A model generated the notes under the pieces. That model ran no database searches. It was not told the origin of the DNA and saw nothing but the letters and a program-made list of their open reading frames with translations. A stretch of 64,000 nucleotides of DNA from Pseudomonas wenzhouensis (GTDB taxonomy: Bacteria; Pseudomonadota; Gammaproteobacteria; Pseudomonadales; Pseudomonadaceae). Below, one piece after another: positions 1 to 64,000 of the stretch. Numbering within the stretch: position 1 is the first letter of the stretch; each line of letters starts with the position of its first letter. The translations under genes and the position numbers were made by a program. Where the stretch lies: positions 1,860,001 through 1,924,000 of the forward strand of contig NZ_CP072610.1 of NCBI RefSeq assembly GCF_021029445.1, in the 5' to 3' direction.

Positions 1-6
1 GCACGC

Positions 7-26
7 GGCGCCGTAAAACCGGCGCC
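7..26 (+). other. Hairpin just upstream of flgG
   Basis: The arms GGCGCCG (7-13) and CGGCGCC (20-26) can pair as a 7-bp GC stem around a 6-base loop. It lies directly before the flgG ribosome binding site (GAGGAG, 29-34). There is no T tract, so it is more likely a processing or stability element in the flg transcript than a terminator. The upstream gene, presumably flgF, is outside the window. Confidence 0.4.
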
Positions 27-40
27 CGAGGAGAAACGAT

Positions 41-826
41 ATGCTTCCGGCACTGTGGGTCAGCAAGACCGGTTTGTCCGCTCAGGACATGAACCTGACC
101 ACCATTTCCAACAACCTGGCCAACGTCTCGACCACCGGCTTCAAGCGCGACCGTGCCGAGTTCGAGGATCTGCTGTATCAGATCCGTCGCCAGCCGGGTG
201 GTCAGTCCACCCAGGACAGTCAGCTGCCCTCCGGCCTGCAGCTCGGCACGGGTGTGCGTGTGGTGGGGACGCAGAAGATCTTCACCGCCGGCAGTCTGCA
301 AACCACCGAGCAGCCGCTGGACATGGCCGTCAATGGCCGTGGTTTCTTCCAGATTCTGCAGCCGGATGGCACCGTTTCCTACACCCGCGATGGCAGTTTC
401 CACCTGAACTCCGATGGTCAGATCGTTACCTCTCAGGGGTTCGCCCTGGAGCCTGCCATCGTCCTGCCGGCTGAAGTACGTACCTTCACCGTGGGTGAGG
501 ACGGCACCGTGTCGGTCACCACTGCAGGTAACCCGCAGCCGCAAATCATCGGCAATATCCAGCTGGCTGACTTCGTCAACCCGGCAGGTCTCGAGGCCAT
601 CGGCAACAACCTGTTCCTCGAGACCGGTTCCAGTGGTGCGCCGCAGGTGGGAGCGCCAGGCCTGAACGGTCTGGGCACCACGCTGCAGAACACCCTGGAG
701 AACTCCAACGTCAGCGTGGTGGAGGAGTTGGTGAACATGATCACCACCCAGCGCGCTTACGAAATGAACTCCAAGGTGATTTCCACCGCTGATCAGATGC
801 TGTCCTTCGTGACGCAGAACCTCTGA
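41..826 (+). CDS. flgG: Flagellar distal rod protein FlgG
   Basis: FlgG builds the distal rod, the drive shaft that crosses the peptidoglycan and joins the hook. The 261-residue length is the family norm. The N-terminus (ALWVSKTGLSAQDMNLTTIS, then NNLANVSTTGFKR) is the classic rod/hook-family heptad region. The C-terminus (SVVEELVNMITTQRAYEMNS) is the matching coiled-coil segment; together they form the D0 domain. GAGGAG lies 6 bases before the ATG. It is the first gene of a tight flgG-H-I-J-K-L run. No anomalies are seen. Confidence 0.97.
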   Translation: MLPALWVSKTGLSAQDMNLTTISNNLANVSTTGFKRDRAEFEDLLYQIRRQPGGQSTQDSQLPSGLQLGTGVRVVGTQKIFTAGSLQTTEQPLDMAVNGRGFFQILQPDGTVSYTRDGSFHLNSDGQIVTSQGFALEPAIVLPAEVRTFTVGEDGTVSVTTAGNPQPQIIGNIQLADFVNPAGLEAIGNNLFLETGSSGAPQVGAPGLNGLGTTLQNTLENSNVSVVEELVNMITTQRAYEMNSKVISTADQMLSFVTQNL

Positions 827-864
827 TTTATTGACTCTGTTGTGAACGCCGCGAGGTAGTGGTT

Positions 865-1587
865 ATGAACCGGCAATTAGTGTGCTTCCCCCTGTTGGCT
901 GGCTTGCTGCTCAGTAGCGGCTGCATGGCGCCGACAGCCAAGCCGGACGACCCTTATTACGCACCTGTATTGCCACGTACGCCGCTGCCGGCCGCGCAGA
1001 ACAATGGTTCGATCTATCAGGCAGGCTTCGAGAACGGCCTGTATGACGACCGCAAGGCATTTCGTGTCGGCGACATCATCACTATCACGCTCAATGAGCG
1101 CACCCAGGCCAGCAAGAACGCCAACAGCAATCTGCAGAAAGACAGCAGCGCAAGTCTCGGTGCCCCCAATCTGTTCGGCATGGCGGTGAGCCCTGACAAT
1201 CCGCTGCGAAGTCTTGGCGCCCTGGGCATGGGTAACCCCAATCTGAGTCTGGAAGCGAGCTGGGACGCCGAACGTGCGGCGAGCGGTTCCGGCCAGGCCG
1301 GGCAGAGCAACAGTCTGACCGGTTCGATCACCGTAACCGTCGCCGAGGTGCTGCCCAATGGCATTCTCGCCGTGCGCGGCGAAAAGTGGATGACCCTCAA
1401 TACCGGTGACGAGCTGGTGCGTATTTCCGGTCTGGTGCGTGCCGACGATATCGCCACCGATAACACCGTGGCCTCCACCCGTATTGCCGATGCGCGCATC
1501 ACGTATTCGGGCACTGGCGCCTTTGCCGATGCCAGTCAGCCGGGTTGGTTGAGCCGCTTCTTCCTCAGCCCGATGTGGCCGTTCTGA
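865..1587 (+). CDS. flgH: Flagellar L-ring lipoprotein FlgH
   Basis: FlgH forms the outer-membrane L ring around the rod. A lipoprotein signal peptide ends in a lipobox with Cys20 (LLLSSGC), so the mature protein is lipidated and anchored in the outer membrane. The conserved core reads [15 protein letters not shown] and later [12 protein letters not shown]. The frame is open from a GTG at 859, but the ATG at 865 is preferred because GAGG (852-855) is then at proper spacing and the signal peptide starts with MNRQ. The product is 240 residues, close to the usual length. Confidence 0.96.
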
Positions 1588-1603
1588 TCTCGGGGTGTCG
1601 CAG

Positions 1604-2923
1604 ATGAAAGCCTGGATGAATCAATCACCGTCCTTCTTGCTCGTGCAATGGTCCCGCTGGTGTGCGCGGCTGACAGCCGGTAGCTCGGCGCGCAAGGCCT
1701 TTGCCGTCACCTCGGCAGCCAAGCCGGCGGCGCGTGGGCGCGGGCGTGATGCAGCTCATGCCGGCGCATGCCGCCGACAGTTCGCGGTTGCGCATCGGGG
1801 CTACCGTCGTCGTGGTGCCAATGACTGGCTGTTGCTGGCGACCCTGCTCGGTTGCCTGCTGCTGAGCCTGCCGACTCAGGCCGAGCGTCTCAAGGATCTG
1901 GCCTCCATCCAGGGCGTGCGCAGTAACCAGTTGATTGGCTACGGCCTGGTGGTCGGTCTCAACGGTACCGGTGACCAGACCACCCAGACTCCGTTCACCG
2001 TACAGACTTTCAACAACATGCTGGCGCAGTTCGGCATCAAGGTGCCGCCAGGTGGCAACGTGCAGTTGAAGAACGTCGCGGCGGTGTCGGTGCATGCCGA
2101 CCTGCCAGCGTTCGCCAAACCTGGCCAGACCATCGATATCACCATCTCATCCATCGGTAACGCCAAGAGCCTGCGTGGCGGCAGCCTGCTGATGACGCCG
2201 CTCAAGGGCATCGACGGCAACGTCTACGCCATTGCCCAGGGCAATCTGGTGGTCGGTGGCTTCGATGCCAGCGGCGCCGATGGTTCGCGTATCACCGTCA
2301 ATGTGCCGTCTGCCGGTCGCATTCCGGGTGGCGCCACCGTTGAACGGCCGGTGCCGAGTGGTTTCGATCAGGGCAACTACCTGACCCTGAATCTCAATCG
2401 CCCGGATTTCACCACGGCGAAGAATATCGTCGACCAGATCAACGATCTGCTTGGCCCGGGTGTTGCGCAGGCTATCGATGGCGGTTCGATTCGCGTCAGC
2501 GCGCCGCTCGACCCGAATCAGCGCGTCGACTACCTGTCGATTCTCGAGAACCTGCAGGTCGAGGCCGGCAAGGCGGTGGCCAAGGTCATCATCAATTCGC
2601 GTACCGGCACCATCGTCATCGGCCAGGACGTCAAAGTGCAGCCTGCCGCCGTGACCCATGGCAGCCTGACCGTGACCATTACCGAAGACCCCATCGTCAG
2701 CCAGCCCGAGGCGCTGTCCGGTGGGCAGACGGCTGTGGTTCCGCGTTCGCGCGTCGGGGCAGAAGAAGAGGCCAAGCCGATGTTCAAGTTCGGCCCCGGC
2801 ACCAGTCTCGACGAGATCGTCCGTGCGGTGAATCAGGTGGGCGCGGCACCTTCCGATCTGATGGCCATCCTGGAGGCGCTCAAGCAAGCCGGCGCCCTGC
2901 AGGCTGACCTGATCGTGATTTAA
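1604..2923 (+). CDS. flgI: Flagellar P-ring protein FlgI with a long N-terminal leader
   Basis: FlgI forms the periplasmic P ring. From about residue 93 ([20 protein letters not shown]) to the C-terminus ([10 protein letters not shown]) it is a complete, typical FlgI. Family members are about 370 residues and begin with a short signal peptide. Here the hydrophobic signal-like stretch ([19 protein letters not shown]) is preceded by about 75 extra residues rich in Arg, Ala and Trp. I see no in-frame ATG close to the hydrophobic core, only a TTG inside it. ATG 1604 is chosen over GTG 1595 because a GGGGTG motif sits just upstream. Whether the leader is translated is uncertain. Confidence 0.93.
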
Positions 2924-2936
2924 AGAGGTACAGCGT

Positions 2937-4115
2937 ATGGACTCCCGACTCTCTGCAGGCCTGCTTGGTAACGGCAAGAGCCCCATCGACAGTGGCGCCT
3001 TCACGGATATCAATCGCCTTAACCAGTTCAAGGTGGGCGGCGATACCGAGCAGAACATCCGCAAGGTCGCGCAGGAGTTCGAATCCCTGTTCATGAACGA
3101 AATGCTCAAGGCCATGCGTTCGGCCAACGCCGCGTTCGGCGAGGGCAACTTCATGAACAGCAACGAGAGCAAGACCTACCAGGACATGCACGACCAGCAG
3201 TTGGCAGTGACGCTGTCCAAGGAAGGGCGCGGCATCGGCCTGGCCGACGTGCTGGTGCGGCAGATGTCGAAGATCAAGCAGCCGTCGAGCCGTCCCAACC
3301 CCTTCGCGCAGATCGAGCAGCCAGTGGCTGCAGTCAGCGAGTCGAAAGCCGACAAGGTCGCCAGCAACGAAGGTTTCCGGGATGACGTGGCGCTGCTCAA
3401 CCGTCGCCGCCTGGCTGTGCCGGGGAAATTGGCCGACCGTCTATTGGCGGGCATTGTGCCGTCTGCTGCGGAGGGTAAGGCCCTGGCAGGTAATGACTGG
3501 ATTCCGGCGCAGACCCATGCAGCACCCAAGGAGCAGGCGCTCAGTCTCGCCAACAGCGATGCGCTGACGGGCCGTCGTATCGCCCAGCCGCCATTGGCGC
3601 CGGGCAAGGCGGCGTTCAGCTCGCCGCAGGAATTTGTCGCCACCATGCTGCCGATGGCGGAGGCGGCTGCCGAAAAGATTGGCGTCGACCCACGTTACCT
3701 GGTGGCCCAGGCCGCCCTGGAAACGGGGTGGGGCAAGTCGATCATCCGCACCCGTGATGGCGATAGTAGTCACAACCTGTTCGGCATCAAGTCCCACGGT
3801 AGCTGGGAGGGTGAGTCGGCGCGCGTGCTGACCACCGAATACAAGGGCGGCAAGGCGGTCAAGGAGGCGGCCAGCTTCCGCGCCTATGACTCCTATGCAC
3901 AGAGTTTCGACGATTACGTCAGCTTCCTGCAGAACAACGGTCGCTACGAAAAAGCCCTGAGCAGTACCGAGAATCCGGAGCGTTTCGTCAAGGAGCTGCA
4001 GCAGGCCGGTTACGCGACCGATCCGAACTACGCGCGCAAGATCTCGCAGATCGCGCGCAAGATGCAGACCTATCAGACCATCGCCGCTGCCGATGGCGCG
4101 ACCACCAGGACGTGA
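2937..4115 (+). CDS. flgJ: FlgJ, rod-cap and peptidoglycan hydrolase
   Basis: This is a two-domain protein of 392 residues. The N-terminal part (about 1-110, with FESLFMNEMLKAMRSAN) is the rod-capping domain that supports rod assembly. The C-terminal part (from about 225) is a glucosaminidase-type muramidase (VAQAALETGWGKSII, then NLFGIK) that opens the peptidoglycan for the growing rod. An Ala/Pro-containing linker separates them. This dual architecture is usual in gammaproteobacteria. It lies 13 bases after flgI and 8 bases before flgK. Confidence 0.95.
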   Translation: MDSRLSAGLLGNGKSPIDSGAFTDINRLNQFKVGGDTEQNIRKVAQEFESLFMNEMLKAMRSANAAFGEGNFMNSNESKTYQDMHDQQLAVTLSKEGRGIGLADVLVRQMSKIKQPSSRPNPFAQIEQPVAAVSESKADKVASNEGFRDDVALLNRRRLAVPGKLADRLLAGIVPSAAEGKALAGNDWIPAQTHAAPKEQALSLANSDALTGRRIAQPPLAPGKAAFSSPQEFVATMLPMAEAAAEKIGVDPRYLVAQAALETGWGKSIIRTRDGDSSHNLFGIKSHGSWEGESARVLTTEYKGGKAVKEAASFRAYDSYAQSFDDYVSFLQNNGRYEKALSSTENPERFVKELQQAGYATDPNYARKISQIARKMQTYQTIAAADGATTRT

Positions 4116-4123
4116 GATGAAGC

Positions 4124-6169
4124 ATGGCTGACCTACTGAATATCGGCCTGTCCGGCCTGTCGGCGAACAAGACGTCGCTGTCGGTCACCGGCCATAACAT
4201 CGTCAACGTCAATACGCCTGGCTTCTCCCGGCAGGATACGATCCAGGCCACGCGTGCGCCGCAGTTCAGTGGCGCGGGCTATATCGGCTCGGGGACGACC
4301 CTGACGGATGTGCGTCGCATCTACAACGAGTTTCTCACCACTCAGGTGCGCAGCAGCACAGCGCTGAACGCCGATACGCAGTCTTACCTCAGCCAGATCA
4401 ACCAACTCGACTCGCTGCTGGCGGGGAGTACGACGGGTGTTACGCCGGGGCTGCAAAAGCTGTTCAGTGCACTGCAGACCGCTGCCGAAGACCCGGCCAA
4501 CGTTCCTGCGCGGCAATTGGTGTTGTCCGAGGCCGAGGGGTTGGCCAAGCGCTTCAATACCGTGTTTGATCGCCTGTTCGAGCAGAACAGTTTCATCAAC
4601 AAGCAATTGTCGGCCGTGACCGATCAGGTCAACCAATTGGCGACGTCGGTTGCCGGTTACAACGATGCCATTGCCATTGCGTCAGCCAATGGCCAGGCGC
4701 CAAACGATCTGCTCGACGCGCGTGAAGAAGCGGTGCGCAAGCTGTCGGAGTTCGTGGGTGTGACCGTGGTGCCGCAGGACGACAACACCTACAACCTGTT
4801 CATCGGTTCCGGTCAGCCTCTGGTCGTGGGCAGCACGGCTGCCAGGCTGCAAATCACGCCTGGACTGTCCGACCCGTTACGCAGTGAAATTCAGTTTGTC
4901 AGCGGCAATTCGCAGCAGAACGTCACTTCGCTGATCACTGGGGGCGAGATGGGCGGCTTGCTGCGCTATCGCCAGGACGTGCTGGATGTCTCGATGAACG
5001 CAGTCGGGCGCCTGGCGTTGTCGGTTGCCGATCAGATCAACAGCCAGCTGGGGCAAGGGCTGGATCTTAACGGCCAGTTCGGCAACGAATTGTTCCGCCC
5101 ACTCAATGATCCGCTGCTGCTCGCTCAGCGCAGCCTCGCACGGGTGGGTAACAGCGACCCCACGGCCAACCTCAATGTCAGCATCACCGATACGACGCAA
5201 CTGACCACCAGTGATTACGAGGTGCAGTTCACCAGTGCCACCGAATACGTGGTACGCCGACAATCGGACGGCACCCTGTTCCCGCCAACGCCAGCCACCT
5301 TCGATATCACCACGGTGCCGGCACCGGAAATCGATGGCTTCAGCCTGGGCGTGGCGGCCGGTACATTCGCTGCCGGTGACCGCTTTCAGGTCATGCCGAC
5401 GCGCAATGCCGGGCGTGACATTCGTGCCGACATGAAGAACCCTGAGGAGCTGGCGTTCGCCGCACCGCTGAAAGCTGAAACCAGCCCTGGCAATATCGGC
5501 ACCGGCAAGATCAGCCAGCCGACGCTCAAGACCGAGATCGATATCTACGACCCGGCTGCCCAGGCCGATCTGGAAACCAGCCTGCGTAATGCGCCGCCGC
5601 TGCGTATCGTCATGGGCGCTGCAGGTGGCGCTACGCAGAGCTACAACGTGGTGGACATCAACGGCAACGTGATCAATACCGGCAATATCGTGCCTGGGCA
5701 GGATAATGCGTTGACCATCAGCGTGCCGGCCAACCCGCCAGGCATTCCGGCAGCGTTCGAGTATCAGGTCAGTATCAGTGGCCGGCCATCGGCGGGCGAC
5801 AACTTTTCGATCTCGTTCAATACCAATGGGGTTTCCGATAACCGCAATGCCCTGAACCTGGTCAACCTGCAAAAGCAAGCGGTGATCGGCATCAACCCGG
5901 CTGCACCCGATACCACCGGCTCGAGCTTCTCCGATGCTTACGGCGATCTGGTCGAACGGGTTGGCACCCTGACCAGTCAGGCACGGGTAGATGGTCAGGC
6001 GACTTCGGCAATTCTCAAGCAGGCCACCGACAACCGTGATTCGATATCCGGGGTGAATCTGGACGAAGAAGCCGCCAAACTGATTCAGTTCGAGCAGTAC
6101 TACCAGGCTTCCGCGCAGATCATTCAAGTTGCCCGTAACCTGTTCGATACCCTGATCAATACATTCTGA
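4124..6169 (+). CDS. flgK: Hook-filament junction protein FlgK (HAP1)
   Basis: FlgK is the first adaptor between hook and filament. The N-terminus (LLNIGLSGLSANKTSLSVTG, then HNIVNVNTPGFSRQ) and the C-terminus (SGVNLDEEAAKLIQFEQYYQ, then ASAQIIQVARNLFDTLINTF) are the conserved D0/D1 segments. The 681-residue length reflects a variable surface-exposed middle, as is common in Pseudomonas. It is followed after 68 bases by flgL. Confidence 0.97.
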   Translation: MADLLNIGLSGLSANKTSLSVTGHNIVNVNTPGFSRQDTIQATRAPQFSGAGYIGSGTTLTDVRRIYNEFLTTQVRSSTALNADTQSYLSQINQLDSLLAGSTTGVTPGLQKLFSALQTAAEDPANVPARQLVLSEAEGLAKRFNTVFDRLFEQNSFINKQLSAVTDQVNQLATSVAGYNDAIAIASANGQAPNDLLDAREEAVRKLSEFVGVTVVPQDDNTYNLFIGSGQPLVVGSTAARLQITPGLSDPLRSEIQFVSGNSQQNVTSLITGGEMGGLLRYRQDVLDVSMNAVGRLALSVADQINSQLGQGLDLNGQFGNELFRPLNDPLLLAQRSLARVGNSDPTANLNVSITDTTQLTTSDYEVQFTSATEYVVRRQSDGTLFPPTPATFDITTVPAPEIDGFSLGVAAGTFAAGDRFQVMPTRNAGRDIRADMKNPEELAFAAPLKAETSPGNIGTGKISQPTLKTEIDIYDPAAQADLETSLRNAPPLRIVMGAAGGATQSYNVVDINGNVINTGNIVPGQDNALTISVPANPPGIPAAFEYQVSISGRPSAGDNFSISFNTNGVSDNRNALNLVNLQKQAVIGINPAAPDTTGSSFSDAYGDLVERVGTLTSQARVDGQATSAILKQATDNRDSISGVNLDEEAAKLIQFEQYYQASAQIIQVARNLFDTLINTF

Positions 6170-6237
6170 TAGCCGCCTTTCCTTCAATGGCAGGGCGACG
6201 CCTGTAGCTCAAGCAGGCAACGTAAGAGGCAAGTCCA

Positions 6238-7926
6238 ATGGTCATGCGCATCTCCTCCATCCAGGCGTTCAACAACGGGGTTTCCGGCCTCGGGCGTAAC
6301 TATGCCAATGTGATTCGCACTCAAGAGCAGATCAGCAGTGGTAACCGTATCCTGACCCCGGCAGACGACCCGGTAGCCTCGGTGCGCCTGCTGCAGCTCG
6401 AGCAGCAGCAGTCGGTGCTCAAGCAGTACAGCGACAACCTCACTGCCGCCAAGAACAGCCTGTCTCAGGAAGAAACCACGCTCAAGTCGGTCGATACCGT
6501 GCTGCAGCGGGTGCGTGAACTGGCCGTACAGGCCGGTGGTGGCGCTTTGTCAGCAACTGACCGTAACTCCATTGCCAAGGAACTGGCTGAGCGTGAGGCC
6601 GAACTGCTCAACCTGATGAACAGCCGCAATGCCCGTGGTGAGTATCTGTTCGCCGGTAATCTGGGCAAGACCGAGCCTTTCGTGCGTAACCCGAACGGCA
6701 CCTACTCCTATTTTGGTGACGAAGGTCAGCGCAGCCTGCAGGTGGCCAGCTCGACCAATGTGGCGATCAACGATAATGGCAAACGCCTGTTCGAGGATGT
6801 CACCAATGCCGATCGGGTGATCAACGCTGGCGGCGTCAACAATGCGGCACTGCCGACGCCGCCGCTGCCGGCGACTACCATCGCGGCCGTTCCCGAGGAT
6901 GAGCAACGGGTATTCATGTCGCCCGGGCTGGTAGAGGACGAGCGCACCTTCAATGCCGACTTTCGCAATGGCGAGCCCTATTCACTGGCGTTCGTCAGTG
7001 GCACCGAATTTCGCATCTACGATGCCACGGGGGCTGATGTCACCTCGGAGATTCCCGGTGGTGGCAAGATCGATCCACTGGTCAGTGGTGGCAATGCCAT
7101 CAACTTTCGTGGCATGCGCTTTCAGCTCGATGTAGCCCTCAAGGAAGGGGACAACGCACAGGATCTGGACAACCTGCTGGCCGATATCCAGCCGCCGGCC
7201 ACGGCCGGTTCGCCTGGGCCCGGCACGCACAGCTTTACCTTGCAATCGGCGCCGACTGAATTCGCTGTGACCCGCTCCTCGACCAATGCCTCGGCGGCCG
7301 TGGTTGCCGGTGGCACCATCGTCAACCAGGCCACTTTCGACAGCCAGTTTCCGACCTCGGGCGTGGTGCTGCGCTTTACCGACGACAGCAACTACGAGGT
7401 TTATGCCCAGCCGGTTGGCCCCAACAGCACAGTGTTGGCCACGGGCACGGCTGCTGGGCCATATCCGTCGACGTTCAACGTCTATGGCGTGGAGTTCACC
7501 CTGTCCGGCCCAGCCAGTGCTGCCGGTGGCGACGAGTTTGGTGTACAGCCGCAATTTCAGGAGCAGCGCGGCATCCTCAACACCATCTCGCGCCTGCGCC
7601 AGGCGCTGGAATCCTCACCGACCTCGCCAGCCGGTAACCTGGCGGTGCGCAACGAAGTGGCCATCGCCCTGAAGAATCTCGATAACGGCATGGGCAACGT
7701 CTACGAGGTGCAGACCGAGATCGGCGCGCGTCTGGGGCTGATCGAGACCACCGGCATCGACAACGAAGATGTAACCCTGGTGAACAAATCCGTACAGGCC
7801 GAGTTGCGTGAGCTGGATTACGCTGAAGCATTGTCGCGTCTATCGTTCCAGACCATCGTGCTGGAGGCGGCTCAGCAGAGCTACGTGAAGATTGCCGGGC
7901 TGAATCTTTTCAATCAGTTACGTTAG
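6238..7926 (+). CDS. flgL: Hook-filament junction protein FlgL (HAP3), enlarged
   Basis: FlgL is the second junction protein, to which flagellin is added. Flagellin-family ends are clear: RISSIQAFNNGVSGLGRNYA at the N-terminus and a C-terminal coiled coil ending NLFNQLR. The protein is 562 residues, well above the roughly 300 of enteric FlgL. The extra mass is a Gly/Ala/Thr-rich middle region (about residues 190-440). ATG 6238 has AGAGGC at good spacing; the next in-frame ATG (6244) is nearer the usual MRIS start, so either is possible. This gene marks the left border of the glycosylation island. Confidence 0.95.
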   Translation: MVMRISSIQAFNNGVSGLGRNYANVIRTQEQISSGNRILTPADDPVASVRLLQLEQQQSVLKQYSDNLTAAKNSLSQEETTLKSVDTVLQRVRELAVQAGGGALSATDRNSIAKELAEREAELLNLMNSRNARGEYLFAGNLGKTEPFVRNPNGTYSYFGDEGQRSLQVASSTNVAINDNGKRLFEDVTNADRVINAGGVNNAALPTPPLPATTIAAVPEDEQRVFMSPGLVEDERTFNADFRNGEPYSLAFVSGTEFRIYDATGADVTSEIPGGGKIDPLVSGGNAINFRGMRFQLDVALKEGDNAQDLDNLLADIQPPATAGSPGPGTHSFTLQSAPTEFAVTRSSTNASAAVVAGGTIVNQATFDSQFPTSGVVLRFTDDSNYEVYAQPVGPNSTVLATGTAAGPYPSTFNVYGVEFTLSGPASAAGGDEFGVQPQFQEQRGILNTISRLRQALESSPTSPAGNLAVRNEVAIALKNLDNGMGNVYEVQTEIGARLGLIETTGIDNEDVTLVNKSVQAELRELDYAEALSRLSFQTIVLEAAQQSYVKIAGLNLFNQLR

Positions 7927-8028
7927 TTTCCAGCCTAGCCGCCTTCCGCCCAAGGCTGTTACGCTCGCTACCGATGTGGCCGTATGATGTACGCCATGTC
8001 GCGTTCGCATTGGCCTTATCCTATGGTG

Positions 8029-8044
8029 CGGCATGCATTTTGCT
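8029..8044 (+). promoter_or_regulatory. Candidate sigma-54 promoter of the glycosylation island
   Basis: CGGCATGCATTTTGCT matches the sigma-54 consensus TGGCACG-N4-TTGCW, with the invariant GG (8030-8031) and GC (8042-8043) at the correct 12-base offset. It lies about 70 bases before rfbF. A FleQ-like box follows 27 bases after the GC. The rest of the 7927-8111 gap contains only a weak hairpin (CAGCCT 7931-7936 with AGGCTG 7953-7958). Match by eye; not tested. Confidence 0.6.
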
Positions 8045-8069
8045 CGATGGCTCATGCGAGTCGAGTAAG

Positions 8070-8083
8070 GTCAATGAATTGTC
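8070..8083 (+). promoter_or_regulatory. Candidate FleQ box upstream of rfbF
   Basis: GTCAATGAATTGTC agrees at 12 of 14 positions with the FleQ-box consensus GTCAATAAATTGAC (position 5 is variable). It would lie at about +16 to +29 relative to the expected start from the sigma-54 promoter at 8029. FleQ is known in P. aeruginosa to bind downstream of the start site of flhA, fliE and fliL, so the position fits. Function is inferred. Confidence 0.5.
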
Positions 8084-8111
8084 GGTCAGTACGGACGACC
8101 TGGGCGAATCT

Positions 8112-8882
8112 ATGAAAACAGTCATTCTGGCCGGTGGGTTGGGTACGCGGATCAGCGAAGAGTCTCACCTGCGGCCCAAGCCGATGATCGAGATAGGCGG
8201 CAAGCCGATCATCTGGCACATCATGAAGATCTACTCCCATTACGGCATCAACGATTTCGTGATCTGCCTGGGCTATAAGGGCTATCTGATCAAGGAGTAT
8301 TTCACCAACTACTTCCTGCATATGTCGGACGTGACCTTCGACATGGCGGAAAACCAGATGCACATTCACAACCGCCATGCCGAGCCGTGGCGTGTGACCC
8401 TGATCGATACGGGCGAGAGCACCGCCACAGGGGGGCGCCTCAAGCGCGTACGTGAGTACCTGGGTGACGAGACCTTCTGCCTGACCTACGGTGACGGCGT
8501 CGCCGACATCGACGTCCCGCAACTGATCGACTTCCATCGCAGTCACGGCAAGCTTGCGACTGTGACGGCCGTGCAGCCACCTGGCCGCTATGGTGCGCTG
8601 GACATACAGGGGCAGTGCGTTCAGGGGTTTCAGGAAAAACCGCAGGGTGATGGTGGCTGGATCAACGGCGGCTTCTTCGTGCTTGAGCCTGGTGTACTCG
8701 ATTACATCGAAGGTGATGAAACCACCTGGGAATACGAACCGATGCGCCAATTGGCCGAGCAAGGCCAGCTTATGAGTCACCTGCATCGCGGCTTCTGGCA
8801 GCCGATGGACACCCTGCGTGACCGCGTGCAGCTCGAAGATCGCTGGAAGACCGGTCAGGCGGAGTGGCGTGTATGGCCATGA
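8112..8882 (+). CDS. rfbF: Glucose-1-phosphate cytidylyltransferase
   Basis: Makes CDP-glucose from glucose 1-phosphate and CTP, the entry step to CDP-linked 6-deoxy and 3,6-dideoxy sugars. The N-terminus has the nucleotidyltransferase signature (VILAGGLGTRISEES, then RPKPMIEIGGKPI). GFQEKPQGDGGWINGGFFVL is the typical substrate-binding region. The length is 256 residues, normal for the family. The frame stays open upstream, but ATG 8112 begins exactly at the family start (MKTVILAGG). It overlaps rfbG, so the two are translationally coupled. Confidence 0.95.
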   Translation: MKTVILAGGLGTRISEESHLRPKPMIEIGGKPIIWHIMKIYSHYGINDFVICLGYKGYLIKEYFTNYFLHMSDVTFDMAENQMHIHNRHAEPWRVTLIDTGESTATGGRLKRVREYLGDETFCLTYGDGVADIDVPQLIDFHRSHGKLATVTAVQPPGRYGALDIQGQCVQGFQEKPQGDGGWINGGFFVLEPGVLDYIEGDETTWEYEPMRQLAEQGQLMSHLHRGFWQPMDTLRDRVQLEDRWKTGQAEWRVWP

Positions 8883-9940
8883 ATGCGGCGTTCTGGGCGG
8901 GGCGTCGAGTTCTGTTGACCGGGCATACCGGCTTCAAGGGCGGCTGGCTGGCACTGTGGCTCAAGGAACTGGGCGCTGAGGTCTATGGTTATGCCTTGCC
9001 GGCGCTTGCTGAACCGTCGCTTTGGCAGGCTGCGCGCCTGGCCGAGCGTGTGCCTGGAACCCTGGCCGATATCCGAGACGCTCAGCGCATCGCCGAGGCC
9101 GTGGCGACGTTCCGCCCAGAAGTCGTCCTGCACCTGGCGGCCCAGCCATTGGTGCGTGAATCCTACCGCGCGCCTGCCGAAACCTACGCCACCAACGTCA
9201 TGGGCACGGTCAATCTGCTGGAGGCACTGCGCCACTGCGGCAGCGTGCGCGCGGTGCTGGTGGTGACCAGCGACAAGTGCTATGAGAATCGCGAATGGCT
9301 CTGGCCGTACCGCGAAGGTGACGGTCTCGGTGGGCATGACCCTTACAGCAGCAGCAAGGCCTGTGTGGAGCTGCTGTGCGCCTCCTGGCGCGAATCGTTC
9401 CTGCGCGAGTCCGGCATCGCGCTGGCCACGGCCCGGGCCGGCAACGTGATCGGCGGTGGCGACTGGTCGGTCGATCGCCTGCTGCCCGATATCCTGCGTG
9501 CCTGGCAGGCCGGGCAGTCACTGACGCTGCGCTACCCGCAGGCCGTGCGCCCCTGGCAGCATGTGCTCGAACCGCTGCATGGCTATCTGTGCTTGGCGCA
9601 GGCGTTGGTCGAGCAGGGCGAGGCGGTGGCCTCGGCGTGGAATTTCGGCCCCGATAACGAGGGGCTGGTAAGCGTTGGCGAGCTGGTCGAGCGGCTCGCC
9701 CAGCGCTGGCCGGGTGAGGCGCGCTGGACGGTCGAGGCGAGTGGGCAACCGCACGAGGCGGGCCTGCTTGCGCTGGACTCCAGCCAGGCACGTGTTCGCC
9801 TGAACTGGCGCCCCCGCTGGACCTTGCAGCAGGCCATCGAACGAACCCTCGACTGGCACCAGGCCTGGCAGGCTGGCGAGGACATGCAGACATTCAGCCG
9901 CGCGCAGATCGCGGCCTATCAAGGCGAAATTCATGAGTGA
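8873..9940 (+). CDS. rfbG: CDP-glucose 4,6-dehydratase
   Basis: Converts CDP-glucose to CDP-4-keto-6-deoxyglucose with bound NAD. It is an extended SDR: the dinucleotide motif TGHTGFKGGW is near the N-terminus, and the catalytic pair is Tyr158 and Lys162 in DPYSSSKAC. GGAG (8861-8864) favours ATG 8873 over ATG 8879, which would overlap the rfbF stop as ATGA. The length is 355 residues. It overlaps rfbH by 8 bases. Partners: rfbF supplies its substrate and rfbH uses its product. Confidence 0.95.
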   Translation: MAMNAAFWAGRRVLLTGHTGFKGGWLALWLKELGAEVYGYALPALAEPSLWQAARLAERVPGTLADIRDAQRIAEAVATFRPEVVLHLAAQPLVRESYRAPAETYATNVMGTVNLLEALRHCGSVRAVLVVTSDKCYENREWLWPYREGDGLGGHDPYSSSKACVELLCASWRESFLRESGIALATARAGNVIGGGDWSVDRLLPDILRAWQAGQSLTLRYPQAVRPWQHVLEPLHGYLCLAQALVEQGEAVASAWNFGPDNEGLVSVGELVERLAQRWPGEARWTVEASGQPHEAGLLALDSSQARVRLNWRPRWTLQQAIERTLDWHQAWQAGEDMQTFSRAQIAAYQGEIHE

Positions 9941-11255
9941 ACAGACGGCGCAAGCGCTGCGTCAGCAGATCGCCGAGCTGGTGGAGCGTTATGCCGAACT
10001 GCAACTGGCACCGACCGCCTTCGAGGCTGGCCGCGATGCTGTGCCACCGTCCGGCAAAGTGATCGGCGCCGGTGAGCTGAAAAACATGACCGAGGCCGTA
10101 CTCGACGGCTGGCTGACCACCGGGCGCTTCAACGAGGCTTTCGAAAAGCGTCTGGCTCGCTATCTTGGGCGCCGCTGCGTGTTGACCACCAACTCCGGTT
10201 CCTCGGCCAATTTGCTGGCGTTCTCCGCGCTGACCTCGCCGCGTCTGGGCGAGCGGGCCATTCGCAAAGGCGATGAAGTGATTGGCGTGGCCGCTGGTTT
10301 TCCTACCACGGTCAACCCCATCCTGCAGTTCGGTGCGGTGCCGGTCTTCGTCGATATCGAACTGGGCACCTACAACATCGATCCGGCCTTGATCGAAGCG
10401 GCCATCGGGCCACGCACCAAGGCCATCATGCTAGCCCATACGCTGGGCAATCCGTTCAACCTCAAGGTCATCCGTGAACTCTGTGATCGCTATGACCTGT
10501 GGCTGATCGAGGATTGCTGCGACGCTCTCGGTTCGACCTACGAAGGTCGCCAGGTGGGCAGTTTCGGTGATATCGGCACGCTCAGTTTCTACCCGGCGCA
10601 TCACATCACCATGGGCGAGGGCGGGGCGGTGTTCACTGACTCGCCACTGCTCAAACGCATCGTCGAGTCGTTCCGCGACTGGGGCCGTGACTGCTATTGC
10701 GCGCCGGGTGAGGACAATACCTGCGGCAAGCGCTTCTGCTGGCAACTGGGTGATTTGCCGGAAGGCTACGACCACAAGTACACCTACTCGCACCTGGGCT
10801 ACAACCTGAAGATCACCGACATGCAGGCCGCCTGTGCGCTGGCGCAGATGGATCGCCTGGATGACTTCATCAAGGCGCGTAAGCGCAATTTTGCCTGGCT
10901 CAGTGAACGTCTGGCCGGCTGCGCCGAGCAACTGATCCTGCCGCAGGCCACGCCCGGCAGCGATCCCTCCTGGTTCGGTTTTCCGCTGACCATGCGTGAT
11001 GGTTGTGGTGTCGAGCGTGTCGATCTGCTGCGTTATCTGGACGAGCAGCGGGTCGGTACGCGTCTGCTGTTTGCCGGCAACCTGACGCGCCAGCCCTATA
11101 TGCAAAACCAGCAATATCGTGTGTCGGGTGAGCTGAAAGTCACCGACAAGGTGATGCGGGACACCTTCTGGATCGGTCTCTGGCCGGGGCTCTCCGAGGA
11201 TCATCTGGAGCACGCCGCGCGCCATCTGGAAACCTATGTACGGAGGCTGCGCTGA
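9933..11255 (+). CDS. rfbH: CDP-4-keto-6-deoxyglucose 3-dehydrase (E1)
   Basis: A PMP-dependent, iron-sulfur enzyme that removes the C3 hydroxyl in 3,6-dideoxyhexose synthesis. It belongs to the DegT/DnrJ aminotransferase fold, but the PLP lysine is replaced by histidine (His223 in YPAHHITMGEGG), the hallmark of E1. The four [2Fe-2S] cysteines Cys196, Cys254, Cys256 and Cys264 show the exact E1 spacing C-X57-C-X1-C-X7-C. E1 needs a ferredoxin-type reductase (E3, AscD/DdhD); none is encoded in this window. The length is 440 residues. Confidence 0.95.
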   Translation: MSEQTAQALRQQIAELVERYAELQLAPTAFEAGRDAVPPSGKVIGAGELKNMTEAVLDGWLTTGRFNEAFEKRLARYLGRRCVLTTNSGSSANLLAFSALTSPRLGERAIRKGDEVIGVAAGFPTTVNPILQFGAVPVFVDIELGTYNIDPALIEAAIGPRTKAIMLAHTLGNPFNLKVIRELCDRYDLWLIEDCCDALGSTYEGRQVGSFGDIGTLSFYPAHHITMGEGGAVFTDSPLLKRIVESFRDWGRDCYCAPGEDNTCGKRFCWQLGDLPEGYDHKYTYSHLGYNLKITDMQAACALAQMDRLDDFIKARKRNFAWLSERLAGCAEQLILPQATPGSDPSWFGFPLTMRDGCGVERVDLLRYLDEQRVGTRLLFAGNLTRQPYMQNQQYRVSGELKVTDKVMRDTFWIGLWPGLSEDHLEHAARHLETYVRRLR

Positions 11256-11947
11256 TGCGCGCCTACGTGCTCTGCGGTGGCTTCGGCACGCGTCTGCGCA
11301 GCGTAACGGACACGCAGAAGGCGCTGGTGCCGGTACATGGCGAGCCTTTCCTGGCGCGCGTGCTGCGGCAACTGGCGCGTGCCGGCGTCAGCGAAGCAGT
11401 ACTCTGCGCGCATTACCGCGCCGAGCAGGTCGCTGAACAACTGGCAGCTCTGGCGCAGGATGCCGGGCTGCAATTGATCTTGGTGGTCGAACCCAGCCCC
11501 ATGGGCACTGGCGGCGCGTTGCTCAATGCGCTGCGCGAGCAACCGCCACAGGGGCGGTATCTGGTGCTCAATGCCGACACCTTTGTCGATGCCGATGGTT
11601 ACGCGCTGATGGTGCAAGGGCAGGGCAGCGCGCTGCTAGGTGTGCAGGTGGATGACCGCAGCCGTTTCGGCAGTCTTGAGGTCGATGCCGGTGGCCAGTT
11701 GCGTGCGCTGTTGGAGAAGGGCCGCGAAGGGCCGGGCCTGATCAATGCGGGCGTCTACGCTTTCACCCGTGAAACGTTCGTGAGCACAGCCGTGCGTGCC
11801 TGTTCGATGGAGCAGGAACTGTTGCCTGAGTTGCTGGCAGGCGAAGCTGTGAGCGTCATCGAGTACAGCGGTCGCTTCATCGATATCGGCACGCCGGAAT
11901 CGCTTGAGCGCTATGCCAATGATTTTCGGATGGAACCTCAATCATGA
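11255..11947 (+). CDS. Sugar-1-phosphate nucleotidyltransferase, HddC-like
   Basis: A 230-residue single-domain nucleotidyltransferase with the signature CGGFGTRLR at the N-terminus, SPMGTGGALLNAL (base/phosphate binding) and VLNADTFVD (metal-binding Asp). It resembles heptose-1-phosphate guanylyltransferase HddC and MurNAc-1-phosphate uridylyltransferase more than glucose enzymes. It begins at TGATG on the rfbH stop and is followed by a sugar kinase with an ATGA overlap. Kinase plus nucleotidyltransferase suggests activation of a second sugar. The nucleotide and sugar are not deducible from sequence. Confidence 0.85.
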   Translation: MRAYVLCGGFGTRLRSVTDTQKALVPVHGEPFLARVLRQLARAGVSEAVLCAHYRAEQVAEQLAALAQDAGLQLILVVEPSPMGTGGALLNALREQPPQGRYLVLNADTFVDADGYALMVQGQGSALLGVQVDDRSRFGSLEVDAGGQLRALLEKGREGPGLINAGVYAFTRETFVSTAVRACSMEQELLPELLAGEAVSVIEYSGRFIDIGTPESLERYANDFRMEPQS

Positions 11948-13308
11948 GCCTGCTTGTGCAAACCCTCAGCATCCGCGAACAACAGAGCATCCTAGACGCC
12001 GTTGAATGCATCGAGGCTGGCGCCCTGCAGATCGCTTTCGTGGTGGACGATCACATGCGTCTGCTGGGCGTGGTCACCAACGGCGACGTGCGCCGCCACT
12101 TGCTGCAGGGCGGCAAGACGGACGAGCCGGTGACCGCCTGCATGAATGAGGAATTTCGTTCTGTGCGCATTGGCGCGCCGCGTGAGGATCTGCTCAAGAC
12201 CTTCGACCTGGGGTACATCGCTTTGCCAGGTCTGGATGAGCAGGGCCGCCTGGTGGAGGTGTACACCCGGCAGATGGCTGCCAGCGCCGAGGTGCCCGTG
12301 CTGGCCCGTGCCCGTGCCCCCGTGCGCATGAGTTTCTGTGGTGGTGGCGCAGACCTCACCTATTTCTTCATCGATCACTCGGCGGCCGTGCTCAGTTGCA
12401 CCGTCGGTCTGTATGCCCATGCCACGCTGATCCCGCGTGATGATGGGCGCATCAGCATCTACGCCGAGGATCTTGGCCGCGAAGAGCACTACAACTCCCT
12501 GGCCGAGTTGCTGGTCGCGCCGGAGAAGAGCCTGCTGGCCACCATCGTTGCAGTGATCAAGCCCAAGTACGGTTTTGATCTGTACCTGCGTTCGGACTTT
12601 CCCGTGGGCTCTGGCCTGGGTGGCTCATCGGCGGCGACTACCGCGACCATCGCCGTATTCAACGAGCTGCGTCAGGATCGCTGGAACACCTACGAGATCG
12701 CCGAGCTGGCGTTCCAGGCCGAGCGCCTGTGTTTCGGTATCGCCGGTGGCTGGCAGGATCAGTACGCCTCGGCCTTCGGCGGTTTCAACCTGATCGAGTT
12801 CGAGAACCAGCGCAATCTCGTCCATCCCATTCGCCTGGAAGACGCCATCCGCAACGAACTGGAGTCCTGCCTGGTGCTGTGCGACACCGGCATCTCCCAT
12901 GACTCCGGGCGCCTGCACGAATTGCAACGCGAGGAAATCGCGGCCGAGCTGTCGCAAACCGAACTGCTCAGCGCCAGCGTGACCCTGTGCCGGCGCATGC
13001 ACCACTTCCTCATTCGCGGCGAGCTCAAAGCCTTCGGCACCTGCCTAGACGAAGCCTGGCAATTGAAGAAACGCTTTTCCTCGGCCATCAGTGATGGCCG
13101 ACTCGACGACATCTATGCAGCCGCCCTTGCTGCCGGAGCCTGTGGCGGCAAGCTGCTGGGCGCTGGCGGCGGCGGCTTCTTCCTGTTTTACGTCCAACCC
13201 CAGCATCGCCAACGCGTGTTCAACGCCGTCGGCGCGTTGGGCTGTCAGACCCAGAACTTCCGCTTCGAATCAAGCGGCGTGACCTCATGGCGAACAAAAA
13301 TCCAATGA
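11944..13308 (+). CDS. CBS-pair/GHMP sugar kinase fusion
   Basis: Residues about 1-120 form two CBS repeats (AFVVDDHMRLLGVVTNGDVRR, and a second ending EQGRLVEVYTR), which in other proteins bind adenine nucleotides. From about 125 the protein is a GHMP kinase of the HddA/heptose-phosphate kinase type: RAPVRMSFCGGGADL at the start, ATP-binding GSGLGGSSAATTA, and C-terminal GGKLLGAGGGGFF. Total 454 residues. CBS pairs are known fused to nucleotidyltransferases such as PtmE of the legionaminate pathway; fusion to a GHMP kinase is unusual. No heptose isomerase (GmhA) is present, so the substrate is open. Confidence 0.85.
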   Translation: MSLLVQTLSIREQQSILDAVECIEAGALQIAFVVDDHMRLLGVVTNGDVRRHLLQGGKTDEPVTACMNEEFRSVRIGAPREDLLKTFDLGYIALPGLDEQGRLVEVYTRQMAASAEVPVLARARAPVRMSFCGGGADLTYFFIDHSAAVLSCTVGLYAHATLIPRDDGRISIYAEDLGREEHYNSLAELLVAPEKSLLATIVAVIKPKYGFDLYLRSDFPVGSGLGGSSAATTATIAVFNELRQDRWNTYEIAELAFQAERLCFGIAGGWQDQYASAFGGFNLIEFENQRNLVHPIRLEDAIRNELESCLVLCDTGISHDSGRLHELQREEIAAELSQTELLSASVTLCRRMHHFLIRGELKAFGTCLDEAWQLKKRFSSAISDGRLDDIYAAALAAGACGGKLLGAGGGGFFLFYVQPQHRQRVFNAVGALGCQTQNFRFESSGVTSWRTKIQ

Positions 13309-15212
13309 CCTCATTTCATATCGATGGCTTCCCGCTTGGCGGCGAGCGTGTCTACGTCATCGCCGAAGTCGGCAATAACCACAACGGTTCGCTGGCGCTG
13401 GCTCGGCAACTGGTCGATGCCGCCATCGAAGCCGGTGCCGATTGCGTCAAGTTCCAGTTGCGCAATCGCGAGGCGCTTTACCGGCGCAAAGCCGATGGCT
13501 CGCGCGCCGAGGATCTGGGCGTCGAGTACATTCAGGATCTGCTGGATAAGGTGGAACTCAGCCTCGAAGAACACCGTGAGGTGCGCGCCTATTGCGCGCA
13601 GAAAGGCATCACCTACCTGTGCACGCCCTGGGACGAACCCAGCGTTGACGCGCTGGCCAGCTTCGATGTCGCGGCGTTGAAGATCGCCTCGGCGGATCTA
13701 TGCAACCCTTACCTGATCGCCAAGGCGGCCAGCCTGGGCAAGCCGCTGATCCTGTCCACTGGCATGTCTTTCGAACATGAGATCGTGCGCGCTATCGAGC
13801 AGCTCAAGGTGCTTGGCACGCCGTTCGCCCTGCTGCATTGCAACAGCGCTTATCCGGCGCCCGAGTCGGATATCCAGCTCGGTTATCTGCGGCGCTTGCA
13901 GGAGCTGCATGGCCTGATTGGCTATTCCGGCCACGAGCGTGGCATCGCCATTACCCTAGGTGCGGTGGCGCTGGGCGCCAAGCTGGTGGAGCGCCACATC
14001 ACGCTGGATCGCGGGATGGAGGGGCCGGATCACCTGGCCAGCCTGGAGCCGGGCGAGTTCCGCCAACTGGTCGACGGCATCCGCCAACTGGAGCTGGCCT
14101 TGCCCTGGCAAGGGCCGGGTCGCCATGCCAGCCAGGGCGAACTGCTCAACCGTGAAAACCTCGGCAAGAGCGTGATCGCTGCGTGCGATATCGCCCGTGG
14201 CACCGTGATGGAAGCGTCGATGCTGCGTATCGCCAGCCCTGGCCAGGGCCTGCCGCCGTATCGTTTGCCGGAGCTGCTGGGCAAACCGGCCGGGCGCGAT
14301 ATCGCTCTGGGCGATTTCCTTTTCGACAGCGACCTTAACGAGCAACAGACCGAGGAGAAATTGTCGTTCGAATTGCCGATCCGCTGGGGTGTACCCGTGC
14401 GCTATCACGACTTCCTCGACTACCGCCGACGGATCAGCCCGAACCTGTTCGAGTTCCATCTGTCCTATCGTGACCTCAGCCTCAAGCCGCAGCCGTTTCT
14501 CGCCGAGGTCGACTGTTCGCGCCTGGTGGTGCACGCGCCGGAGCTGTTCGAGAACAGCGAACTACTGGATCTGGCCTCGGACGACCGGGCCTATCGCCAG
14601 CGCTCGATCGACAACCTGCAACGGGTAGTGGACGCCACCCTGCAGATTGGTGAGTTTTTCCCCAAAGCCGATGCGCGGCTGATCGTCGCCAATATTGGGG
14701 GGTTCTCCGCCGACGAACCGCGCCCGCTGGTTATGCGCCCTGAACTCTACGAGCGCTTCCACGAAGCCTGCCGCCAGGTGGACTTCGCCGGCACCGAACT
14801 GATCCCGCAAAACATGGCGCCGTTCCCCTGGCACTTCGGCGGTCAGCGCCACCAGAACATCTTCATGATGCCCGAGGAACTGGCCGCCCAAGCGCGCGAG
14901 CACGGTCTGCGCCTATGCCTGGATCTGTCGCACCTGCAAATGACCTGCTTCCACTTCGGTCTCGATTTCCAGCAAGCGCTGGCTCTGCTGCTGCCGCACT
15001 CGGCGCACCTGCATGTGGCCGATGCCAAGGGCACCAATGGCGAAGGCGTGCTGATGGGCACCGGCGATATCGACTGGCCGGCCACCTGGGCGCAGCTTCG
15101 CCAGCACTCTGAGGTGAGCTTCATCCCCGAGGTCTGGCAGGGGCACAAGGATCATGGTGCCGGCTTCTGGTCGGCGTTGGACTTTCTGATGGGCCTGGAG
15201 GGGCGTGACTGA
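13305..15212 (+). CDS. NeuB-type sialate synthase fused to a TIM barrel
   Basis: Residues about 1-265 are a NeuB-family aldolase (VYVIAEVGNNHNGSLALARQ; CVKFQLRN; KIASADL; ILSTGMS; GYSGHERG), which condenses phosphoenolpyruvate with an aldose to give a nonulosonate. About 285-345 is a SAF-like antifreeze domain. From about 355 to 635 lies a second barrel of the xylose isomerase/AP-endonuclease-2 superfamily (RLVVHAPELF, LCLDLSHLQM, HLHVADAKG, FIPEVWQGH). Free NeuB proteins are about 330-350 residues, so this is a fusion. No CMP-sugar synthetase is in the window. The start could instead be ATG 13287; 13305 gives the ATGA overlap seen throughout this operon. Confidence 0.88.
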   Translation: MTSFHIDGFPLGGERVYVIAEVGNNHNGSLALARQLVDAAIEAGADCVKFQLRNREALYRRKADGSRAEDLGVEYIQDLLDKVELSLEEHREVRAYCAQKGITYLCTPWDEPSVDALASFDVAALKIASADLCNPYLIAKAASLGKPLILSTGMSFEHEIVRAIEQLKVLGTPFALLHCNSAYPAPESDIQLGYLRRLQELHGLIGYSGHERGIAITLGAVALGAKLVERHITLDRGMEGPDHLASLEPGEFRQLVDGIRQLELALPWQGPGRHASQGELLNRENLGKSVIAACDIARGTVMEASMLRIASPGQGLPPYRLPELLGKPAGRDIALGDFLFDSDLNEQQTEEKLSFELPIRWGVPVRYHDFLDYRRRISPNLFEFHLSYRDLSLKPQPFLAEVDCSRLVVHAPELFENSELLDLASDDRAYRQRSIDNLQRVVDATLQIGEFFPKADARLIVANIGGFSADEPRPLVMRPELYERFHEACRQVDFAGTELIPQNMAPFPWHFGGQRHQNIFMMPEELAAQAREHGLRLCLDLSHLQMTCFHFGLDFQQALALLLPHSAHLHVADAKGTNGEGVLMGTGDIDWPATWAQLRQHSEVSFIPEVWQGHKDHGAGFWSALDFLMGLEGRD

Positions 15213-16369
15213 TGGCACGCTCAATGCTGCCTGAAGCCAGTTGCCCTATCTGTGCCGCGCCCGCGGATGGCGTGCTGGAGTTGCACTTGGCCGAGCGCAG
15301 ATGGTTGCCCAGCACTATCGCTGTGGCATCCTGCGCCGCCTGCGACTTCGCCTTCGTTTGTCCGGTCGACGCCGAGAATTACGCGAACTATTACGCCGAG
15401 ACCACCAACGACCTGCTTTCGGTGAGCAACCCCAGCGAGACGGAGCAGCGGCGCTTCGACACCCAGGCTGGCTTCTTGTCGTCACTGCTGTCCGAAGCTG
15501 CTCCGAAGCGGGTGCTGGATATCGGCTGCGGTAGCGGTGGCCTGCTCCATACCCTGCAGCGCGCCTTCCCTCAGCATAGCTACCACGGGGTCGACCCCAA
15601 CACGGTCGTTAGTGCGGCGCACCAAGGCGTCACGTTCAGCCGCAAACTGGACGATTCGACGCAGCCATTCGACCTGATCATTCTGTCCCATACACTGGAG
15701 CATGTCGTCGACCTCGCGGTCTTTTCTTCGGTGTTAGAGGTGCTGGCAGCGGACGGCTCTCTCTATGTTGAAGTGCCCGATGCCTCGCGCTACGCCGATT
15801 TCCCTCGCCGGGAGTACCTCTATTACTTCGATCGCCTGCACATAAACCACTTCAGCATGGCGTCGCTGGAGAAGCTGCTGGCAGGCTGGGGGCTCGCCCT
15901 GAACTGGTCCAGCTGCCACGACTTCCCGTACAAGGATGGCCAGCTCTACCCGGCCCGCGCCATCCTGGCTTCCCGCCAGGCCCCCACAGTGCCTCTGCTT
16001 CTTGAGCTGAAAGAGCCGCTGCTTGCGGCGCTGGAGCGCTATCGACAGGCCGAACGGGACAAGACGCGGTACTGGCAGGCACGCCTGGCGGCGTTTCCTC
16101 AGATCCTGGTCTATGGCTTCGGCGACAATTTCTTCCGCGCCAGGGCGGCAGGTGGTCCGTTGTCCGAGCTGAATATCCTGGCGGTGATCGACCGCCGCTG
16201 GCGAGACCTGAATGAATCCCGGCATGCCGCCGACTATTCGTTCATGGGCCTGGGCCAGGCCGCCGAGCAGCACTCACAGATCCCCGTGGTCGTGGCCGTC
16301 TCATGGCAGGCGGAAACCATTGCCGAAACCCTATCTGATGCCGGTTTTGCCCAGGTTTTCATCCTGTAG
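15212..16369 (+). CDS. SAM methyltransferase with N-terminal zinc-binding motif
   Basis: A class I SAM-dependent methyltransferase of 385 residues. The N-terminus carries two Cys pairs (CPIC and CAAC) that probably bind zinc, as in sugar C-methyltransferases. The SAM motif is VLDIGCGSGGLLHTL, followed by FDLIILSHTLEHV. A C-terminal domain of about 150 residues (VYGFGDNFFRA) has the Rossmann-like look of the C-methyltransferase tail domain. It starts at TGATG on the preceding stop. It may methylate the island sugar; C- versus O-methylation is undecided. Confidence 0.8.
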   Translation: MARSMLPEASCPICAAPADGVLELHLAERRWLPSTIAVASCAACDFAFVCPVDAENYANYYAETTNDLLSVSNPSETEQRRFDTQAGFLSSLLSEAAPKRVLDIGCGSGGLLHTLQRAFPQHSYHGVDPNTVVSAAHQGVTFSRKLDDSTQPFDLIILSHTLEHVVDLAVFSSVLEVLAADGSLYVEVPDASRYADFPRREYLYYFDRLHINHFSMASLEKLLAGWGLALNWSSCHDFPYKDGQLYPARAILASRQAPTVPLLLELKEPLLAALERYRQAERDKTRYWQARLAAFPQILVYGFGDNFFRARAAGGPLSELNILAVIDRRWRDLNESRHAADYSFMGLGQAAEQHSQIPVVVAVSWQAETIAETLSDAGFAQVFIL

Positions 16370-16417
16370 CTGGCCTTGTTCGCAACCGTACATAGAGATA
16401 ATGAAGAAGGACATCAA

Positions 16418-18238
16418 ATGCGTGTAGCCGACTACATCATGGAGCGCCTGGCCCGTCTGGGCGTTGGTCAGGTCTACTTCCTGCCCGGCGGCGGCGCCAT
16501 GCACCTGAACGACGCTCTGGGGCGTCACCCCGAACTGGAGCCGGTGCTGTGCTTGCATGAGCAGGCGGCAGCCATTGCTGCCGAGGCCGCTGGTAAACTC
16601 ACCGGTGGTCCGGCTGCGTGCATGACCACCTGCGGCCCCGGCGCGACCAACACGGTTACCGCCGTGCTTGGCGCCTGGCTGGATTCCACTCCGGTGTTCT
16701 TCGTTTCTGGCCAAGTCAAAAGTGCTGACCTGAAGGCTGGCAGCGGCCTGCGCATGTTGGGCGTGCAAGAGGCCGATATCGTTTCGATCGTCGAGCCGAT
16801 TACCAAGGCGGCCATTACCCTTACCGATCCTCAAGCGGTTGCAGAGGTCTTCGACCAGCTTGAACACGCTGCGCTGAGTGGCAGACGAGGCCCAGTCTGG
16901 CTGGACGTGCCGCTGGATGTACAGGCCGTACAGGTCGACCCTGCCAAGCTGCGCCGAGCCCGGCTCCCTGCCGCTGTTGCGCCGGTGGAGTTGGACGAAC
17001 CTGTGGCGCGCACGTTGGAGCTTCTGAAGTCTGCAAAACGTCCAGGCATCATCGCGGGTAACGGTATTCGCATGGCGGGCGCGGTAGACGCTTTCCGTCG
17101 CTTGGCTGAGCGCGCGGGTGTGCCGGTTATGCCTACCTGGCTGGCCATGGACCTGATCGAGGACGATCACCCTCTGTACGGCGGCCGCCCCGGAGGCATC
17201 GCTCCCCGCTGGGCCAATTTCACGTTGCAGAACTGCGATCTGTTGATCGTGCTGGGTTCACGCCTGGACATGGCGCTGACCGCTTACAACCACGCCCACT
17301 TTGCCCCCCATGCCAAAAAAGTGGTGGTGGACATCGATCCGGCCGAGATCGCCAAGTTGCAGATGGCGATAGAGGTTTCGGTAACCGCCGACGTAGGTTC
17401 CTTTATCGAGGCACTGGACAAGACGATCGCCGCTGATCCTCTGCCGGATTATTCCGCCTGGGTAGCTCAGATCGCTGCCTGGCGCGCCCGCTATCCCTTG
17501 CTGCTGCCAGAGCATGCTGACGACAGTCAGGGGGTCAGCATGTACCTCTTCACCGATCGCCTTTCCGAGCTGTTGCAGGAGGGCGATGTGATTGCCCCGG
17601 GCAGTTCTGGGTTCGCCGCAGAGCTGTTTCTGCTCAACCTGCGTATCAAGAAGGGGCAGCGCTGCTTCCACAATCGCGGCACCGGGTCGATGGGATTCGG
17701 CATTCCGTCTGCCGTTGGCGCCTGTCTCGCCTCAGGGCGTAGGCAGACCCTGTGCGTCGAGGGCGATGGTGGCCTGCAGATGAATATCCAGGAACTTGCG
17801 ACGCTAGTAGCGCTGAAGCTCCCGGTCAAATGCTTCGTCATCAACAACCAGGGTTATGCCTCCATCCGGGTTTCGCAGAACGCGCACTTCAAGTTGCTGG
17901 TGGGGGCTGACTCCAGCAGCGGCCTGCACTTGCCGGATTTGCGTCCGCTGTGCGCAGCCTATGGTATCGGCTATGCCCGCATAGATTCGCATCAGGGGCT
18001 GGATGAAAGCCTGCTCGAAGTGCTCGGGCGAGAAGGGCCGGTGCTCTGCGAGGTCATGGTGCAGGTCGAGGAGCCGCGCATTCCGCGCGTGATGACCCGT
18101 ATCAATGAGCAAGGCAAGCCAGAGTCAGGTGCCCTGGAGGATCTGTATCCCTTCCTGCCGAGGGAAGAGCTGGCCGAACACTGGCCGCTATCTTCCAGAC
18201 GGGATGCTGATGACTCCATTCATTCTCCACGAGGTTGA
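16418..18238 (+). CDS. Thiamine-diphosphate enzyme, acetolactate synthase/YerE type
   Basis: A 606-residue protein with the complete acetolactate synthase-like architecture. The catalytic Glu48 lies in LCLHEQAAA, the middle domain is about 190-330, and the thiamine motif is GDGG (449-452) followed by Asn476-Asn477. In Yersinia, YerE, a member of this family, adds a two-carbon unit from pyruvate to C4 of a CDP-3,6-dideoxy-4-ketohexose to make yersiniose. The rfbFGH genes in the same operon make that acceptor plausible here. IolD-like cleavage is an alternative. AAGGAC before ATG 16418 sets the start; the frame is open upstream. Confidence 0.8.
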   Translation: MRVADYIMERLARLGVGQVYFLPGGGAMHLNDALGRHPELEPVLCLHEQAAAIAAEAAGKLTGGPAACMTTCGPGATNTVTAVLGAWLDSTPVFFVSGQVKSADLKAGSGLRMLGVQEADIVSIVEPITKAAITLTDPQAVAEVFDQLEHAALSGRRGPVWLDVPLDVQAVQVDPAKLRRARLPAAVAPVELDEPVARTLELLKSAKRPGIIAGNGIRMAGAVDAFRRLAERAGVPVMPTWLAMDLIEDDHPLYGGRPGGIAPRWANFTLQNCDLLIVLGSRLDMALTAYNHAHFAPHAKKVVVDIDPAEIAKLQMAIEVSVTADVGSFIEALDKTIAADPLPDYSAWVAQIAAWRARYPLLLPEHADDSQGVSMYLFTDRLSELLQEGDVIAPGSSGFAAELFLLNLRIKKGQRCFHNRGTGSMGFGIPSAVGACLASGRRQTLCVEGDGGLQMNIQELATLVALKLPVKCFVINNQGYASIRVSQNAHFKLLVGADSSSGLHLPDLRPLCAAYGIGYARIDSHQGLDESLLEVLGREGPVLCEVMVQVEEPRIPRVMTRINEQGKPESGALEDLYPFLPREELAEHWPLSSRRDADDSIHSPRG

Positions 18239-18244
18239 GCGGCC

Positions 18245-18994
18245 ATGAGTGTCCTTGATTCATTCAAGCTGGATGGGCGAGTGGCGTTGGTCACTGGCGC
18301 ATCGCGCGGCATTGGCTGTGCAATTGCACGGGGCCTCAGCGAGGCTGGCGCCACCGTCTACGGTATTGGTCGCTCCGGAGAAACCGAAGCGCAAGAGGGC
18401 GTATTCCAGTATCGCCAGTGCGATATTCAGGATAAGGAAAGCTTCTCTCGCCTGCTGGCCGAACTGGTTGAAACGCATGGTCGGCTGGACATCCTGGTGA
18501 ATGCGGCAGGCATCACCATGCCTGATCAGATGGAGGCAGACCCGCTTGCGACGTTTCAGCGCACGCTTGAGTTGAATCTGACGGCGGCGTTCGCGTGCAG
18601 TTACCTGGCGTTGCCTTACATGTTGTCAGGCGGCTACGGCTCCATCATCAATGTCACCAGTATCGGCGCTGCATTGGGCTTTCCCGGTAACCCGGGGTAC
18701 GTCGCTTCCAAGGGGGGGCTTGCGGCGATGACGCGGGCACTGGCCAGGGATTACGGGGCTCGCGGCATTCGGGTGAACAACATCGTTCCGGGTTATGTGC
18801 ATACCGCAATGACGCACGGCAGCTATTCGAACCCCGAACTTCATGCCGCACGGGCCGAGCGTACGATGCTGGGTCGCTGGGGCTCGGTTGGGGAATTGTC
18901 CGGCGCTGCTGTTTTCCTGGCTTCACCGGCAAGCAGCTATATGACTGGCGCTGATCTGGTGGTTGATGGCGGTTGGTCGGCCAAGGGGTTGTGA
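18245..18994 (+). CDS. SDR-family oxidoreductase 1 (FabG-like)
   Basis: A classical short-chain dehydrogenase of 249 residues. It has NAD(P)-binding TGASRGIG (17-24), the structural motif NAAG, and catalytic Tyr152 and Lys156 in YVASK; it ends in the usual GADLVVDGGW. It follows the thiamine-diphosphate enzyme by 6 bases and could reduce the keto group left by it, as YerF does for YerE. The substrate is inferred only from context. Confidence 0.85.
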   Translation: MSVLDSFKLDGRVALVTGASRGIGCAIARGLSEAGATVYGIGRSGETEAQEGVFQYRQCDIQDKESFSRLLAELVETHGRLDILVNAAGITMPDQMEADPLATFQRTLELNLTAAFACSYLALPYMLSGGYGSIINVTSIGAALGFPGNPGYVASKGGLAAMTRALARDYGARGIRVNNIVPGYVHTAMTHGSYSNPELHAARAERTMLGRWGSVGELSGAAVFLASPASSYMTGADLVVDGGWSAKGL

Positions 18995-19824
18995 TGGAAA
19001 TCGGATTCATGCAGGGCCGTCTCTGTGATCGGGTGGACGGAAAGATTCAGGCTTTCCCGTGGCTCAATTGGGAAAAAGAGTTTCCTCTAGCGCAACAACT
19101 GGGCATTCCACTCATGGAGTGGACGCTTGATCAGGAACGCCTGTATGAGAACCCCTTGATGACCGCGCCTGGTCGTCAGCGCATTCGTGAGCTGTCGTCG
19201 CGGTACGGTGTCCGGATACTGTCCCTCACTGGCGATTGCTTTATGCAGGCGCCATTTTTCAAAGCTTCGGGTGCGGAGCGAGAGGGCCTGCTGCGAGATC
19301 TGCATGCCATTGTGGATGCGTGCGTCGATCTGGGCCTGCGCTACCTGCTGATTCCTCTCGTGGACAACGGTTCGCTGACGTCAGCAGATGAGGAGAGTGC
19401 TCTGCTCGAGGGGCTACTCCCTCTGCATGGGGTGCTGACTGCCGCAAAGCTAAAAATAGTGTTCGAGTCGGATTTCGAGCCTGAGCGCCTGGCCCGCTTT
19501 ATCGCGCGTTTCCCCGAAGATGCCTTTGGCCTGAACTACGATATTGGCAACAGCGCGGCGCTTGGCTACTCGGCGTCGGCAGAGATCGCCAGCTACGGTC
19601 AGCGTATCGACAACGTGCATGTCAAAGACCGTGTCCTGGGCGGTACGACCGTACCGCTGGGCACTGGCAATGCGAATTTCCCGGAAGTTTTCCGGGCTCT
19701 GCATGCCGTGGGATATAGCGGTGATTTCATCCTGCAGACAGCGCGTGCGGACGGCGATCATGCCGGTGCGCTCGATCGTTATCGTGCGATGACCCTTGCC
19801 TGGTGGCGTGACAATGAATCTTGA
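18994..19824 (+). CDS. TIM-barrel sugar isomerase/epimerase-like protein
   Basis: A 276-residue member of the xylose isomerase-like/AP-endonuclease-2 superfamily. Metal-ligand type motifs include VFESDFEPE, YDIGNSAALGY, VHVKDRVLGG and a C-terminal FILQTARADGDHAG. Relatives include sugar-phosphate epimerases and the inositol enzymes IolE and IolI. It starts at TGATG on the SDR1 stop, which decides the start; a longer frame exists but begins inside SDR1. It shares its fold with the C-terminal part of the NeuB fusion encoded at 13305-15212. The reaction is unknown. Confidence 0.78.
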   Translation: MEIGFMQGRLCDRVDGKIQAFPWLNWEKEFPLAQQLGIPLMEWTLDQERLYENPLMTAPGRQRIRELSSRYGVRILSLTGDCFMQAPFFKASGAEREGLLRDLHAIVDACVDLGLRYLLIPLVDNGSLTSADEESALLEGLLPLHGVLTAAKLKIVFESDFEPERLARFIARFPEDAFGLNYDIGNSAALGYSASAEIASYGQRIDNVHVKDRVLGGTTVPLGTGNANFPEVFRALHAVGYSGDFILQTARADGDHAGALDRYRAMTLAWWRDNES

Positions 19825-20566
19825 ACTGACAGGCAAGGTCGTGCTCGTTACGGGCTCGTCAGCCGGCATCGGTTTCGAGGTAGCGCAACAGCTTGCTCTT
19901 GAAGGCTGCCACGTTGTGCTCAACGGTCGTGATCCCGAGCGTTTGCAGGCGGCACAAGAGCGAATTGCCGGTTCCAGCGGTGTAGTTGCGGATGTTCGAG
20001 ACCCTGATGCCTGTCAGGCGCTGGTCCGGCACGTTCTTCAGCTGCATGGTCGTCTGGATGTGCTGGTGTGCAATGTCGGCAGTGGCGCTTCCGTGCCGCC
20101 AGGCAAGGAAACCCCTGCGGAATGGCATCGGGTGCTGGAGCTCAATCTCTATTCCACAACACAGGCGGTATGGGCCGCTACCGATGCGCTGATAGCAAGT
20201 CGTGGCAATGTCATTTGCATCTCTTCGATCTGCGGCATCGAGGCGCTCGGGTGCCCAGTGGCATACGCCGCAGCCAAAGCCGCAGTGGAAAGCTACGTGC
20301 GCAACTCGGCGCGTGCATTTGGCAAGCACGGCGTACGCATCAACAGTATTGCGCCAGGCAACATCCTGTTCGATGGCTCCGTCTGGCAGCGCAAGCTCAG
20401 GGAAGACCGTGATGCTGTGGAGTCGATGTTGCAGCGTGACGTCGCGCTGGCCCGTCTGGGTTCCCCGCAGGATGTTGCAAGACTTGCCGCCTATTTGGCA
20501 TCCCCGTTGGGGGGATTCATAACTGGCGCTACCTATGTGGTTGATGGAGGTCAGTTGAGATCATGA
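19814..20566 (+). CDS. SDR-family oxidoreductase 2
   Basis: A classical SDR of 250 residues with TGSSAGIG (13-20), Tyr151 and Lys155 (YAAAK), and a C-terminal GATYVVDGGQ. NVGSGASVPPG replaces the more usual NNAG/NAAG motif, a modest deviation. ATG 19814 overlaps the end of the TIM-barrel gene by 11 bases and puts the cofactor motif at the normal distance from the start. It is probably a sugar-nucleotide keto-reductase or alcohol dehydrogenase in the island pathway. Confidence 0.82.
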   Translation: MNLELTGKVVLVTGSSAGIGFEVAQQLALEGCHVVLNGRDPERLQAAQERIAGSSGVVADVRDPDACQALVRHVLQLHGRLDVLVCNVGSGASVPPGKETPAEWHRVLELNLYSTTQAVWAATDALIASRGNVICISSICGIEALGCPVAYAAAKAAVESYVRNSARAFGKHGVRINSIAPGNILFDGSVWQRKLREDRDAVESMLQRDVALARLGSPQDVARLAAYLASPLGGFITGATYVVDGGQLRS

Positions 20567-21405
20567 CTAGAGCAGAGCCTACCCTGCCAAAGGTGTTCGA
20601 TTTACGCGGTCGGGTCGCCGTTATCACCGGTGGCGGCGGACTGCTGGGTTACCAGCATGCGGCAACGATAGCCGAGCTGGGCGGCGTGCCTGTGCTGCTC
20701 GACATCAACGCTGAAGGCTTGGCGAACAACGCTGCCAGGCTGCTCGATGAGACGGGTTGCGAAGCATTGACGCTGCAGGCTGATATCACTGACCTGGATG
20801 CGGTGGTTCTGGCTGCCGAGCAAATCATGGGCCGGCATGAGCGGGTGGATATCCTGCTCAACAACGCTGCGCGCAATCCAAAGGTGGAGAGTGTGGGCGA
20901 TCGGGACTTCTCCCGCCTCGAAAACTTTCCCTGGGAGCAATGGCGTCTCGATTTGGACGTTGGCCTCGGTGGTGCCTTCAACTGCGCCAAGGTGTTCGGC
21001 GCTGAAATGGCCCGGCAGGGACATGGCGTCATCGTCAATATCGCTTCCGATCTTGGCGTGATTGCACCTGATCAGCGTTTGTATCGGGTCGATGGGCGCG
21101 AGAGTGACCAGCAACCAGTCAAGCCAGTTACCTACTCGGTGGTCAAGCACGGCCTGATCGGCCTGACCAAGTACCTGGCTACCTACTGGTGCGAGCAAGG
21201 TGTGCGCTGCAATGCGCTGTCCCCTGGCGGTGTGTATGCGGGGCAAAACGATGTGTTCGTCAGCAAGTTGACCCAGCTCATTCCATTGGGGCGCATGGCC
21301 GAAGCTGACGAGTACCGCGGTGCGATTGCCTTCCTGTGTTCGGATGCTTCCGCCTATATGAACGGCGCCAATCTGGTCATCGATGGAGGCCGCAGCACAT
21401 GGTGA
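20563..21405 (+). CDS. SDR-family oxidoreductase 3, PtmA-like
   Basis: An SDR of 280 residues with the cofactor motif TGGGGLLG, NNAARNPKVES, NIASDLGVIAPDQRLY, and catalytic Tyr191 and Lys195 (YSVVK). The GGGLLG form and the inserted segment after the NIASDLG strand resemble PtmA of Campylobacter, an SDR of flagellin modification in the GDP-legionaminate route. It is coupled to SDR2 by ATGA. The resemblance is from memory of the family and is not an identification of the reaction. Confidence 0.82.
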   Translation: MTRAEPTLPKVFDLRGRVAVITGGGGLLGYQHAATIAELGGVPVLLDINAEGLANNAARLLDETGCEALTLQADITDLDAVVLAAEQIMGRHERVDILLNNAARNPKVESVGDRDFSRLENFPWEQWRLDLDVGLGGAFNCAKVFGAEMARQGHGVIVNIASDLGVIAPDQRLYRVDGRESDQQPVKPVTYSVVKHGLIGLTKYLATYWCEQGVRCNALSPGGVYAGQNDVFVSKLTQLIPLGRMAEADEYRGAIAFLCSDASAYMNGANLVIDGGRSTW

Positions 21406-22268
21406 GCCGTGAGCTGATAGCCCGGCATTGCATTTGCTGTGGCGGCGAGCAACTGCAACGTTCTTCGGCGGTGCTGATGCCCTTCGTTGCGCATCGCGTA
21501 TTCGGCCATGAACCTCTTGAGATCACTGCTGATTGGGGCTTGCGCGATCTGCGCCAAGGCATGGCCTATACGCTTTGCAATTCACTGCAATGCCAGGAGT
21601 GCGGTGTCCTGTTTCTGGATTACCGCTTTACCGATGAGCAAATGGCGGCGCTTTATGCGGGGTATCGTGACGAGCGATACAACGCCGAGCGTGAGCGCTA
21701 CGAGCCAGGCTACACTGCGCTTACAAAAAGCTTCGAGGGGCGGGCTGCCTACATTTCGGATATCGAAGCCTGGCTTGCACCGCACCTGCCTGCAGCTCCA
21801 GCGGTATTGGACTGGGGCGGTGCGACAGGTCTCAATACGCCTTTGCGCGGGCGTGGAGGCTTGCACCATATTCACGATATCTCGGATGTTGGTCTGGTTG
21901 CTGGTGCTCAGAGAGCGGATGCGCTCAAGTTTGGGCAGCAGCACTATGACTTGGTGGTTTGCAGCCAGGTGCTAGAGCACGTACCTGCGCCACTTGATTT
22001 GATTAGCCAGATTGTCCCGATATTGTCAGCCGAGACCTTGTTCTATCTTGAAGTTCCTCTTGAAATCTTGATGCGCGAGCACCCTGATAGTTTGCAATTG
22101 GCGCCATTGAAACGTTACTGGCATGAGCACATCAATTTTTTCTCTAAAGTGTCACTGTATCGAATGATTGAGCGTGTTGGGCTGAGGGTGTTGGACAGCC
22201 ACATTCTCCCCGTTGAGTTGCGGGGGCGCAAAGGTTCTGTAATGGGTGTCTTGGCGAGATTGCCCTGA
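21399..22268 (+). CDS. SAM methyltransferase with Cys-rich N-terminus
   Basis: A 289-residue protein. The N-terminal Cys pairs (CICC and CQEC) suggest a zinc ribbon. The SAM-binding segment (VLDWGGATGLNTP) is a variant of the usual DxGxGxG motif, and VVCSQVLEHVPAP is the post-motif region. ATG 21399 overlaps the SDR3 stop at 21403 and is chosen for that coupling; a longer frame upstream lies within SDR3. It is the last gene of the first island transcript, and base composition becomes AT-richer from here. Confidence 0.75.
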   Translation: MVSRELIARHCICCGGEQLQRSSAVLMPFVAHRVFGHEPLEITADWGLRDLRQGMAYTLCNSLQCQECGVLFLDYRFTDEQMAALYAGYRDERYNAERERYEPGYTALTKSFEGRAAYISDIEAWLAPHLPAAPAVLDWGGATGLNTPLRGRGGLHHIHDISDVGLVAGAQRADALKFGQQHYDLVVCSQVLEHVPAPLDLISQIVPILSAETLFYLEVPLEILMREHPDSLQLAPLKRYWHEHINFFSKVSLYRMIERVGLRVLDSHILPVELRGRKGSVMGVLARLP

Positions 22269-22363
22269 TGAACACTGGCATGACTCTGTCCTCAACCAGG
22301 GCAGCCGACCTTCTGCGTACTCCTGTATATAGTGGTTTTTTGGGGCGCCGATGGTTTTTTTGA
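22268..22363 (+). other. Micro-ORF (31 codons) coupled to the preceding gene
   Basis: An open frame begins at TGATG on the preceding methyltransferase stop, the same coupling used elsewhere in this operon, and runs 31 codons to TGA at 22361. The short product ends GFLGRRWFF. It may be the remnant of a decayed gene or a small leader peptide. Nothing identifies it. Confidence 0.25.
22328..22353 (+). promoter_or_regulatory. Candidate FliA (sigma-28) promoter within the island
   Basis: TATAG (22328-22332), a 14-base spacer, then GCCGATG (22347-22353). The fliC promoter in this window is TAAAG-N14-GCCGATA, so this site differs at one position in each element with identical spacing. It would drive the gene block starting at 22488. 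It lies in a T-rich gap with three TGGTTTTTT repeats (22333, 22352, 22379). Match by eye. Confidence 0.4.
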
Positions 22364-22491
22364 GCAAACTTATGTACGTGGTTTTTTCTCTGCGCTGCCA
22401 TGCTTATAGCGCCTTCGGGACTGTGCTCTATGTATTAGCAACGAAATCAGGCCAAGGTAGCAGTGCTTTTGCAGCAAGGAGTATGGAATGA
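22351..22491 (+). other. Micro-ORF (46 codons) ending at the next start codon
   Basis: An open frame from ATG 22351 runs 46 codons and ends in ATGA, overlapping the start of the methyltransferase at 22488. The product begins with a hydrophobic stretch (VFLSKLMYVVFSL) and has no recognised motif. Together with the 31-codon frame it fills the 219-base gap 22269-22487. It could be decayed coding sequence; there is no good ribosome binding site. Confidence 0.2.
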
Positions 22492-23129
22492 GTGAAGTGA
22501 GCAGTGAGGCGAATGGCAACTATTGGGATGATTTCTACAGCTGCATTCAAGTAGGTGCACCGACCTATCCATCGCAGTTTGCTGCCTTCGCGATAAACGA
22601 GTTCTCCGGGGTGGATGGAGTGATTGAGTTCGGTTGCGGTAATGGCCGCGATAGTGATTTCTTTGCGGCTCATGGCTTCAATCTGCTGGCGGTTGATGCT
22701 TCGGTCGAGGCCATCGAGCTGTGTCAGGCACGTAACCGCTTCCGTCACGCAAAATTTGTTCAGAGTCGTTCCGTTGATGTTAGGGAAGAGGTTGCGGCCT
22801 TTCTTGTCGGGAGAAGCAAAGTCGCCGTGTATGCACGTTTCTTCCTGCATGCCGTGGAGGAGTGCGAAGAGCGTGCTTTGCTCGTTCTGCTGGGTACACT
22901 GCTGCCTAGCGGTAGTCGTTTATTCCTTGAATATCGGACGATAGAGGATGCTGATCAGGAGAAAGTGTTTGGGGACGGGCATTTCAGGCGCTATTTGGAT
23001 CACCGTGCTGTTCTTGGGCGAATCGAATCCGTCGGTTTTCGTGTCGAGTACGAAGTAGAGGGGCGTGGCTTTGCCAAGTATGGCGAAGAGGATGCTTTGG
23101 TCGGTCGCTGCGTTGTGGTTAAGGGGTGA
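22488..23129 (+). CDS. Small class I SAM methyltransferase
   Basis: A 213-residue, single-domain methyltransferase. The SAM motif is VIEFGCGNGRDSDFFAAHG, and the second acidic strand is LLAVDASVEAIEL. AAGGAG (22476-22481) precedes the ATG. It starts a second island block (methyltransferase, LicD-like protein, epimerase) with lower GC than its surroundings. The target is unknown; O- or N-methylation of the flagellin sugar is likely given the context. Confidence 0.75.
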   Translation: MSEVSSEANGNYWDDFYSCIQVGAPTYPSQFAAFAINEFSGVDGVIEFGCGNGRDSDFFAAHGFNLLAVDASVEAIELCQARNRFRHAKFVQSRSVDVREEVAAFLVGRSKVAVYARFFLHAVEECEERALLVLLGTLLPSGSRLFLEYRTIEDADQEKVFGDGHFRRYLDHRAVLGRIESVGFRVEYEVEGRGFAKYGEEDALVGRCVVVKG

Positions 23130-23131
23130 AC

Positions 23132-24049
23132 ATGATTCCAGATTTCCTGAAAGACAAACGACTGGTCCTTTTTGGCGCGGGGCGTGTGGCATTGAGGTTT
23201 TTCTCAATCTTCCCCGAATTGAATGTTATTGCGTTTGCCGATAATGATTCCAAGAAACAAGGGACTTTAGTCGGCCATGTGCCCATTATCGCGCCGGAGA
23301 ATATTGCTTCACTGGATTACGATCTGGTGATGATTAGTACTGGCTGGTTGGATAGTATCTCCTCACAGTTGCGCGACCTCGGTATTCCAGCAGAGCGAAT
23401 CATTCTTCCGCCAAAGAACCTGTTGGCTGTGAACGGTGGCGTCAAACCGTTTTCCGATGCGGTTACCAAGGCATTGGCTGTTGAAGTGATGTCGGGCGTC
23501 TCTCGCTTTTCTGCTGCACACGAAATTCCGATCATGCTGGATTTCGGTACATTGCTGGGGGCGGTTCGTGACGGTGACCTGATTGCGTGGGATGACGATA
23601 TTGATTTATCCATCAATGATGTCGATTTTCCGCTGATAGTCGAGCATTTGGATGAGCTGAGGTCGTTCTTTCCTGATAGAGAGGGGCTTGTCGTCGACAT
23701 TTCCGTCATCAGATCGGAGGGGGTCGTGACCGGGGTCCTTACCACATTCAAAAGTGCTCCTGACTCAACGCCCATCGTGCCCTTCGAAGTCGGTTTCGTA
23801 CGGCGGGTCTTTGAAGCTGGCAAGTCGATCACCAAGTCGGCGGGGCCCGAGTTCATCGCGCCTGAACAACATTTTCGCGCGCTGGACCGGATGCAATTTC
23901 TCGGTGCACAGTTTTATACCCCTCACGACGTCCAGGGTTATCTGACATTCGTCTACGGTGACTGGCAGACGCCGAAGCAGAACACCACGCTCGCCGAGTA
24001 TCCGACGCAGGAACCAGAGTATCGGGAAATTTCGATCTCGAAGTATTGA
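23132..24049 (+). CDS. LicD-family protein with N-terminal Rossmann-like domain
   Basis: A 305-residue protein of two parts. About 1-105 (LVLFGAGRVALRFF, then VIAFADNDSKKQGT) is a Rossmann-like module often found beside capsule and glycan enzymes. About 115-300 is a LicD domain with the diagnostic IMLDFGTLLGAVRDGDLIAW and Asp154-Asp155-Asp156. LicD proteins are nucleotidyltransferase-fold enzymes that transfer phosphate-linked groups, e.g. phosphocholine, onto glycans. Start ATG 23132 has AAGGGG 5 bases upstream. It suggests a phosphodiester-linked substituent on the flagellin glycan. Confidence 0.82.
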   Translation: MIPDFLKDKRLVLFGAGRVALRFFSIFPELNVIAFADNDSKKQGTLVGHVPIIAPENIASLDYDLVMISTGWLDSISSQLRDLGIPAERIILPPKNLLAVNGGVKPFSDAVTKALAVEVMSGVSRFSAAHEIPIMLDFGTLLGAVRDGDLIAWDDDIDLSINDVDFPLIVEHLDELRSFFPDREGLVVDISVIRSEGVVTGVLTTFKSAPDSTPIVPFEVGFVRRVFEAGKSITKSAGPEFIAPEQHFRALDRMQFLGAQFYTPHDVQGYLTFVYGDWQTPKQNTTLAEYPTQEPEYREISISKY

Positions 24050-24054
24050 ACACC

Positions 24055-25107
24055 ATGACTACAACAGGCTTTTCCGGGTCACCCGGAGAAAAGAGTGACT
24101 TGTACGGTGTTCTCGCCGGTCTCGGCCTGGCTGAGTCCCTGGCTGGTCGTCACTTGTTGTTGACCGGAGGAACCGGGTTCTTCGGTCGTTGGCTGCTGGC
24201 CCTGTTGGCAGAACTCAATCGCCAGGGGGCGGGGATTGAAGTGACGCTTACGTCACGCAATCCTGCGACTTTTTTATCCAGCCATCCTGCCTATCTGGAG
24301 TGCAAATGGCTCAACTGGCTACCCGGTGATATCCGTGAGCTGCGGAACCTGCCTGGGCGTCCTGTTGACCTGATTCTGCACGCTGCGGCCGATACCTCAG
24401 CAACTGCCCATACCCGTCCGTTGGAGTTGTTCGACACTATTGTCGAGGGTGCTCGACGGGTGTTTGATCTCGCCGTGCGTTGTGATGGCGCGCGTGTCCT
24501 GATCACTGGCTCCGGTGCTCAATATGGCGCTATTCCCGATACTGTCGGCGTACCGGAAAGTTATCCTGGCGCTTGCATGAGCAACAGCGTAGGTAGCACT
24601 TACGGTGAGGCAAAGCGAGCCCAGGAAACCTTGGGTGCAATTTATGCGGAGAGCTATGGCATTGATATCATCATGACCCGTTGCTTTGCTTTTTCCGGCT
24701 ACGGACTTCCCTTGAATGGCCATTTTGCCATCGGCAACTTCGTGCGTGATGCTCTTTATGCCCAAGAGGTGGTGCTCAACTCAAATGGTACGGCGGTACG
24801 CAGCTATTTGCATGGTGCCGATCTGGCCGTTTGGCTGTTGGCATTGCTGGTCCGTGGAAAAGCGGGGCAGGCATACAATGTCGGGTCAGACGAGGCAATC
24901 ACCATCGCTGAGCTGGCGTACCGAGTTGTGGCCCGGGTGGCACCGGAGAAGGTTGTGCGAATTATGGGGCGTCCAGAGAGTTCGGGCCGATCATTCTATG
25001 TGCCGGACATCACACGGGCACGAGCGCTCGGATTGGATGTCTGGACGACGCTGGATGAGTCCATCGACAGTATGGTGCGTTGGGCGGAGAACTCTAAACG
25101 TACGTGA
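24055..25107 (+). CDS. NAD-dependent epimerase/dehydratase
   Basis: An extended SDR of 350 residues with LLLTGGTGFFGRWLL near the N-terminus, Tyr183 and Lys187 (STYGEAK), and a C-terminal NVGSDEAITIAELAYRV typical of nucleotide-sugar epimerases and dehydratases. The SDR core begins about 30 residues in, after a short leader. ATG 24055 follows the LicD stop by 5 bases. It acts on a nucleotide sugar of unknown identity. A 99-base gap follows before the glycosyltransferase gene. Confidence 0.85.
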   Translation: MTTTGFSGSPGEKSDLYGVLAGLGLAESLAGRHLLLTGGTGFFGRWLLALLAELNRQGAGIEVTLTSRNPATFLSSHPAYLECKWLNWLPGDIRELRNLPGRPVDLILHAAADTSATAHTRPLELFDTIVEGARRVFDLAVRCDGARVLITGSGAQYGAIPDTVGVPESYPGACMSNSVGSTYGEAKRAQETLGAIYAESYGIDIIMTRCFAFSGYGLPLNGHFAIGNFVRDALYAQEVVLNSNGTAVRSYLHGADLAVWLLALLVRGKAGQAYNVGSDEAITIAELAYRVVARVAPEKVVRIMGRPESSGRSFYVPDITRARALGLDVWTTLDESIDSMVRWAENSKRT

Positions 25108-25206
25108 TCGGTTGGCCCGTATTTGCTACTGAAGTGGAACTGGGTAGTTCAGGAAAATCTGATCCGACTATTCGCCAAATTAAATTAGTTACGAGAGGTA
25201 GAGGCG

Positions 25207-28200
25207 ATGCGTGAACTGTTCTCCAAGCGCCCGCAGCCATATTACATCTATGCCCCCGATTATCGGCGCAGCTCTGCTGGGGTTAGGGTCATGCACATGC
25301 TGTGCGATGCACTCAATCGTTCGGGCCAGGAGGCCTATGTCACTGCCAACGTGCTCAATCCCGAGTTGATTACTCCGCAGCTTACCGATGGGGTTATCGA
25401 ATTACACCGTAAGCAAGGGTTGGAACCGATAGTGGTTTACCCTGAGATTATCGACGGTAACCCGCTGAAGGGTAATACCGTTGTGCGCTACTTGCTTAAC
25501 CAAGTGGGGTTTGTCGAGGGGCAGGGGCTATACGGTGAGGATGATTTGCTGTTCGCCTATGTACGCGGGCTTTTGAGACCGGGTATGGGGCAGGACAGGG
25601 TCCTTCACTTGCCGCCTATCGACCTCAGAATATTTTGCCCTCCAGAAGACCCAGGCAAACGCGTTCAGGGAAAGGTCTGTTATTACCAAGGGCGGCGTGG
25701 GCAGGCTCAGATAGATCCTGCACTGCTGCCCCCGGACGCGATAGAAATTACCCCCACCTTTCCTGAATCCTGGGAAGGGCTTGTTGACCTTTTCCAGCAA
25801 TGTGAATTCTTCTATTTGGGGGAGCGCTCGGCATTGGCCGGCGAGGCTGTGCTGTGCGGGTGCTTGAGTATCGTTTTGCCTGGGCAATGGGCTCCTGAAA
25901 AGTTATCCGAGCATGAGTACAGTAGTTATGGAACAGCTTGGGGTAATACTCCAGAGGAAATTCAGCGCGCCAGAGAAACGATCTCCTTGTTGCGGGAGCG
26001 GCAATTACAGCATCAGAAAGACTTCTGGCCGGCTTTGGATCACTTCATCGAAGTTACTCAGAGTTTTGCCAATGCGCGTGCTGCCACTGCCAGCAAGCGC
26101 ACGCTGCAGGCCTGGCTGGGTGAACGCGTGCCCACCAACGCCCAGCATCGTCTGATAACCGCGCATCTGCAGGCGAGTACCGCGCCGACTCTTGGCGTGC
26201 TGGTGCTTGATCGTGACGGTGATGCCGCGCGTTTGGGTAAGACAATCAAGAGCCTGAGCCTGGAGAACAACCTCTATGCGGCGCTGCGTATCGTCGCCCT
26301 GACCCCTCAGGATATGCCGCAGACCAGTGCCGAAAACAAGCTGCGTTTTCTGCGTATCGATGCCGAGCAGCCACTGACGGGCATCAATCTAGCTGTGCGT
26401 GAGGGTGGCTTCGACTGGTTTATGATCGTGGAAGCGGGCTGTGAGTTCACCACCAGCGGCCTACTGATCGCTGCGCTTGATCTGATCAGTGCACCGGGAT
26501 GCCGTGCCGTCTACGGCGACGAAGTGGTGCGTCAGGGGACCAATGATCTGGGCCTGGCTTTGCGCCCAGGGTTGAATCTGGACATGCTGCTCAGCCTGCC
26601 CAATGCCCTGGCTAGCCACTGGTTGTTCAACTGCCAGACTTGGCTGGACATGGGCGGCTTCCGTAACGAGGCCGGGCAGGCGTTCGAACTGGACTACCTG
26701 TTGCGCCTGGTCGAAGACAAGGGTCTGGAAGAGCTGGGCCATATCAGTGAACCCATACTGATTCGTGAGGCGTCTCCACTACGCGACAGCCCCGATGAGC
26801 GTGCCGTCATTCAGCGTCATTTGGTCGCGCGTGGGTTCCCGGATGCCACTGTCACCTCACGTCTGCCAGGGCACTACGATCTTGACTATGGGGTGGGCGA
26901 TGGCGCTCTGGTGAGCATTATCGTGCACACCCAGGGCAGCATGGCGAAGGCGCGCCGCTGCATGGAGACCATTCTCGAAAAAACCACCTACCGAGCCTAC
27001 GAAGTGCTGCTGCTGGATCAGAGTGGCGACGACGCGGCTTTGCAAGGCTGGCTGACCGGTGTCGAACAGCTGGGTACGGATTCGATTCGCGTATTGCGTT
27101 TCCCCGAGGCGTTGTCGCTGACGCAGGTAAGCAACCAGGCTGCAGGGCAGGCCAGAGGCGAGCTGCTGTTGTGGCTGGATGTCGGTAGCGCCGTGCTGGA
27201 TTCCGATTGGTTGCATCAGCTGGTCAACCATGCTGCTCGCCAGGAAGTTGGAGCCGTGGGCGCCAAGTTGTTGGCGGGGGATCGCACGATTCGCCATGCC
27301 GGTGTGATCCTGGGGCTTAACGGGCCGGTAGGCCGTGTATTCGTCGGTCAGCCGTTGGAAGCCCCCGGTTATCTCCAGCGCCTTCTGGTCGACCAGGACT
27401 ACGCTGCTGTCAGTGGCAAATGCCTTATGTTGCGTAAGAGCCTGTTCCTCGACGCCGGCGGTTTCGATGAGACCCCTGACCTGGCACCCTGGGCTTATAT
27501 AGATCTTTGCTTGCGCCTGCATTCGGCAGGTTTCCTGAACGTATGGACGCCGCGTGCGTCGCTGCTCATCAATGAAGAGCCGGAGCCGGCTGTCACGGTT
27601 GAGCAGGAAGATGCCATGTACGCGCGCTGGTTGCCGTTGCTGGCTCGCGACCCTGCCTACAACCCCAACTTCTCGTTGGGCTCGGGCGATGAGTTCAGCA
27701 TCGCGCCAAGCAAGATGAACTGGCGTCCTCTTTCATCCTGGCGTCCGGTGCCGACGATTCTGGGGCATGCGGCAGACCAGCAAGGTTGCGGCCATTATCG
27801 GGTGATCCAGCCGTTGGAGGCGATGGATCGCGAGGGTCTGATAGACGGAACGCTGCTCTGGAGCCAGCTGTCCGTGACGGAGCTGGAGCGGTTCGCGCCC
27901 GACAGCATCTTATTGCAACGCCAGGTGGGCGAGTCTCAGATCGAAGGCATGCGCCGCATGAAAGCGTTTTCCAATGCCTTCAAGGTCTTCGAGCTGGATG
28001 ACTATCTACCCAACCTGCCGATGAAGAGCATCCACAAGGCCCATATGCCCAAGGATATTGTTCGGACGCTACGCCGTGGCTTGAGCTACGTCGATCGCTT
28101 CGTGGTTTCCACTGAGCCGCTGGCCGAAGCCTTCGCTGGTCTGCATGACGACATTCGGGTGGTTCACAACCGTCTCGATACGCGCTGGTGGCGAGGTTTG

Positions 28201-28734
28201 AACAGCCAGCGTCGTTGTTCTGCCAAACCCCGGGTGGGTTGGGCCGGTGGTGCCAGCCATACCGGCGACCTCGAAATGATCGCCGACGTGGTCAAGGAGC
28301 TGGCCAGCGAGGTGGAATGGGTGTTCTTTGGCATGTGCCCGGACAAGCTGCGCCCCTATGTGCATGAGTACCACCCCGGTGTGCCCATCCGGGATTACCC
28401 GGCGAAGCTGGCCCAGCTCAATCTGGATCTCGCTCTCGCTCCGGTGGAGCAGAACCTGTTCAACGACTGCAAGAGCAATTTGCGTCTGTTGGAGTACGGT
28501 GCCTGCGGCTTCCCGGTGGTTTGCAGCGAGGTGCTCTGCTACCAGGGTGATGGCTTGCCCGTGACGCTGGTGAAAAACCGTTTCAGAGATTGGGTGGAGG
28601 CCATTCGCATGCACCTTGCCGACCTCGACGAGACCGCGCGTCTTGGTGATCGTCTGCGCGGTGCGGTGCAGCGTGACTGGATGCTCGAAGGCGATAACCT
28701 GCTGCTCTGGCGTGAGGCCTGGACCGCGGACTGA
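25207..28734 (+). CDS. Large multidomain flagellin glycosyltransferase, FgtA-like
   Basis: An 1175-residue cytoplasmic protein next to fliC, the position of fgtA in P. aeruginosa. Four modules can be seen: an N-terminal GT-B-like part (about 1-290, YYIYAPDYRRSSAGVRVMHM); a degenerate GT-A-like part (about 320-550); a GT2 domain (about 565-810, VSIIVHTQGS, LLLWLDVGS, GGFDET); and a C-terminal GT-B domain (about 850-1165, GCGHYRVIQPLEAM, VGWAGGASHTGDLEM, SNLRLLEYGACGFP). It is the only glycosyltransferase in the island, so it must attach the glycan and may also extend it. GAGAGGTAGAGG precedes the ATG. Confidence 0.88.
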   Translation: MRELFSKRPQPYYIYAPDYRRSSAGVRVMHMLCDALNRSGQEAYVTANVLNPELITPQLTDGVIELHRKQGLEPIVVYPEIIDGNPLKGNTVVRYLLNQVGFVEGQGLYGEDDLLFAYVRGLLRPGMGQDRVLHLPPIDLRIFCPPEDPGKRVQGKVCYYQGRRGQAQIDPALLPPDAIEITPTFPESWEGLVDLFQQCEFFYLGERSALAGEAVLCGCLSIVLPGQWAPEKLSEHEYSSYGTAWGNTPEEIQRARETISLLRERQLQHQKDFWPALDHFIEVTQSFANARAATASKRTLQAWLGERVPTNAQHRLITAHLQASTAPTLGVLVLDRDGDAARLGKTIKSLSLENNLYAALRIVALTPQDMPQTSAENKLRFLRIDAEQPLTGINLAVREGGFDWFMIVEAGCEFTTSGLLIAALDLISAPGCRAVYGDEVVRQGTNDLGLALRPGLNLDMLLSLPNALASHWLFNCQTWLDMGGFRNEAGQAFELDYLLRLVEDKGLEELGHISEPILIREASPLRDSPDERAVIQRHLVARGFPDATVTSRLPGHYDLDYGVGDGALVSIIVHTQGSMAKARRCMETILEKTTYRAYEVLLLDQSGDDAALQGWLTGVEQLGTDSIRVLRFPEALSLTQVSNQAAGQARGELLLWLDVGSAVLDSDWLHQLVNHAARQEVGAVGAKLLAGDRTIRHAGVILGLNGPVGRVFVGQPLEAPGYLQRLLVDQDYAAVSGKCLMLRKSLFLDAGGFDETPDLAPWAYIDLCLRLHSAGFLNVWTPRASLLINEEPEPAVTVEQEDAMYARWLPLLARDPAYNPNFSLGSGDEFSIAPSKMNWRPLSSWRPVPTILGHAADQQGCGHYRVIQPLEAMDREGLIDGTLLWSQLSVTELERFAPDSILLQRQVGESQIEGMRRMKAFSNAFKVFELDDYLPNLPMKSIHKAHMPKDIVRTLRRGLSYVDRFVVSTEPLAEAFAGLHDDIRVVHNRLDTRWWRGLNSQRRCSAKPRVGWAGGASHTGDLEMIADVVKELASEVEWVFFGMCPDKLRPYVHEYHPGVPIRDYPAKLAQLNLDLALAPVEQNLFNDCKSNLRLLEYGACGFPVVCSEVLCYQGDGLPVTLVKNRFRDWVEAIRMHLADLDETARLGDRLRGAVQRDWMLEGDNLLLWREAWTAD

Positions 28735-28744
28735 GGGGCATGAA

Positions 28745-28771
28745 CCGGCGGGTCTGCAACGGGCCCGCCGG
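28745..28771 (+). terminator. Hairpin after the glycosyltransferase gene
   Basis: CCGGCGGG (28745-28752) pairs perfectly with CCCGCCGG (28764-28771), 10 bases after the stop codon. There is no clear T run afterwards. It probably ends or attenuates the island transcript ahead of the fliC promoter. Confidence 0.6.
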
Positions 28772-28860
28772 AGATGTTATCCCAGTCTGATCTTTGCTTC
28801 TGTCTAACTGATTGATTCTTAAGGCGGAAAAAGATCATCAAAAAAACTGGAATTTACTGC

Positions 28861-28886
28861 TAAAGCTCTTGCCTCCTGCGCCGATA
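28861..28886 (+). promoter_or_regulatory. FliA (sigma-28) promoter of fliC
   Basis: TAAAG (28861-28865), a 14-base spacer and GCCGATA (28880-28886) match the sigma-28 consensus essentially perfectly. It lies about 95 bases before the fliC start, as expected for flagellin. The cognate sigma factor is encoded in this window (fliA at 58236). The rest of the 28735-28981 gap holds the hairpin above and an A-rich stretch. Confidence 0.88.
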
Positions 28887-28981
28887 CAAAAATCGAATGC
28901 GAACTCTCTGGGCGTCTGAGCATGCAGGCCCGAGCTCGCAAGCTCAGACAAACGGTTCTTAGGTCATCTGGAGGCAATACC

Positions 28982-30490
28982 ATGGCCCTTACAGTCAACA
29001 CTAACGTTGCGTCCCTCAACACTCAGCGTAACCTGAACACCTCGTCCAAAGGCCTGGATACTTCCCTCCAGCGCTTGTCCACCGGCTACCGCATCAACAG
29101 CGCCAAAGACGACGCTGCTGGCCTGCAGATCGCCAACCGCCTGACCAGCCAAATTACTGGCCTGGGCGTAGCGACCCGTAACGCCAACGACGGTATCTCC
29201 CTGGCGCAAACCGCTGAAGGTGCCCTGCAGCAGTCCACCGGTATCCTGCAGCGTATGCGTGACCTGGCGCTTCAATCGGCTAACGGTTCCAACGGTGCTA
29301 CCGAGCGTGCCGCTCTTCAGGGGGAAGTGGCTCAGTTGCAGCAAGAGCTGAACCGTATTTCTGACACTACCAGCTTCGGTGGTCGCAAGATTCTCGACGG
29401 CAGCTTCGGCTCGCAGAGCTTCCAGGTCGGCGCCAACGCCTACGAAACGATCAATGTTTCCATCGGTTCGGCCGCTACCGATCGTATTGGCATCAATCGT
29501 GTGACAACCTCCGGCGGTGCTGCTACTGCAATTGCAAGCGGTGCCAGTGGTGCTGCTGCGTTTGGTACCACATCCTACTCCGATACCACTTTCGATATTT
29601 CTTCGAAATTTACTACCGCCGCCTCTGGTGGTGTTGTGACTATTTCTGGACCGGCAAGCGGCGCTTCTGCTGCCGAAGTTGCTGCGGCCGTAAACGCCAA
29701 GAGTGATGAAACCGGTGTGACTGCCAATTCTCGCACTGTTGCGGAACTTAGCAATCTGACTTCCAGCGGGACTATTTCCTTTGAGCTGTATGGTGCTAAT
29801 AGCACCACCAAAGACACTGATAAGGCTGTCATCTCTGCGGTAGTTACTGATACTACTAATCTGGGCGCTCTTGCCGACGCTATTAACAAGGAAACTGGCA
29901 AAACCGGGATTTCTGCGATTTCCAAAGGCGATAAGATCGAGTTGGTCAACGCGCGTGGCGATTCTATCGCGATCAAGAACTTCCAAGGCGGTAGTGGTAA
30001 TGCAGTCGATCTGCAGGCCAAGAATTTTGCTGGTGACGAGAATGTCGGTGGTGTAGAGAACATTACAGCGGGTAACGGTGCTCGTGCCGACGGTCAGGTT
30101 CAGCTCGAAGCTGCTGACGCCTTCCAGGTAACAGGTATGACAGTTGGCCTGGGTGCGGATTCCTTTAGTGAGCTCGATGCGGTGAATAGCATCGACATCA
30201 GTACGGCGACGGGGGCTCAGGATGCTCTGGGTATCATCAACGGTGCGATCTCCAACATCGACAGCCAGCGTGCTCAGCTCGGTGCCGTGCAGAACCGCTT
30301 CGAGAACACCATCTCGAACCTGCAGAACATCGCTGAGAACTCCTCCGCTGCTCGTAGCCGGATTCGTGACACTGACTTCGCTGCCGAAACCTCGGAACTG
30401 ACCAAGAATCAGATCCTGCAGCAAGCCGGTACCGCGATCCTGGCTCAGGCCAACCAGTTGCCGCAGGCCGTACTCAGCCTGCTGGGCTAA
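28982..30490 (+). CDS. fliC: Flagellin FliC
   Basis: The filament subunit, 502 residues. The N-terminal D0/D1 ([20 protein letters not shown], then [20 protein letters not shown]) and C-terminal D1/D0 ([20 protein letters not shown], ending AVLSLLG) are conserved. The central part (about 175-400) is variable and rich in Ser, Thr, Ala and Gly, the type of region O-glycosylated in Pseudomonas flagellins. ATG 28982 follows TCTGGAGG; an in-frame upstream extension lies inside the leader. It is the presumed acceptor for the island's glycan. Confidence 0.97.
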
Positions 30491-30513
30491 GGTCAAAGGC
30501 GCTAGACTACGGG

Positions 30514-30537
30514 GGGAAGGGCTTTGCTCTTCTTCCC
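30514..30537 (+). other. Imperfect hairpin between fliC and flaG
   Basis: GGGAAG (30514-30519) can pair with CTTCCC (30532-30537) with wobble pairs inside. It sits between the fliC stop and the flaG ribosome binding site. It may reduce read-through so that flagellin is made in excess over FlaG. Weak evidence. Confidence 0.35.
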
Positions 30538-30562
30538 GTTACCTCTTTGTGAGGAGAAATTT

Positions 30563-30955
30563 ATGGACGTCGGTTCTATTAAGTCCCAGGTTAATGCTGC
30601 GGTTGTCCGTGAGGGGGGCGTTTCCAGCGCTGCAGAGTCACGGCAGAAGCAGGGTCTCTCGACAGCCACAGCGGTTTCGAATACTGATGAGCAGGCTGCT
30701 ACCCGAGTAGTCACAGCTACTCAGGAGGTAAGTCGTGAGCAGATCGAGGATGCGGTAGCGACTATTCAGGAGTTCGTGCAGTCGGTTCGTCGTAGCATCA
30801 ACTTTGCAGTCGAAGACGGTTCTGGACGGGTTGTTGTCAAGGTGACCGATGCAGGGTCTGGTGATGTGATACGGCAAATTCCATCTGAAGAGGCGCTCAA
30901 ACTGGCAGAAAATCTGTCAGAAGTGCGTAGTTTGCTGTTCAAGGCTGAGGCATAG
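30563..30955 (+). CDS. flaG: FlaG family protein
   Basis: A 130-residue protein of the FlaG/YvyC family, which in Pseudomonas and other genera affects filament length. The conserved C-terminal half reads INFAVEDGSGRVVVKVTDAG and IRQIPSEEALKLAENL. The N-terminal half is polar and less conserved. Start ATG 30563 is set by GAGGAG just upstream. It follows fliC by 72 bases and probably shares its transcript. Confidence 0.88.
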   Translation: MDVGSIKSQVNAAVVREGGVSSAAESRQKQGLSTATAVSNTDEQAATRVVTATQEVSREQIEDAVATIQEFVQSVRRSINFAVEDGSGRVVVKVTDAGSGDVIRQIPSEEALKLAENLSEVRSLLFKAEA

Positions 30956-30966
30956 GTGGTAAACCT

Positions 30967-30982
30967 TGGCATGGGTTTTGAT
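30967..30982 (+). promoter_or_regulatory. Candidate sigma-54 promoter of fliD
   Basis: TGGCATGGGTTTTGAT matches the sigma-54 consensus, but the -12 element is GA rather than the near-invariant GC. A FleQ-like box (31009-31022) follows at the same distance as for flhA and rfbF, which supports it. fliD of P. aeruginosa is sigma-54 dependent. Confidence 0.45.
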
Positions 30983-31008
30983 TGTTATCTATCCACGGGA
31001 TGGGTGAA

Positions 31009-31022
31009 GTCGAATTATTGAC
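31009..31022 (+). promoter_or_regulatory. Candidate FleQ box upstream of fliD
   Basis: GTCGAATTATTGAC has intact outer half-sites (GTC and ATTGAC) and matches 10 of 14 positions of the FleQ-box consensus. It starts 28 bases after the -12 element of the candidate fliD promoter and lies 13 bases before the fliD start codon. Confidence 0.4.
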
Positions 31023-31035
31023 GAGGTAACACGAT

Positions 31036-32496
31036 ATGGCTGGCATTCCAGGAATCGGTTCGGGTATCGACATCAAGAGCATCGTCGATGTACTGGTCAA
31101 TTCCGAGCGGGCACCCAAGACCAACCAGCTTGATCGTCTTGAGAAAGAAACCGTTACGCGTATTTCGGCCGTCGGCACCTTGGCTGGCGCATTGAATACA
31201 TTCAAGACAGCCGTTGATTCGTTGAACAAATCTTCTTTGTTCGAGGCACGTACGGCCAGTACTTCCAACGGTGGCGTACTCAAGGCGACAGCCAGTTCAA
31301 CTGCGCCTGCTGGCAGCTACAACGTCCAAGTGCAGCAACTGGCGACTAGCAGTAAGGTAGCCCTACAGTCTGTTGCAGGAGGCTCCACCGCGACCTTCAA
31401 CAGTGGGACGCTTGAGATCTCTGCGGGCAGCACCAGTATCAGTGTCGAAGTCACTGCAGCCAATAACACCTTGGCCGGAATGCGCGATGCTATCAATGAG
31501 GCGGGCAAGAATAGCGGTATTAGCGCATCCATCATCACCGACGACTCGGGGTCTCGTCTGGTTCTCAGTTCCACCAAGACTGGCCAGGGTAATGATCTCA
31601 GTGTTGTAGTCAGCCAAGATGGCGTGACCACGGGTGACAATCTGCTGACCACGCAGGCATTTGCGCCAACTGCCGATCCAGATAATGTGGGTGCCTTTCT
31701 CAAGCCCGACTCCACCACTGGAGCAGGTGGTGTCATCGCGCAGGCCAAGTCAGCCAAGCTGACCATCGACGGCTTGCAGGTGGAGCGTAGTAGCAACCGC
31801 ATTGATGATGCCCTGGAGGGCGTGACTCTCGATCTCGTGGCTGCGCAAAACAGTACTGAGCTGGCCGATGGTAAGACCATCAGTCTCAATGTCGGGGTCG
31901 ACAAGGGCAGCGTGAAAAGCAGTCTGCAAAAATTCGTCGATGCCTATAACGCTTTAATTTCCACTACCTCCCAGCTTACTGCGTTTGTGCCGGTAGATGG
32001 CTCGACGCCTGTCACAGGCCCCTTGTTTGGGGATACCTCGGTACGCAGTCTTCTTTCCGGTATGCGTAATGAACTGGTGAGCGCACCCGGGCAGACGAGT
32101 GGTATCCAGGCTCTGGCTCAGTTGGGTATCGCCACGGGCAAGGATGGCAAGCTGTCTCTGGATGACACCAAGCTGACAACTGCGCTGGATAACAATTTCG
32201 AGCAGGTAGGAGCCTATCTGGCTGGTGATAAAGGCTTGATGGGGCGTCTATCAAGCTTTACCTCGGGTTACGTTGCTACTGATGGTGTTCTCAAGCAGCG
32301 TAACGATGCCTTGCAGGTCACCAAGCAGGATGTCGACAAGCAGCGCAAGGCGCTGAACGAACGTATTGAGAGTCTGGAAAAACGCCTCTACTCGCAATAC
32401 AACGCCATGGATTCATTGGTCGGGCAACTCAAGCGTACCAGTGAGAGCCTCGGCGGCATGCTCGCCAACCTGCCAGGCTTCGTCAAAAAGGATTAG
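31036..32496 (+). CDS. fliD: Filament cap protein FliD (HAP2)
   Basis: FliD caps the growing filament and, in Pseudomonas, can act as a mucin adhesin. 486 residues. The N-terminal D0 region (IPGIGSGIDIKSIVDVLVNS) and a C-terminal coiled coil (NERIESLEKRLYSQYNAMDS) ending in LPGFVKKD are typical. The centre contains the usual variable beta-rich region. It is followed 6 bases later by the first fliS. Confidence 0.96.
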   Translation: MAGIPGIGSGIDIKSIVDVLVNSERAPKTNQLDRLEKETVTRISAVGTLAGALNTFKTAVDSLNKSSLFEARTASTSNGGVLKATASSTAPAGSYNVQVQQLATSSKVALQSVAGGSTATFNSGTLEISAGSTSISVEVTAANNTLAGMRDAINEAGKNSGISASIITDDSGSRLVLSSTKTGQGNDLSVVVSQDGVTTGDNLLTTQAFAPTADPDNVGAFLKPDSTTGAGGVIAQAKSAKLTIDGLQVERSSNRIDDALEGVTLDLVAAQNSTELADGKTISLNVGVDKGSVKSSLQKFVDAYNALISTTSQLTAFVPVDGSTPVTGPLFGDTSVRSLLSGMRNELVSAPGQTSGIQALAQLGIATGKDGKLSLDDTKLTTALDNNFEQVGAYLAGDKGLMGRLSSFTSGYVATDGVLKQRNDALQVTKQDVDKQRKALNERIESLEKRLYSQYNAMDSLVGQLKRTSESLGGMLANLPGFVKKD

Positions 32497-32502
32497 TAAT
32501 TC

Positions 32503-32895
32503 ATGAGCAAGAACCCTATCGATGCCTACAAACAGGTCAAGACCAGTCAGGAGGTATCGCCTTATCGCACCGTACAGCTCCTGCTCGAAGGCGCATTGCA
32601 GCGTGTGATGCTTGCCAAGCAGGCCCAGGCCGAAGGTGATACCGAAATTCGCGGTATGGCTGTCGGTAGTACCATCACCATTCTGGGTGTACTGCAGGCG
32701 GCTCTGGACAAAGAGTTGGGCGGTGAAATTGCCGAGAATCTTGATGCCCTTTACGACTATATGACTCGCCGCTTGGCGGGTGTCGCCCTGGACGATACAC
32801 CGCGCACCCTGGAAGAAGTGCAAGCCCTGCTGGGTGATATTAAAACTGCCTGGGATGCCATTGGCCCCGAGGTCGAACCGGCGCCTGCTGGCTGA
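32503..32895 (+). CDS. fliS: Flagellin export chaperone FliS (copy 1)
   Basis: A 130-residue helical chaperone that holds flagellin monomers before export. [20 protein letters not shown], then [18 protein letters not shown], is the conserved N-terminal helix bundle; [18 protein letters not shown] is the C-terminal half. The Pro/Glu-rich C-terminal tail ([10 protein letters not shown]) is short. It is the first of two tandem paralogues. Confidence 0.9.
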
Positions 32896-33013
32896 TAGTC
32901 GGGCAGGGCACATTGCATGTACTGCACGTATTTTTCGCGGTACAAAGTTCTAAAGCTTTATCCGACATAGCCGATATCTGAAGTATCAGCCCATCGGTAG
33001 AGCGAGAGCGAAT

Positions 33014-33394
33014 ATGAACGCAATGGCGGCCCTCAAGCAGTATCAGACCGTCAACAACCAGGCCCAGGCGGCAGAGGCAAGCCCCCATCGCCTGATTCAA
33101 ATGCTGATGGAAGGCGGCCTATCCCGCATTGCTCAGGCACGTGGCGCCATGGAGCGTGGGCAGACAGCGTTGAAGGGTGAGTTGATTGGCAAAAGCATTG
33201 CCATCATTGCTGGTTTGCGTGAGAGTCTCGATCACCAGCAAGGTGGCGAGCTGGCCGGTAATCTCGATAGCCTGTACGAATACATGATTGCCCGTTTGAC
33301 CGAGGCCAATGTCAGCAACGAGCCAGAGCTTCTCGAGGAAGTATCGGGGCTGCTGCGCAACGTCAAGCAGGGCTGGGATGCGATCGCTCAGTGA
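33014..33394 (+). CDS. fliS: FliS paralogue (copy 2)
   Basis: A 126-residue FliS family protein (ALKQYQTVNNQAQAAEASPH, then RLIQMLMEGGLSRIAQARGA; NLDSLYEYMIARLTEANV). It is closer to the usual FliS pattern (SPHRLIQMLMEG) than copy 1. A 118-base gap separates the two copies and no clear promoter is seen in it. Tandem fliS genes after fliD are known in Pseudomonas; the two may serve different export substrates. Confidence 0.9.
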   Translation: MNAMAALKQYQTVNNQAQAAEASPHRLIQMLMEGGLSRIAQARGAMERGQTALKGELIGKSIAIIAGLRESLDHQQGGELAGNLDSLYEYMIARLTEANVSNEPELLEEVSGLLRNVKQGWDAIAQ

Positions 33395-33419
33395 TGAGCG
33401 CGCATCGGAGGAGAAGCGA

Positions 33420-33713
33420 ATGAGTTCATCTGTCCAGCGTTTGCAAGCGACTGGCTCTGCCTTGCGCGATGCTCTGGCTAAACAGGACTGGGCCGCCATA
33501 GGTGAGCTCGACTTGCAATGCCGCATGGTGGTCGATGCTGCCATGGTCGACAGCTCTGACGAAGAAGAGCTGCGCAGTGGCCTGGAGAACCTGCTGTCAC
33601 TGTACCGTGAGCTGGTCACTGTTTGTCAGACAGAACAGCAACGTTTGGCTGGGGAGTTGTTGCAACTCAACCAATCCCGTCAGGGTGCCAAGGTGTACCA
33701 GCTTTTCGGTTAA
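33420..33713 (+). CDS. FliT-like chaperone (FleP-type)
   Basis: A 97-residue, mostly helical protein following the second fliS, preceded by GGAGGAGAAG. The position and length match the small FliT/FleP gene of the P. aeruginosa fliD operon. FliT-type proteins chaperone FliD. No motif is visible beyond helical heptads (ELRSGLENLLSLYRELV), so the call rests on length and neighbourhood. Confidence 0.7.
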   Translation: MSSSVQRLQATGSALRDALAKQDWAAIGELDLQCRMVVDAAMVDSSDEEELRSGLENLLSLYRELVTVCQTEQQRLAGELLQLNQSRQGAKVYQLFG

Positions 33714-33726
33714 TCAGCCTGCATGT

Positions 33727-33757
33727 ACCGAGCTAAGCCCCTGTGGTTTGGCTCGGT
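33727..33757 (+). terminator. Long hairpin ending the fliD operon
   Basis: The 13-base arms 33727-33739 (ACCGAGCTAAGCC) and 33745-33757 (GGTTTGGCTCGGT) pair at 11 of 13 positions around a CCTGT loop, then CTCTTCCTTGTT follows. It starts 14 bases after the fliT-like stop and probably separates the fliD operon from fleQ. Confidence 0.55.
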
Positions 33758-33828
33758 CTCTTCCTTGTTACGCTTTCCCGTCCTCTCGGGTTTAGTGCTT
33801 TTTATTGCTCAAGTCTCGACGTGACTGC

Positions 33829-33842
33829 TTGGCTGAAGCCAA
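33829..33842 (+). other. Perfect palindrome upstream of fleQ
   Basis: TTGGCTGAAGCCAA is a perfect inverted repeat (TTGGCT/AGCCAA around GA), about 28 bases upstream of the proposed fleQ -35 element. It could be a regulator binding site. I do not recognise the protein; it does not fit the CRP/Vfr pattern. Confidence 0.35.
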
Positions 33843-33860
33843 TAGCGGGTAAAAAATCAC

Positions 33861-33874
33861 GTCATAAAATTGAC
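33861..33874 (+). promoter_or_regulatory. Candidate FleQ box in the fleQ promoter
   Basis: GTCATAAAATTGAC matches the FleQ-box consensus GTCAATAAATTGAC at 12 of 14 positions, with both GTCA and TTGAC ends intact. It overlaps the proposed -35 hexamer (33870-33875), an arrangement expected for repression by FleQ of its own gene. Confidence 0.55.
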
Positions 33875-33898
33875 TGGCTTCAATTTTTTGACTTTACT
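33870..33898 (+). promoter_or_regulatory. Candidate sigma-70 promoter of fleQ
   Basis: TTGACT (33870-33875), a 17-base spacer and TTTACT (33893-33898). The -35 is strong and the -10 moderate. fleQ is known to be sigma-70 driven in P. aeruginosa. The fleQ start codon lies 75 bases downstream. Confidence 0.55.
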
Positions 33899-33972
33899 AG
33901 TGGCAAGTTGCCGGTGTGCGCCGAACTAGTGGCGTGCAGTTTCCCTCTCTCCTCGGGTCAGACAAACACAAG

Positions 33973-35448
33973 ATGTGGCGTGAAACCAAAATTCTGTTGA
34001 TCGATGACAATGCTGCGCGCCGCCACGAGTTGGCGATCATTCTGAGTTTTCTCGGGGAAGAGCATCTGGCCTGTACCAGCCAGGATTGGCGCAATGCTGT
34101 GGCCGAGCTCGCTTCCAGTCGCGAAGTGCTCAGTGTCTTGCTGGGCGATGTCGAGGCCAAGGGTGGGGCGCTCGAGCTGACCAAGCAGATTGCTGGCTGG
34201 GATGAGTTCCTGCCGCTGTTGACGGTTGGCGACTCCAGCATCGTCGAGTGGCCGGAAGATTTGCGCAGGCGTGTGCTAGCCAGCCTGGAAACCCCACTCA
34301 GCTATAACAAGCTGCTCGATTCGCTGCACCGTGCCCAGGTCTATCGCGAGATGTACGACCAGGCCCGTGATCGTGGTCGGCAGCGCGAGCCCAACCTGTT
34401 CCGCAGCCTGGTTGGCACCAGTCGCGCCATTCAACAGGTGCGGCAGATGATGCAGCAGGTGGCCGATACCGAGGCCAGTGTGCTGATCCTCGGTGAGTCC
34501 GGAACCGGCAAGGAAGTAGTCGCGCGCAATCTGCATTACCACTCCAAGCGTCGCGAGGCGCCGTTCGTACCGGTCAACTGTGGGGCCATTCCGGCCGAGC
34601 TGCTCGAGAGCGAGCTATTCGGACATGAGAAGGGTGCTTTTACCGGCGCCATCACCAGCCGGGCAGGGCGCTTCGAGTTGGCCAATGGCGGCACGCTTTT
34701 CCTGGATGAAATCGGTGATATGCCACTGCCGATGCAGGTCAAGCTGCTGCGTGTGTTGCAGGAGCGCACTTTCGAGCGCGTCGGCAGTAACAAGACGCAG
34801 ACTGCTGATGTGCGCATCATTGCCGCCACGCACAAGAACCTGGAGAAGATGATCGAGGATGGCAGTTTCCGCGAGGACTTGTACTACCGCCTCAACGTTT
34901 TCCCCATCGAGATGGCGCCGCTGCGCGAGCGTATCGAAGATATCCCTCTGTTGATGAACGAGCTGATCTCGCGCATGGAGCACGAGAAGCGCGGCTCCAT
35001 TCGTTTCAACTCGGCCGCCATCATGTCGTTGTGCCGTCATGACTGGGCGGGCAACGTGCGTGAACTGGCCAACCTGGTCGAGCGCATGGCCATCATGCAT
35101 CCCTATGGCGTGATCGGTGTTGGCGAGCTGCCGAAGAAATTCCGTCACGTCGATGACGAGGATGAGCAACTGGCAGCCAGCCTGCGCGACGAGATGGAAG
35201 AGCGTGCGGCGATCATGGCGGGTCTGCCGGGCCTGGATACGCCGGCCATGCTGCCGCCCGAGGGGTTGGATCTGAAGGATTATCTGGGCAACCTGGAGCA
35301 GGGCTTGATTCAGCAGGCGCTGGATGATGCGGGAGGCGTGGTGGCGCGTGCGGCTGAGCGCCTGCGTATTCGTCGTACCACCCTGGTCGAGAAAATGCGC
35401 AAGTACGGCATGAGCCGCCGCGAAGAGGATGGCCAGGACGAGGATTGA
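33973..35448 (+). CDS. fleQ: Flagellar master regulator FleQ
   Basis: An enhancer-binding protein that activates sigma-54 flagellar promoters and, with c-di-GMP and FleN, switches biofilm genes. 491 residues: a receiver-like domain (about 1-120, [11 protein letters not shown]), an AAA+ domain (Walker A GESGTGKE near 174; GAFTGA at 221-226, which contacts sigma-54), and a C-terminal helix-turn-helix ([20 protein letters not shown]). The start MWRETK is the family start. The receiver-like part has an Asp ([10 protein letters not shown]) where I recall Ser in P. aeruginosa FleQ. Confidence 0.97.
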
Positions 35449-35478
35449 ACCGGCGGCCCCGCGTCAAACAGCACAATG

Positions 35479-35517
35479 AAAGCCGGAGCTTTGACGCAAG
35501 CTCCGGCTTTGTTTTTT
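35479..35517 (+). terminator. Rho-independent terminator after fleQ
   Basis: The 13-base arms AAAGCCGGAGCTT (35479-35491) and AAGCTCCGGCTTT (35498-35510) pair perfectly around a 6-base loop, followed by GTTTTTT. This is a textbook intrinsic terminator that isolates fleQ from fleSR. Confidence 0.92.
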
Positions 35518-35547
35518 CAAGTGCTTGATAAATAAGAATAAAAAAGT

Positions 35548-35563
35548 AGGCACGGGTATTGCT
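35548..35563 (+). promoter_or_regulatory. Sigma-54 promoter of fleSR
   Basis: AGGCACGGGTATTGCT has GG (35549-35550) and GC (35561-35562) at the correct spacing and GGCACG/TTGCT as in the consensus. It lies 52 bases before the fleS start. fleSR is FleQ- and sigma-54-dependent in P. aeruginosa. Confidence 0.8.
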
Positions 35564-35580
35564 AAAGCTCTTGTATCCGA

Positions 35581-35594
35581 CCGTCTTCTGACGG
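35581..35594 (+). other. Inverted repeat in the fleS leader
   Basis: CCGTCTTCTGACGG is a perfect CCGTC/GACGG repeat at about +8 to +21 of the expected fleSR transcript. It is immediately followed by GTACGTCGTAC. It resembles a shortened FleQ box (GTC...TGAC) and may be an operator; it could also form an RNA hairpin. Confidence 0.35.
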
Positions 35595-35615
35595 TACGTC
35601 GTACGAGAGAAGCAG

Positions 35616-36830
35616 ATGGAAGCCAACCTTCGTCCTACCGAGTCAGCCGAGCCGAGTGTTCCCGCGCCGCTCGAACAAGCCAGCCGTGAAGGACTGGAGC
35701 ATGCCTTTGCCCTGTTCAACCAGATGTCCAATCAGCTCAGTGAGTCCTATAGCCTGCTCGAGGCGCGGGTCAATGAGCTCAAGGGGCAATTGGCCCTGGT
35801 CAGCGCCCAGCGCATGCAGGAGCTGGCGGAGAAGGAGCGTTTGGCCCACCGTCTGCAAAGCCTTCTGGATCTGCTGCCTGGCGGTGTGATCGTCATCGAT
35901 GGCCAGGGCGTCGTGCGTGAAGCCAACCCCGTGGCGCGCGCGTTGCTTGGTCAGCCGCTGGTTGGCATGCTCTGGCGCCAGGTGATTGCCCGTAATTTCG
36001 CGCCGCGCGAAGACGATGGCCACGAAATTTCCATGCGCGATGGTCGTCGTCTGTCCATCGCCACCCGATCCCTGCATGGCGAGCCGGGACAGCTGGTGCT
36101 GCTTACGGACCTGACGGAAACCCGTCGCCTGCAGGATCAGCTCTCTCGCCATGAGCGCCTGTCGGCGCTGGGGCGAATGGTCGCGTCACTCGCCCATCAG
36201 ATCCGCACGCCACTCTCTGCTGCGTTGCTTTACGCCAGTCATCTGAACGAGCAGGTACTGCCCGCCGAACAGCAGCAGCGTTTTGCCGGGCGTCTGAAGG
36301 AGCGGCTGCACGAGCTGGAGAACCAGGTGCGTGACATGCTGATTTTCGCTCGTGGTGAGTTGCCATTGCCGGATCGTCTGGCACCGTCGGCCCTGTTCGA
36401 TGCGCTGCGAGCGGCTGCCGACGCGCATGTCGGTGGCATGGCCGTGCGCTGGCAGTGCGATGCGCGCGATGGCGAGTTGTTGTGCAACCGCGACACATTG
36501 GTGGGCACCGTCCTCAACCTGATCGACAACGCCATACAGGCCGCCGGACGCGATGCGCGACTGAAGGTTCATCTGTATCGCCGCGACAGCCAGCTGCGCC
36601 TGTGCGTCAGCGATAACGGGCCAGGCATGAGTCGGGAAACCCTGGCCCGCCTGGGTGAGCCCTTCTTCACCACTAAGACCACCGGAACCGGCCTCGGCCT
36701 GGCGGTGGTCAAGGCCGTGGCGCGTGCTCATCAGGGCCAGCTACTGCTGCAATCGCGCGCGGGTCGTGGCACCTGCGCCATCGTTTCTTTGCCGCTGCAA
36801 ATTGCGGCGCCTCACTCGAATCAGGAGTAA
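35616..36830 (+). CDS. fleS: Sensor kinase FleS
   Basis: A soluble histidine kinase (404 residues) that phosphorylates FleR. N-terminal helices and a PAS domain (about 80-180, LLDLLPGGVIVIDGQGVVRE) precede the HisKA domain with phospho-acceptor His194 (SLAHQIRTPLSAALLYASHL) and a HATPase domain (NLIDNAIQAAG; DNGPGMSR; GTGLGLAVV). There are no transmembrane segments, so the signal is cytoplasmic, probably basal-body assembly state. It is 3 bases upstream of fleR. Confidence 0.95.
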   Translation: MEANLRPTESAEPSVPAPLEQASREGLEHAFALFNQMSNQLSESYSLLEARVNELKGQLALVSAQRMQELAEKERLAHRLQSLLDLLPGGVIVIDGQGVVREANPVARALLGQPLVGMLWRQVIARNFAPREDDGHEISMRDGRRLSIATRSLHGEPGQLVLLTDLTETRRLQDQLSRHERLSALGRMVASLAHQIRTPLSAALLYASHLNEQVLPAEQQQRFAGRLKERLHELENQVRDMLIFARGELPLPDRLAPSALFDALRAAADAHVGGMAVRWQCDARDGELLCNRDTLVGTVLNLIDNAIQAAGRDARLKVHLYRRDSQLRLCVSDNGPGMSRETLARLGEPFFTTKTTGTGLGLAVVKAVARAHQGQLLLQSRAGRGTCAIVSLPLQIAAPHSNQE

Positions 36831-36833
36831 CCC

Positions 36834-38249
36834 ATGGCTGCCAAAATTCTGCTGGTTGAAGATGATCGCGCGCTGCGCGAAGCCCTGGCCGATACCCTGT
36901 GCCTGGGCGGGCATCATTATCGGGCGGTCGATTGTGCCGAGGCGGCCCTGGTTGCCCTGAGCGAGGAGTCCTTCGGGCTGGTGGTCAGTGATGTCAACAT
37001 GCCGGGCATGGACGGGCATCAGTTGCTGGCGCAGATTCGCAATCGTTATCCGCAATTGCCGGTGCTGTTGATGACGGCCTTCGGCGCGGTGGAGCGGGCG
37101 GTGGATGCCATTCGCCAGGGGGCGGCCGATTATCTGGTCAAACCGTTCGAACCGCGCACGCTGCTGGAGCTGGTGGCCAAACATGCCCTCGGTAAGTTGA
37201 CGGCGGGTGAGCGCGATGGGCCGGTAGCCGTCGAGCCGGCCAGCATGCAGCTGCTGGAGCTGGCGTCGCGAGTGGCGCAGAGTGATTCGACGGTGATGAT
37301 CACCGGCGAGTCCGGCACAGGTAAGGAGGTATTGGCGCGTTATATTCATCAACAGTCGCCGCGTGCATCCGGGCCGTTCATCGCCATCAACTGCGCAGCG
37401 ATTCCCGACAACATGCTCGAGGCCACGCTGTTCGGCCATGAGAAGGGTGCTTTCACCGGTGCTGTCACTGCGCAGCCCGGCAAGTTCGAGCTGGCTGATG
37501 GCGGCACTATTCTGCTCGATGAAATTTCCGAAATGCCGCTAGGCTTGCAGGCCAAATTGCTGCGGGTGCTGCAGGAGCGCGAGGTGGAGCGGGTCGGCGC
37601 GCGTAAGCCGATCAACCTGGATATTCGCGTGCTGGCCACCAGTAACCGTGATCTGGCCAGTGAAGTGGCTGCCGGCCGTTTCCGTGAGGACCTTTACTAT
37701 CGCCTGTCGGTTTTCCCGCTGGCCTGGCGTCCGCTGCGTGAGCGTCCTGCCGACATCCTGCCGCTGGCCGAGCGGCTACTGGCCAAGCACGTCAAAAAAA
37801 TGAATCAGGCACCGGTGCGTTTGTCCGAATCGGCCGCGCAAAGTCTGGTTCAGCATCAGTGGCCGGGCAACGTGCGTGAATTGGACAACGCCATCCAGCG
37901 CGCCTTGATTCTGCAGCAGGGCGGGGTGATTCAGGCGCAGGACCTTTGCCTGCATTCGCCTATCGGCCAATCGGTGCAAGCTGCGGCGCCGCGCCTGGCC
38001 GTGGTACCGAGCGTTGCGCCGCCAATGGCGCAACCGCTGGAGTCTCCGGGGGCGGTCGATGCCGGGGCGCTGGGTGAGGATCTTCGCCGTCGCGAGTTTC
38101 AGGTCATCATCGACACCCTGCGTGCCGAACGCGGTCGCCGCAAGGAAGCTGCCGAGCGCCTGGGTATCAGCCCGCGCACCCTGCGTTACAAGCTGGCGCA
38201 GATGCGTGATGCCGGTATGGATGTCGAGGCTTATCTGTACGCCAGCTGA
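36834..38249 (+). CDS. fleR: Sigma-54 response regulator FleR
   Basis: A 471-residue activator of hook and distal-rod class promoters. The receiver domain has phospho-acceptor Asp53 (SDVNMPGMDGHQ), the AAA+ domain has [10 protein letters not shown] and GAFTGA, and a C-terminal Fis-type helix-turn-helix (AAERLGISPRTLRYKLAQ) completes it. It forms the two-component pair with FleS. Unlike FleQ, its receiver domain has a canonical acceptor site. Confidence 0.96.
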   Translation: MAAKILLVEDDRALREALADTLCLGGHHYRAVDCAEAALVALSEESFGLVVSDVNMPGMDGHQLLAQIRNRYPQLPVLLMTAFGAVERAVDAIRQGAADYLVKPFEPRTLLELVAKHALGKLTAGERDGPVAVEPASMQLLELASRVAQSDSTVMITGESGTGKEVLARYIHQQSPRASGPFIAINCAAIPDNMLEATLFGHEKGAFTGAVTAQPGKFELADGGTILLDEISEMPLGLQAKLLRVLQEREVERVGARKPINLDIRVLATSNRDLASEVAAGRFREDLYYRLSVFPLAWRPLRERPADILPLAERLLAKHVKKMNQAPVRLSESAAQSLVQHQWPGNVRELDNAIQRALILQQGGVIQAQDLCLHSPIGQSVQAAAPRLAVVPSVAPPMAQPLESPGAVDAGALGEDLRRREFQVIIDTLRAERGRRKEAAERLGISPRTLRYKLAQMRDAGMDVEAYLYAS

Positions 38250-38375
38250 TCTGGCTCCTACCTTCTTGGGTAAGCCGGGCCACTTCTGTGCGTCTGGTTT
38301 GCCTCTTCGCTTTTACCTCGCATTCGCTCGACTTCAGGGCGCTTCTGCCTGTCGTCTGAGTCTTGCCCGTTGTTG

Positions 38376-38391
38376 GCATCCTTGTTGCAAA
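38376..38391 (+). promoter_or_regulatory. Sigma-54 promoter of the fliE operon
   Basis: TGGCATCCTTGTTGCA matches the consensus, with GG (38377-38378) and GC (38389-38390) correctly spaced. It lies 50 bases before fliE. A weaker FleQ-like sequence (GTCAAAAAGTGGGC, 38415-38428) follows 25 bases after the GC. The rest of the 38250-38441 gap shows nothing clear. Confidence 0.8.
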
Positions 38392-38441
38392 TACCCCTAC
38401 ATAGCGCCGCTAGTGTCAAAAAGTGGGCAGTGGAGGAAGTC

Positions 38442-38771
38442 ATGAGCCAAGGTGTCGAATTCAATCGCTTGATGCTGGAAATGCGTTCCATGCAGGCTGA
38501 GGCCATGGCGCGTCAGAAGCCTATTGCGAGCGAGCCGGCGCCGGGGGCACCGAGCTTCTCGGAAATGCTCGGCCAGGCAGTGAACAAGGTCAGCGAGACC
38601 CAGCAGGCTTCCAACAAACTGGCTACCGCTTTCGAGATGGGGCAGAGCGGGGTCGATCTGACCGACGTGATGATCGCCTCGCAGAAAGCCAGCGTCTCCT
38701 TCCAGGCCATGACTCAGGTGCGCAACAAGCTGGTTCAGGCGTATCAAGACATCATGCAGATGCCGGTCTGA
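38442..38771 (+). CDS. fliE: Rod-MS ring adaptor FliE
   Basis: FliE (109 residues) links the MS ring to the proximal rod and is the first rod protein exported. The conserved C-terminal helix pair is visible ([40 protein letters not shown]). ATG 38442 follows GGAGGAAG, so the longer open frame upstream is not used. It is the first gene of the fliEFGHIJ operon. Confidence 0.95.
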
Positions 38772-38781
38772 GGATTGATTC

Positions 38782-40566
38782 ATGGCTGAAGCAGCAGTAG
38801 CAAACGTACCGGCCAAGGCCGATGCAGGTGAGCCCAAGAAGCCTCTGCTCGGGTTGAGCTTTCTGGAAAATCTTGCCGAGATGTCGGTGCTGCGCCAGCT
38901 CGGTCTGCTGGTCGGCCTGGCGGCCAGCGTGGCCATTGGCTTTGCCGTGGTGCTCTGGTCGCAGCAGCCGGATTATCGTCCGCTCTACGGCAGCCTCAAC
39001 GGCATGGATGCGACCCAGGTGATCGAAACCCTGACGGCATCCGGTATCGATTACACCATCGAACCCAATTCCGGTGCTCTGCTGGTCAAGGCTGATGATC
39101 TGGCACGCGCGCGGCTGCGTCTGGCCGCTGTCGGCGTGGCACCGACGGATAACAGTGTCGGTTTTGAAATTCTCGACCGTGAGCAGGGGCTGGGCACCAG
39201 TCAGTTCATGGAAGCGACCCGCTATCGCCGTGGCCTCGAAGGCGAACTGGCGCGTACCGTTGCCAGCCTCAATAACGTCAAGGCGGCACGTGTCCACCTG
39301 GCCATGCCCAAGGCCTCCGTGTTCGTGCGTGATGAGCGCAAGCCCTCCGCCTCGGTTCTGGTAGAGCTTTATCCAGGGCGCGCGCTGGAGCCCAGCCAGG
39401 TGATGGCCATCGTCAATCTGGTGGCGACCAGCGTGCCCGAGCTGGACAAGGGGCAGGTCACCGTGGTCGATCAGAAGGGCAATCTGCTCTCCGACCAGCA
39501 GGAACTGTCCGAGCTGAGCATGGCCGGCAAACAGTTCGACTACACGCGACGCATGGAAGGCCTGTTCACCCAGCGTGTGCACAATATTCTTCAGCCCGTG
39601 CTGGGCACTGGCCGTTACAAGGCGGAAGTCTCGGCTGATGTGGATTTCAGTTCGGTCGAGTCCACTTCGGAGATGTTCAACCCCGACCAGCCGGCGCTGC
39701 GCAGCGAACAGCAGGTCAATGAGCAACGTCAGAGCAGCCTGCCGCCGCAGGGTGTACCTGGCGCGTTGTCCAATCAGCCGCCCGGTCCGGCTGCTGCGCC
39801 GCAGCAGGCCGCTAGCGCCGCTGCGCCGGCTGGCCCGGTGGCGGCGGGGCAGCCGCTGGTCGATGCCAACGGTCAGCAGATCACCGACCCGGTGACCGGC
39901 CAGCCGATGCTGGCACCGTACCCGGCGGACAAGCGCGAGCAATCGACGCGCAACTTCGAACTGGATCGCTCCATCAGCTACACCCGTCAACAGCAGGGGC
40001 GTCTGCGCCGCCTGTCGGTCGCTGTCGTGGTGGATGATCAGGTGCGCATCGATCCGGCCACCGGTGAGACTACCCGAGTGCCGTGGACAGCCGATGATCT
40101 GGCGCGCTTTACCCGCCTGGTGCAGGATTCGGTGGGTTTCGATGCCAGCCGTGGCGATAGCGTCAGCGTGATCAACACGCCCTTCACCGCCTCGCTGGGT
40201 GAGGAAATTCCGGATATTCCGTTCTACACCCAGCCCTGGTTCTGGGACATCGTCAAGCAGGTGCTCGGCGTACTGTTCATCCTGGTGCTGGTCTTCGGTG
40301 TGCTGCGCCCTGTGCTCAACAACATCACCGGCGGCGGCAAAGGCAAGGAGCTGGCCGGTGCTGGCGATGTGGAACTGGGCGAGATGGCGGGGCTGGATGG
40401 CGAGCTGTCCGATGATCGCGTCAGCCTTGGCGGGCCGCAGAGCATCATGTTGCCGAGCCCCAGTGAGGGGTATGATGCACAGCTGAACGCCATCAAGAGT
40501 CTGGTGGCGGAAGATCCTGGCCGCGTAGCCCAGGTCGTCAAAGAGTGGATCAACGCCGATGAGTGA
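38782..40566 (+). CDS. fliF: MS-ring protein FliF
   Basis: FliF (594 residues) forms the MS ring in the inner membrane. One transmembrane helix lies near the N-terminus (LGLLVGLAASVAIGFAVVLW) and one near the C-terminus (WFWDIVKQVLGVLFILVLVF). The ring-building motifs lie between them (ARTVASLNNVKAARVHLAMP). A Pro/Ala/Gln-rich disordered segment (about 320-360) interrupts RBM3. The C-terminal tail that binds FliG is present. It overlaps fliG by 8 bases. Confidence 0.97.
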   Translation: MAEAAVANVPAKADAGEPKKPLLGLSFLENLAEMSVLRQLGLLVGLAASVAIGFAVVLWSQQPDYRPLYGSLNGMDATQVIETLTASGIDYTIEPNSGALLVKADDLARARLRLAAVGVAPTDNSVGFEILDREQGLGTSQFMEATRYRRGLEGELARTVASLNNVKAARVHLAMPKASVFVRDERKPSASVLVELYPGRALEPSQVMAIVNLVATSVPELDKGQVTVVDQKGNLLSDQQELSELSMAGKQFDYTRRMEGLFTQRVHNILQPVLGTGRYKAEVSADVDFSSVESTSEMFNPDQPALRSEQQVNEQRQSSLPPQGVPGALSNQPPGPAAAPQQAASAAAPAGPVAAGQPLVDANGQQITDPVTGQPMLAPYPADKREQSTRNFELDRSISYTRQQQGRLRRLSVAVVVDDQVRIDPATGETTRVPWTADDLARFTRLVQDSVGFDASRGDSVSVINTPFTASLGEEIPDIPFYTQPWFWDIVKQVLGVLFILVLVFGVLRPVLNNITGGGKGKELAGAGDVELGEMAGLDGELSDDRVSLGGPQSIMLPSPSEGYDAQLNAIKSLVAEDPGRVAQVVKEWINADE

Positions 40567-41575
40567 CAATCGTACCGCTACCAAGCTTAGCAAGGTCGAC
40601 AAGGCCGCCATTCTCCTGCTCTCGCTGGGCGAGACCGATGCCGCGCAGGTACTGCGCCACCTCGGACCGAAGGAAGTACAGCGCGTCGGCGTCGCCATGG
40701 CCGGCATGCGCAATATCCACCGCGAGCAGGTCGAGCAGGTCATGGGTGAGTTCGTCGAGATCGTCGGCGACCAGACCAGCCTGGGTGTCGGCTCTGACGG
40801 CTATATCCGCAAGATGCTCACTGCGGCGCTGGGCGAGGACAAGGCGGGCAACCTCATCGACCGCATTCTCCTTGGCGGCAGCACCAGTGGTCTGGACAGC
40901 CTGAAGTGGATGGAGCCGCGCGCCGTTGCCGATGTGATTCGCTACGAGCACCCGCAGATCCAGGCCATCGTCGTCGCCTATCTCGATCCCGACCAGGCGG
41001 GCGAGGTGCTCAGCCACTTCGATCACAAGGTACGCCTGGACATCATCCTGCGCGTGTCGTCGCTCAATACCGTGCAACCTTCTGCGCTCAAGGAACTCAA
41101 CCAGATTCTCGAGAAGCAGTTCTCCGGCAGCGCCAATACCACACGCGCCTCCATGGGCGGCGTCAAGCGTGCGGCGGACATCATGAACTTCCTCGACAGC
41201 TCGGTGGAAGGCCAGTTGATGGACTCCATTCGCGAAGTGGACGAAGACCTGTCGACGCAGATCGAAGACCTGATGTTCGTCTTCGACAACCTGGCCGATG
41301 TCGACGACCGTGGCATCCAGGCGCTGATGCGCGAGGTTTCCTCCGAAGTGCTGGTGCTGGCACTCAAAGGGGCCGACGACGCGATCAAAGAGAAGGTGTT
41401 CAAGAACATGTCCAAGCGCGCTGCCGAGCTGCTGCGCGACGACCTGGAGGCCAAAGGGCCGGTGCGGGTCAGCGACGTGGAAGCGGCGCAGAAGGAAATT
41501 CTCACCATTGCCCGCCGTATGGCCGAGGCCGGCGAGATCGTGCTTGGTGGCAAGGGTGGCGAGGAGATGGTGTAA
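40559..41575 (+). CDS. fliG: Motor switch protein FliG
   Basis: FliG (338 residues) is the C-ring component that contacts the stator and generates torque. N-terminal FliF-binding domain (KVDKAAILLLSLGETDAAQV), middle domain with the EHPQ motif (RYEHPQIQAIVVAYLDPDQA), and C-terminal torque domain (LVLALKGADDAIKEKVFKNM, then SKRAAELLRDDLEAKGPVRV) are all intact. The charged residues of the torque helix are conserved. Confidence 0.97.
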   Translation: MSDNRTATKLSKVDKAAILLLSLGETDAAQVLRHLGPKEVQRVGVAMAGMRNIHREQVEQVMGEFVEIVGDQTSLGVGSDGYIRKMLTAALGEDKAGNLIDRILLGGSTSGLDSLKWMEPRAVADVIRYEHPQIQAIVVAYLDPDQAGEVLSHFDHKVRLDIILRVSSLNTVQPSALKELNQILEKQFSGSANTTRASMGGVKRAADIMNFLDSSVEGQLMDSIREVDEDLSTQIEDLMFVFDNLADVDDRGIQALMREVSSEVLVLALKGADDAIKEKVFKNMSKRAAELLRDDLEAKGPVRVSDVEAAQKEILTIARRMAEAGEIVLGGKGGEEMV

Positions 41576-41578
41576 GCC

Positions 41579-42379
41579 ATGGCAGCCAAGGAGCCCGAGA
41601 GCGAGCTGATTCGCGCCAAGGATCTGGGCATCTTCGACCGCTGGGCACTGCCCAGCTTCGACGCACCCGGCGAAGAGCCAGAGGCTGCCGAGGCCTCGGC
41701 CGAAGAGCCCGCGCCAGCTCCCGTCGAAGCCGAGCCCCAGGACAGCGGGCAAGTCGAAGAAATTGCCATCGAGGATGTCAAACCGCTGACGCTCGATGAA
41801 CTGGAAGCCATCCGCCAGGATGCCTATAACGAAGGCTTTGCCGCTGGCGAGAAGGATGGTTTTCATTCCGGTCAGATCAAGGCCAGGCAGGAGGCCGATG
41901 CCGCTCTGGCAGTCAAGGTCGGCAGCCTGGAAAAACTCATGGCGCAACTGCTCGATCCGATTGCCGAGCAGGACCAGCAGATGGAAGTGGCCATGGTGCG
42001 CCTGGTCAGCCATATGGTGCGTGAGGTGATTCAGCGCGAGCTGAACACCGACTCCAGCCAGATCCGCCAGGTGCTGCGCGAGGCGCTCAAACTGCTGCCA
42101 ATGGGCGCGGACAACGTGCGCATTCAGGTCAATCCGCAGGATTTCGAAACGATCAAGGCCTTGCGTGAGCGTCACGAGGAAAGCTGGCGCATCCTCGAGG
42201 ATGACAGCCTGCTGCCCGGCGGTTGCCGTATCGAGTCCGAGCACAGTCAGATCGACGCCAGTGTCGAAACGCGCATGGCGCAGGCGCTCAAGCAACTGTT
42301 CGAGCAGCAGCGCACACAGGGCACGCAATTGCCGGAAGCGGACATCAACCTGGATCTGGACAGCGGCGATGCGCCTTGA
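41579..42379 (+). CDS. fliH: Flagellar export ATPase regulator FliH
   Basis: FliH (266 residues) binds FliI and tethers it to the C ring. Features: a conserved N-terminal motif ([18 protein letters not shown]), an acidic Pro/Glu-rich linker, a helical region rich in Gly-spaced repeats ([20 protein letters not shown]), and a C-terminal domain. It overlaps the fliI start by 11 bases, consistent with coupled synthesis of the complex partners. Confidence 0.93.
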
Positions 42380-43715
42380 GCGGGTGAGCTTCGCCCGGCG
42401 TCTGGAGGGCTACTGCGACGCAATCAGCCTGCCCGGCCAGCCGATACTCGAAGGCCGTCTGTTACGCATGGTTGGCCTCACCCTGGAAGCCGAAGGCCTG
42501 CGTGCAGCCGTTGGCAGCCGTTGCCTGGTGATCAACGACGACAGTTACCACCCGGTTCAGGTCGAGGCCGAGGTGATGGGTTTCTCCGGTGGCAAGATCT
42601 ACCTGATGCCGGTGGGCAGTCTCGCCGGTATCGCACCGGGGGCGCGCGTGGTGCCGTTGCCTGATGCCGGACGTTTGCCCATGGGCATGTCCATGCTTGG
42701 CCGGGTACTCGATGGTGCCGGCCGTGCGCTGGATGGCAAGGGTGGGATGAAAGCCGAGGACTGGGTACCGCTGGATGGCCCGACCATCAACCCGCTCAAT
42801 CGCAACCCCATCAGTCAGCCGCTGGATGTCGGCATTCGTACCATCAACGGTCTGCTTACCGTGGGCCGTGGTCAGCGCCTGGGCCTGTTCGCCGGTACCG
42901 GTGTCGGTAAATCGGTGTTGCTGGGCATGATGACGCGTTTTACCGAGGCCGAGATTATCGTGGTCGGCCTGATCGGCGAGCGGGGGCGTGAGGTCAAGGA
43001 GTTCATCGACGAGATTCTCGGCGAGGAGGGCATCAAGCGTTCCGTGGTCGTTGCTTCGCCAGCCGACGAAGCGCCGCTGATGCGTCTGCGCGCGGCGCAG
43101 TACTGCACGCGCATCGCCGAGTATTTCCGCGACAAGGGCAAGAACGTCCTGCTGCTGATGGATTCGCTGACCCGTTACGCCCAGGCCCAGCGCGAAATCG
43201 CCCTGGCCATTGGTGAGCCGCCTGCAACCAAGGGGTATCCGCCTTCGGTCTTTGCCAAGCTGCCCAAGTTGGTCGAGCGTGCCGGCAATGCCGAAGCCGG
43301 CGGTGGTTCGATCACCGCGTTCTACACGGTGCTGAGTGAGGGTGATGATCAGCAGGACCCCATCGCCGATGCTGCCCGTGGTGTGCTCGACGGACACTTC
43401 GTCCTGTCCCGCCGTTTGGCGGAAGAAGGGCACTATCCGGCGATCGACATCGAGGCCTCGATCAGCCGGGTCATGCCGCAGGTCGTGCCGCCGGAGCAGC
43501 TCAAGCAGGCACAGCGCTTCAAGCAGCTGTGGTCACGCTATCAGCAGAGCCGCGATCTGATCAGCGTGGGTGCCTACGTGCCTGGCGGTGATGCGGATAC
43601 CGATCAGGCCATTGCCCGCCAGCCGATCATGGCTCAATACCTGCGCCAGGGGCTGGACGAAAGCGTGGGCATGACGCAAAGCCGTGATCAACTGGCCGGG
43701 GTGCTGGGGCAGTGA
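42369..43715 (+). CDS. fliI: Flagellar export ATPase FliI
   Basis: The hexameric ATPase of the flagellar type III export system, 448 residues. Walker A ([13 protein letters not shown]) is near residue 174, Walker B is [20 protein letters not shown], and the T3SS ATPase signature [16 protein letters not shown] is present. Start ATG 42369 lies inside the fliH end and gives the usual N-terminus ([15 protein letters not shown]). It is homologous to the F1-beta subunit and acts with FliH and FliJ. Confidence 0.97.
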
Positions 43716-43785
43716 GTGCAGGTCGTGTGGCAGGTTCAACCTACCAGGGTGACGGGTCGGGCGGCCCCCGGTCTATGGGCGGCAT

Positions 43786-44229
43786 ATGAGCCTGAGTCGC
43801 GCCAAGCGCCTGCAGCCTGTCATCGACATGGCGGAAAAGGCCGAGCGTGAGGCCGCGCGACAACTCGGCCATTGCCAGGGGCTGGTGGGGCAGGCGGAGG
43901 CCAAGCTGGGTGAGCTGGAGCGCTTTCGCGGCGACTACCAGCAGCAGTGGATCACTGAAGGCAGCAAAGGGGTTTCCGGCCAGTGGTTGATGAACTACCA
44001 GCGCTTTCTGTCGCAACTGGAAACGGCGGTCGGTCAACAGCAGCAGAGCCTGGAATGGCACCGCGCCAACCTGGAGAAGGTACGTGCAGTATGGCAGCAG
44101 CGTTATGCGCGTCTCGAAGGGCTGCGCAAGCTGGTGCAGCGTTACCTGGATGAAGCCCGTTTGGCCGAGGACAAGCGCGAGCAGAAACTGCTCGACGAAC
44201 TGGCGCAACGCCTGAGCGAACGCAACTGA
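43786..44229 (+). CDS. fliJ: Flagellar export protein FliJ
   Basis: A 147-residue, almost entirely coiled-coil protein (RAKRLQPVIDMAEKAEREAA; QQQQSLEWHRANLEKVRAVW) that acts as the central stalk of the export ATPase, like F1-gamma. It lies 70 bases after fliI; the gap contains GC-rich repeats but no clear promoter. It ends the fliE-type operon before the hsb genes. Confidence 0.9.
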   Translation: MSLSRAKRLQPVIDMAEKAEREAARQLGHCQGLVGQAEAKLGELERFRGDYQQQWITEGSKGVSGQWLMNYQRFLSQLETAVGQQQQSLEWHRANLEKVRAVWQQRYARLEGLRKLVQRYLDEARLAEDKREQKLLDELAQRLSERN

Positions 44230-44323
44230 GCGGTAATAGCAGTTGTTTCGCCGTCTGCCAGATGCTACACCTTCAGACGTGAATCGCCGCCCCATCTGGC
44301 AACGTCTCGACAAAGGAGTAGAC

Positions 44324-44629
44324 ATGGCCATCACTTCGCAGCCGTCGGCGGACGGACAAGAGCTGACCATCGTGATTCGCGGGCGCTTCGACTTCGCCTC
44401 GCATCAGGCCTTTCGTGACGCCTATGAGCGCGTCAGCGTGACGCCCAGGCGTTATCGGGTCGACTTGAGCGAGACCAGTTACCTCGACAGTTCGGCGTTG
44501 GGCATGTTGCTCCTGCTGCGTGACCATGCCGGTGGTGATTCGGCGCAGGTCAGCCTGTTCAACTGCAGCAGTGACGTGCGCAAGATCATGGCGATCTCTA
44601 ACTTCGAGCAGCTGTTCCAGATCAACTGA
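44324..44629 (+). CDS. hsbA: STAS anti-sigma-factor antagonist HsbA
   Basis: A 101-residue single STAS domain protein with the phosphorylation motif YLDSSALGMLLLL (Ser56/Ser57). In P. aeruginosa, HsbA binds the anti-sigma factor FlgM or the diguanylate cyclase HsbD according to its phosphorylation state, set by HsbR. Here it is directly followed by hsbR (2 bases) and hptB. ATG 44324 has AAAGGAGT upstream; a longer frame lacks a site. Confidence 0.85.
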   Translation: MAITSQPSADGQELTIVIRGRFDFASHQAFRDAYERVSVTPRRYRVDLSETSYLDSSALGMLLLLRDHAGGDSAQVSLFNCSSDVRKIMAISNFEQLFQIN

Positions 44630-44631
44630 GG

Positions 44632-46320
44632 ATGGCTGACCGTCTTGCGGTGCTGATCGCCGAGGACAATGCGGCCGATCGCATGCTGCTGTCCACCATC
44701 GTCAGTCGTCAGGGGCATCGTGTGCTCACCGCCAGCAATGGCCTGGAAGCCGTCGCGCTGTTCGAGCAGGCGCGTCCACAACTGGTGTTGATGGATGCGT
44801 TGATGCCGGTGATGGATGGCTTCGAGGCCGCCCGGCGCATCAAGCAGAAGGCTGGTGAAGCGCTGGTGCCGATCATCTTCCTCACCTCGCTGACCGAGGG
44901 TGAGGCGTTGGTACGCTGTCTCGAGGCCGGTGGCGACGACTTTCTCGCCAAGCCCTACAACCAGGTGATACTCGAGGCGAAGATCGGTGCAATGGATCGT
45001 TTGCGCCGCCTGCATGACACCGTACTGCAACAGCGTGACCTGATCGCCCGGCACAACGAGCATCTGCTGCGTGAGCAGCGCGTTGCCAAGGCGGTATTCG
45101 ACAAGGTGGCGCATTCCGGCTGCCTGGATGCACCGAACATCAGCTACATGCAGTCGCCCTTCGCGCTGTTCAATGGCGACCTGCTGCTGGCGGCCTACAA
45201 GCCGTCCGGTGGTATGCATGTGATGCTGGGGGACTTCACCGGTCATGGTTTGTCCGCCGCCATCGGTGCCATACCGCTGGCTGAGGTGTTTTATGGCATG
45301 ACCGCCAAGGGGCATGCGCTGGCCGAGATCCTCCGCGAGATCAATGCCAAGCTCAAGCGTATCCTGCCGGTGGGGGTTTTCTGCTGCGCCACCTTGCTCA
45401 ATATCAGCAGCAAGCGCGGTTTGCTCGAGGTGTGGAACGGCGGGCTGCCCGATGGCTACCTGCTGCATGCCGATGGTCGCCCGCAGCAGCCGCTGGTGTC
45501 CCGTCATCTGCCATTGGGGATTCTCGAACAGGCAGCCTTCAGTGACCGTTGCGAGGTCTATCCACTGGCGCCGGGGGATCGCATCTTTCTGCTCAGCGAC
45601 GGCGTACTCGAGGCCAGCGACCGGCATGATCAGTTGTTCGGTGAGGCGCGCCTGCTCGAGTTGCTGCAAGCCAATCGGCAGCCGCAGGCATTGTTCGATG
45701 AGATCCAGCAGGCACTGCTGGCCTTTCGAGGCGAGCAGCAAGACGACGTCAGCATGGTTCAGGTCGGGCTTGCCGACGATGAGGAACGTCCCCGCCCGCT
45801 GGCCTTTGCCGACAGTGGACAGGTCAGTGTGATGGACTGGTCAGCCAGCTTCGAGTTTCGTGCGCTGAGTCTTCGTCACTTCAATCCGCTGCCGTTTCTG
45901 TTGCAGCTGCTGCTCGATGTCAGGGCGCTGCGCCCGCGTGGCGGCGAGCTGTATACCGTACTTGCTGAACTCTATTCCAATGCCCTGGAGCATGGGGTGA
46001 TGAACCTGGATTCCTCGCTCAAGCGCGATGCCAGTGGCTTTGCCGAGTACTACCGGGAGCGGCGTCTGCGCCTGGCCTCACTGGATGAGGGGTATGTGCG
46101 CTTTCACCTGCAGATGTTGCCGCAGGAGCAGGGCGGCCGCCTGATCGTACAGGTGGAGGATAGCGGGCCAGGTTTCGACCCGGCAGGTCTTCCCAGTGCG
46201 GCCGACGATGCTCTGTGTGGGCGAGGGCTGGCTCTGGTGCGTGAGCTCAGCGATGGCCTCGAGCTTTACCCCGACGGCCGTGGCGTTCGCGTGGAGTTTT
46301 GCTGGCTCACTGAGGCATAA
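44632..46320 (+). CDS. hsbR: Response regulator HsbR: receiver, PP2C phosphatase, kinase
   Basis: A 562-residue three-module switch. The receiver domain (about 1-120) has Asp55 (MDALMPVMDGFE). A SpoIIE-type PP2C phosphatase (about 165-385) shows GDFTGHGLSAAIGAIPLAEV and DRIFLLSDGVLEASD. The C-terminal HATPase/anti-sigma kinase domain (about 410-560) has LYSNALEHGV and DSGPGFDP. The receiver accepts phosphate from HptB, and the output modules de-phosphorylate or phosphorylate HsbA. Gene order hsbA-hsbR-hptB inside the flagellar cluster resembles P. putida. Confidence 0.88.
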   Translation: MADRLAVLIAEDNAADRMLLSTIVSRQGHRVLTASNGLEAVALFEQARPQLVLMDALMPVMDGFEAARRIKQKAGEALVPIIFLTSLTEGEALVRCLEAGGDDFLAKPYNQVILEAKIGAMDRLRRLHDTVLQQRDLIARHNEHLLREQRVAKAVFDKVAHSGCLDAPNISYMQSPFALFNGDLLLAAYKPSGGMHVMLGDFTGHGLSAAIGAIPLAEVFYGMTAKGHALAEILREINAKLKRILPVGVFCCATLLNISSKRGLLEVWNGGLPDGYLLHADGRPQQPLVSRHLPLGILEQAAFSDRCEVYPLAPGDRIFLLSDGVLEASDRHDQLFGEARLLELLQANRQPQALFDEIQQALLAFRGEQQDDVSMVQVGLADDEERPRPLAFADSGQVSVMDWSASFEFRALSLRHFNPLPFLLQLLLDVRALRPRGGELYTVLAELYSNALEHGVMNLDSSLKRDASGFAEYYRERRLRLASLDEGYVRFHLQMLPQEQGGRLIVQVEDSGPGFDPAGLPSAADDALCGRGLALVRELSDGLELYPDGRGVRVEFCWLTEA

Positions 46321-46350
46321 TCGGCCTCTTGATGTTCAGGGAGTGACCCG

Positions 46351-46704
46351 GTGTCCGATATCCATCTCGACGATGCTGTGCTGGCTGCCTTGCAGGATGT
46401 CATGGAAGACGAATACCCGACATTGCTCGATACCTTCGTCGTTGACTCCGAAGAGCGTTTGCGTCTGTTGCATCAGGCGCAGGACGAGGGTAACGCACAG
46501 GAGCTGCGCCTGGCTGCGCACAGCTTCAAGGGCAGTTGCAGCAACATGGGTGCGGTGTTGTTGGCCGGCCTGTGCAAGGAGTTGGAGGATGCAGGTCGGC
46601 GCGAGGCGCTGGAACTGGCTCCGGCCCTGATCGAGCAGATCGAACGTGAGTTCGCCATCGTCCGCATCCTGTTCAAATCCGAGCGTCAGCGCTATCGCGT
46701 CTGA
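46351..46704 (+). CDS. hptB: Histidine phosphotransfer protein HptB
   Basis: A 117-residue Hpt domain with phospho-acceptor His57 in AAHSFKGSCSNMGA. It would relay phosphate from hybrid kinases (RetS, PA1611-type in P. aeruginosa) to HsbR, linking surface sensing to flagella and biofilm. GTG start with AGGGAG 7 bases upstream; no nearby ATG fits. Confidence 0.85.
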   Translation: MSDIHLDDAVLAALQDVMEDEYPTLLDTFVVDSEERLRLLHQAQDEGNAQELRLAAHSFKGSCSNMGAVLLAGLCKELEDAGRREALELAPALIEQIEREFAIVRILFKSERQRYRV

Positions 46705-46719
46705 GGCCTTTGCCAAAGT

Positions 46720-46735
46720 TGGCCCGTCCCTTGCT
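46720..46735 (+). promoter_or_regulatory. Sigma-54 promoter of fliK
   Basis: TGGCCCGTCCCTTGCT has GG (46721-46722) and GC (46733-46734) at the right spacing. It lies 37 bases before fliK. It suggests that the hook-length protein has its own sigma-54 control. I find no good FleQ box downstream. Confidence 0.7.
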
Positions 46736-46772
46736 CTGATCCCGTCACGATCCAATCAGACGGAGAGCGTCC

Positions 46773-47999
46773 ATGTCCGCGTTGCCCGATTTACGCCTGC
46801 AGGCCACGCCTGAGGTGAAGAGTAAAGCGAAGCAGCCGGCCAAAGCGCCGGAACCCAGCAATAACGGTGCTTCCAGCTTTGCCGAGGTCTATGCAAGGGA
46901 GCGTCAGGCCAAGCCTGGGGAGGGTGCTGGCAGCACTGAAAAAACTAGCCCGGAGCAGAGCGCTGATACCGCCAGGGAAGAAACCGAGGCTGCCCCGGCT
47001 GCCGCCGAGCAGCCTGTGGTTGCCGCGCCCGGCAATTCCTTGCCGGCCCAGGAAGGGGGGGAAGAAGAGCTCGATCCACTTCTGGCGATGGCGCTGGGTG
47101 GTATTCAGGCTCCGCTGGAGGAGGCTCCGTTAGCCGAAGTGGCGCCGGATGTGCCGGCTTTGATCATTAGCGGCGTCGCCCCGGCTGCCGCCGAGCAGAG
47201 CGAACCTGTGCTGGAAAATGATGCGCTCGACCCACTGGCGCTGCTCAAGCAGTCGATGGAGGAGGCAGGCAAGGCCCAGGCGCCACAGGATGCAGCGGTC
47301 AAAAGTACCCGAGTGGCGACCAGTACGGATTTCGCCGCCGCCATGGCAGCCATGGGCAAGGGCGAGCCGCTTGCTGAGAGCAGCGAAGAGTCGATGCTTG
47401 AGCTGCCACTGGAAAACCTGGCCAAGGAAGCATTGGAAAGCCTCAAGGACAGCGTGCAGCCCAATCGCCCGGATCAGTTCGTCAGCAAGCTCAATGCTCT
47501 GACCCAGGCGCTCAACCATCAGGTCGGTGCAGCTCAGCGCATGCCGCTGGTGCCGGGGCAACCAGTGGCCATGCACCAGGCAGGCTGGAGCGAGGCGGTG
47601 GTGGATCGGGTCATGTGGCTGTCCAGTCAGAACCTCAAGTCGGCTGAGATTCAGCTGGACCCTGCCGATCTTGGGCGTCTCGAAGTGCGGGTGAATCTGT
47701 CTCAGGATCAGGCCCAGGTGACGTTTGCCAGCCCCAATGCCGCGGTGCGTGATGCGCTGGAAGGTCAGATGCATCGCCTGCGTGAGCTGTTCGCCCAGCA
47801 GGGTATGAACCTGGCTGATGCCAATGTTTCCGATCAGTCGCTCAATCGCGGCTGGCAAGGGCAGGGCGAGGAGGGGCGTGGCAGTGCGGCTGGACGCGAT
47901 GACCGACTGGGCGGTGAGGAATTGCTCACTGGTGTTCAGCAGGAGGTGCATGGCGAGCGACTGGTTGCCGGTCGTGGGCTGGTTGACTATTACGCCTGA
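46773..47999 (+). CDS. fliK: Hook-length control protein FliK
   Basis: A secreted molecular ruler that stops hook growth and switches export to late substrates. 408 residues: a low-complexity Ala/Glu/Pro-rich N-terminal two-thirds, then the conserved Flg_hook domain (about 265-375; SSQNLKSAEIQLDPADLGRL, then EVRVNLSQDQAQVTFASPNA). The C-terminal tail is Gly/Arg-rich. In P. aeruginosa fliK is elsewhere; here it precedes fliL. Confidence 0.93.
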   Translation: MSALPDLRLQATPEVKSKAKQPAKAPEPSNNGASSFAEVYARERQAKPGEGAGSTEKTSPEQSADTAREETEAAPAAAEQPVVAAPGNSLPAQEGGEEELDPLLAMALGGIQAPLEEAPLAEVAPDVPALIISGVAPAAAEQSEPVLENDALDPLALLKQSMEEAGKAQAPQDAAVKSTRVATSTDFAAAMAAMGKGEPLAESSEESMLELPLENLAKEALESLKDSVQPNRPDQFVSKLNALTQALNHQVGAAQRMPLVPGQPVAMHQAGWSEAVVDRVMWLSSQNLKSAEIQLDPADLGRLEVRVNLSQDQAQVTFASPNAAVRDALEGQMHRLRELFAQQGMNLADANVSDQSLNRGWQGQGEEGRGSAAGRDDRLGGEELLTGVQQEVHGERLVAGRGLVDYYA

Positions 48000-48069
48000 G
48001 TGGCACGCGCACCGGATGGCGTTATACGGCATGGCCCGACGATGGGCGTTGCTCCGCTAGACTTGCATT

Positions 48070-48098
48070 CGCCCGGGTCATCGAAAGGTGCCCGGGCG
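48070..48098 (+). terminator. Hairpin after fliK
   Basis: CGCCCGGG (48070-48077) pairs with CCCGGGCG (48091-48098), followed by TATGTATTTT. It lies 70 bases after the fliK stop and before the fliL promoter. Probably a terminator with an imperfect T tract. The 48000-48239 gap also holds the fliL promoter. Confidence 0.6.
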
Positions 48099-48174
48099 TA
48101 TGTATTTTGGGTGACAGCAAGGGCGCGGCGCTGTTAAATCCGCAGCCCGGAGTTAGACAAGTCAGCTCATATGC

Positions 48175-48190
48175 TGGCATAACACTTGCT
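48175..48190 (+). promoter_or_regulatory. Sigma-54 promoter of the fliL operon
   Basis: TGGCATAACACTTGCT has GG (48176-48177) and GC (48188-48189) correctly spaced, 50 bases before fliL. It would drive fliLMNOPQR-flhB. fliL is FleQ/sigma-54 dependent in P. aeruginosa. I could not find a convincing FleQ box downstream. Confidence 0.8.
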
Positions 48191-48239
48191 CCTAACCCTT
48201 TGAATGCGGAATGAACTCCGATAGTGACGGATTATTGGC

Positions 48240-48761
48240 ATGGCTAAGAAAGAAGCGGCATCGGCTGGCGATGGGCAACCCGCCGGCAAGAGCAAGCTCA
48301 AACTGATCATCCTCATCGTGCTGGGGTTGCTGCTGGCCGTCGGTCTTTCCGTGGGAGGTACCTGGTTCATCCTCAGCAAGGGTGACAAGAGCGAGGAGGC
48401 CAAGCCGGCAGAAGCGGCCGCGCCAGCGGCTCCGGTACGCCAGCCAGCTATTTACCAGGACTTGATGCCGGCCTTCGTGGTCAATTTCAATTATCAGAAT
48501 CGCACCCGCTACCTGCAGGTGAGCATGGCCCTGATGAGTCGCGATGCCGCAGGGATGGAGAAGCTCAAGGTACACATGCCGGTACTGCGTAATCGCCTGG
48601 TGATGCTGCTGTCCGGTCAGGATTTTGCCGCGCTGCAAACGCCGCTGGGCAAGGAAATGCTCTTGCAGCAGGCGCTGGCCAGCGTGCAGGAGCTGGCGCA
48701 GAAAGAAACCGGCAGCACTGTGGTCGAGCAGGTGCTGTTCACCAATTTCGTGTTGCAGTAG
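48240..48761 (+). CDS. fliL: Basal-body-associated protein FliL
   Basis: A 173-residue inner-membrane protein that supports stator function. A single transmembrane helix (LIILIVLGLLLAVGLSVGGT) sits near residues 20-40, then a Glu/Ala/Pro-rich linker and a periplasmic stomatin-like domain (YQDLMPAFVVNFNYQNRTRY). It is the first gene of a long operon, 12 bases before fliM. Confidence 0.95.
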   Translation: MAKKEAASAGDGQPAGKSKLKLIILIVLGLLLAVGLSVGGTWFILSKGDKSEEAKPAEAAAPAAPVRQPAIYQDLMPAFVVNFNYQNRTRYLQVSMALMSRDAAGMEKLKVHMPVLRNRLVMLLSGQDFAALQTPLGKEMLLQQALASVQELAQKETGSTVVEQVLFTNFVLQ

Positions 48762-48773
48762 CGGGAGCCGAAG

Positions 48774-49745
48774 ATGGCCGTGCAAGACCTGCTTTCCCAG
48801 GACGAGATCGATGCGCTGTTGCATGGCGTCGATGACGGCCTGGTCGAGACCGAGGACGCCGCGGAGCCCGGGAGCGTCAAGCAGTATGACCTGACCAGTC
48901 AGGATCGCATCGTCCGCGGACGCATGCCGACCCTAGAAATGATCAACGAGCGTTTCGCTCGTTATACCCGTATCAGCATGTTCAACCTGTTGCGCCGCTC
49001 GGCCGATGTCGCGGTTGGTGGTGTGCAGGTGATGAAGTTCGGCGAGTACGTGCATTCGCTGTACGTGCCGACCAGTCTCAATCTGGTGAAGATGAAGCCG
49101 CTGCGCGGCACCGGTCTGTTCATCCTCGACGCCAAGCTGGTGTTCAAGCTGGTGGACAACTTCTTCGGTGGCGACGGGCGTCATGCCAAGATCGAAGGCC
49201 GTGAGTTCACGCCCACCGAACTGCGCGTGGTACGCATGGTGCTCGATCAGGCCTTCGTCGATTTGCGCGAGGCCTGGCATGCCGTGATGGATATCAATTT
49301 CGAGTACGTCAACTCCGAGGTCAATCCGGCGCTGGCTAATATCGTCAGCCCCAGTGAAGTGGTGGTGGTGTCGACCTTCCATATCGAACTCGACGGCGGT
49401 GGTGGTGACCTGCATATCACCATGCCGTACTCGATGATCGAACCGATCCGCGAGATGCTCGATGCCGGTTTTCAGTCCGATGTCGACGATCAGGACGAGC
49501 GCTGGATCAAGGCGCTGCGTGAGGACATCCTCGATGTCAGCGTGCCGCTCGCGGCCACGGTCGCGCGCCGCCAGTTGAAGTTGCGCGACATCCTGCACAT
49601 GCAGCCGGGCGATGTGATTCCGGTGGAGCTGCCTGAGAATATGGTCATGCGCGCCAACGGTGTGCCGACCTTCAAGGTCAAGCTGGGGGCGCACAAGGGC
49701 AATCTGGCCCTGCAGGTGCTGGAACCAATCGAACGCCAGCGCTGA
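48774..49745 (+). CDS. fliM: Motor switch protein FliM
   Basis: FliM (323 residues) is the C-ring protein that receives phospho-CheY. The N-terminal peptide LSQDEIDALLHGV is the CheY-binding motif. The middle CheC-like domain and the C-terminal SpoA domain (VPLAATVARRQLKLRDILHM) are intact. Nothing unusual. Confidence 0.97.
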   Translation: MAVQDLLSQDEIDALLHGVDDGLVETEDAAEPGSVKQYDLTSQDRIVRGRMPTLEMINERFARYTRISMFNLLRRSADVAVGGVQVMKFGEYVHSLYVPTSLNLVKMKPLRGTGLFILDAKLVFKLVDNFFGGDGRHAKIEGREFTPTELRVVRMVLDQAFVDLREAWHAVMDINFEYVNSEVNPALANIVSPSEVVVVSTFHIELDGGGGDLHITMPYSMIEPIREMLDAGFQSDVDDQDERWIKALREDILDVSVPLAATVARRQLKLRDILHMQPGDVIPVELPENMVMRANGVPTFKVKLGAHKGNLALQVLEPIERQR

Positions 49746-49815
49746 AGTGCTGGTCATGCTTCAGGGCTGCTAGGCCCGATGTGAGCGAATAGCTGAAGCC
49801 AGGCGAGGAAAAACG

Positions 49816-50289
49816 ATGGCAGACGAAGAAAATACCTCTCGCGAGGAACAGGCCCTGGCCGATGAGTGGGCGGCAGCGCTGGCCGAGGCGGGCGATGCCG
49901 GGCAGGACGACATCGATGCGATGCTGGCTGCTCAGGAGACTCCTGCGCCTGCGGCACCGGCTGCTCCGCGTGCGCCGATGGAAGAGTTCGGCAGTGCGCC
50001 GCCAAGCAACCTGCCGGCCAATCTCGATGGGCCGAACCTGGATGTGATTCTCGACATTCCGGTGTCCATTTCCATGGAGGTCGGCAACACCGATATCACC
50101 ATCCGCAACCTGTTGCAGCTCAACCAGGGCTCGGTGATCGAGCTGGATCGCCTGGCCGGTGAGCCGCTCGATGTGCTGGTCAACGGCACCCTGATCGCTC
50201 ACGGCGAGGTGGTGGTGGTCAACGAGAAGTTTGGCATCCGCCTGACGGACGTGATCAGCCCCAGCGAACGTATCAAGAAGCTGCGCTGA
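49816..50289 (+). CDS. fliN: Motor switch protein FliN
   Basis: FliN (157 residues) completes the C ring. The C-terminal SpoA domain (NLDVILDIPVSISMEVGNTD, then ITIRNLLQLNQGSVIELDRL) is typical. The N-terminal extension is acidic and Ala/Pro-rich and contains GQDDIDAMLAAQE, a motif like the FliM CheY-binding peptide. A 70-base gap before it can form GCTTCAG/CTGAAGC pairing (49758-49764 with 49793-49799). Confidence 0.96.
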   Translation: MADEENTSREEQALADEWAAALAEAGDAGQDDIDAMLAAQETPAPAAPAAPRAPMEEFGSAPPSNLPANLDGPNLDVILDIPVSISMEVGNTDITIRNLLQLNQGSVIELDRLAGEPLDVLVNGTLIAHGEVVVVNEKFGIRLTDVISPSERIKKLR

Positions 50290-50291
50290 TC

Positions 50292-50723
50292 ATGGCCCGA
50301 CTCTTAGCGTTGTTGCTTGCGCTGCCCGGGTTTGCGCTGGCAGCCGAACCTGCGGACAAGGCCGCCACGCCCATGGCCGGCAGCGATGTGGCCGGCCAGT
50401 TGGGGCAGTTGCTGCTGGGGTTGCTGCTGGTCATCGGCCTGATCTTCGTTCTGGCCTGGCTGTTGCGCCGCGTGCAGCAACTGGCGCCACGCAGCGGGCA
50501 GGTGATCAAGCTGTTGGCCACGCAGCCGCTGGGGCCGCGTGATCGCCTGGTGCTGGTGCAGGTGGGCAACGAGCAGATTCTGCTGGGATTGTCTGCCGGG
50601 CGTATCGCACCTCTGCATGTGCTCAAGGAGCCCGTGCACCTGGCCGATGCCGAGCCCGCTACGCCGGAGTTCGCCCAGCGCCTGATGGAGCTGCTGGGCA
50701 AGGATCAGAAGGACAAATCCTGA
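50292..50723 (+). CDS. fliO: Export apparatus protein FliO
   Basis: A 143-residue membrane protein that helps assemble FliP. It has a signal-like N-terminus ([14 protein letters not shown]), one transmembrane helix ([20 protein letters not shown]) and a cytoplasmic FliO domain ([20 protein letters not shown]). It is 2 bases after fliN and overlaps fliP by one base. Confidence 0.93.
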
Positions 50724-51508
50724 TGTTGCGTTTGTTGCTGGTAGTGCTGCTGAGCCTGGCTGCTTCACTGGCGTTCGCCGAAGATCCGCCGGGTACCAGT
50801 TCGCTGATTCAGCAGGGCAGCAACCCATTGTCGATCCCGGCTATTACCCTGTCGACGGATGCCGAGGGGCAGCAGGAGTATTCGGTCAGCCTGCAGATTT
50901 TGCTGATCATGACGGCGCTGAGTTTCATCCCGGCGTTCGTCATGCTGATGACCAGCTTCACCCGCATCATCATAGTCTTTTCCATTCTGCGTCAGGCCCT
51001 GGGTCTGCAGCAGACCCCCTCGAACCAGATTCTCGTTGGCCTGGCGCTGTTTCTGACGATGTTCATCATGGCGCCGATCTTCGACCGGATTAACACCGAT
51101 GCCCTGCAGCCCTACCTGAACGAGGAAATCATCGCTCAAGAAGCGCTGAGCCGGGCAGAGGTGCCGATTCGCGACTTCATGCTGGCGCAGACCCGTGAGA
51201 GCGACCTGGCCCTGTTCGTGCGGCTGTCCAAACGCACCGACCTGGCCAGCGTGGAAGACGTGCCGTTGACCATTCTGGTGCCGGCCTTCGTCACTTCCGA
51301 GCTGAAGACCGCCTTCCAGATCGGCTTCATGATATTCATCCCGTTTCTGATCATCGACATGGTGGTCGCCAGTATCCTCATGGCAATGGGCATGATGATG
51401 CTCTCGCCACTGATCATCTCTTTGCCGTTCAAGATCATGCTGTTCGTCCTGGTCGATGGTTGGGCGCTGATCATGGGCACACTGGCCGCCAGTTTCGGCA
51501 CCTTATAG
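50723..51508 (+). CDS. fliP: Export gate protein FliP
   Basis: FliP (261 residues) forms the core of the export gate with FliQ and FliR. A cleavable signal peptide ([16 protein letters not shown]) and four transmembrane segments are visible. Conserved motifs include [20 protein letters not shown], then [17 protein letters not shown]. Normal length for the family. Confidence 0.97.
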
Positions 51509-51519
51509 CGAGGCTGATG

Positions 51520-51789
51520 ATGACTCCCGAGGTTGCGGTTGATCTGTTTCGTGAAGCGCTCTGGCTGATCGTGCTGATCGTCGGTCTGGCCGTGGTGCCG
51601 AGTCTGGTGGTTGGGTTGATCGTGGCCATGTTCCAGGCGGCCACGCAAATCAATGAACAGACGCTGAGCTTCCTGCCACGCCTGATCGTGATGCTGGTTA
51701 CCCTGATCTGGGCCGGCCCCTGGCTGGTCAGTCAGCTGATGGAGTACACCCAGACGCTGATCCAGAACATTCCCTACCTGATCGGCTGA
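51520..51789 (+). CDS. fliQ: Export gate protein FliQ
   Basis: An 89-residue protein with two transmembrane helices (ALWLIVLIVGLAVVPSLVVG; LPRLIVMLVTLIWAGPWLVS) and the family signature QAATQINEQTLSFLPRL. Start: ATG 51520 gives MTPEVAVDLF, the usual N-terminus; ATG 51517 directly before it is also possible. Confidence 0.96.
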   Translation: MTPEVAVDLFREALWLIVLIVGLAVVPSLVVGLIVAMFQAATQINEQTLSFLPRLIVMLVTLIWAGPWLVSQLMEYTQTLIQNIPYLIG

Positions 51790-51796
51790 GGGTGCC

Positions 51797-52573
51797 ATGT
51801 TGGAGTTGAGCGATGCGCAGATCAGCAGCTGGGTGGGCCAGTTTCTGCTGCCGTTGTTTCGCATCGCCGCGATGTTGATGGTCATGCCGATCATCGGCAC
51901 TCAACTGGTACCGACCCGTGTGCGTCTGTATTTGGCGCTGGCCATCACCATCGTGCTGGTGCCGGTATTGCCGCCGATGCCGCAGGTCGATGCGCTGAAC
52001 TTGCGCAGCCTGTTGCTGATACTTGAACAGGTGCTGATCGGCGCCATGTTCGGCTTCATCCTGCAGTTGTTCTTCCACCTGTTTGCCGTGGCCGGGCAGA
52101 TTATCGCCATGCAGATGGGCCTGGGCTTCGCCTCCATGGTGGACCCGGCCAATGGCGTGTCGGTGCCGGTGCTTGGCCAGTTCATGCTGATGCTGGTGAC
52201 CCTGCTGTTTCTGGCGATCAACGGTCATCTGGTGGCGTTGGAGATTCTGGCGGAGAGTTTCGTCACCTTGCCTTACGGCCAGGGCTTCATGGTCAACCAT
52301 TACTGGACGCTGGCGGGCAAGCTGAGTTGGGTGATTGGCGCGGGCCTGCTGTTAACCTTGCCGGCAGTGACTGCGTTGCTGGTGATCAACCTGGCATTTG
52401 GCGTGATGACGCGTGCTGCGCCACAGCTCAATATCTTTTCCATCGGTTTTCCGTTGACGCTGGCCCTGGGTCTGGTGATCTACTGGATAAGCCTTTCCGA
52501 TTTCGGCAGCCTGTTCCAGGCGCTGGCCAGCGATGCTTTGCAGCAGCTGGGTGAATTCGCTCTGGTGAGGTAG
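51797..52573 (+). CDS. fliR: Export gate protein FliR
   Basis: FliR (258 residues) is the third gate component, with about six transmembrane helices and the conserved loop GLGFASMVDPANGVSVPVLG. It is 7 bases after fliQ and 2 bases before flhB, in the usual order. Confidence 0.96.
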   Translation: MLELSDAQISSWVGQFLLPLFRIAAMLMVMPIIGTQLVPTRVRLYLALAITIVLVPVLPPMPQVDALNLRSLLLILEQVLIGAMFGFILQLFFHLFAVAGQIIAMQMGLGFASMVDPANGVSVPVLGQFMLMLVTLLFLAINGHLVALEILAESFVTLPYGQGFMVNHYWTLAGKLSWVIGAGLLLTLPAVTALLVINLAFGVMTRAAPQLNIFSIGFPLTLALGLVIYWISLSDFGSLFQALASDALQQLGEFALVR

Positions 52574-52575
52574 CC

Positions 52576-53712
52576 ATGGCCGAAAGCGAGAGCGGTGCCG
52601 ACAAAAGCGAAGAACCCACAGGCAAGCGACTTGAAGAGTCGCGCAAGAAAGGCCAGATCGCTCGTTCCAAGGAACTCAATACCCTGGCGGTCACCCTCAC
52701 CGGCACCATGGCCCTGATCATCTTCGGTGCCTACATGGGCAACGTGCTGATGGACATCATGCGTGGCAACTTCAGCCTGCCGCGTGATGTGTTGATGAGC
52801 GAGCGCAGTATGGCGCTTTACCTGCTGGCTTCCGGCAAGGAAGCCCTGCTGGCGATGCAGCCATTTCTGATCGCCTTGCTGATCGCCTCCATCGTCGGCC
52901 CTATCGCTTTGGGCGGCTGGCTATTTTCCACGGAAGCACTGCAGCCCAAGGCCAGCCGGATGAATCCGCTGGCGGGGCTCAAACGCATGTTCTCGGTTCA
53001 GGCACTGGTCGAGTTGCTCAAGGCACTGGCCAAGTTTCTGGTGATTCTCGCGGTAGCGTTGGTCGTGCTGGCCGTGGATGAAGATGATCTGCTGGCGATC
53101 GCCAATGAGCCCATCGAGCCGGCTATCCTGCACAGTCTGAAGGTGGTCGGCTGGAGCGCTTTTTGGCTGTCCTGTGGCCTGATCCTGATCGCCGCTGTGG
53201 ATGCGCCATTCCAGCTGTGGAGTCACAAGCAGAAGCTGAAGATGACCAAGCAGGAGGTGCGCGACGAGTACAAGGACACCGAGGGCAAACCCGAGGTCAA
53301 GGGACGCATCCGTCAGTTGCAGCGTGAAATGGCTGAGCGTCGCATGATGCAGGCCGTACCGCAGGCCGATGTGGTGATTACCAACCCGACGCACTTCGCC
53401 GTGGCGCTCAAGTACGACCCGGAGAAGGGAGGGGCGCCGCTGTTGTTGGCCAAGGGCGGCGACTTCCTGGCGCTGAAGATTCGTGAGATCGCCCAGGAGC
53501 ACAAGGTGATGGTGCTGGAATCACCGGGGCTAGCGCGGGCCGTTTACTACTCCACCGAACTCGATCAGGAAATCCCTGCCGGTCTCTATCTGGCGGTGGC
53601 GCAGGTGCTGGCCTACGTCTATCAGTTGCGTCAGTACCAGGCCGGCAAGGGCAAGCGCCCCGGCCCGTTACCGGATTTGCCCATCCCGCCGGATCTGCGT
53701 CGTGACGCCTAG
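52576..53712 (+). CDS. flhB: Export substrate-specificity switch FlhB
   Basis: FlhB (378 residues) has four transmembrane helices and a cytoplasmic domain with the autocleavage motif NPTH (VVITNPTHFAVALKYDPEKG). Self-cleavage after Asn, together with FliK, switches export from hook to filament proteins. The N-terminus (ADKSEEPTGKRLEESRKKGQ, then IARSKEL) is typical. It is the last gene of the fliL operon. Confidence 0.97.
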   Translation: MAESESGADKSEEPTGKRLEESRKKGQIARSKELNTLAVTLTGTMALIIFGAYMGNVLMDIMRGNFSLPRDVLMSERSMALYLLASGKEALLAMQPFLIALLIASIVGPIALGGWLFSTEALQPKASRMNPLAGLKRMFSVQALVELLKALAKFLVILAVALVVLAVDEDDLLAIANEPIEPAILHSLKVVGWSAFWLSCGLILIAAVDAPFQLWSHKQKLKMTKQEVRDEYKDTEGKPEVKGRIRQLQREMAERRMMQAVPQADVVITNPTHFAVALKYDPEKGGAPLLLAKGGDFLALKIREIAQEHKVMVLESPGLARAVYYSTELDQEIPAGLYLAVAQVLAYVYQLRQYQAGKGKRPGPLPDLPIPPDLRRDA

Positions 53713-53750
53713 CGTTACCACTGCGTCAGCGCGGGTGTGCCACGTTTTAG

Positions 53751-53772
53751 GCGGCAACCTGAGGCTTGCCGC
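53751..53772 (+). terminator. Possible terminator after flhB
   Basis: GCGGCAA (53751-53757) pairs with TTGCCGC (53766-53772) around an 8-base loop, with T-rich bases before and TTAAAG after. It lies 38 bases after flhB and just before the flhA promoter. Confidence 0.45.
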
Positions 53773-53787
53773 TTAAAGCTGCCTTTG

Positions 53788-53803
53788 TGGAACGCTTCTT
53801 GCC
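53788..53803 (+). promoter_or_regulatory. Sigma-54 promoter of flhA
   Basis: TGGAACGCTTCTTGCC has GG (53789-53790) and GC (53801-53802) correctly spaced. flhA is FleQ/sigma-54 controlled in P. aeruginosa. A FleQ-like box follows. Confidence 0.75.
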
Positions 53804-53829
53804 ATAACCCCTTCAGGACGCACTCTCGC

Positions 53830-53843
53830 GTCAAAAGATTGAA
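53830..53843 (+). promoter_or_regulatory. Candidate FleQ box downstream of the flhA promoter
   Basis: GTCAAAAGATTGAA matches the FleQ-box consensus at 11 of 14 positions. It begins 28 bases after the -12 GC, at about +15, where FleQ is known to bind at P. aeruginosa flhA. It overlaps ATG 53843, an argument for translation starting downstream at GTG 53861. Confidence 0.5.
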
Positions 53844-53860
53844 TGGGTTGGGGTAGTCAC

Positions 53861-55996
53861 GTGGCATTCAACATTAATCGCTCGCAGATCATCGGAGATG
53901 CTCGTGGCAACCTGGCAGGGTTGCGCCAGGGCAGTCTGGGCATTCCTCTGCTGCTGCTGGCGTTGCTGGGCATGGTCACGCTGCCGGTGCCGCCGCTGCT
54001 GCTCGACACGCTGTTCACTTTCAACATCGCGCTGTCGATTGTCGTGCTGCTGGTCGCGGTCTACGCACTCAGGCCACTGGACTTCGCGGTATTCCCCACC
54101 ATCCTGCTGGTCGCGACCTTGCTCCGTCTGGCGCTCAACGTGGCGTCTACCCGGGTTGTGCTGTTGAACGGTCAGGAAGGCCCGCATGCGGCCGGTAAGG
54201 TCATCCAGGCTTTCGGTGAGGTGGTGATCGGCGGTAACTATGTGGTCGGTGTGGTGGTTTTCGCCATTCTGGTGATCATCAACTTCGTGGTCGTGACCAA
54301 GGGTGCCGGGCGTATTTCCGAAGTGAGCGCACGCTTCACTCTCGATGCCATGCCCGGCAAGCAGATGGCCATCGATGCCGACCTCAATGCCGGTTTGATC
54401 GACCAGAACGAAGCCAAGAAACGGCGTAGCGAAGTAGCTCAGGAGGCGGATTTCTACGGCTCGATGGATGGTGCCAGCAAGTTCGTGCGTGGCGATGCCA
54501 TCGCCGGCCTGTTGATCATGTTCGTCACCCTGATCGGTGGTATGGCCATTGGCATGCTGCAGCACAGCCTGAGCTTCGCCGATGCGAGCAAGATCTACGC
54601 GTTGCTGGTGATCGGTGACGGTCTGGTGGCGCAGATCCCCTCGCTGCTGCTGTCGACTGCCGCTGCGATCATGGTCACCCGCGTGTCCAGCTCCGAGGAC
54701 ATGGGGCAGCAGGTCAACCGGCAGATGTTCGCTTCGCCGCGTGCCCTGGCCGTGGCGGCGGCCATCCTGATTGTCATGGGTCTGGTGCCGGGCATGCCGC
54801 ATATCTCCTTCATCAGCCTGGGCCTGATTGCTGGCGGCGCCGCCTACTGGATCGCCAACAAGAAGCGCAGGGCGCAGGAGGCCGAGCAGCAGGAGGTGCA
54901 GCGGCAGCAGGAGCTGATTCCGGCGCAGAAGGCGCAGGAGGTCAAGGAGCTGGGCTGGGATGATGTCACGCCCGTGGACATGGTCGGTCTGGAGGTCGGC
55001 TACCGTCTGATTCCCCTGGTGGATCGCAACCAGGGCGGGCAACTGCTGGCACGAATCAAGGGGGTGCGCAAGAAGTTGTCGCAGGAGATGGGCTTTCTCA
55101 TGCCCTCGGTGCATATTCGCGACAACCTCGACCTGGCGCCCAACGCCTACCGCTTGACGCTGATGGGCGTCAGCGTGGCCGAGGCCGAGGTTTATCCGGA
55201 TCGCGAACTGGCGATCAACCCCGGCCAGGTGTTCGGCCCGCTCAATGGTATTGCCGCCAAGGATCCGGCGTTCGGTCTGGAGGCCGTGTGGATCGACGCC
55301 AATCAGCGTGATCAGGCGCAATCGCTCGGCTACACGGTGGTCGATGCCAGCACGGTGGTCGCCACTCACCTCAACCAGATCCTGCACAAGCATGCCCACG
55401 AGCTGCTCGGGCATGAGGAAGTGCAGCAACTCATGCAGTTGCTGGCCAAGAGTTCGCCGAAGCTGGCCGAAGAGCTGGTGCCAGGCCTGGTGTCGCTGTC
55501 GACGCTGCTCAAGGTGCTGCAGGCGCTGTTGCAGGAGCAGGTACCGGTACGCGACATCCGTACCATCGCCGAAGCCATCGCCAACGTCGCACCGAAGAGT
55601 CAAGATCCCGCCGCCATGGTCGCCGCCGTGCGGGTGTCGCTGGCCCGCGCAATCGTGCAAAGCATCGTGGGACTAGAGCCGGAGCTGCCTGTGATCACCC
55701 TGGAACCAAGGTTGGAACAGATATTGCTTAATAGTCTGCAGAAGGCCGGTCAGGGCAGCGAGGATGGCATCCTCCTCGAACCGGGCATGGCCGAGAAGCT
55801 GCAGCGTTCCCTGGTGGAAGCGGCGCAGCGCCAGGAAATGCTCGGCAAGCCGGTGATTCTGCTGGTGGCCGGGCCCGTCCGGGCGATGTTGTCGCGCTTC
55901 GCGCGGCTGGCGGTACCCAGCATGCATGTGCTGGCCTACCAGGAAATTCCGGACAACAAGCAGGTCACCATAGTCGCTACGGTCGGCCAGAACTGA
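53861..55996 (+). CDS. flhA: Export apparatus protein FlhA
   Basis: FlhA (711 residues from GTG 53861) is the ion-conducting export engine. Eight or so transmembrane helices lie in the first 330 residues, with the FHIPEP region (VVTKGAGRISEVSARFTLDA, then MPGKQMAIDADLNAGLID). A large cytoplasmic ring domain follows. ATG 53843 would add six residues but has no ribosome binding site; GTG 53861 has GGGG about 8 bases upstream and gives an N-terminus like that of relatives. Confidence 0.96.
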   Translation: MAFNINRSQIIGDARGNLAGLRQGSLGIPLLLLALLGMVTLPVPPLLLDTLFTFNIALSIVVLLVAVYALRPLDFAVFPTILLVATLLRLALNVASTRVVLLNGQEGPHAAGKVIQAFGEVVIGGNYVVGVVVFAILVIINFVVVTKGAGRISEVSARFTLDAMPGKQMAIDADLNAGLIDQNEAKKRRSEVAQEADFYGSMDGASKFVRGDAIAGLLIMFVTLIGGMAIGMLQHSLSFADASKIYALLVIGDGLVAQIPSLLLSTAAAIMVTRVSSSEDMGQQVNRQMFASPRALAVAAAILIVMGLVPGMPHISFISLGLIAGGAAYWIANKKRRAQEAEQQEVQRQQELIPAQKAQEVKELGWDDVTPVDMVGLEVGYRLIPLVDRNQGGQLLARIKGVRKKLSQEMGFLMPSVHIRDNLDLAPNAYRLTLMGVSVAEAEVYPDRELAINPGQVFGPLNGIAAKDPAFGLEAVWIDANQRDQAQSLGYTVVDASTVVATHLNQILHKHAHELLGHEEVQQLMQLLAKSSPKLAEELVPGLVSLSTLLKVLQALLQEQVPVRDIRTIAEAIANVAPKSQDPAAMVAAVRVSLARAIVQSIVGLEPELPVITLEPRLEQILLNSLQKAGQGSEDGILLEPGMAEKLQRSLVEAAQRQEMLGKPVILLVAGPVRAMLSRFARLAVPSMHVLAYQEIPDNKQVTIVATVGQN

Positions 55997-56007
55997 GGTA
56001 AAGGGTC

Positions 56008-57318
56008 ATGCAGGTCAAACGCTTCTTCGCTGTCGATATGCGGACCGCCATGAAACTGGTGCGTGACGAACTGGGCGCTGATGCCGCGATCATCGGCAAT
56101 CGCCGTGTCGCCGGTGGCGTCGAGCTGACTGCTGCGCTGGATTATCAGGTGCCGGCACCCGTGCGTCCGAACCCGGCGCTGGAAGCCGAGCTGCGCAAGA
56201 CCCAGGCACGCATTGCCAGTGCCCAGGCCGAGCTGAGCACGCGTGCAGTACAGGATGCCGGCAAGGATCGCCAACTGTTCGCCAACGAGTCGTTGTTGGC
56301 GCCCGAGCTGCCGGCAACTCCGGTCAAGCCGCAGCGCCCGCTAGACGTTGCCGCACCTGCCGCGCCTGCGGTCGATCCCCGTGCCCTGGAGGCCATGCGT
56401 TTCGAGCTGCACGGCCTGCGTGAGCTGATTGAGGTGCAACTGGGGTCGATCGCCTGGGGACAACTGCAGAATCGTCGTCCGCAGCAGGCCAATCTGTGGC
56501 GTCGCCTGCAGCGCATGGGGCTTTCTGCCGAGCTGTCGCAGGCCCTGCTGAGCAAGGTGGCGGGCGTGGCTGAACCGCGCCAGGCCTGGCGCATGCTGCT
56601 GGCGCACCTGGCACACGCGATCAAGACACCCAAGGTGGAGCCGTTGGAGGAGGGTGGGGTCATTGCACTGGTCGGCCCGGCCGGCATGGGCAAGACCACG
56701 ACACTGGCCAAGCTGGCCGCACGCTATGTGCTTAAGTACGGCGCGCAACAGGTCGCCCTGGTGAGCATGGACAGCTTTCGCATCGGCGCGCAGGAGCAGC
56801 TCAAGACCCTGGGGCGCATTCTTGGTGTTTCGGTGACTCAGATCGACCCTGGTCAGTCTTTGCTGCAGGCAATGGCGCCCCTGAGCAAGAAGCGTGTGGT
56901 GCTGGTCGATACTGCCGGCCTGCCCGGCAATGATCCGGCGCTGCGCCTCCAGCTGGAAAGCCTGGCCTCGCCGCGCATCAGGGCGAAGAATTATCTGGTT
57001 CTGGCTGCAACCAGTCAGAGTCAAGTGCTCAAAGCCGCCTACCATAGTTACAAGCGCTGCGGTCTTGCTGGCTGCATACTGACGAAACTGGACGAGGCCG
57101 CAAGCCTGGGCGAGGTTTTAGGTCTGGCTATAGGCCAGCAACTGCCGGTAGCCTATGTGGCAGATGGTCCGCGCATTCCTGACGATCTGCAGGTACCGCG
57201 CAGTCATCAGCTGGTCAGCCGTGCAGTCGGTCTGCAGGCTGCCGAGGAGCCGAGTGAAGAGGCCATGGCGCAGATGTTCGCCGGTCTCTACCACAACCCG
57301 GCGCAGCGCGCCGGCTGA
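56008..57318 (+). CDS. flhF: Polar flagellum GTPase FlhF
   Basis: An SRP-family GTPase (436 residues) that places the flagellum at the cell pole. N-terminal basic B domain (VKRFFAVDMRTAMKLVRDEL), a variable Ala/Pro-rich part, then the NG domain with P-loop GPAGMGKTTTLAKLA near residue 222, SMDSFRIGAQEQL, DTAGLPG and TKLDEAASLGE. Works with FleN, encoded next. Confidence 0.96.
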   Translation: MQVKRFFAVDMRTAMKLVRDELGADAAIIGNRRVAGGVELTAALDYQVPAPVRPNPALEAELRKTQARIASAQAELSTRAVQDAGKDRQLFANESLLAPELPATPVKPQRPLDVAAPAAPAVDPRALEAMRFELHGLRELIEVQLGSIAWGQLQNRRPQQANLWRRLQRMGLSAELSQALLSKVAGVAEPRQAWRMLLAHLAHAIKTPKVEPLEEGGVIALVGPAGMGKTTTLAKLAARYVLKYGAQQVALVSMDSFRIGAQEQLKTLGRILGVSVTQIDPGQSLLQAMAPLSKKRVVLVDTAGLPGNDPALRLQLESLASPRIRAKNYLVLAATSQSQVLKAAYHSYKRCGLAGCILTKLDEAASLGEVLGLAIGQQLPVAYVADGPRIPDDLQVPRSHQLVSRAVGLQAAEEPSEEAMAQMFAGLYHNPAQRAG

Positions 57319-57408
57319 AATAGCGGCAGTGTTGCACCCTCTCGCGCAGGTGCGTGGGAGTGAACGGCCCGAGGGCCACGTCGAAGTTAGACAAGGTGTA
57401 AAGAGAAC

Positions 57409-58239
57409 ATGGGTATGCATCCCGTACAGGTGATCGCAGTGACCGGCGGCAAGGGCGGTGTTGGCAAGACCAACGTATCGGTCAATCTGTCCATGGCCCT
57501 GGCTGACCTTGGTCGTCGGGTGATGTTGATGGACGCCGACCTGGGCCTGGCCAATGTCGATGTATTGCTGGGCCTGACCCCCAAACGCACCCTGGGCGAT
57601 GTGATTGCCGGTGAGTGCGACCTGCGCGACGTCCTCCTGCAGGGGCCGGGCGGTATCCGTATCGTGCCGGCTGCCTCCGGCACGCAGAGCATGGTCAGCC
57701 TCACGCCGATGCAGCATGCCGGGCTGATCCAGGCCTTCAGCGACATCAGCGAGAACCTCGACGTGCTGGTGATCGACACCGCCGCCGGCATCGGTGATGC
57801 CGTGGTCAGCTTCGTCCGTGCCGCTCAGGAAATTCTCGTGGTGGTCTGCGATGAGCCGACCTCGATCACCGATGCCTATGCGTTGATCAAGCTGCTCAAC
57901 CGTGACCACGGCATCAGTCGCTTCCGCGTTCTGGCCAATATGGCCCATAGTCCGCAGGAAGGCCGCAATCTGTTTGCTAAGCTGACCAAGGTGACGGATC
58001 GCTTCCTCGATGTCGCCCTGCAGTATGTTGGCGCCGTGCCCTACGATGAGTGTGTGCGCAAGGCCGTGCAGAAGCAGCGCGCCGTCTATGAAGCCTTCCC
58101 TCGATCCAAGTGCGCTCTGGCGTTCAAGGCGATCGCTCAGAAGGTCGATACCTGGCCGTTGCCGGCCAATCCCCGTGGCCATCTGGAGTTTTTCGTCGAG
58201 CGTCTGGTGCAACAACCGACTGCAGACTCGGCCATATGA
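57409..58239 (+). CDS. fleN: Flagellar number regulator FleN
   Basis: A MinD/ParA-type ATPase (276 residues) that binds FleQ and limits the cell to one polar flagellum. Deviant Walker A (GGKGGVGKTNVSVNLS) is at residues 13-28; MDADLGLANVDVLLGL is conserved. The 90-base gap before it has no clear promoter, so it is probably transcribed with flhF. It overlaps fliA by ATGA. Confidence 0.96.
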   Translation: MGMHPVQVIAVTGGKGGVGKTNVSVNLSMALADLGRRVMLMDADLGLANVDVLLGLTPKRTLGDVIAGECDLRDVLLQGPGGIRIVPAASGTQSMVSLTPMQHAGLIQAFSDISENLDVLVIDTAAGIGDAVVSFVRAAQEILVVVCDEPTSITDAYALIKLLNRDHGISRFRVLANMAHSPQEGRNLFAKLTKVTDRFLDVALQYVGAVPYDECVRKAVQKQRAVYEAFPRSKCALAFKAIAQKVDTWPLPANPRGHLEFFVERLVQQPTADSAI

Positions 58240-58982
58240 CAGCAGCCTCCGGACTTCGTATGTATAACAAGGCTCAGGCGCAGGACTCCCAGCACCAGTT
58301 GATCGAGCGCTATGCGCCGCTGGTCAAGCGTATTGCCTACCACTTGCTGGCACGTCTGCCCGCCAGTGTGCAGGTCGATGACCTGATTCAGGCCGGCATG
58401 ATCGGCCTGCTCGAAGCCTCGCGCAAATACGACTCCAGCAAGGGGGCCAGTTTCGAGACGTTCGCCGGTATTCGCATTCGCGGCTCCATGCTCGACGAAG
58501 TGCGCAAGGGCGATTGGGCGCCACGTTCGGTACACCGCAACAGCCGTATGGTCAGCGACGCGATTCGTGTCGTTGAAGCAAGAACCGGACGCGACGCTAA
58601 AGATCACGAAGTTGCGGCCGAACTCCAATTGAGTCTGGAGGATTACTACGGCATCCTTGGCGACACTTTGGGCAGCCGCCTGTTCAGTTTCGACGACCTG
58701 CTGCAGGACGGCGAACACGGCGGTTTGCACGAAGACGCCGGGCATACCCACCTCGAACCTTCGCGGGACCTCGAAGACGAACGCTTCCAGGCGGCTTTGG
58801 CCAATGCCATTGCCGGTCTGCCTGAGCGTGAACGTCTGGTGCTGGCGCTGTATTACGATGAAGAACTGAACTTGAAGGAAATCGGTGAAGTGCTGGGGGT
58901 TAGCGAGTCGCGCGTCAGTCAGATACATAGTCAGTGTGCGGCGCGTTTGCGCTCGCGACTGAGTGAATGGCGTACAGGCTGA
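58236..58982 (+). CDS. fliA: Flagellar sigma factor FliA (sigma-28)
   Basis: Sigma-28 (248 residues) for late flagellar and chemotaxis genes, including the fliC promoter in this window. Region 2 (YAPLVKRIAYHLLARLPASV, QVDDLIQAGMIGLLEASRKY) and region 4 (LPERERLVLALYYDEELNLK, EIGEVLGVSESRVSQIHSQC) are complete. The start MTAASG overlaps the fleN stop; the frame stays open upstream within fleN. It is inhibited by FlgM, which is not in the window. Confidence 0.96.
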   Translation: MTAASGLRMYNKAQAQDSQHQLIERYAPLVKRIAYHLLARLPASVQVDDLIQAGMIGLLEASRKYDSSKGASFETFAGIRIRGSMLDEVRKGDWAPRSVHRNSRMVSDAIRVVEARTGRDAKDHEVAAELQLSLEDYYGILGDTLGSRLFSFDDLLQDGEHGGLHEDAGHTHLEPSRDLEDERFQAALANAIAGLPERERLVLALYYDEELNLKEIGEVLGVSESRVSQIHSQCAARLRSRLSEWRTG

Positions 58983-59058
58983 AGGCAACGCTCTCAGGCA
59001 TTAGCGGTTTTCACGATTAAAGAACGTAGTTGCACGCGCAATACGTTTGGGACTGTAC

Positions 59059-59064
59059 GGAGGT
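59059..59064 (+). promoter_or_regulatory. Ribosome binding site that points to a TTG start for cheY
   Basis: GGAGGT lies 4 bases before TTG 59069 and 16 bases before ATG 59081. The spacing favours the TTG, which would add four residues (MDKN) to the usual CheY start. Confidence 0.6.
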
Positions 59065-59068
59065 CGAC

Positions 59069-59455
59069 TTGGACAAGAACATGAAAATCCTCATCGTTGA
59101 CGATTTTTCGACGATGCGACGGATCATCAAGAACCTCTTGCGTGACTTGGGTTTTACCAACACCGCAGAAGCCGACGACGGCACCTCGGCACTGCCGATG
59201 CTGCAAAGCGGCAGCTTCGATTTTCTGGTGACCGACTGGAACATGCCCGGTATGACTGGCATCGACCTGCTGCGCGCGGTGAGGGCCGATGAGCGCCTCA
59301 AGCACCTGCCGGTACTGATGGTGACCGCTGAGGCCAAGCGCGATCAGATTATTGAGGCGGCCCAGGCCGGGGTGAACGGTTATGTGGTCAAACCCTTCAC
59401 TGCCCAGGTGCTGAAGGAAAAGATCGAAAAGATCTTCGAGCGGGTAAACGGCTGA
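59069..59455 (+). CDS. cheY: Chemotaxis response regulator CheY
   Basis: A single receiver domain (128 residues from TTG 59069, 124 from ATG 59081). The acidic pair is in [12 protein letters not shown], the phospho-acceptor Asp in [13 protein letters not shown], and the Lys in [12 protein letters not shown]. When phosphorylated by CheA it binds FliM and reverses the motor. The 58983-59068 leader contains TAAAG (59018-59022), which could belong to a weak FliA promoter, but the -10 is poor. Confidence 0.95.
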
Positions 59456-59474
59456 TGTCAGCCGCGAGGGTGCT

Positions 59475-60263
59475 ATGGAACACGATGACTCCACTGTGGG
59501 CGACCTCGAGTCGACCCTGAAAAGCAATGCCCGCGATCTGGTAGATAGCCTCGAACAAGGCAATTTCGGAGCCGCGATACAGCTGATCAACGAGCTCAAC
59601 AAGGTTCGTGATCACGGTCTCTATCATGAGGTTGGCAAGCTCACCCGTGAGCTGCACAACTCCATCGTCAATTTCCAAATCGACCCGCGCATGCCGCATG
59701 CCCAGGAGCTGTCACAGATCGCCGACGCGACCGAGCGCCTGAACTACGTCGTGACCATGACGGAAAAAGCCGCCAACCGCACCATGGATCTGGTCGAGCA
59801 GAGCGCCCCGCTGGTCAACGATCTGAGCGATGAAGCACAGAGCCTGAGCATCGAGTGGGGCCGCTTCATGCGTCGTGAAATCAGTGCCGACGGTTTTCGT
59901 GAGCTGGCCAAGCGCGTCGAGCTGTTCCTCGCCCGCAGCGAGCGCGACGGTGCCAAGCTCTCTGCGCACCTCAACGACATTTTGTTGGCGCAGGATTTCC
60001 AGGACCTTACCGGTCAGGTGATCAAACGCGTCACGCAACTGGTGACCGAAGTCGAAAGCAACCTGCTCAAGCTGATGCTCATGGCCAGTCAGGTCGACCG
60101 TTTTGCCGGTATTCAGCACGACCACGAAGCGCTGCGTACCGAACGGGAAAAATCAAAAGAGCCATCGCGGGGTGAAGGTCCGCAGATTCATGCCGATAAG
60201 CGTGATGACGTCGCCTCCAGTCAGGACGATGTCGATGACCTGCTGTCCAGCCTGGGCTTTTAA
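59475..60263 (+). CDS. cheZ: CheY-P phosphatase CheZ
   Basis: A 262-residue helical protein that dephosphorylates CheY. The long hairpin (RIADATERLNYVVTMTEKAA-like region) carries the catalytic segment LNDILLAQDFQDLTGQVIKR with the essential Gln. The last 14 residues (SQDDVDDLLSSLGF) are the CheY-tethering peptide. It lies between cheY and cheA, in the usual Pseudomonas order. Confidence 0.95.
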   Translation: MEHDDSTVGDLESTLKSNARDLVDSLEQGNFGAAIQLINELNKVRDHGLYHEVGKLTRELHNSIVNFQIDPRMPHAQELSQIADATERLNYVVTMTEKAANRTMDLVEQSAPLVNDLSDEAQSLSIEWGRFMRREISADGFRELAKRVELFLARSERDGAKLSAHLNDILLAQDFQDLTGQVIKRVTQLVTEVESNLLKLMLMASQVDRFAGIQHDHEALRTEREKSKEPSRGEGPQIHADKRDDVASSQDDVDDLLSSLGF

Positions 60264-60275
60264 GGAGCACACAAT

Positions 60276-62474
60276 ATGAGCTTCGGCGCCGATGAAGAGA
60301 TTCTCCAGGATTTCCTGGTAGAGGCCGGCGAGATTCTCGAACAGTTGTCCGAACAGTTGGTCGAGCTGGAAAGCCGGCCGGACGACATGAACCTGCTCAA
60401 CGCCATCTTTCGCGGTTTCCATACCGTGAAGGGCGGGGCGGGCTTCCTCCAGCTCAATGAGTTGGTGGAGTGCTGCCATATCGCCGAAAACGTCTTCGAC
60501 ATCCTGCGTAAGGGTGAGCGGCGCGTCGATTCGGAACTCATGGATGTGGTGCTCGAGGCTCTTGATGCTGTCAACGGCATGTTCGGCGAGGTGCGTGAGC
60601 GCCGCGAGCCGACGCCTGCTTCCCCAGAACTGCTGGCAGCCCTGGCGCGTCTTGCCGAGCCTGGTGGTGCGGCAGAGGCGGCAGTGCCGGCTGCGGCTGA
60701 GGCGGAACCCGAAGCTGAACCGGTCTCTGCGCCGGTGGCATCGGGCGACATCACCGACAGTGAGTTCGAACAGCTGCTCGGTGCGCTGGGTGAGGCGCCG
60801 GCTGCTGAAACGGCCGAGTCAGGTGCGGCGGCCGATGAGATCACCGACGACGAGTTCGAGTCGCTGCTCGACCAGTTGCATGGCAAGGGCCAGTTCACCG
60901 TCACAGCCGAGGTTGCTGCGGCGCCTGCTGCCGCCCCGGCCGGTGATGAAATTACCGATGACGAGTTCGAAGCACTGCTCGATCAGTTGCACGGCAAGGG
61001 GCAGTTCGCTGTGCCGGCCGCACCTGCTGAGCCGGTGGACGTTGTTGCCAGCACGCCTGCCGCTGCGAGCGACGATATCACTGACGATGAGTTCGAGTCG
61101 TTGCTCGATCAGTTGCATGGCAAGGGCAAGTTCGTGCCGCCGAGTGATCCGGCTCCGGCACCTGCTGCCGCTGCTGCCAAACCTGCTGCGGCATCGAAGC
61201 CCGACGCGCCGGCCAAGCCAGCCCCGGCCAGGGCCGAGCCTGCTGCGCCTGCCCGTGCCCCTGCTGCGCCGGCACCTGCTGCCGACAAGGCGCCTGCGGC
61301 GAGCGAGGCGGAAACCACCGTACGGGTCGATACCGCACGCCTCGATGAAATCATGAACATGGTCGGCGAGCTGGTGTTGGTGCGTAACCGTCTGGTTCGC
61401 CTGGGACTCAACAGCGGCGACGAGGCCATGGCCAAGGCCGTGTCGAACCTCGATGTGGTCACGGCCGATCTGCAGACCTCGGTCATGAAGACCCGCATGC
61501 AGCCGATCAAGAAGGTGTTCGGCCGCTTCCCGCGCCTGGTACGCGATCTGGCGCGCAACCTGAAGAAGGAAATCAACCTCGAGCTGGTGGGCGAGGAAAC
61601 CGACCTCGACAAGAACCTGGTCGAGGCGCTGGCTGACCCGCTGGTGCACTTGGTGCGCAACGCCGTCGACCATGGTGTGGAAACCCCGGAAGAGCGCGAG
61701 AAGGCTGGCAAGTCCCGTGCTGGGCGCGTGGTGCTGTCTGCCGAGCAGGAAGGCGACCACATCTTGTTGTCGATCACCGATGACGGCAAGGGGATGGACG
61801 CCGACGTGCTGCGCGCCAAGGCCGTGGAGAAAGGCCTGCTGGACAAGGATGCGGCTGATCGCCTGAACGAGTTCGAATGCTACAACCTGATCTTCGCTCC
61901 GGGCTTCTCGACCAAGACCGAGATTTCCGACGTATCCGGCCGTGGTGTCGGCATGGATGTGGTGAAAACCAAGATTTCCCAGCTCAATGGCACGGTCAAC
62001 GTGTTCTCGCAGAAGGGCCAGGGCTCGAAGATCATCATCAAGGTGCCGCTGACCCTGGCGATCATGCCGACGCTGATGGTGATGCTGGAGAACCAGGCCT
62101 TTGCCTTCCCCTTGGTCAACGTCAACGAGATCTTCCATCTCGACCTGTCACGCACCAACGTGGTCGACGGCCAGGAAGTGGTGATCGTGCGCGACAAGGC
62201 GCTGCCCCTGTTCTATCTCAAGCGTTGGCTGGTGCCGCAGGCTTTCCAGGAGGAACAGCGCGAAGGCCATGTGGTGATCCTCACCGTGGGCAGCCATCGC
62301 ATCGGCTTTGTCGTCGATCAATTGGTCGGTCAGGAAGAAGTGGTAATCAAACCACTGGGCAAGATGCTGCAAGGCACGCCCGGCATGTCCGGCGCCACGA
62401 TCACCGGTGACGGACGCATCGCGTTGATTCTCGACGTACCGAGCATGCTCAAGCGCTACGCTCGACGTTTCTGA
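60276..62474 (+). CDS. cheA: Chemotaxis histidine kinase CheA
   Basis: The 732-residue chemotaxis kinase. P1 Hpt domain with His49 (FHTVKGGAGF), a long middle with acidic repeats (below) and an Ala/Pro-rich linker (about 290-345) in place of a recognisable P2 domain, then P3 dimerisation (LDEIMNMVGELVLVRNRLVR), P4 kinase (HLVRNAVDHGVETPEERE; GRGVGMDVV) and P5 CheW-like domain. Other partners (cheW, cheR) lie outside the window. Confidence 0.97.
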   Translation: MSFGADEEILQDFLVEAGEILEQLSEQLVELESRPDDMNLLNAIFRGFHTVKGGAGFLQLNELVECCHIAENVFDILRKGERRVDSELMDVVLEALDAVNGMFGEVRERREPTPASPELLAALARLAEPGGAAEAAVPAAAEAEPEAEPVSAPVASGDITDSEFEQLLGALGEAPAAETAESGAAADEITDDEFESLLDQLHGKGQFTVTAEVAAAPAAAPAGDEITDDEFEALLDQLHGKGQFAVPAAPAEPVDVVASTPAAASDDITDDEFESLLDQLHGKGKFVPPSDPAPAPAAAAAKPAAASKPDAPAKPAPARAEPAAPARAPAAPAPAADKAPAASEAETTVRVDTARLDEIMNMVGELVLVRNRLVRLGLNSGDEAMAKAVSNLDVVTADLQTSVMKTRMQPIKKVFGRFPRLVRDLARNLKKEINLELVGEETDLDKNLVEALADPLVHLVRNAVDHGVETPEEREKAGKSRAGRVVLSAEQEGDHILLSITDDGKGMDADVLRAKAVEKGLLDKDAADRLNEFECYNLIFAPGFSTKTEISDVSGRGVGMDVVKTKISQLNGTVNVFSQKGQGSKIIIKVPLTLAIMPTLMVMLENQAFAFPLVNVNEIFHLDLSRTNVVDGQEVVIVRDKALPLFYLKRWLVPQAFQEEQREGHVVILTVGSHRIGFVVDQLVGQEEVVIKPLGKMLQGTPGMSGATITGDGRIALILDVPSMLKRYARRF
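60744..61133 (+). repeat. Four acidic peptide repeats in the CheA linker
   Basis: Three close copies of [DE][DE]ITDDEFE(S/A)LLDQLHGKG start at 60834, 60945 and 61071, and a diverged copy (GDITDSEFEQLLGAL) starts at 60744. The spacing is about 90-126 bases. They resemble the FliM N-terminal and CheZ C-terminal peptides, which bind CheY. A role as CheY or CheB docking sites replacing P2 is inferred. Confidence 0.8.
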
Positions 62475-62481
62475 TGTTTCG

Positions 62482-62505
62482 CGGCATGGGCTGAGGCCCA
62501 TGCCG
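62482..62505 (+). other. Strong hairpin between cheA and cheB
   Basis: CGGCATGGGC (62482-62491) pairs perfectly with GCCCATGCCG (62496-62505) around TGAG, directly followed by TTTAGGAG, the cheB ribosome binding site. It may set the cheA:cheB ratio by attenuation or by shielding the message end; there is too short a T run for a strong terminator. Confidence 0.6.
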
Positions 62506-62518
62506 TTTAGGAGTGTGT

Positions 62519-63655
62519 ATGGTAGTCAAGGTTCTGGTGGTGGACGACTCCGGCTTCTTTCGCCGGCGCGTTTCGGAGATTCTGTCTGCTGATTCCAGCA
62601 TTCAGGTCGTGGGTACGGCCACCAATGGGCGTGAGGCCATCGATCAGGCGCTGGCGCTCAAGCCGGACGTGATCACCATGGATTACGAGATGCCGATGAT
62701 GGACGGCATCACCGCTGTGCGAAACATCATGCAGCGCTGTCCAACGCCGGTGCTGATGTTCTCCTCGCTGACGCACGAAGGGGCTCGTATCACGCTCGAT
62801 GCCCTGGATGCCGGGGCGGTGGATTTTCTGCCGAAGAATTTCGAGGACATCTCGCGTAACCCCGAGAAGGTCAAGCAGATGCTGTGCGAGAAGGTGCACA
62901 GCATCGCGCGCAGCAATCGGCGTTTCAGCTCGGCTGCAGTGGCGCCGGCGCCGACTGTGGCCAGCCCGAATGCGGCGCCGATTAGCCGTCCTGCTGTCTC
63001 GACACGACCTGCTGCACCGGCTCCCGCTGCTCCTGCGCGTCCGGCATCATCTGTCGGTGGTGCCGCCCCTACGTCATCCGCGCCCAAGCGCAAGGCTTAC
63101 AAGCTGGTTGCCATCGGCACCTCGACCGGTGGCCCGGTGGCTCTGCAGCGTGTGCTGACCCAGCTACCGGCGAATTTTCCAGCGCCCATCGTACTCATCC
63201 AGCATATGCCGGCCGCGTTCACCAAGGCCTTTGCCGAGCGCCTGGACAAGCTGTGCCGCATTCAGGTCAAGGAAGCCGAAGACGGCGATATTCTGCGGCC
63301 TGGTCTGGCGCTGCTGGCACCTGGCGGCAAGCAGATGATGGTCGATGCGCGCGGTGCGGTGAAAATCCTCCCGGGTGACGAGCGTCTCAACTACAAACCC
63401 TGTGTCGATATCACCTTCGGTTCGGCCGCCAAGTCCTATGGTGACAAGGTACTGGCCGTGGTACTCACCGGTATGGGCGCCGATGGCCGCGAGGGTGCGC
63501 GTCTGCTCAAGCAGGGCGGGAGCCAGGTATGGGCGCAGGATGAGGCCAGTTGCGTGATTTATGGCATGCCCATGGCGGTGGTCAAGGCCAATCTGACCGA
63601 TGCCGTCTACAGCCTCGATGACATTGGCCGGCATCTGACCGAGGCCTGCCAGTGA
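62519..63655 (+). CDS. cheB: Chemoreceptor methylesterase CheB
   Basis: A 378-residue protein with a receiver domain (Asp55 in [12 protein letters not shown]), an Ala/Pro-rich linker and a C-terminal methylesterase/deamidase domain ([15 protein letters not shown] with catalytic Ser; [18 protein letters not shown] with His; [17 protein letters not shown] with Asp). It resets receptor methylation after CheA phosphorylation. TAGGAG sets ATG 62519. Confidence 0.96.
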
Positions 63656-63680
63656 ACAGTGTTGATGCGGAAACCTGCGC

Positions 63681-64000
63681 ATGGATGTACTGAGCCTTAT
63701 TGGCGTCATCCTGGCGTTCGTTGCCATTCTGGGCGGCAATTATCTTGAGGGTGGGCATGCTAGTGCCTTGCTCAATGGCCCGGCCGCGCTGATCGTCATC
63801 GGTGGCACCTTGGGTGCAGCGTTTCTGCAGGCGCCCGTGCAGGTATTCAAGCGGGCCATGGGGATCCTGCGCTGGATTTTCTTTCCGCCGCGTATCGATC
63901 TGCCCGGTGGTATCAATCGTGTGGTTGGCTGGAGCATGGTGGCGCGCAAGGAAGGCCTGCTGGGGCTTGAAGCGGTCGCCGATGCCGAGCCTGATCCCTA
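63681..64000 (+). CDS. motC: Flagellar stator protein MotC (partial, 5' end)
   Basis: The start of a MotA-family stator gene, cut by the window end after about 106 codons. It begins MDVLSLIGVILAFVAILGGN with a first transmembrane helix, followed by GPAALIVIGGTLGAAFLQAP. Its position after cheB is that of motC in the Pseudomonas motCD stator, the second set beside motAB. motD should follow beyond the window. Confidence 0.92.
   Translation, partial: MDVLSLIGVILAFVAILGGNYLEGGHASALLNGPAALIVIGGTLGAAFLQAPVQVFKRAMGILRWIFFPPRIDLPGGINRVVGWSMVARKEGLLGLEAVADAEPDP

What the first reader, a model, noticed from the sequence alone, without database searches (positions are those of the whole stretch)
8112..28734. 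Flagellin glycosylation island with an unrecognised enzyme combination
Between flgL and fliC, the usual Pseudomonas glycosylation locus, lie about 16 sugar genes: CDP-dideoxysugar enzymes (rfbFGH), an HddC-like nucleotidyltransferase, a CBS-GHMP kinase, a NeuB-TIM fusion, a YerE-type thiamine-diphosphate enzyme, three SDRs, a TIM-barrel protein, three methyltransferases, LicD, an epimerase and one giant glycosyltransferase. Known Pseudomonas islands as I recall them (P. aeruginosa a- and b-type, P. syringae viosamine) do not have this set. It predicts a new branched, methylated glycan.
Basis: partly seen in the sequence, partly recalled or inferred. Interest (0 to 1): 0.85.

Follow-up and report, generated by a model that had tools for sequence, protein, structure and literature searches.

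The report
Branched-sugar assembly line for flagellin
A Pseudomonas gene island beside the flagellin gene most likely builds an unusual sugar with a long carbon side branch, using an enzyme normally filed under sialic-acid synthesis to make the branch, which would explain many similar gene clusters whose product is unknown.

Summary
In detail: 17 co-directed, mostly overlapping genes (8112-28734) lie between flgL and fliC. The set is not unique. Nine of the genes (rfbF/G/H, HddC-like, CBS-kinase, NeuB-TIM, YerE-like ThDP enzyme, epimerase, giant glycosyltransferase) recur together in 19 of 398 Pseudomonas genomes (own included), 16 of 19 beside flagellar genes. Best reading: one pathway. RfbF/G/H make CDP-4-keto-3,6-dideoxyglucose (acceptor), NeuB-TIM makes a 2-keto-3-deoxy acid from a sugar and PEP (donor), and the YerE-like enzyme decarboxylates the acid and attaches it at C4. 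Support: the ThDP gene has RfbH beside it in 31 of 31 Pseudomonas genomes and NeuB in 27 of 31; of 14 RfbH genomes without it, none has NeuB near RfbH. A CMP-ulosonate synthetase lies by NeuB in 19 of 19 ordinary controls and 0 of 19 fusion genomes. In 58 fusion loci the ThDP gene and NeuA exclude each other (45 and 8; both 0; neither 5). The N-acetyl-binding Arg is Ser in 59 of 59 fusion sequences. The ThDP tree follows the neighbouring keto-acid gene. The aldose, the kinase and nucleotidyltransferase roles, and glycosylation itself are inferred; RfbH's reductase partner is missing from the island. New variant of a known kind.

The parts
8112..8882 (+). A rfbF: glucose-1-phosphate cytidylyltransferase (ATG at 8112; the longer ORF starts at 7974)
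   Evidence: TIGR02623 over cut-off
8864..9940 (+). B rfbG: CDP-glucose 4,6-dehydratase
   Evidence: TIGR02622 over cut-off
9933..11255 (+). C rfbH (E1): CDP-4-keto-6-deoxyglucose-3-dehydrase; His at the aminotransferase Lys position and a Cys-rich motif (E1 hallmarks, recalled)
   Evidence: NF011936 over cut-off; motifs printed
11255..11947 (+). D: HddC-like sugar-1-phosphate nucleotidyltransferase
   Evidence: PF00483; NF049965 115.9 bits, below its cut-off of 300
11944..13308 (+). E: CBS-GHMP sugar kinase, HddA-like
   Evidence: PF00288, PF08544, PF00571; NF049969 225 of 600; PDB 4n3o E 4e-57
13287..15212 (+). F: NeuB-SAF synthase fused to a sugar epimerase/isomerase TIM barrel (donor maker)
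   Evidence: PF03102, PF08666, PF01261; active-site positions kept, Arg314 position is Ser; TIM model fold
15212..16369 (+). G: methyltransferase with N-terminal Cys motif
   Evidence: PF13489; no match in the close relative L013
16376..18238 (+). H: YerE-like ThDP carboligase, GDG ThDP motif (likely start 16418)
   Evidence: PF02776/00205/02775; PDB 8rph JanthE; motif; tree
18245..18994 (+). I: SDR 1
   Evidence: PF13561
18973..19824 (+). J: TIM-barrel sugar isomerase-like protein
   Evidence: PF01261
19796..20566 (+). K: SDR 2
   Evidence: PF13561
20563..21405 (+). L: SDR 3, distantly PtmA-like
   Evidence: PF13561; NF050062 PtmA 106.1 of 350
21399..22268 (+). M: methyltransferase with Cys motif (longer ORF starts at 21336)
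   Evidence: PF13489; start 21399
22488..23129 (+). N: small methyltransferase
   Evidence: PF08242
23126..24049 (+). O: LicD-family protein
   Evidence: PF04991
24046..25107 (+). P: extended SDR; candidate reductase/epimerase of the branched CDP-sugar
   Evidence: PF01370; in 38 of 45 ThDP-bearing fusion loci, beside rfbH in many non-Pseudomonas loci
25207..28734 (+). Q: giant multi-domain glycosyltransferase
   Evidence: PF00535; model mean pLDDT 69, matches tandem GT-A and GT-B enzymes
6238..7926 (+). flgL (left flank)
   Evidence: named from gene order and recurrence; no family search run on it
28982..30490 (+). fliC flagellin (likely target); longest ORF starts at 28922
   Evidence: PF00669, PF00700

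Best explanation
The island is one assembly line for a long-branched sugar placed on flagellin. (1) RfbF, RfbG and RfbH turn glucose-1-phosphate into CDP-4-keto-3,6-dideoxyglucose, which has a ketone at C4 (family assignments shown; RfbH needs a reductase partner that the island lacks). (2) NeuB-TIM makes a 2-keto-3-deoxy acid: the barrel interconverts sugars to give the right aldose and the NeuB half condenses it with PEP (active-site residues shown, substrate inferred). Kinase E and nucleotidyltransferase D probably prepare that aldose or activate a further sugar (inferred, weak). (3) The YerE-like ThDP enzyme removes CO2 from this keto acid and adds the rest to the C4 ketone, giving a branched CDP-sugar with a tertiary alcohol (inferred from linkage, exclusion and co-evolution). 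(4) Epimerase P reduces or epimerises the product; three methyltransferases, three SDRs, the second TIM protein and LicD decorate it (inferred). (5) Glycosyltransferase Q transfers it, perhaps after other sugars, to FliC (inferred from position).
For: Linkage: H homologues (E<=1e-90) in 31 of 398 Pseudomonas genomes. RfbH over cut-off in 31 of 31, one copy each, on the same contig within about 6 kb. NeuB beside H in 27 of 31: 19 fusions and 8 divergent NeuBs. Of 14 RfbH genomes without H, 0 have NeuB near RfbH; 3 have one elsewhere (Fisher P 1.8e-8). Exclusion: a PF02348 protein lies within 3.6 kb of NeuB in 19 of 19 ordinary-NeuB genomes (the next-best rows) and near the fusion in 0 of 19; the window's genome has one strong hit (KdsB-like by my reading) and one weak one. 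Maf is strong in 17 of 19 controls and absent from the window's genome; weak hits in 5 of 19 fusion genomes lie elsewhere. In 58 fusion loci: ThDP+/NeuA- 45, ThDP-/NeuA+ 8, both 0, neither 5 (P 6.7e-7). Active site: the Nme NeuB Arg314 position is Ser in 59 of 59 fusion sequences, Arg in 19 of 19 other NeuB loci and 11 of 11 Pseudomonas controls. Swapping: where NeuB is missing, G246 has a 4-hydroxy-2-oxovalerate aldolase (TIGR03217 over cut-off) in the same cluster. The H tree needs 5 changes for 5 donor types (minimum 4, shuffled mean 23.6). Precedent: YerE-like ErwE takes hydroxylated 2-keto acids longer than pyruvate (PMC12247030).
Against: No E3 reductase for RfbH in the 58 fusion loci as fetched; own-genome candidates are weak (29-31% identity). 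The model does not need D, yet D lies in 47 and E in 51 of 58 fusion loci. In the phylum draw only 14 of 23 ThDP hits have an over-cut-off RfbH on the same contig, and L132, L133 and L144 have NeuB beside H without RfbH in the stretch fetched. Two ThDP loci (L141, L147) show no keto-acid maker, and the HpcH-like proteins of L126-L128 lie 9-10 kb from H. L068 has a ThDP gene with a non-fusion NeuB that keeps Arg. Clustering of labels on the tree also follows from common descent; the NeuB-TIM side has weak support (81/48), and HpcH and DmpG labels are not single groups. I-J-K-L occur with NeuA-type fusions too, so their step is unsure. Three of 19 Pseudomonas islands have no flagellar genes within the 40 kb read.
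Confidence: 0.68

Rival explanations
1. Two separate sugars: H uses pyruvate to make a CDP-yersiniose-like sugar, and F makes an independent sialic-acid-like (nonulosonic) sugar transferred on its own.
For: YerE prefers pyruvate (PMC12247030); F is a NeuB with its active-site residues.
Against: No CMP-ulosonate synthetase or Maf transferase near the fusion in 19 of 19 genomes; the window's genome has one strong PF02348 hit, KdsB-like by my reading, and no PF01973; the ThDP gene and NeuA exclude each other in 58 loci; the N-acetyl-binding Arg is lost; NeuB goes with H, not with RfbH alone.
Confidence: 0.15
2. The F product is a polyhydroxy acid that decorates the sugar as an acyl group (amide or ester), and H acts on another keto acid.
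For: S. oneidensis sfm genes (NeuB, ThDP enzyme, SDR, methyltransferase, ATP-grasp) are needed for normal flagellin modification, and its outer unit is nitrogen-free, C9H16O7 before methylation (PMC3765264).
Against: Pfam and NCBIfam showed no ATP-grasp or other acyl ligase among the 17 genes, and RfbFGH would then be unexplained.
Confidence: 0.08
3. The island feeds an LPS O-antigen or core sugar and sits beside fliC by chance.
For: 3 of 19 Pseudomonas copies show no flagellar genes in the 40 kb read; LicD is common in surface glycans (recalled); three of the four ThDP loci without NeuB carry ABC-transporter-like genes that I read as wzm/wzt (no family search).
Against: 16 of 19 fusion islands and 8 of 8 NeuB-cupin/short islands lie beside flagellar genes, 0 of 4 NeuB-less ones.
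Confidence: 0.06

Closest known systems
YerE pathway to CDP-yersiniose A (Yersinia pseudotuberculosis; ddhA-D, yerE and yerF homologues in the O-antigen locus of Pseudomonas WCS417, PMC4509608, passages)
   Same: RfbF/G/H acceptor route and a YerE-like ThDP carboligase adding to the C4 ketone
   Different: There the donor is pyruvate and the product is in LPS; here NeuB-TIM stands beside the ThDP gene and the island is in the flagellin position; the E3 partner (ddhD, role recalled) is missing from the island
ErwE (erwiniose) and the caryophyllose enzyme MMAR_2332 (PMC12247030)
   Same: YerE-like enzymes that use longer hydroxylated 2-keto acids as donors
   Different: O-antigen or lipooligosaccharide sugars; I did not see a NeuB donor maker described for them in the two of five parts read
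JanthE (PDB 8rph; PMC12188165, passages)
   Same: Closest solved relative of H (E 5e-108)
   Different: CDG motif, and groups with the ThDP enzyme of the DmpG-type locus L125 (100/100), not with H
Legionaminic/pseudaminic acid flagellin pathways (Campylobacter, recalled; Pseudomonas loci with NeuB, NeuA and Maf)
   Same: NeuB-family synthase; distantly PtmA-like SDR
   Different: No NeuA, no Maf, Arg314 lost; rfbFGH and ThDP enzyme present
Shewanella oneidensis sfmABCDE (PMC3765264)
   Same: NeuB gene next to a ThDP gene in a flagellin-modification operon; methylated, nitrogen-free outer unit
   Different: No rfbFGH among the five genes, an ATP-grasp gene instead; outer unit sits on a nonulosonic acid; the proteins were not compared here

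Membership tests
CDP-4-C-branched 3,6-dideoxyhexose (YerE-type) pathway | RfbF, RfbG and RfbH equivalogs | tested here: met
   All three over NCBIfam cut-offs
CDP-4-C-branched 3,6-dideoxyhexose (YerE-type) pathway | YerE-like ThDP carboligase | tested here: met
   JanthE is the best PDB match; RfbH linkage 31 of 31; activity not tested
CDP-4-C-branched 3,6-dideoxyhexose (YerE-type) pathway | E3 reductase partner of RfbH | tested here: inconclusive
   No match in the 58 fusion loci as fetched; only weak candidates in the genome
CDP-4-C-branched 3,6-dideoxyhexose (YerE-type) pathway | YerF-like reductase of the branch ketone | tested here: inconclusive
   P is an extended SDR conserved with H (38 of 45); YerF sequence not compared
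CDP-4-C-branched 3,6-dideoxyhexose (YerE-type) pathway | branched CDP-sugar product | not testable with these tools
   Needs chemistry
Nonulosonic (sialic-type) acid pathway | NeuB-family synthase with active-site residues | tested here: met
   PF03102; 13 positions kept, the Glu134-like one is Asp
Nonulosonic (sialic-type) acid pathway | Arg314-type N-acyl recognition (role recalled) | tested here: not met
   Ser in 59 of 59 fusion sequences
Nonulosonic (sialic-type) acid pathway | CMP-ulosonate synthetase (NeuA/PseF/LegF) | tested here: not met
   None near the locus in 19 of 19 fusion genomes; one strong, KdsB-like hit in G000
Nonulosonic (sialic-type) acid pathway | Maf transferase | tested here: not met
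   No PF01973 match at E<=0.001 in G000; 2 of 19 controls lack a strong one too
Pseudomonas flagellin glycosylation island | location between flgL and fliC with a large glycosyltransferase | tested here: met
Pseudomonas flagellin glycosylation island | glycan on flagellin | not testable with these tools
   Needs mass spectrometry
P. aeruginosa a-type or P. syringae viosamine island | same gene content | not tested
   Those loci were not fetched; content recalled only

The most novel reading that the evidence does not exclude
A general modular rule for C-branched bacterial sugars: a YerE-like ThDP ligase and RfbFGH take their branch from whichever 2-keto-acid synthase sits next door (NeuB-TIM, NeuB-cupin, short NeuB, DmpG, HpcH-like). 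These NeuBs therefore make no sialic-type sugar and should not be read as nonulosonic-acid markers. Corollaries: JanthE, whose natural substrates are unknown, uses a DmpG-type 4-hydroxy-2-oxo acid; and the unidentified C9H16O7 unit of Shewanella flagellin is NeuB keto acid from a C4 sugar, joined by its ThDP enzyme to pyruvate, reduced and amide-linked (C9H18O8 minus water fits exactly).
Probability: 0.45. Interest if true: 0.85.

Novelty: new variant of a known kind. Interest (0 to 1): 0.72.

Why it matters
NeuB genes are commonly taken as markers of sialic-type sugars; here a whole class would make something else. The model turns a list of odd genes into a testable pathway, gives candidate natural substrates to YerE-like enzymes such as JanthE (stated as not yet identified in PMC12188165) that are wanted as catalysts for tertiary alcohols, and predicts a checkable mass series for flagellin glycopeptides.

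Tried and rejected
Rejected: a legionaminic/pseudaminic-type pathway. Rejected: the set being unique to this genome. Led nowhere: the PDB search for methyltransferase G (no match); the TIM-domain profile gave only weak PDB matches, MJ1311 best at 9e-07; P matches many extended SDRs and no single function; E3 candidates in the own genome were a reductase that I read as benC-like from its neighbours and a ubiD-adjacent ferredoxin reductase (reading of ubiD recalled) with no equivalog over cut-off; PHROGs gave no family for F, one of unknown function for H and a phage glycosyltransferase for the end of Q; the Q model is of low confidence (pLDDT 69) and shows only several glycosyltransferase-like domains; the Oxalobacteraceae O-antigen paper had nothing on JanthE's locus (passages). 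The genomic neighbours of JanthE itself could not be read. My first ORF caller picked antisense ORFs in GC-rich stretches; later tables rest on tblastn. Of the 23 further ThDP genomes of the phylum draw, four (G650, G460, G487, G507) have no fetched neighbourhood. The genus searches with F and H scored at most three first-look candidates per genome; the 14 RfbH genomes without H were therefore checked again with PF03102, same result. The tree used 50 rows chosen by me; the placement of L146 is unsure (long branch). In one search, L038 counts as ThDP-bearing on broken pieces only, and two of the eight NeuA loci (L049, L054) supplied the NeuA queries.
Full report
WHAT IS THERE. Seventeen genes on the + strand run from 8112 to 28734 between flgL and fliC. 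I call them A-Q. Eleven of the 16 borders overlap by 1-29 bases and L-M by 70 (7 with the shorter M); the only gaps over 6 bases are M-N (219) and P-Q (99), so A-M reads as one operon (inference). GC is 0.58-0.67 in A-L and 0.52-0.55 in M-O, which suggests that the M-O part is a later addition (inference). rfbF/G/H reach their NCBIfam equivalog cut-offs; D and E resemble HddC and HddA but stay far below theirs.

IT RECURS. The NeuB-TIM fusion query gave 77 loci in the genome collection, 58 of them fusions by my criterion. In 398 Pseudomonas genomes (own included) it is full length in 19. All 19 hold A, B, C, D, E, F, H, P and Q together; 16 of 19 have flagellar genes beside the set (13 between flgL and fliC, 3 after fliD), and G114, G154 and G049 have none in the 40 kb read. 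Genes G, M, N, O and the I-J-K-L block vary; among the 19 the I-J-K-L block is full in G000, G008 and G165 only.

THE ThDP ENZYME DEFINES THE PATHWAY. H is closest to JanthE, a YerE-like enzyme. [quoted passage not shown] H homologues at E<=1e-90 occur in 31 of 398 Pseudomonas genomes, and all 31 have RfbH over cut-off beside them. So the acceptor is well supported.

THE DONOR. NeuB makes 2-keto-3-deoxy acids (established chemistry), exactly the donor class. Four tests agree. (a) Linkage: NeuB stands beside H in 27 of 31; in the 14 RfbH genomes without H it is near RfbH in 0, with a NeuB elsewhere in 3 (P 1.8e-8). (b) Exclusion: ordinary NeuB loci (the 19 next-best rows) have a PF02348 protein within 3.6 kb in 19 of 19, fusion genomes in 0 of 19; on the same contig the closest are 113 to 213 kb away, in G124, G049 and G008. 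Maf behaves likewise: strong in 17 of 19 controls, 16 of those on NeuB's contig; in the fusion genomes 5 of 19 have weak hits, 3 of them over the cut-off, on other contigs or 1.3 Mb off. Across 58 fusion loci the ThDP gene and NeuA never co-occur: 45 with ThDP only, 8 with NeuA only, 5 with neither, four of these on contigs under 8 kb and one cut 3.6 kb after the gene. Of the 19 other NeuB loci 14 have NeuA at this threshold, 1 has a ThDP gene (L068) and 4 neither. In three NeuA-type loci NeuA follows a SIS_2 isomerase. (c) Active site: 13 active-site positions are kept in the fusions (one locus is cut there), the Glu134-like one is Asp, as in 7 of 20 ordinary rows (one of those 20 rows is the partial fusion L046); the position of Nme NeuB Arg314 is Ser in 59 of 59 fusion sequences, Phe in 4 of 4 NeuB-cupin, Val or Ile in 4 of 4 short NeuBs, and Arg in 30 of 30 ordinary ones (mapping to Nme numbers recalled). 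By the printed alignment, 4ipi and 4ipj differ from 1xuu at this residue; that Arg314 binds the N-acetyl group is recalled. A substrate without an N-acetyl group is therefore likely. NeuB-cupin and short NeuBs also lose an Asp that fusions and ordinary NeuBs keep. (d) Swapping: in the ThDP loci without the fusion the neighbour is a NeuB-cupin fusion (L117-L120), a short NeuB (L121-L124), a 4-hydroxy-2-oxovalerate aldolase with its acetaldehyde dehydrogenase (L125), or an HpcH-like protein 9-10 kb away (L126-L128; PF03328 31.5 bits in L126, cut-off 25). In the phylum draw (398 genomes, 23 further hits, 19 neighbourhoods fetched) the same types return: NeuB 7, DmpG 2, HpcH-like 5, a NeuB ORF of NeuB-cupin size on another contig 3, none seen 2. 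There RfbH is over cut-off somewhere in 21 of 23 genomes and on H's contig in 14. A tree of 50 ThDP enzymes needs 5 changes for these five labels, least possible 4, shuffled mean 23.6; NeuB-cupin and short NeuB are single, fully supported groups, NeuB-TIM is single with weak support (81/48), HpcH needs 3 changes and DmpG 2. JanthE groups with the DmpG-type L125 enzyme (100/100). The rare CDG motif is shared by JanthE, L125, L149 (DmpG) and L147 (no donor gene seen), while DmpG-type L146 has GDG.

PREDICTION. For an aldose of n carbons the reduced branched sugar is C(n+8)H(2n+16)O(n+5). The same bookkeeping with acetaldehyde gives yersiniose, C8H16O5. Residue masses for n=3-7 are 264.12 to 384.16 Da in steps of 30.01.

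A FIT FROM ELSEWHERE. In S. oneidensis, sfmABCDE (NeuB, ThDP enzyme, SDR, methyltransferase, ATP-grasp) are needed for normal flagellin modification, and an outer unit without nitrogen, C9H16O7 with up to two methyls, had no structure in that paper (PMC3765264, sections 5 and 13 read whole, other passages). NeuB on a C4 aldose gives C7H12O7; decarboxylative addition to pyruvate gives C9H16O8; reduction gives C9H18O8; amide formation removes water: C9H16O7. The fit is mine, and other routes could give the same formula. I did not compare the Shewanella proteins with these.

WHAT IS SHOWN AND WHAT IS NOT. Shown: genes, families, recurrence, linkage, mutual exclusion with NeuA, residue change, tree. 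Inferred: that F feeds H, the aldose, the roles of D, E, I-P, and transfer to FliC. The missing E3 partner of RfbH is the clearest hole. I found no paper linking NeuB to YerE-like donors in searches of an open-licence library (listings, with passages of the papers named); subscription papers are mostly not held.

Noticed in passing
L049, L050, L051, L052, L054, L055, L058, L028: NeuB-TIM fusions without a ThDP gene in the stretch fetched but with a NeuA-like gene (Arcobacter, Helicobacteraceae, Bradyrhizobium and others); they should make an unknown CMP-ulosonic acid without an N-acetyl group.
   Followed up: partly
L125 (G246) 3984-15741, minus strand: E3-rfbF-rfbG-rfbH-ThDP-ThDP-epimerase with DmpF/DmpG-like genes: looks like an erwiniose-type cluster in a Pseudomonas; its second ThDP enzyme is the closest relative of JanthE in the tree.
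   Followed up: partly
L117-L120, L132-L136, L140: NeuB fused to a cupin (family scan of L117 only; the others by tblastn), in these ten loci beside a ThDP enzyme with an SDG cofactor motif.
   Followed up: partly
L016, L048 (P. viridiflava, P. syringae GAW0119) and L022: The same nine-gene core without flagellar genes in the 40 kb read, still with a Q-type glycosyltransferase.
   Followed up: no
window 22269-24049: GC drop to about 0.52 with a 219-base gap before gene N; methyltransferase-LicD pairs like N-O recur at 52-65% and 36-63% identity in other islands, as if moved as a cassette.
   Followed up: no
G192, G271, G172, G336, G106, G238, G124: Two further Q-like matches lie between flgL and rfbF, suggesting extra flagellin glycosyltransferases.
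   Followed up: no
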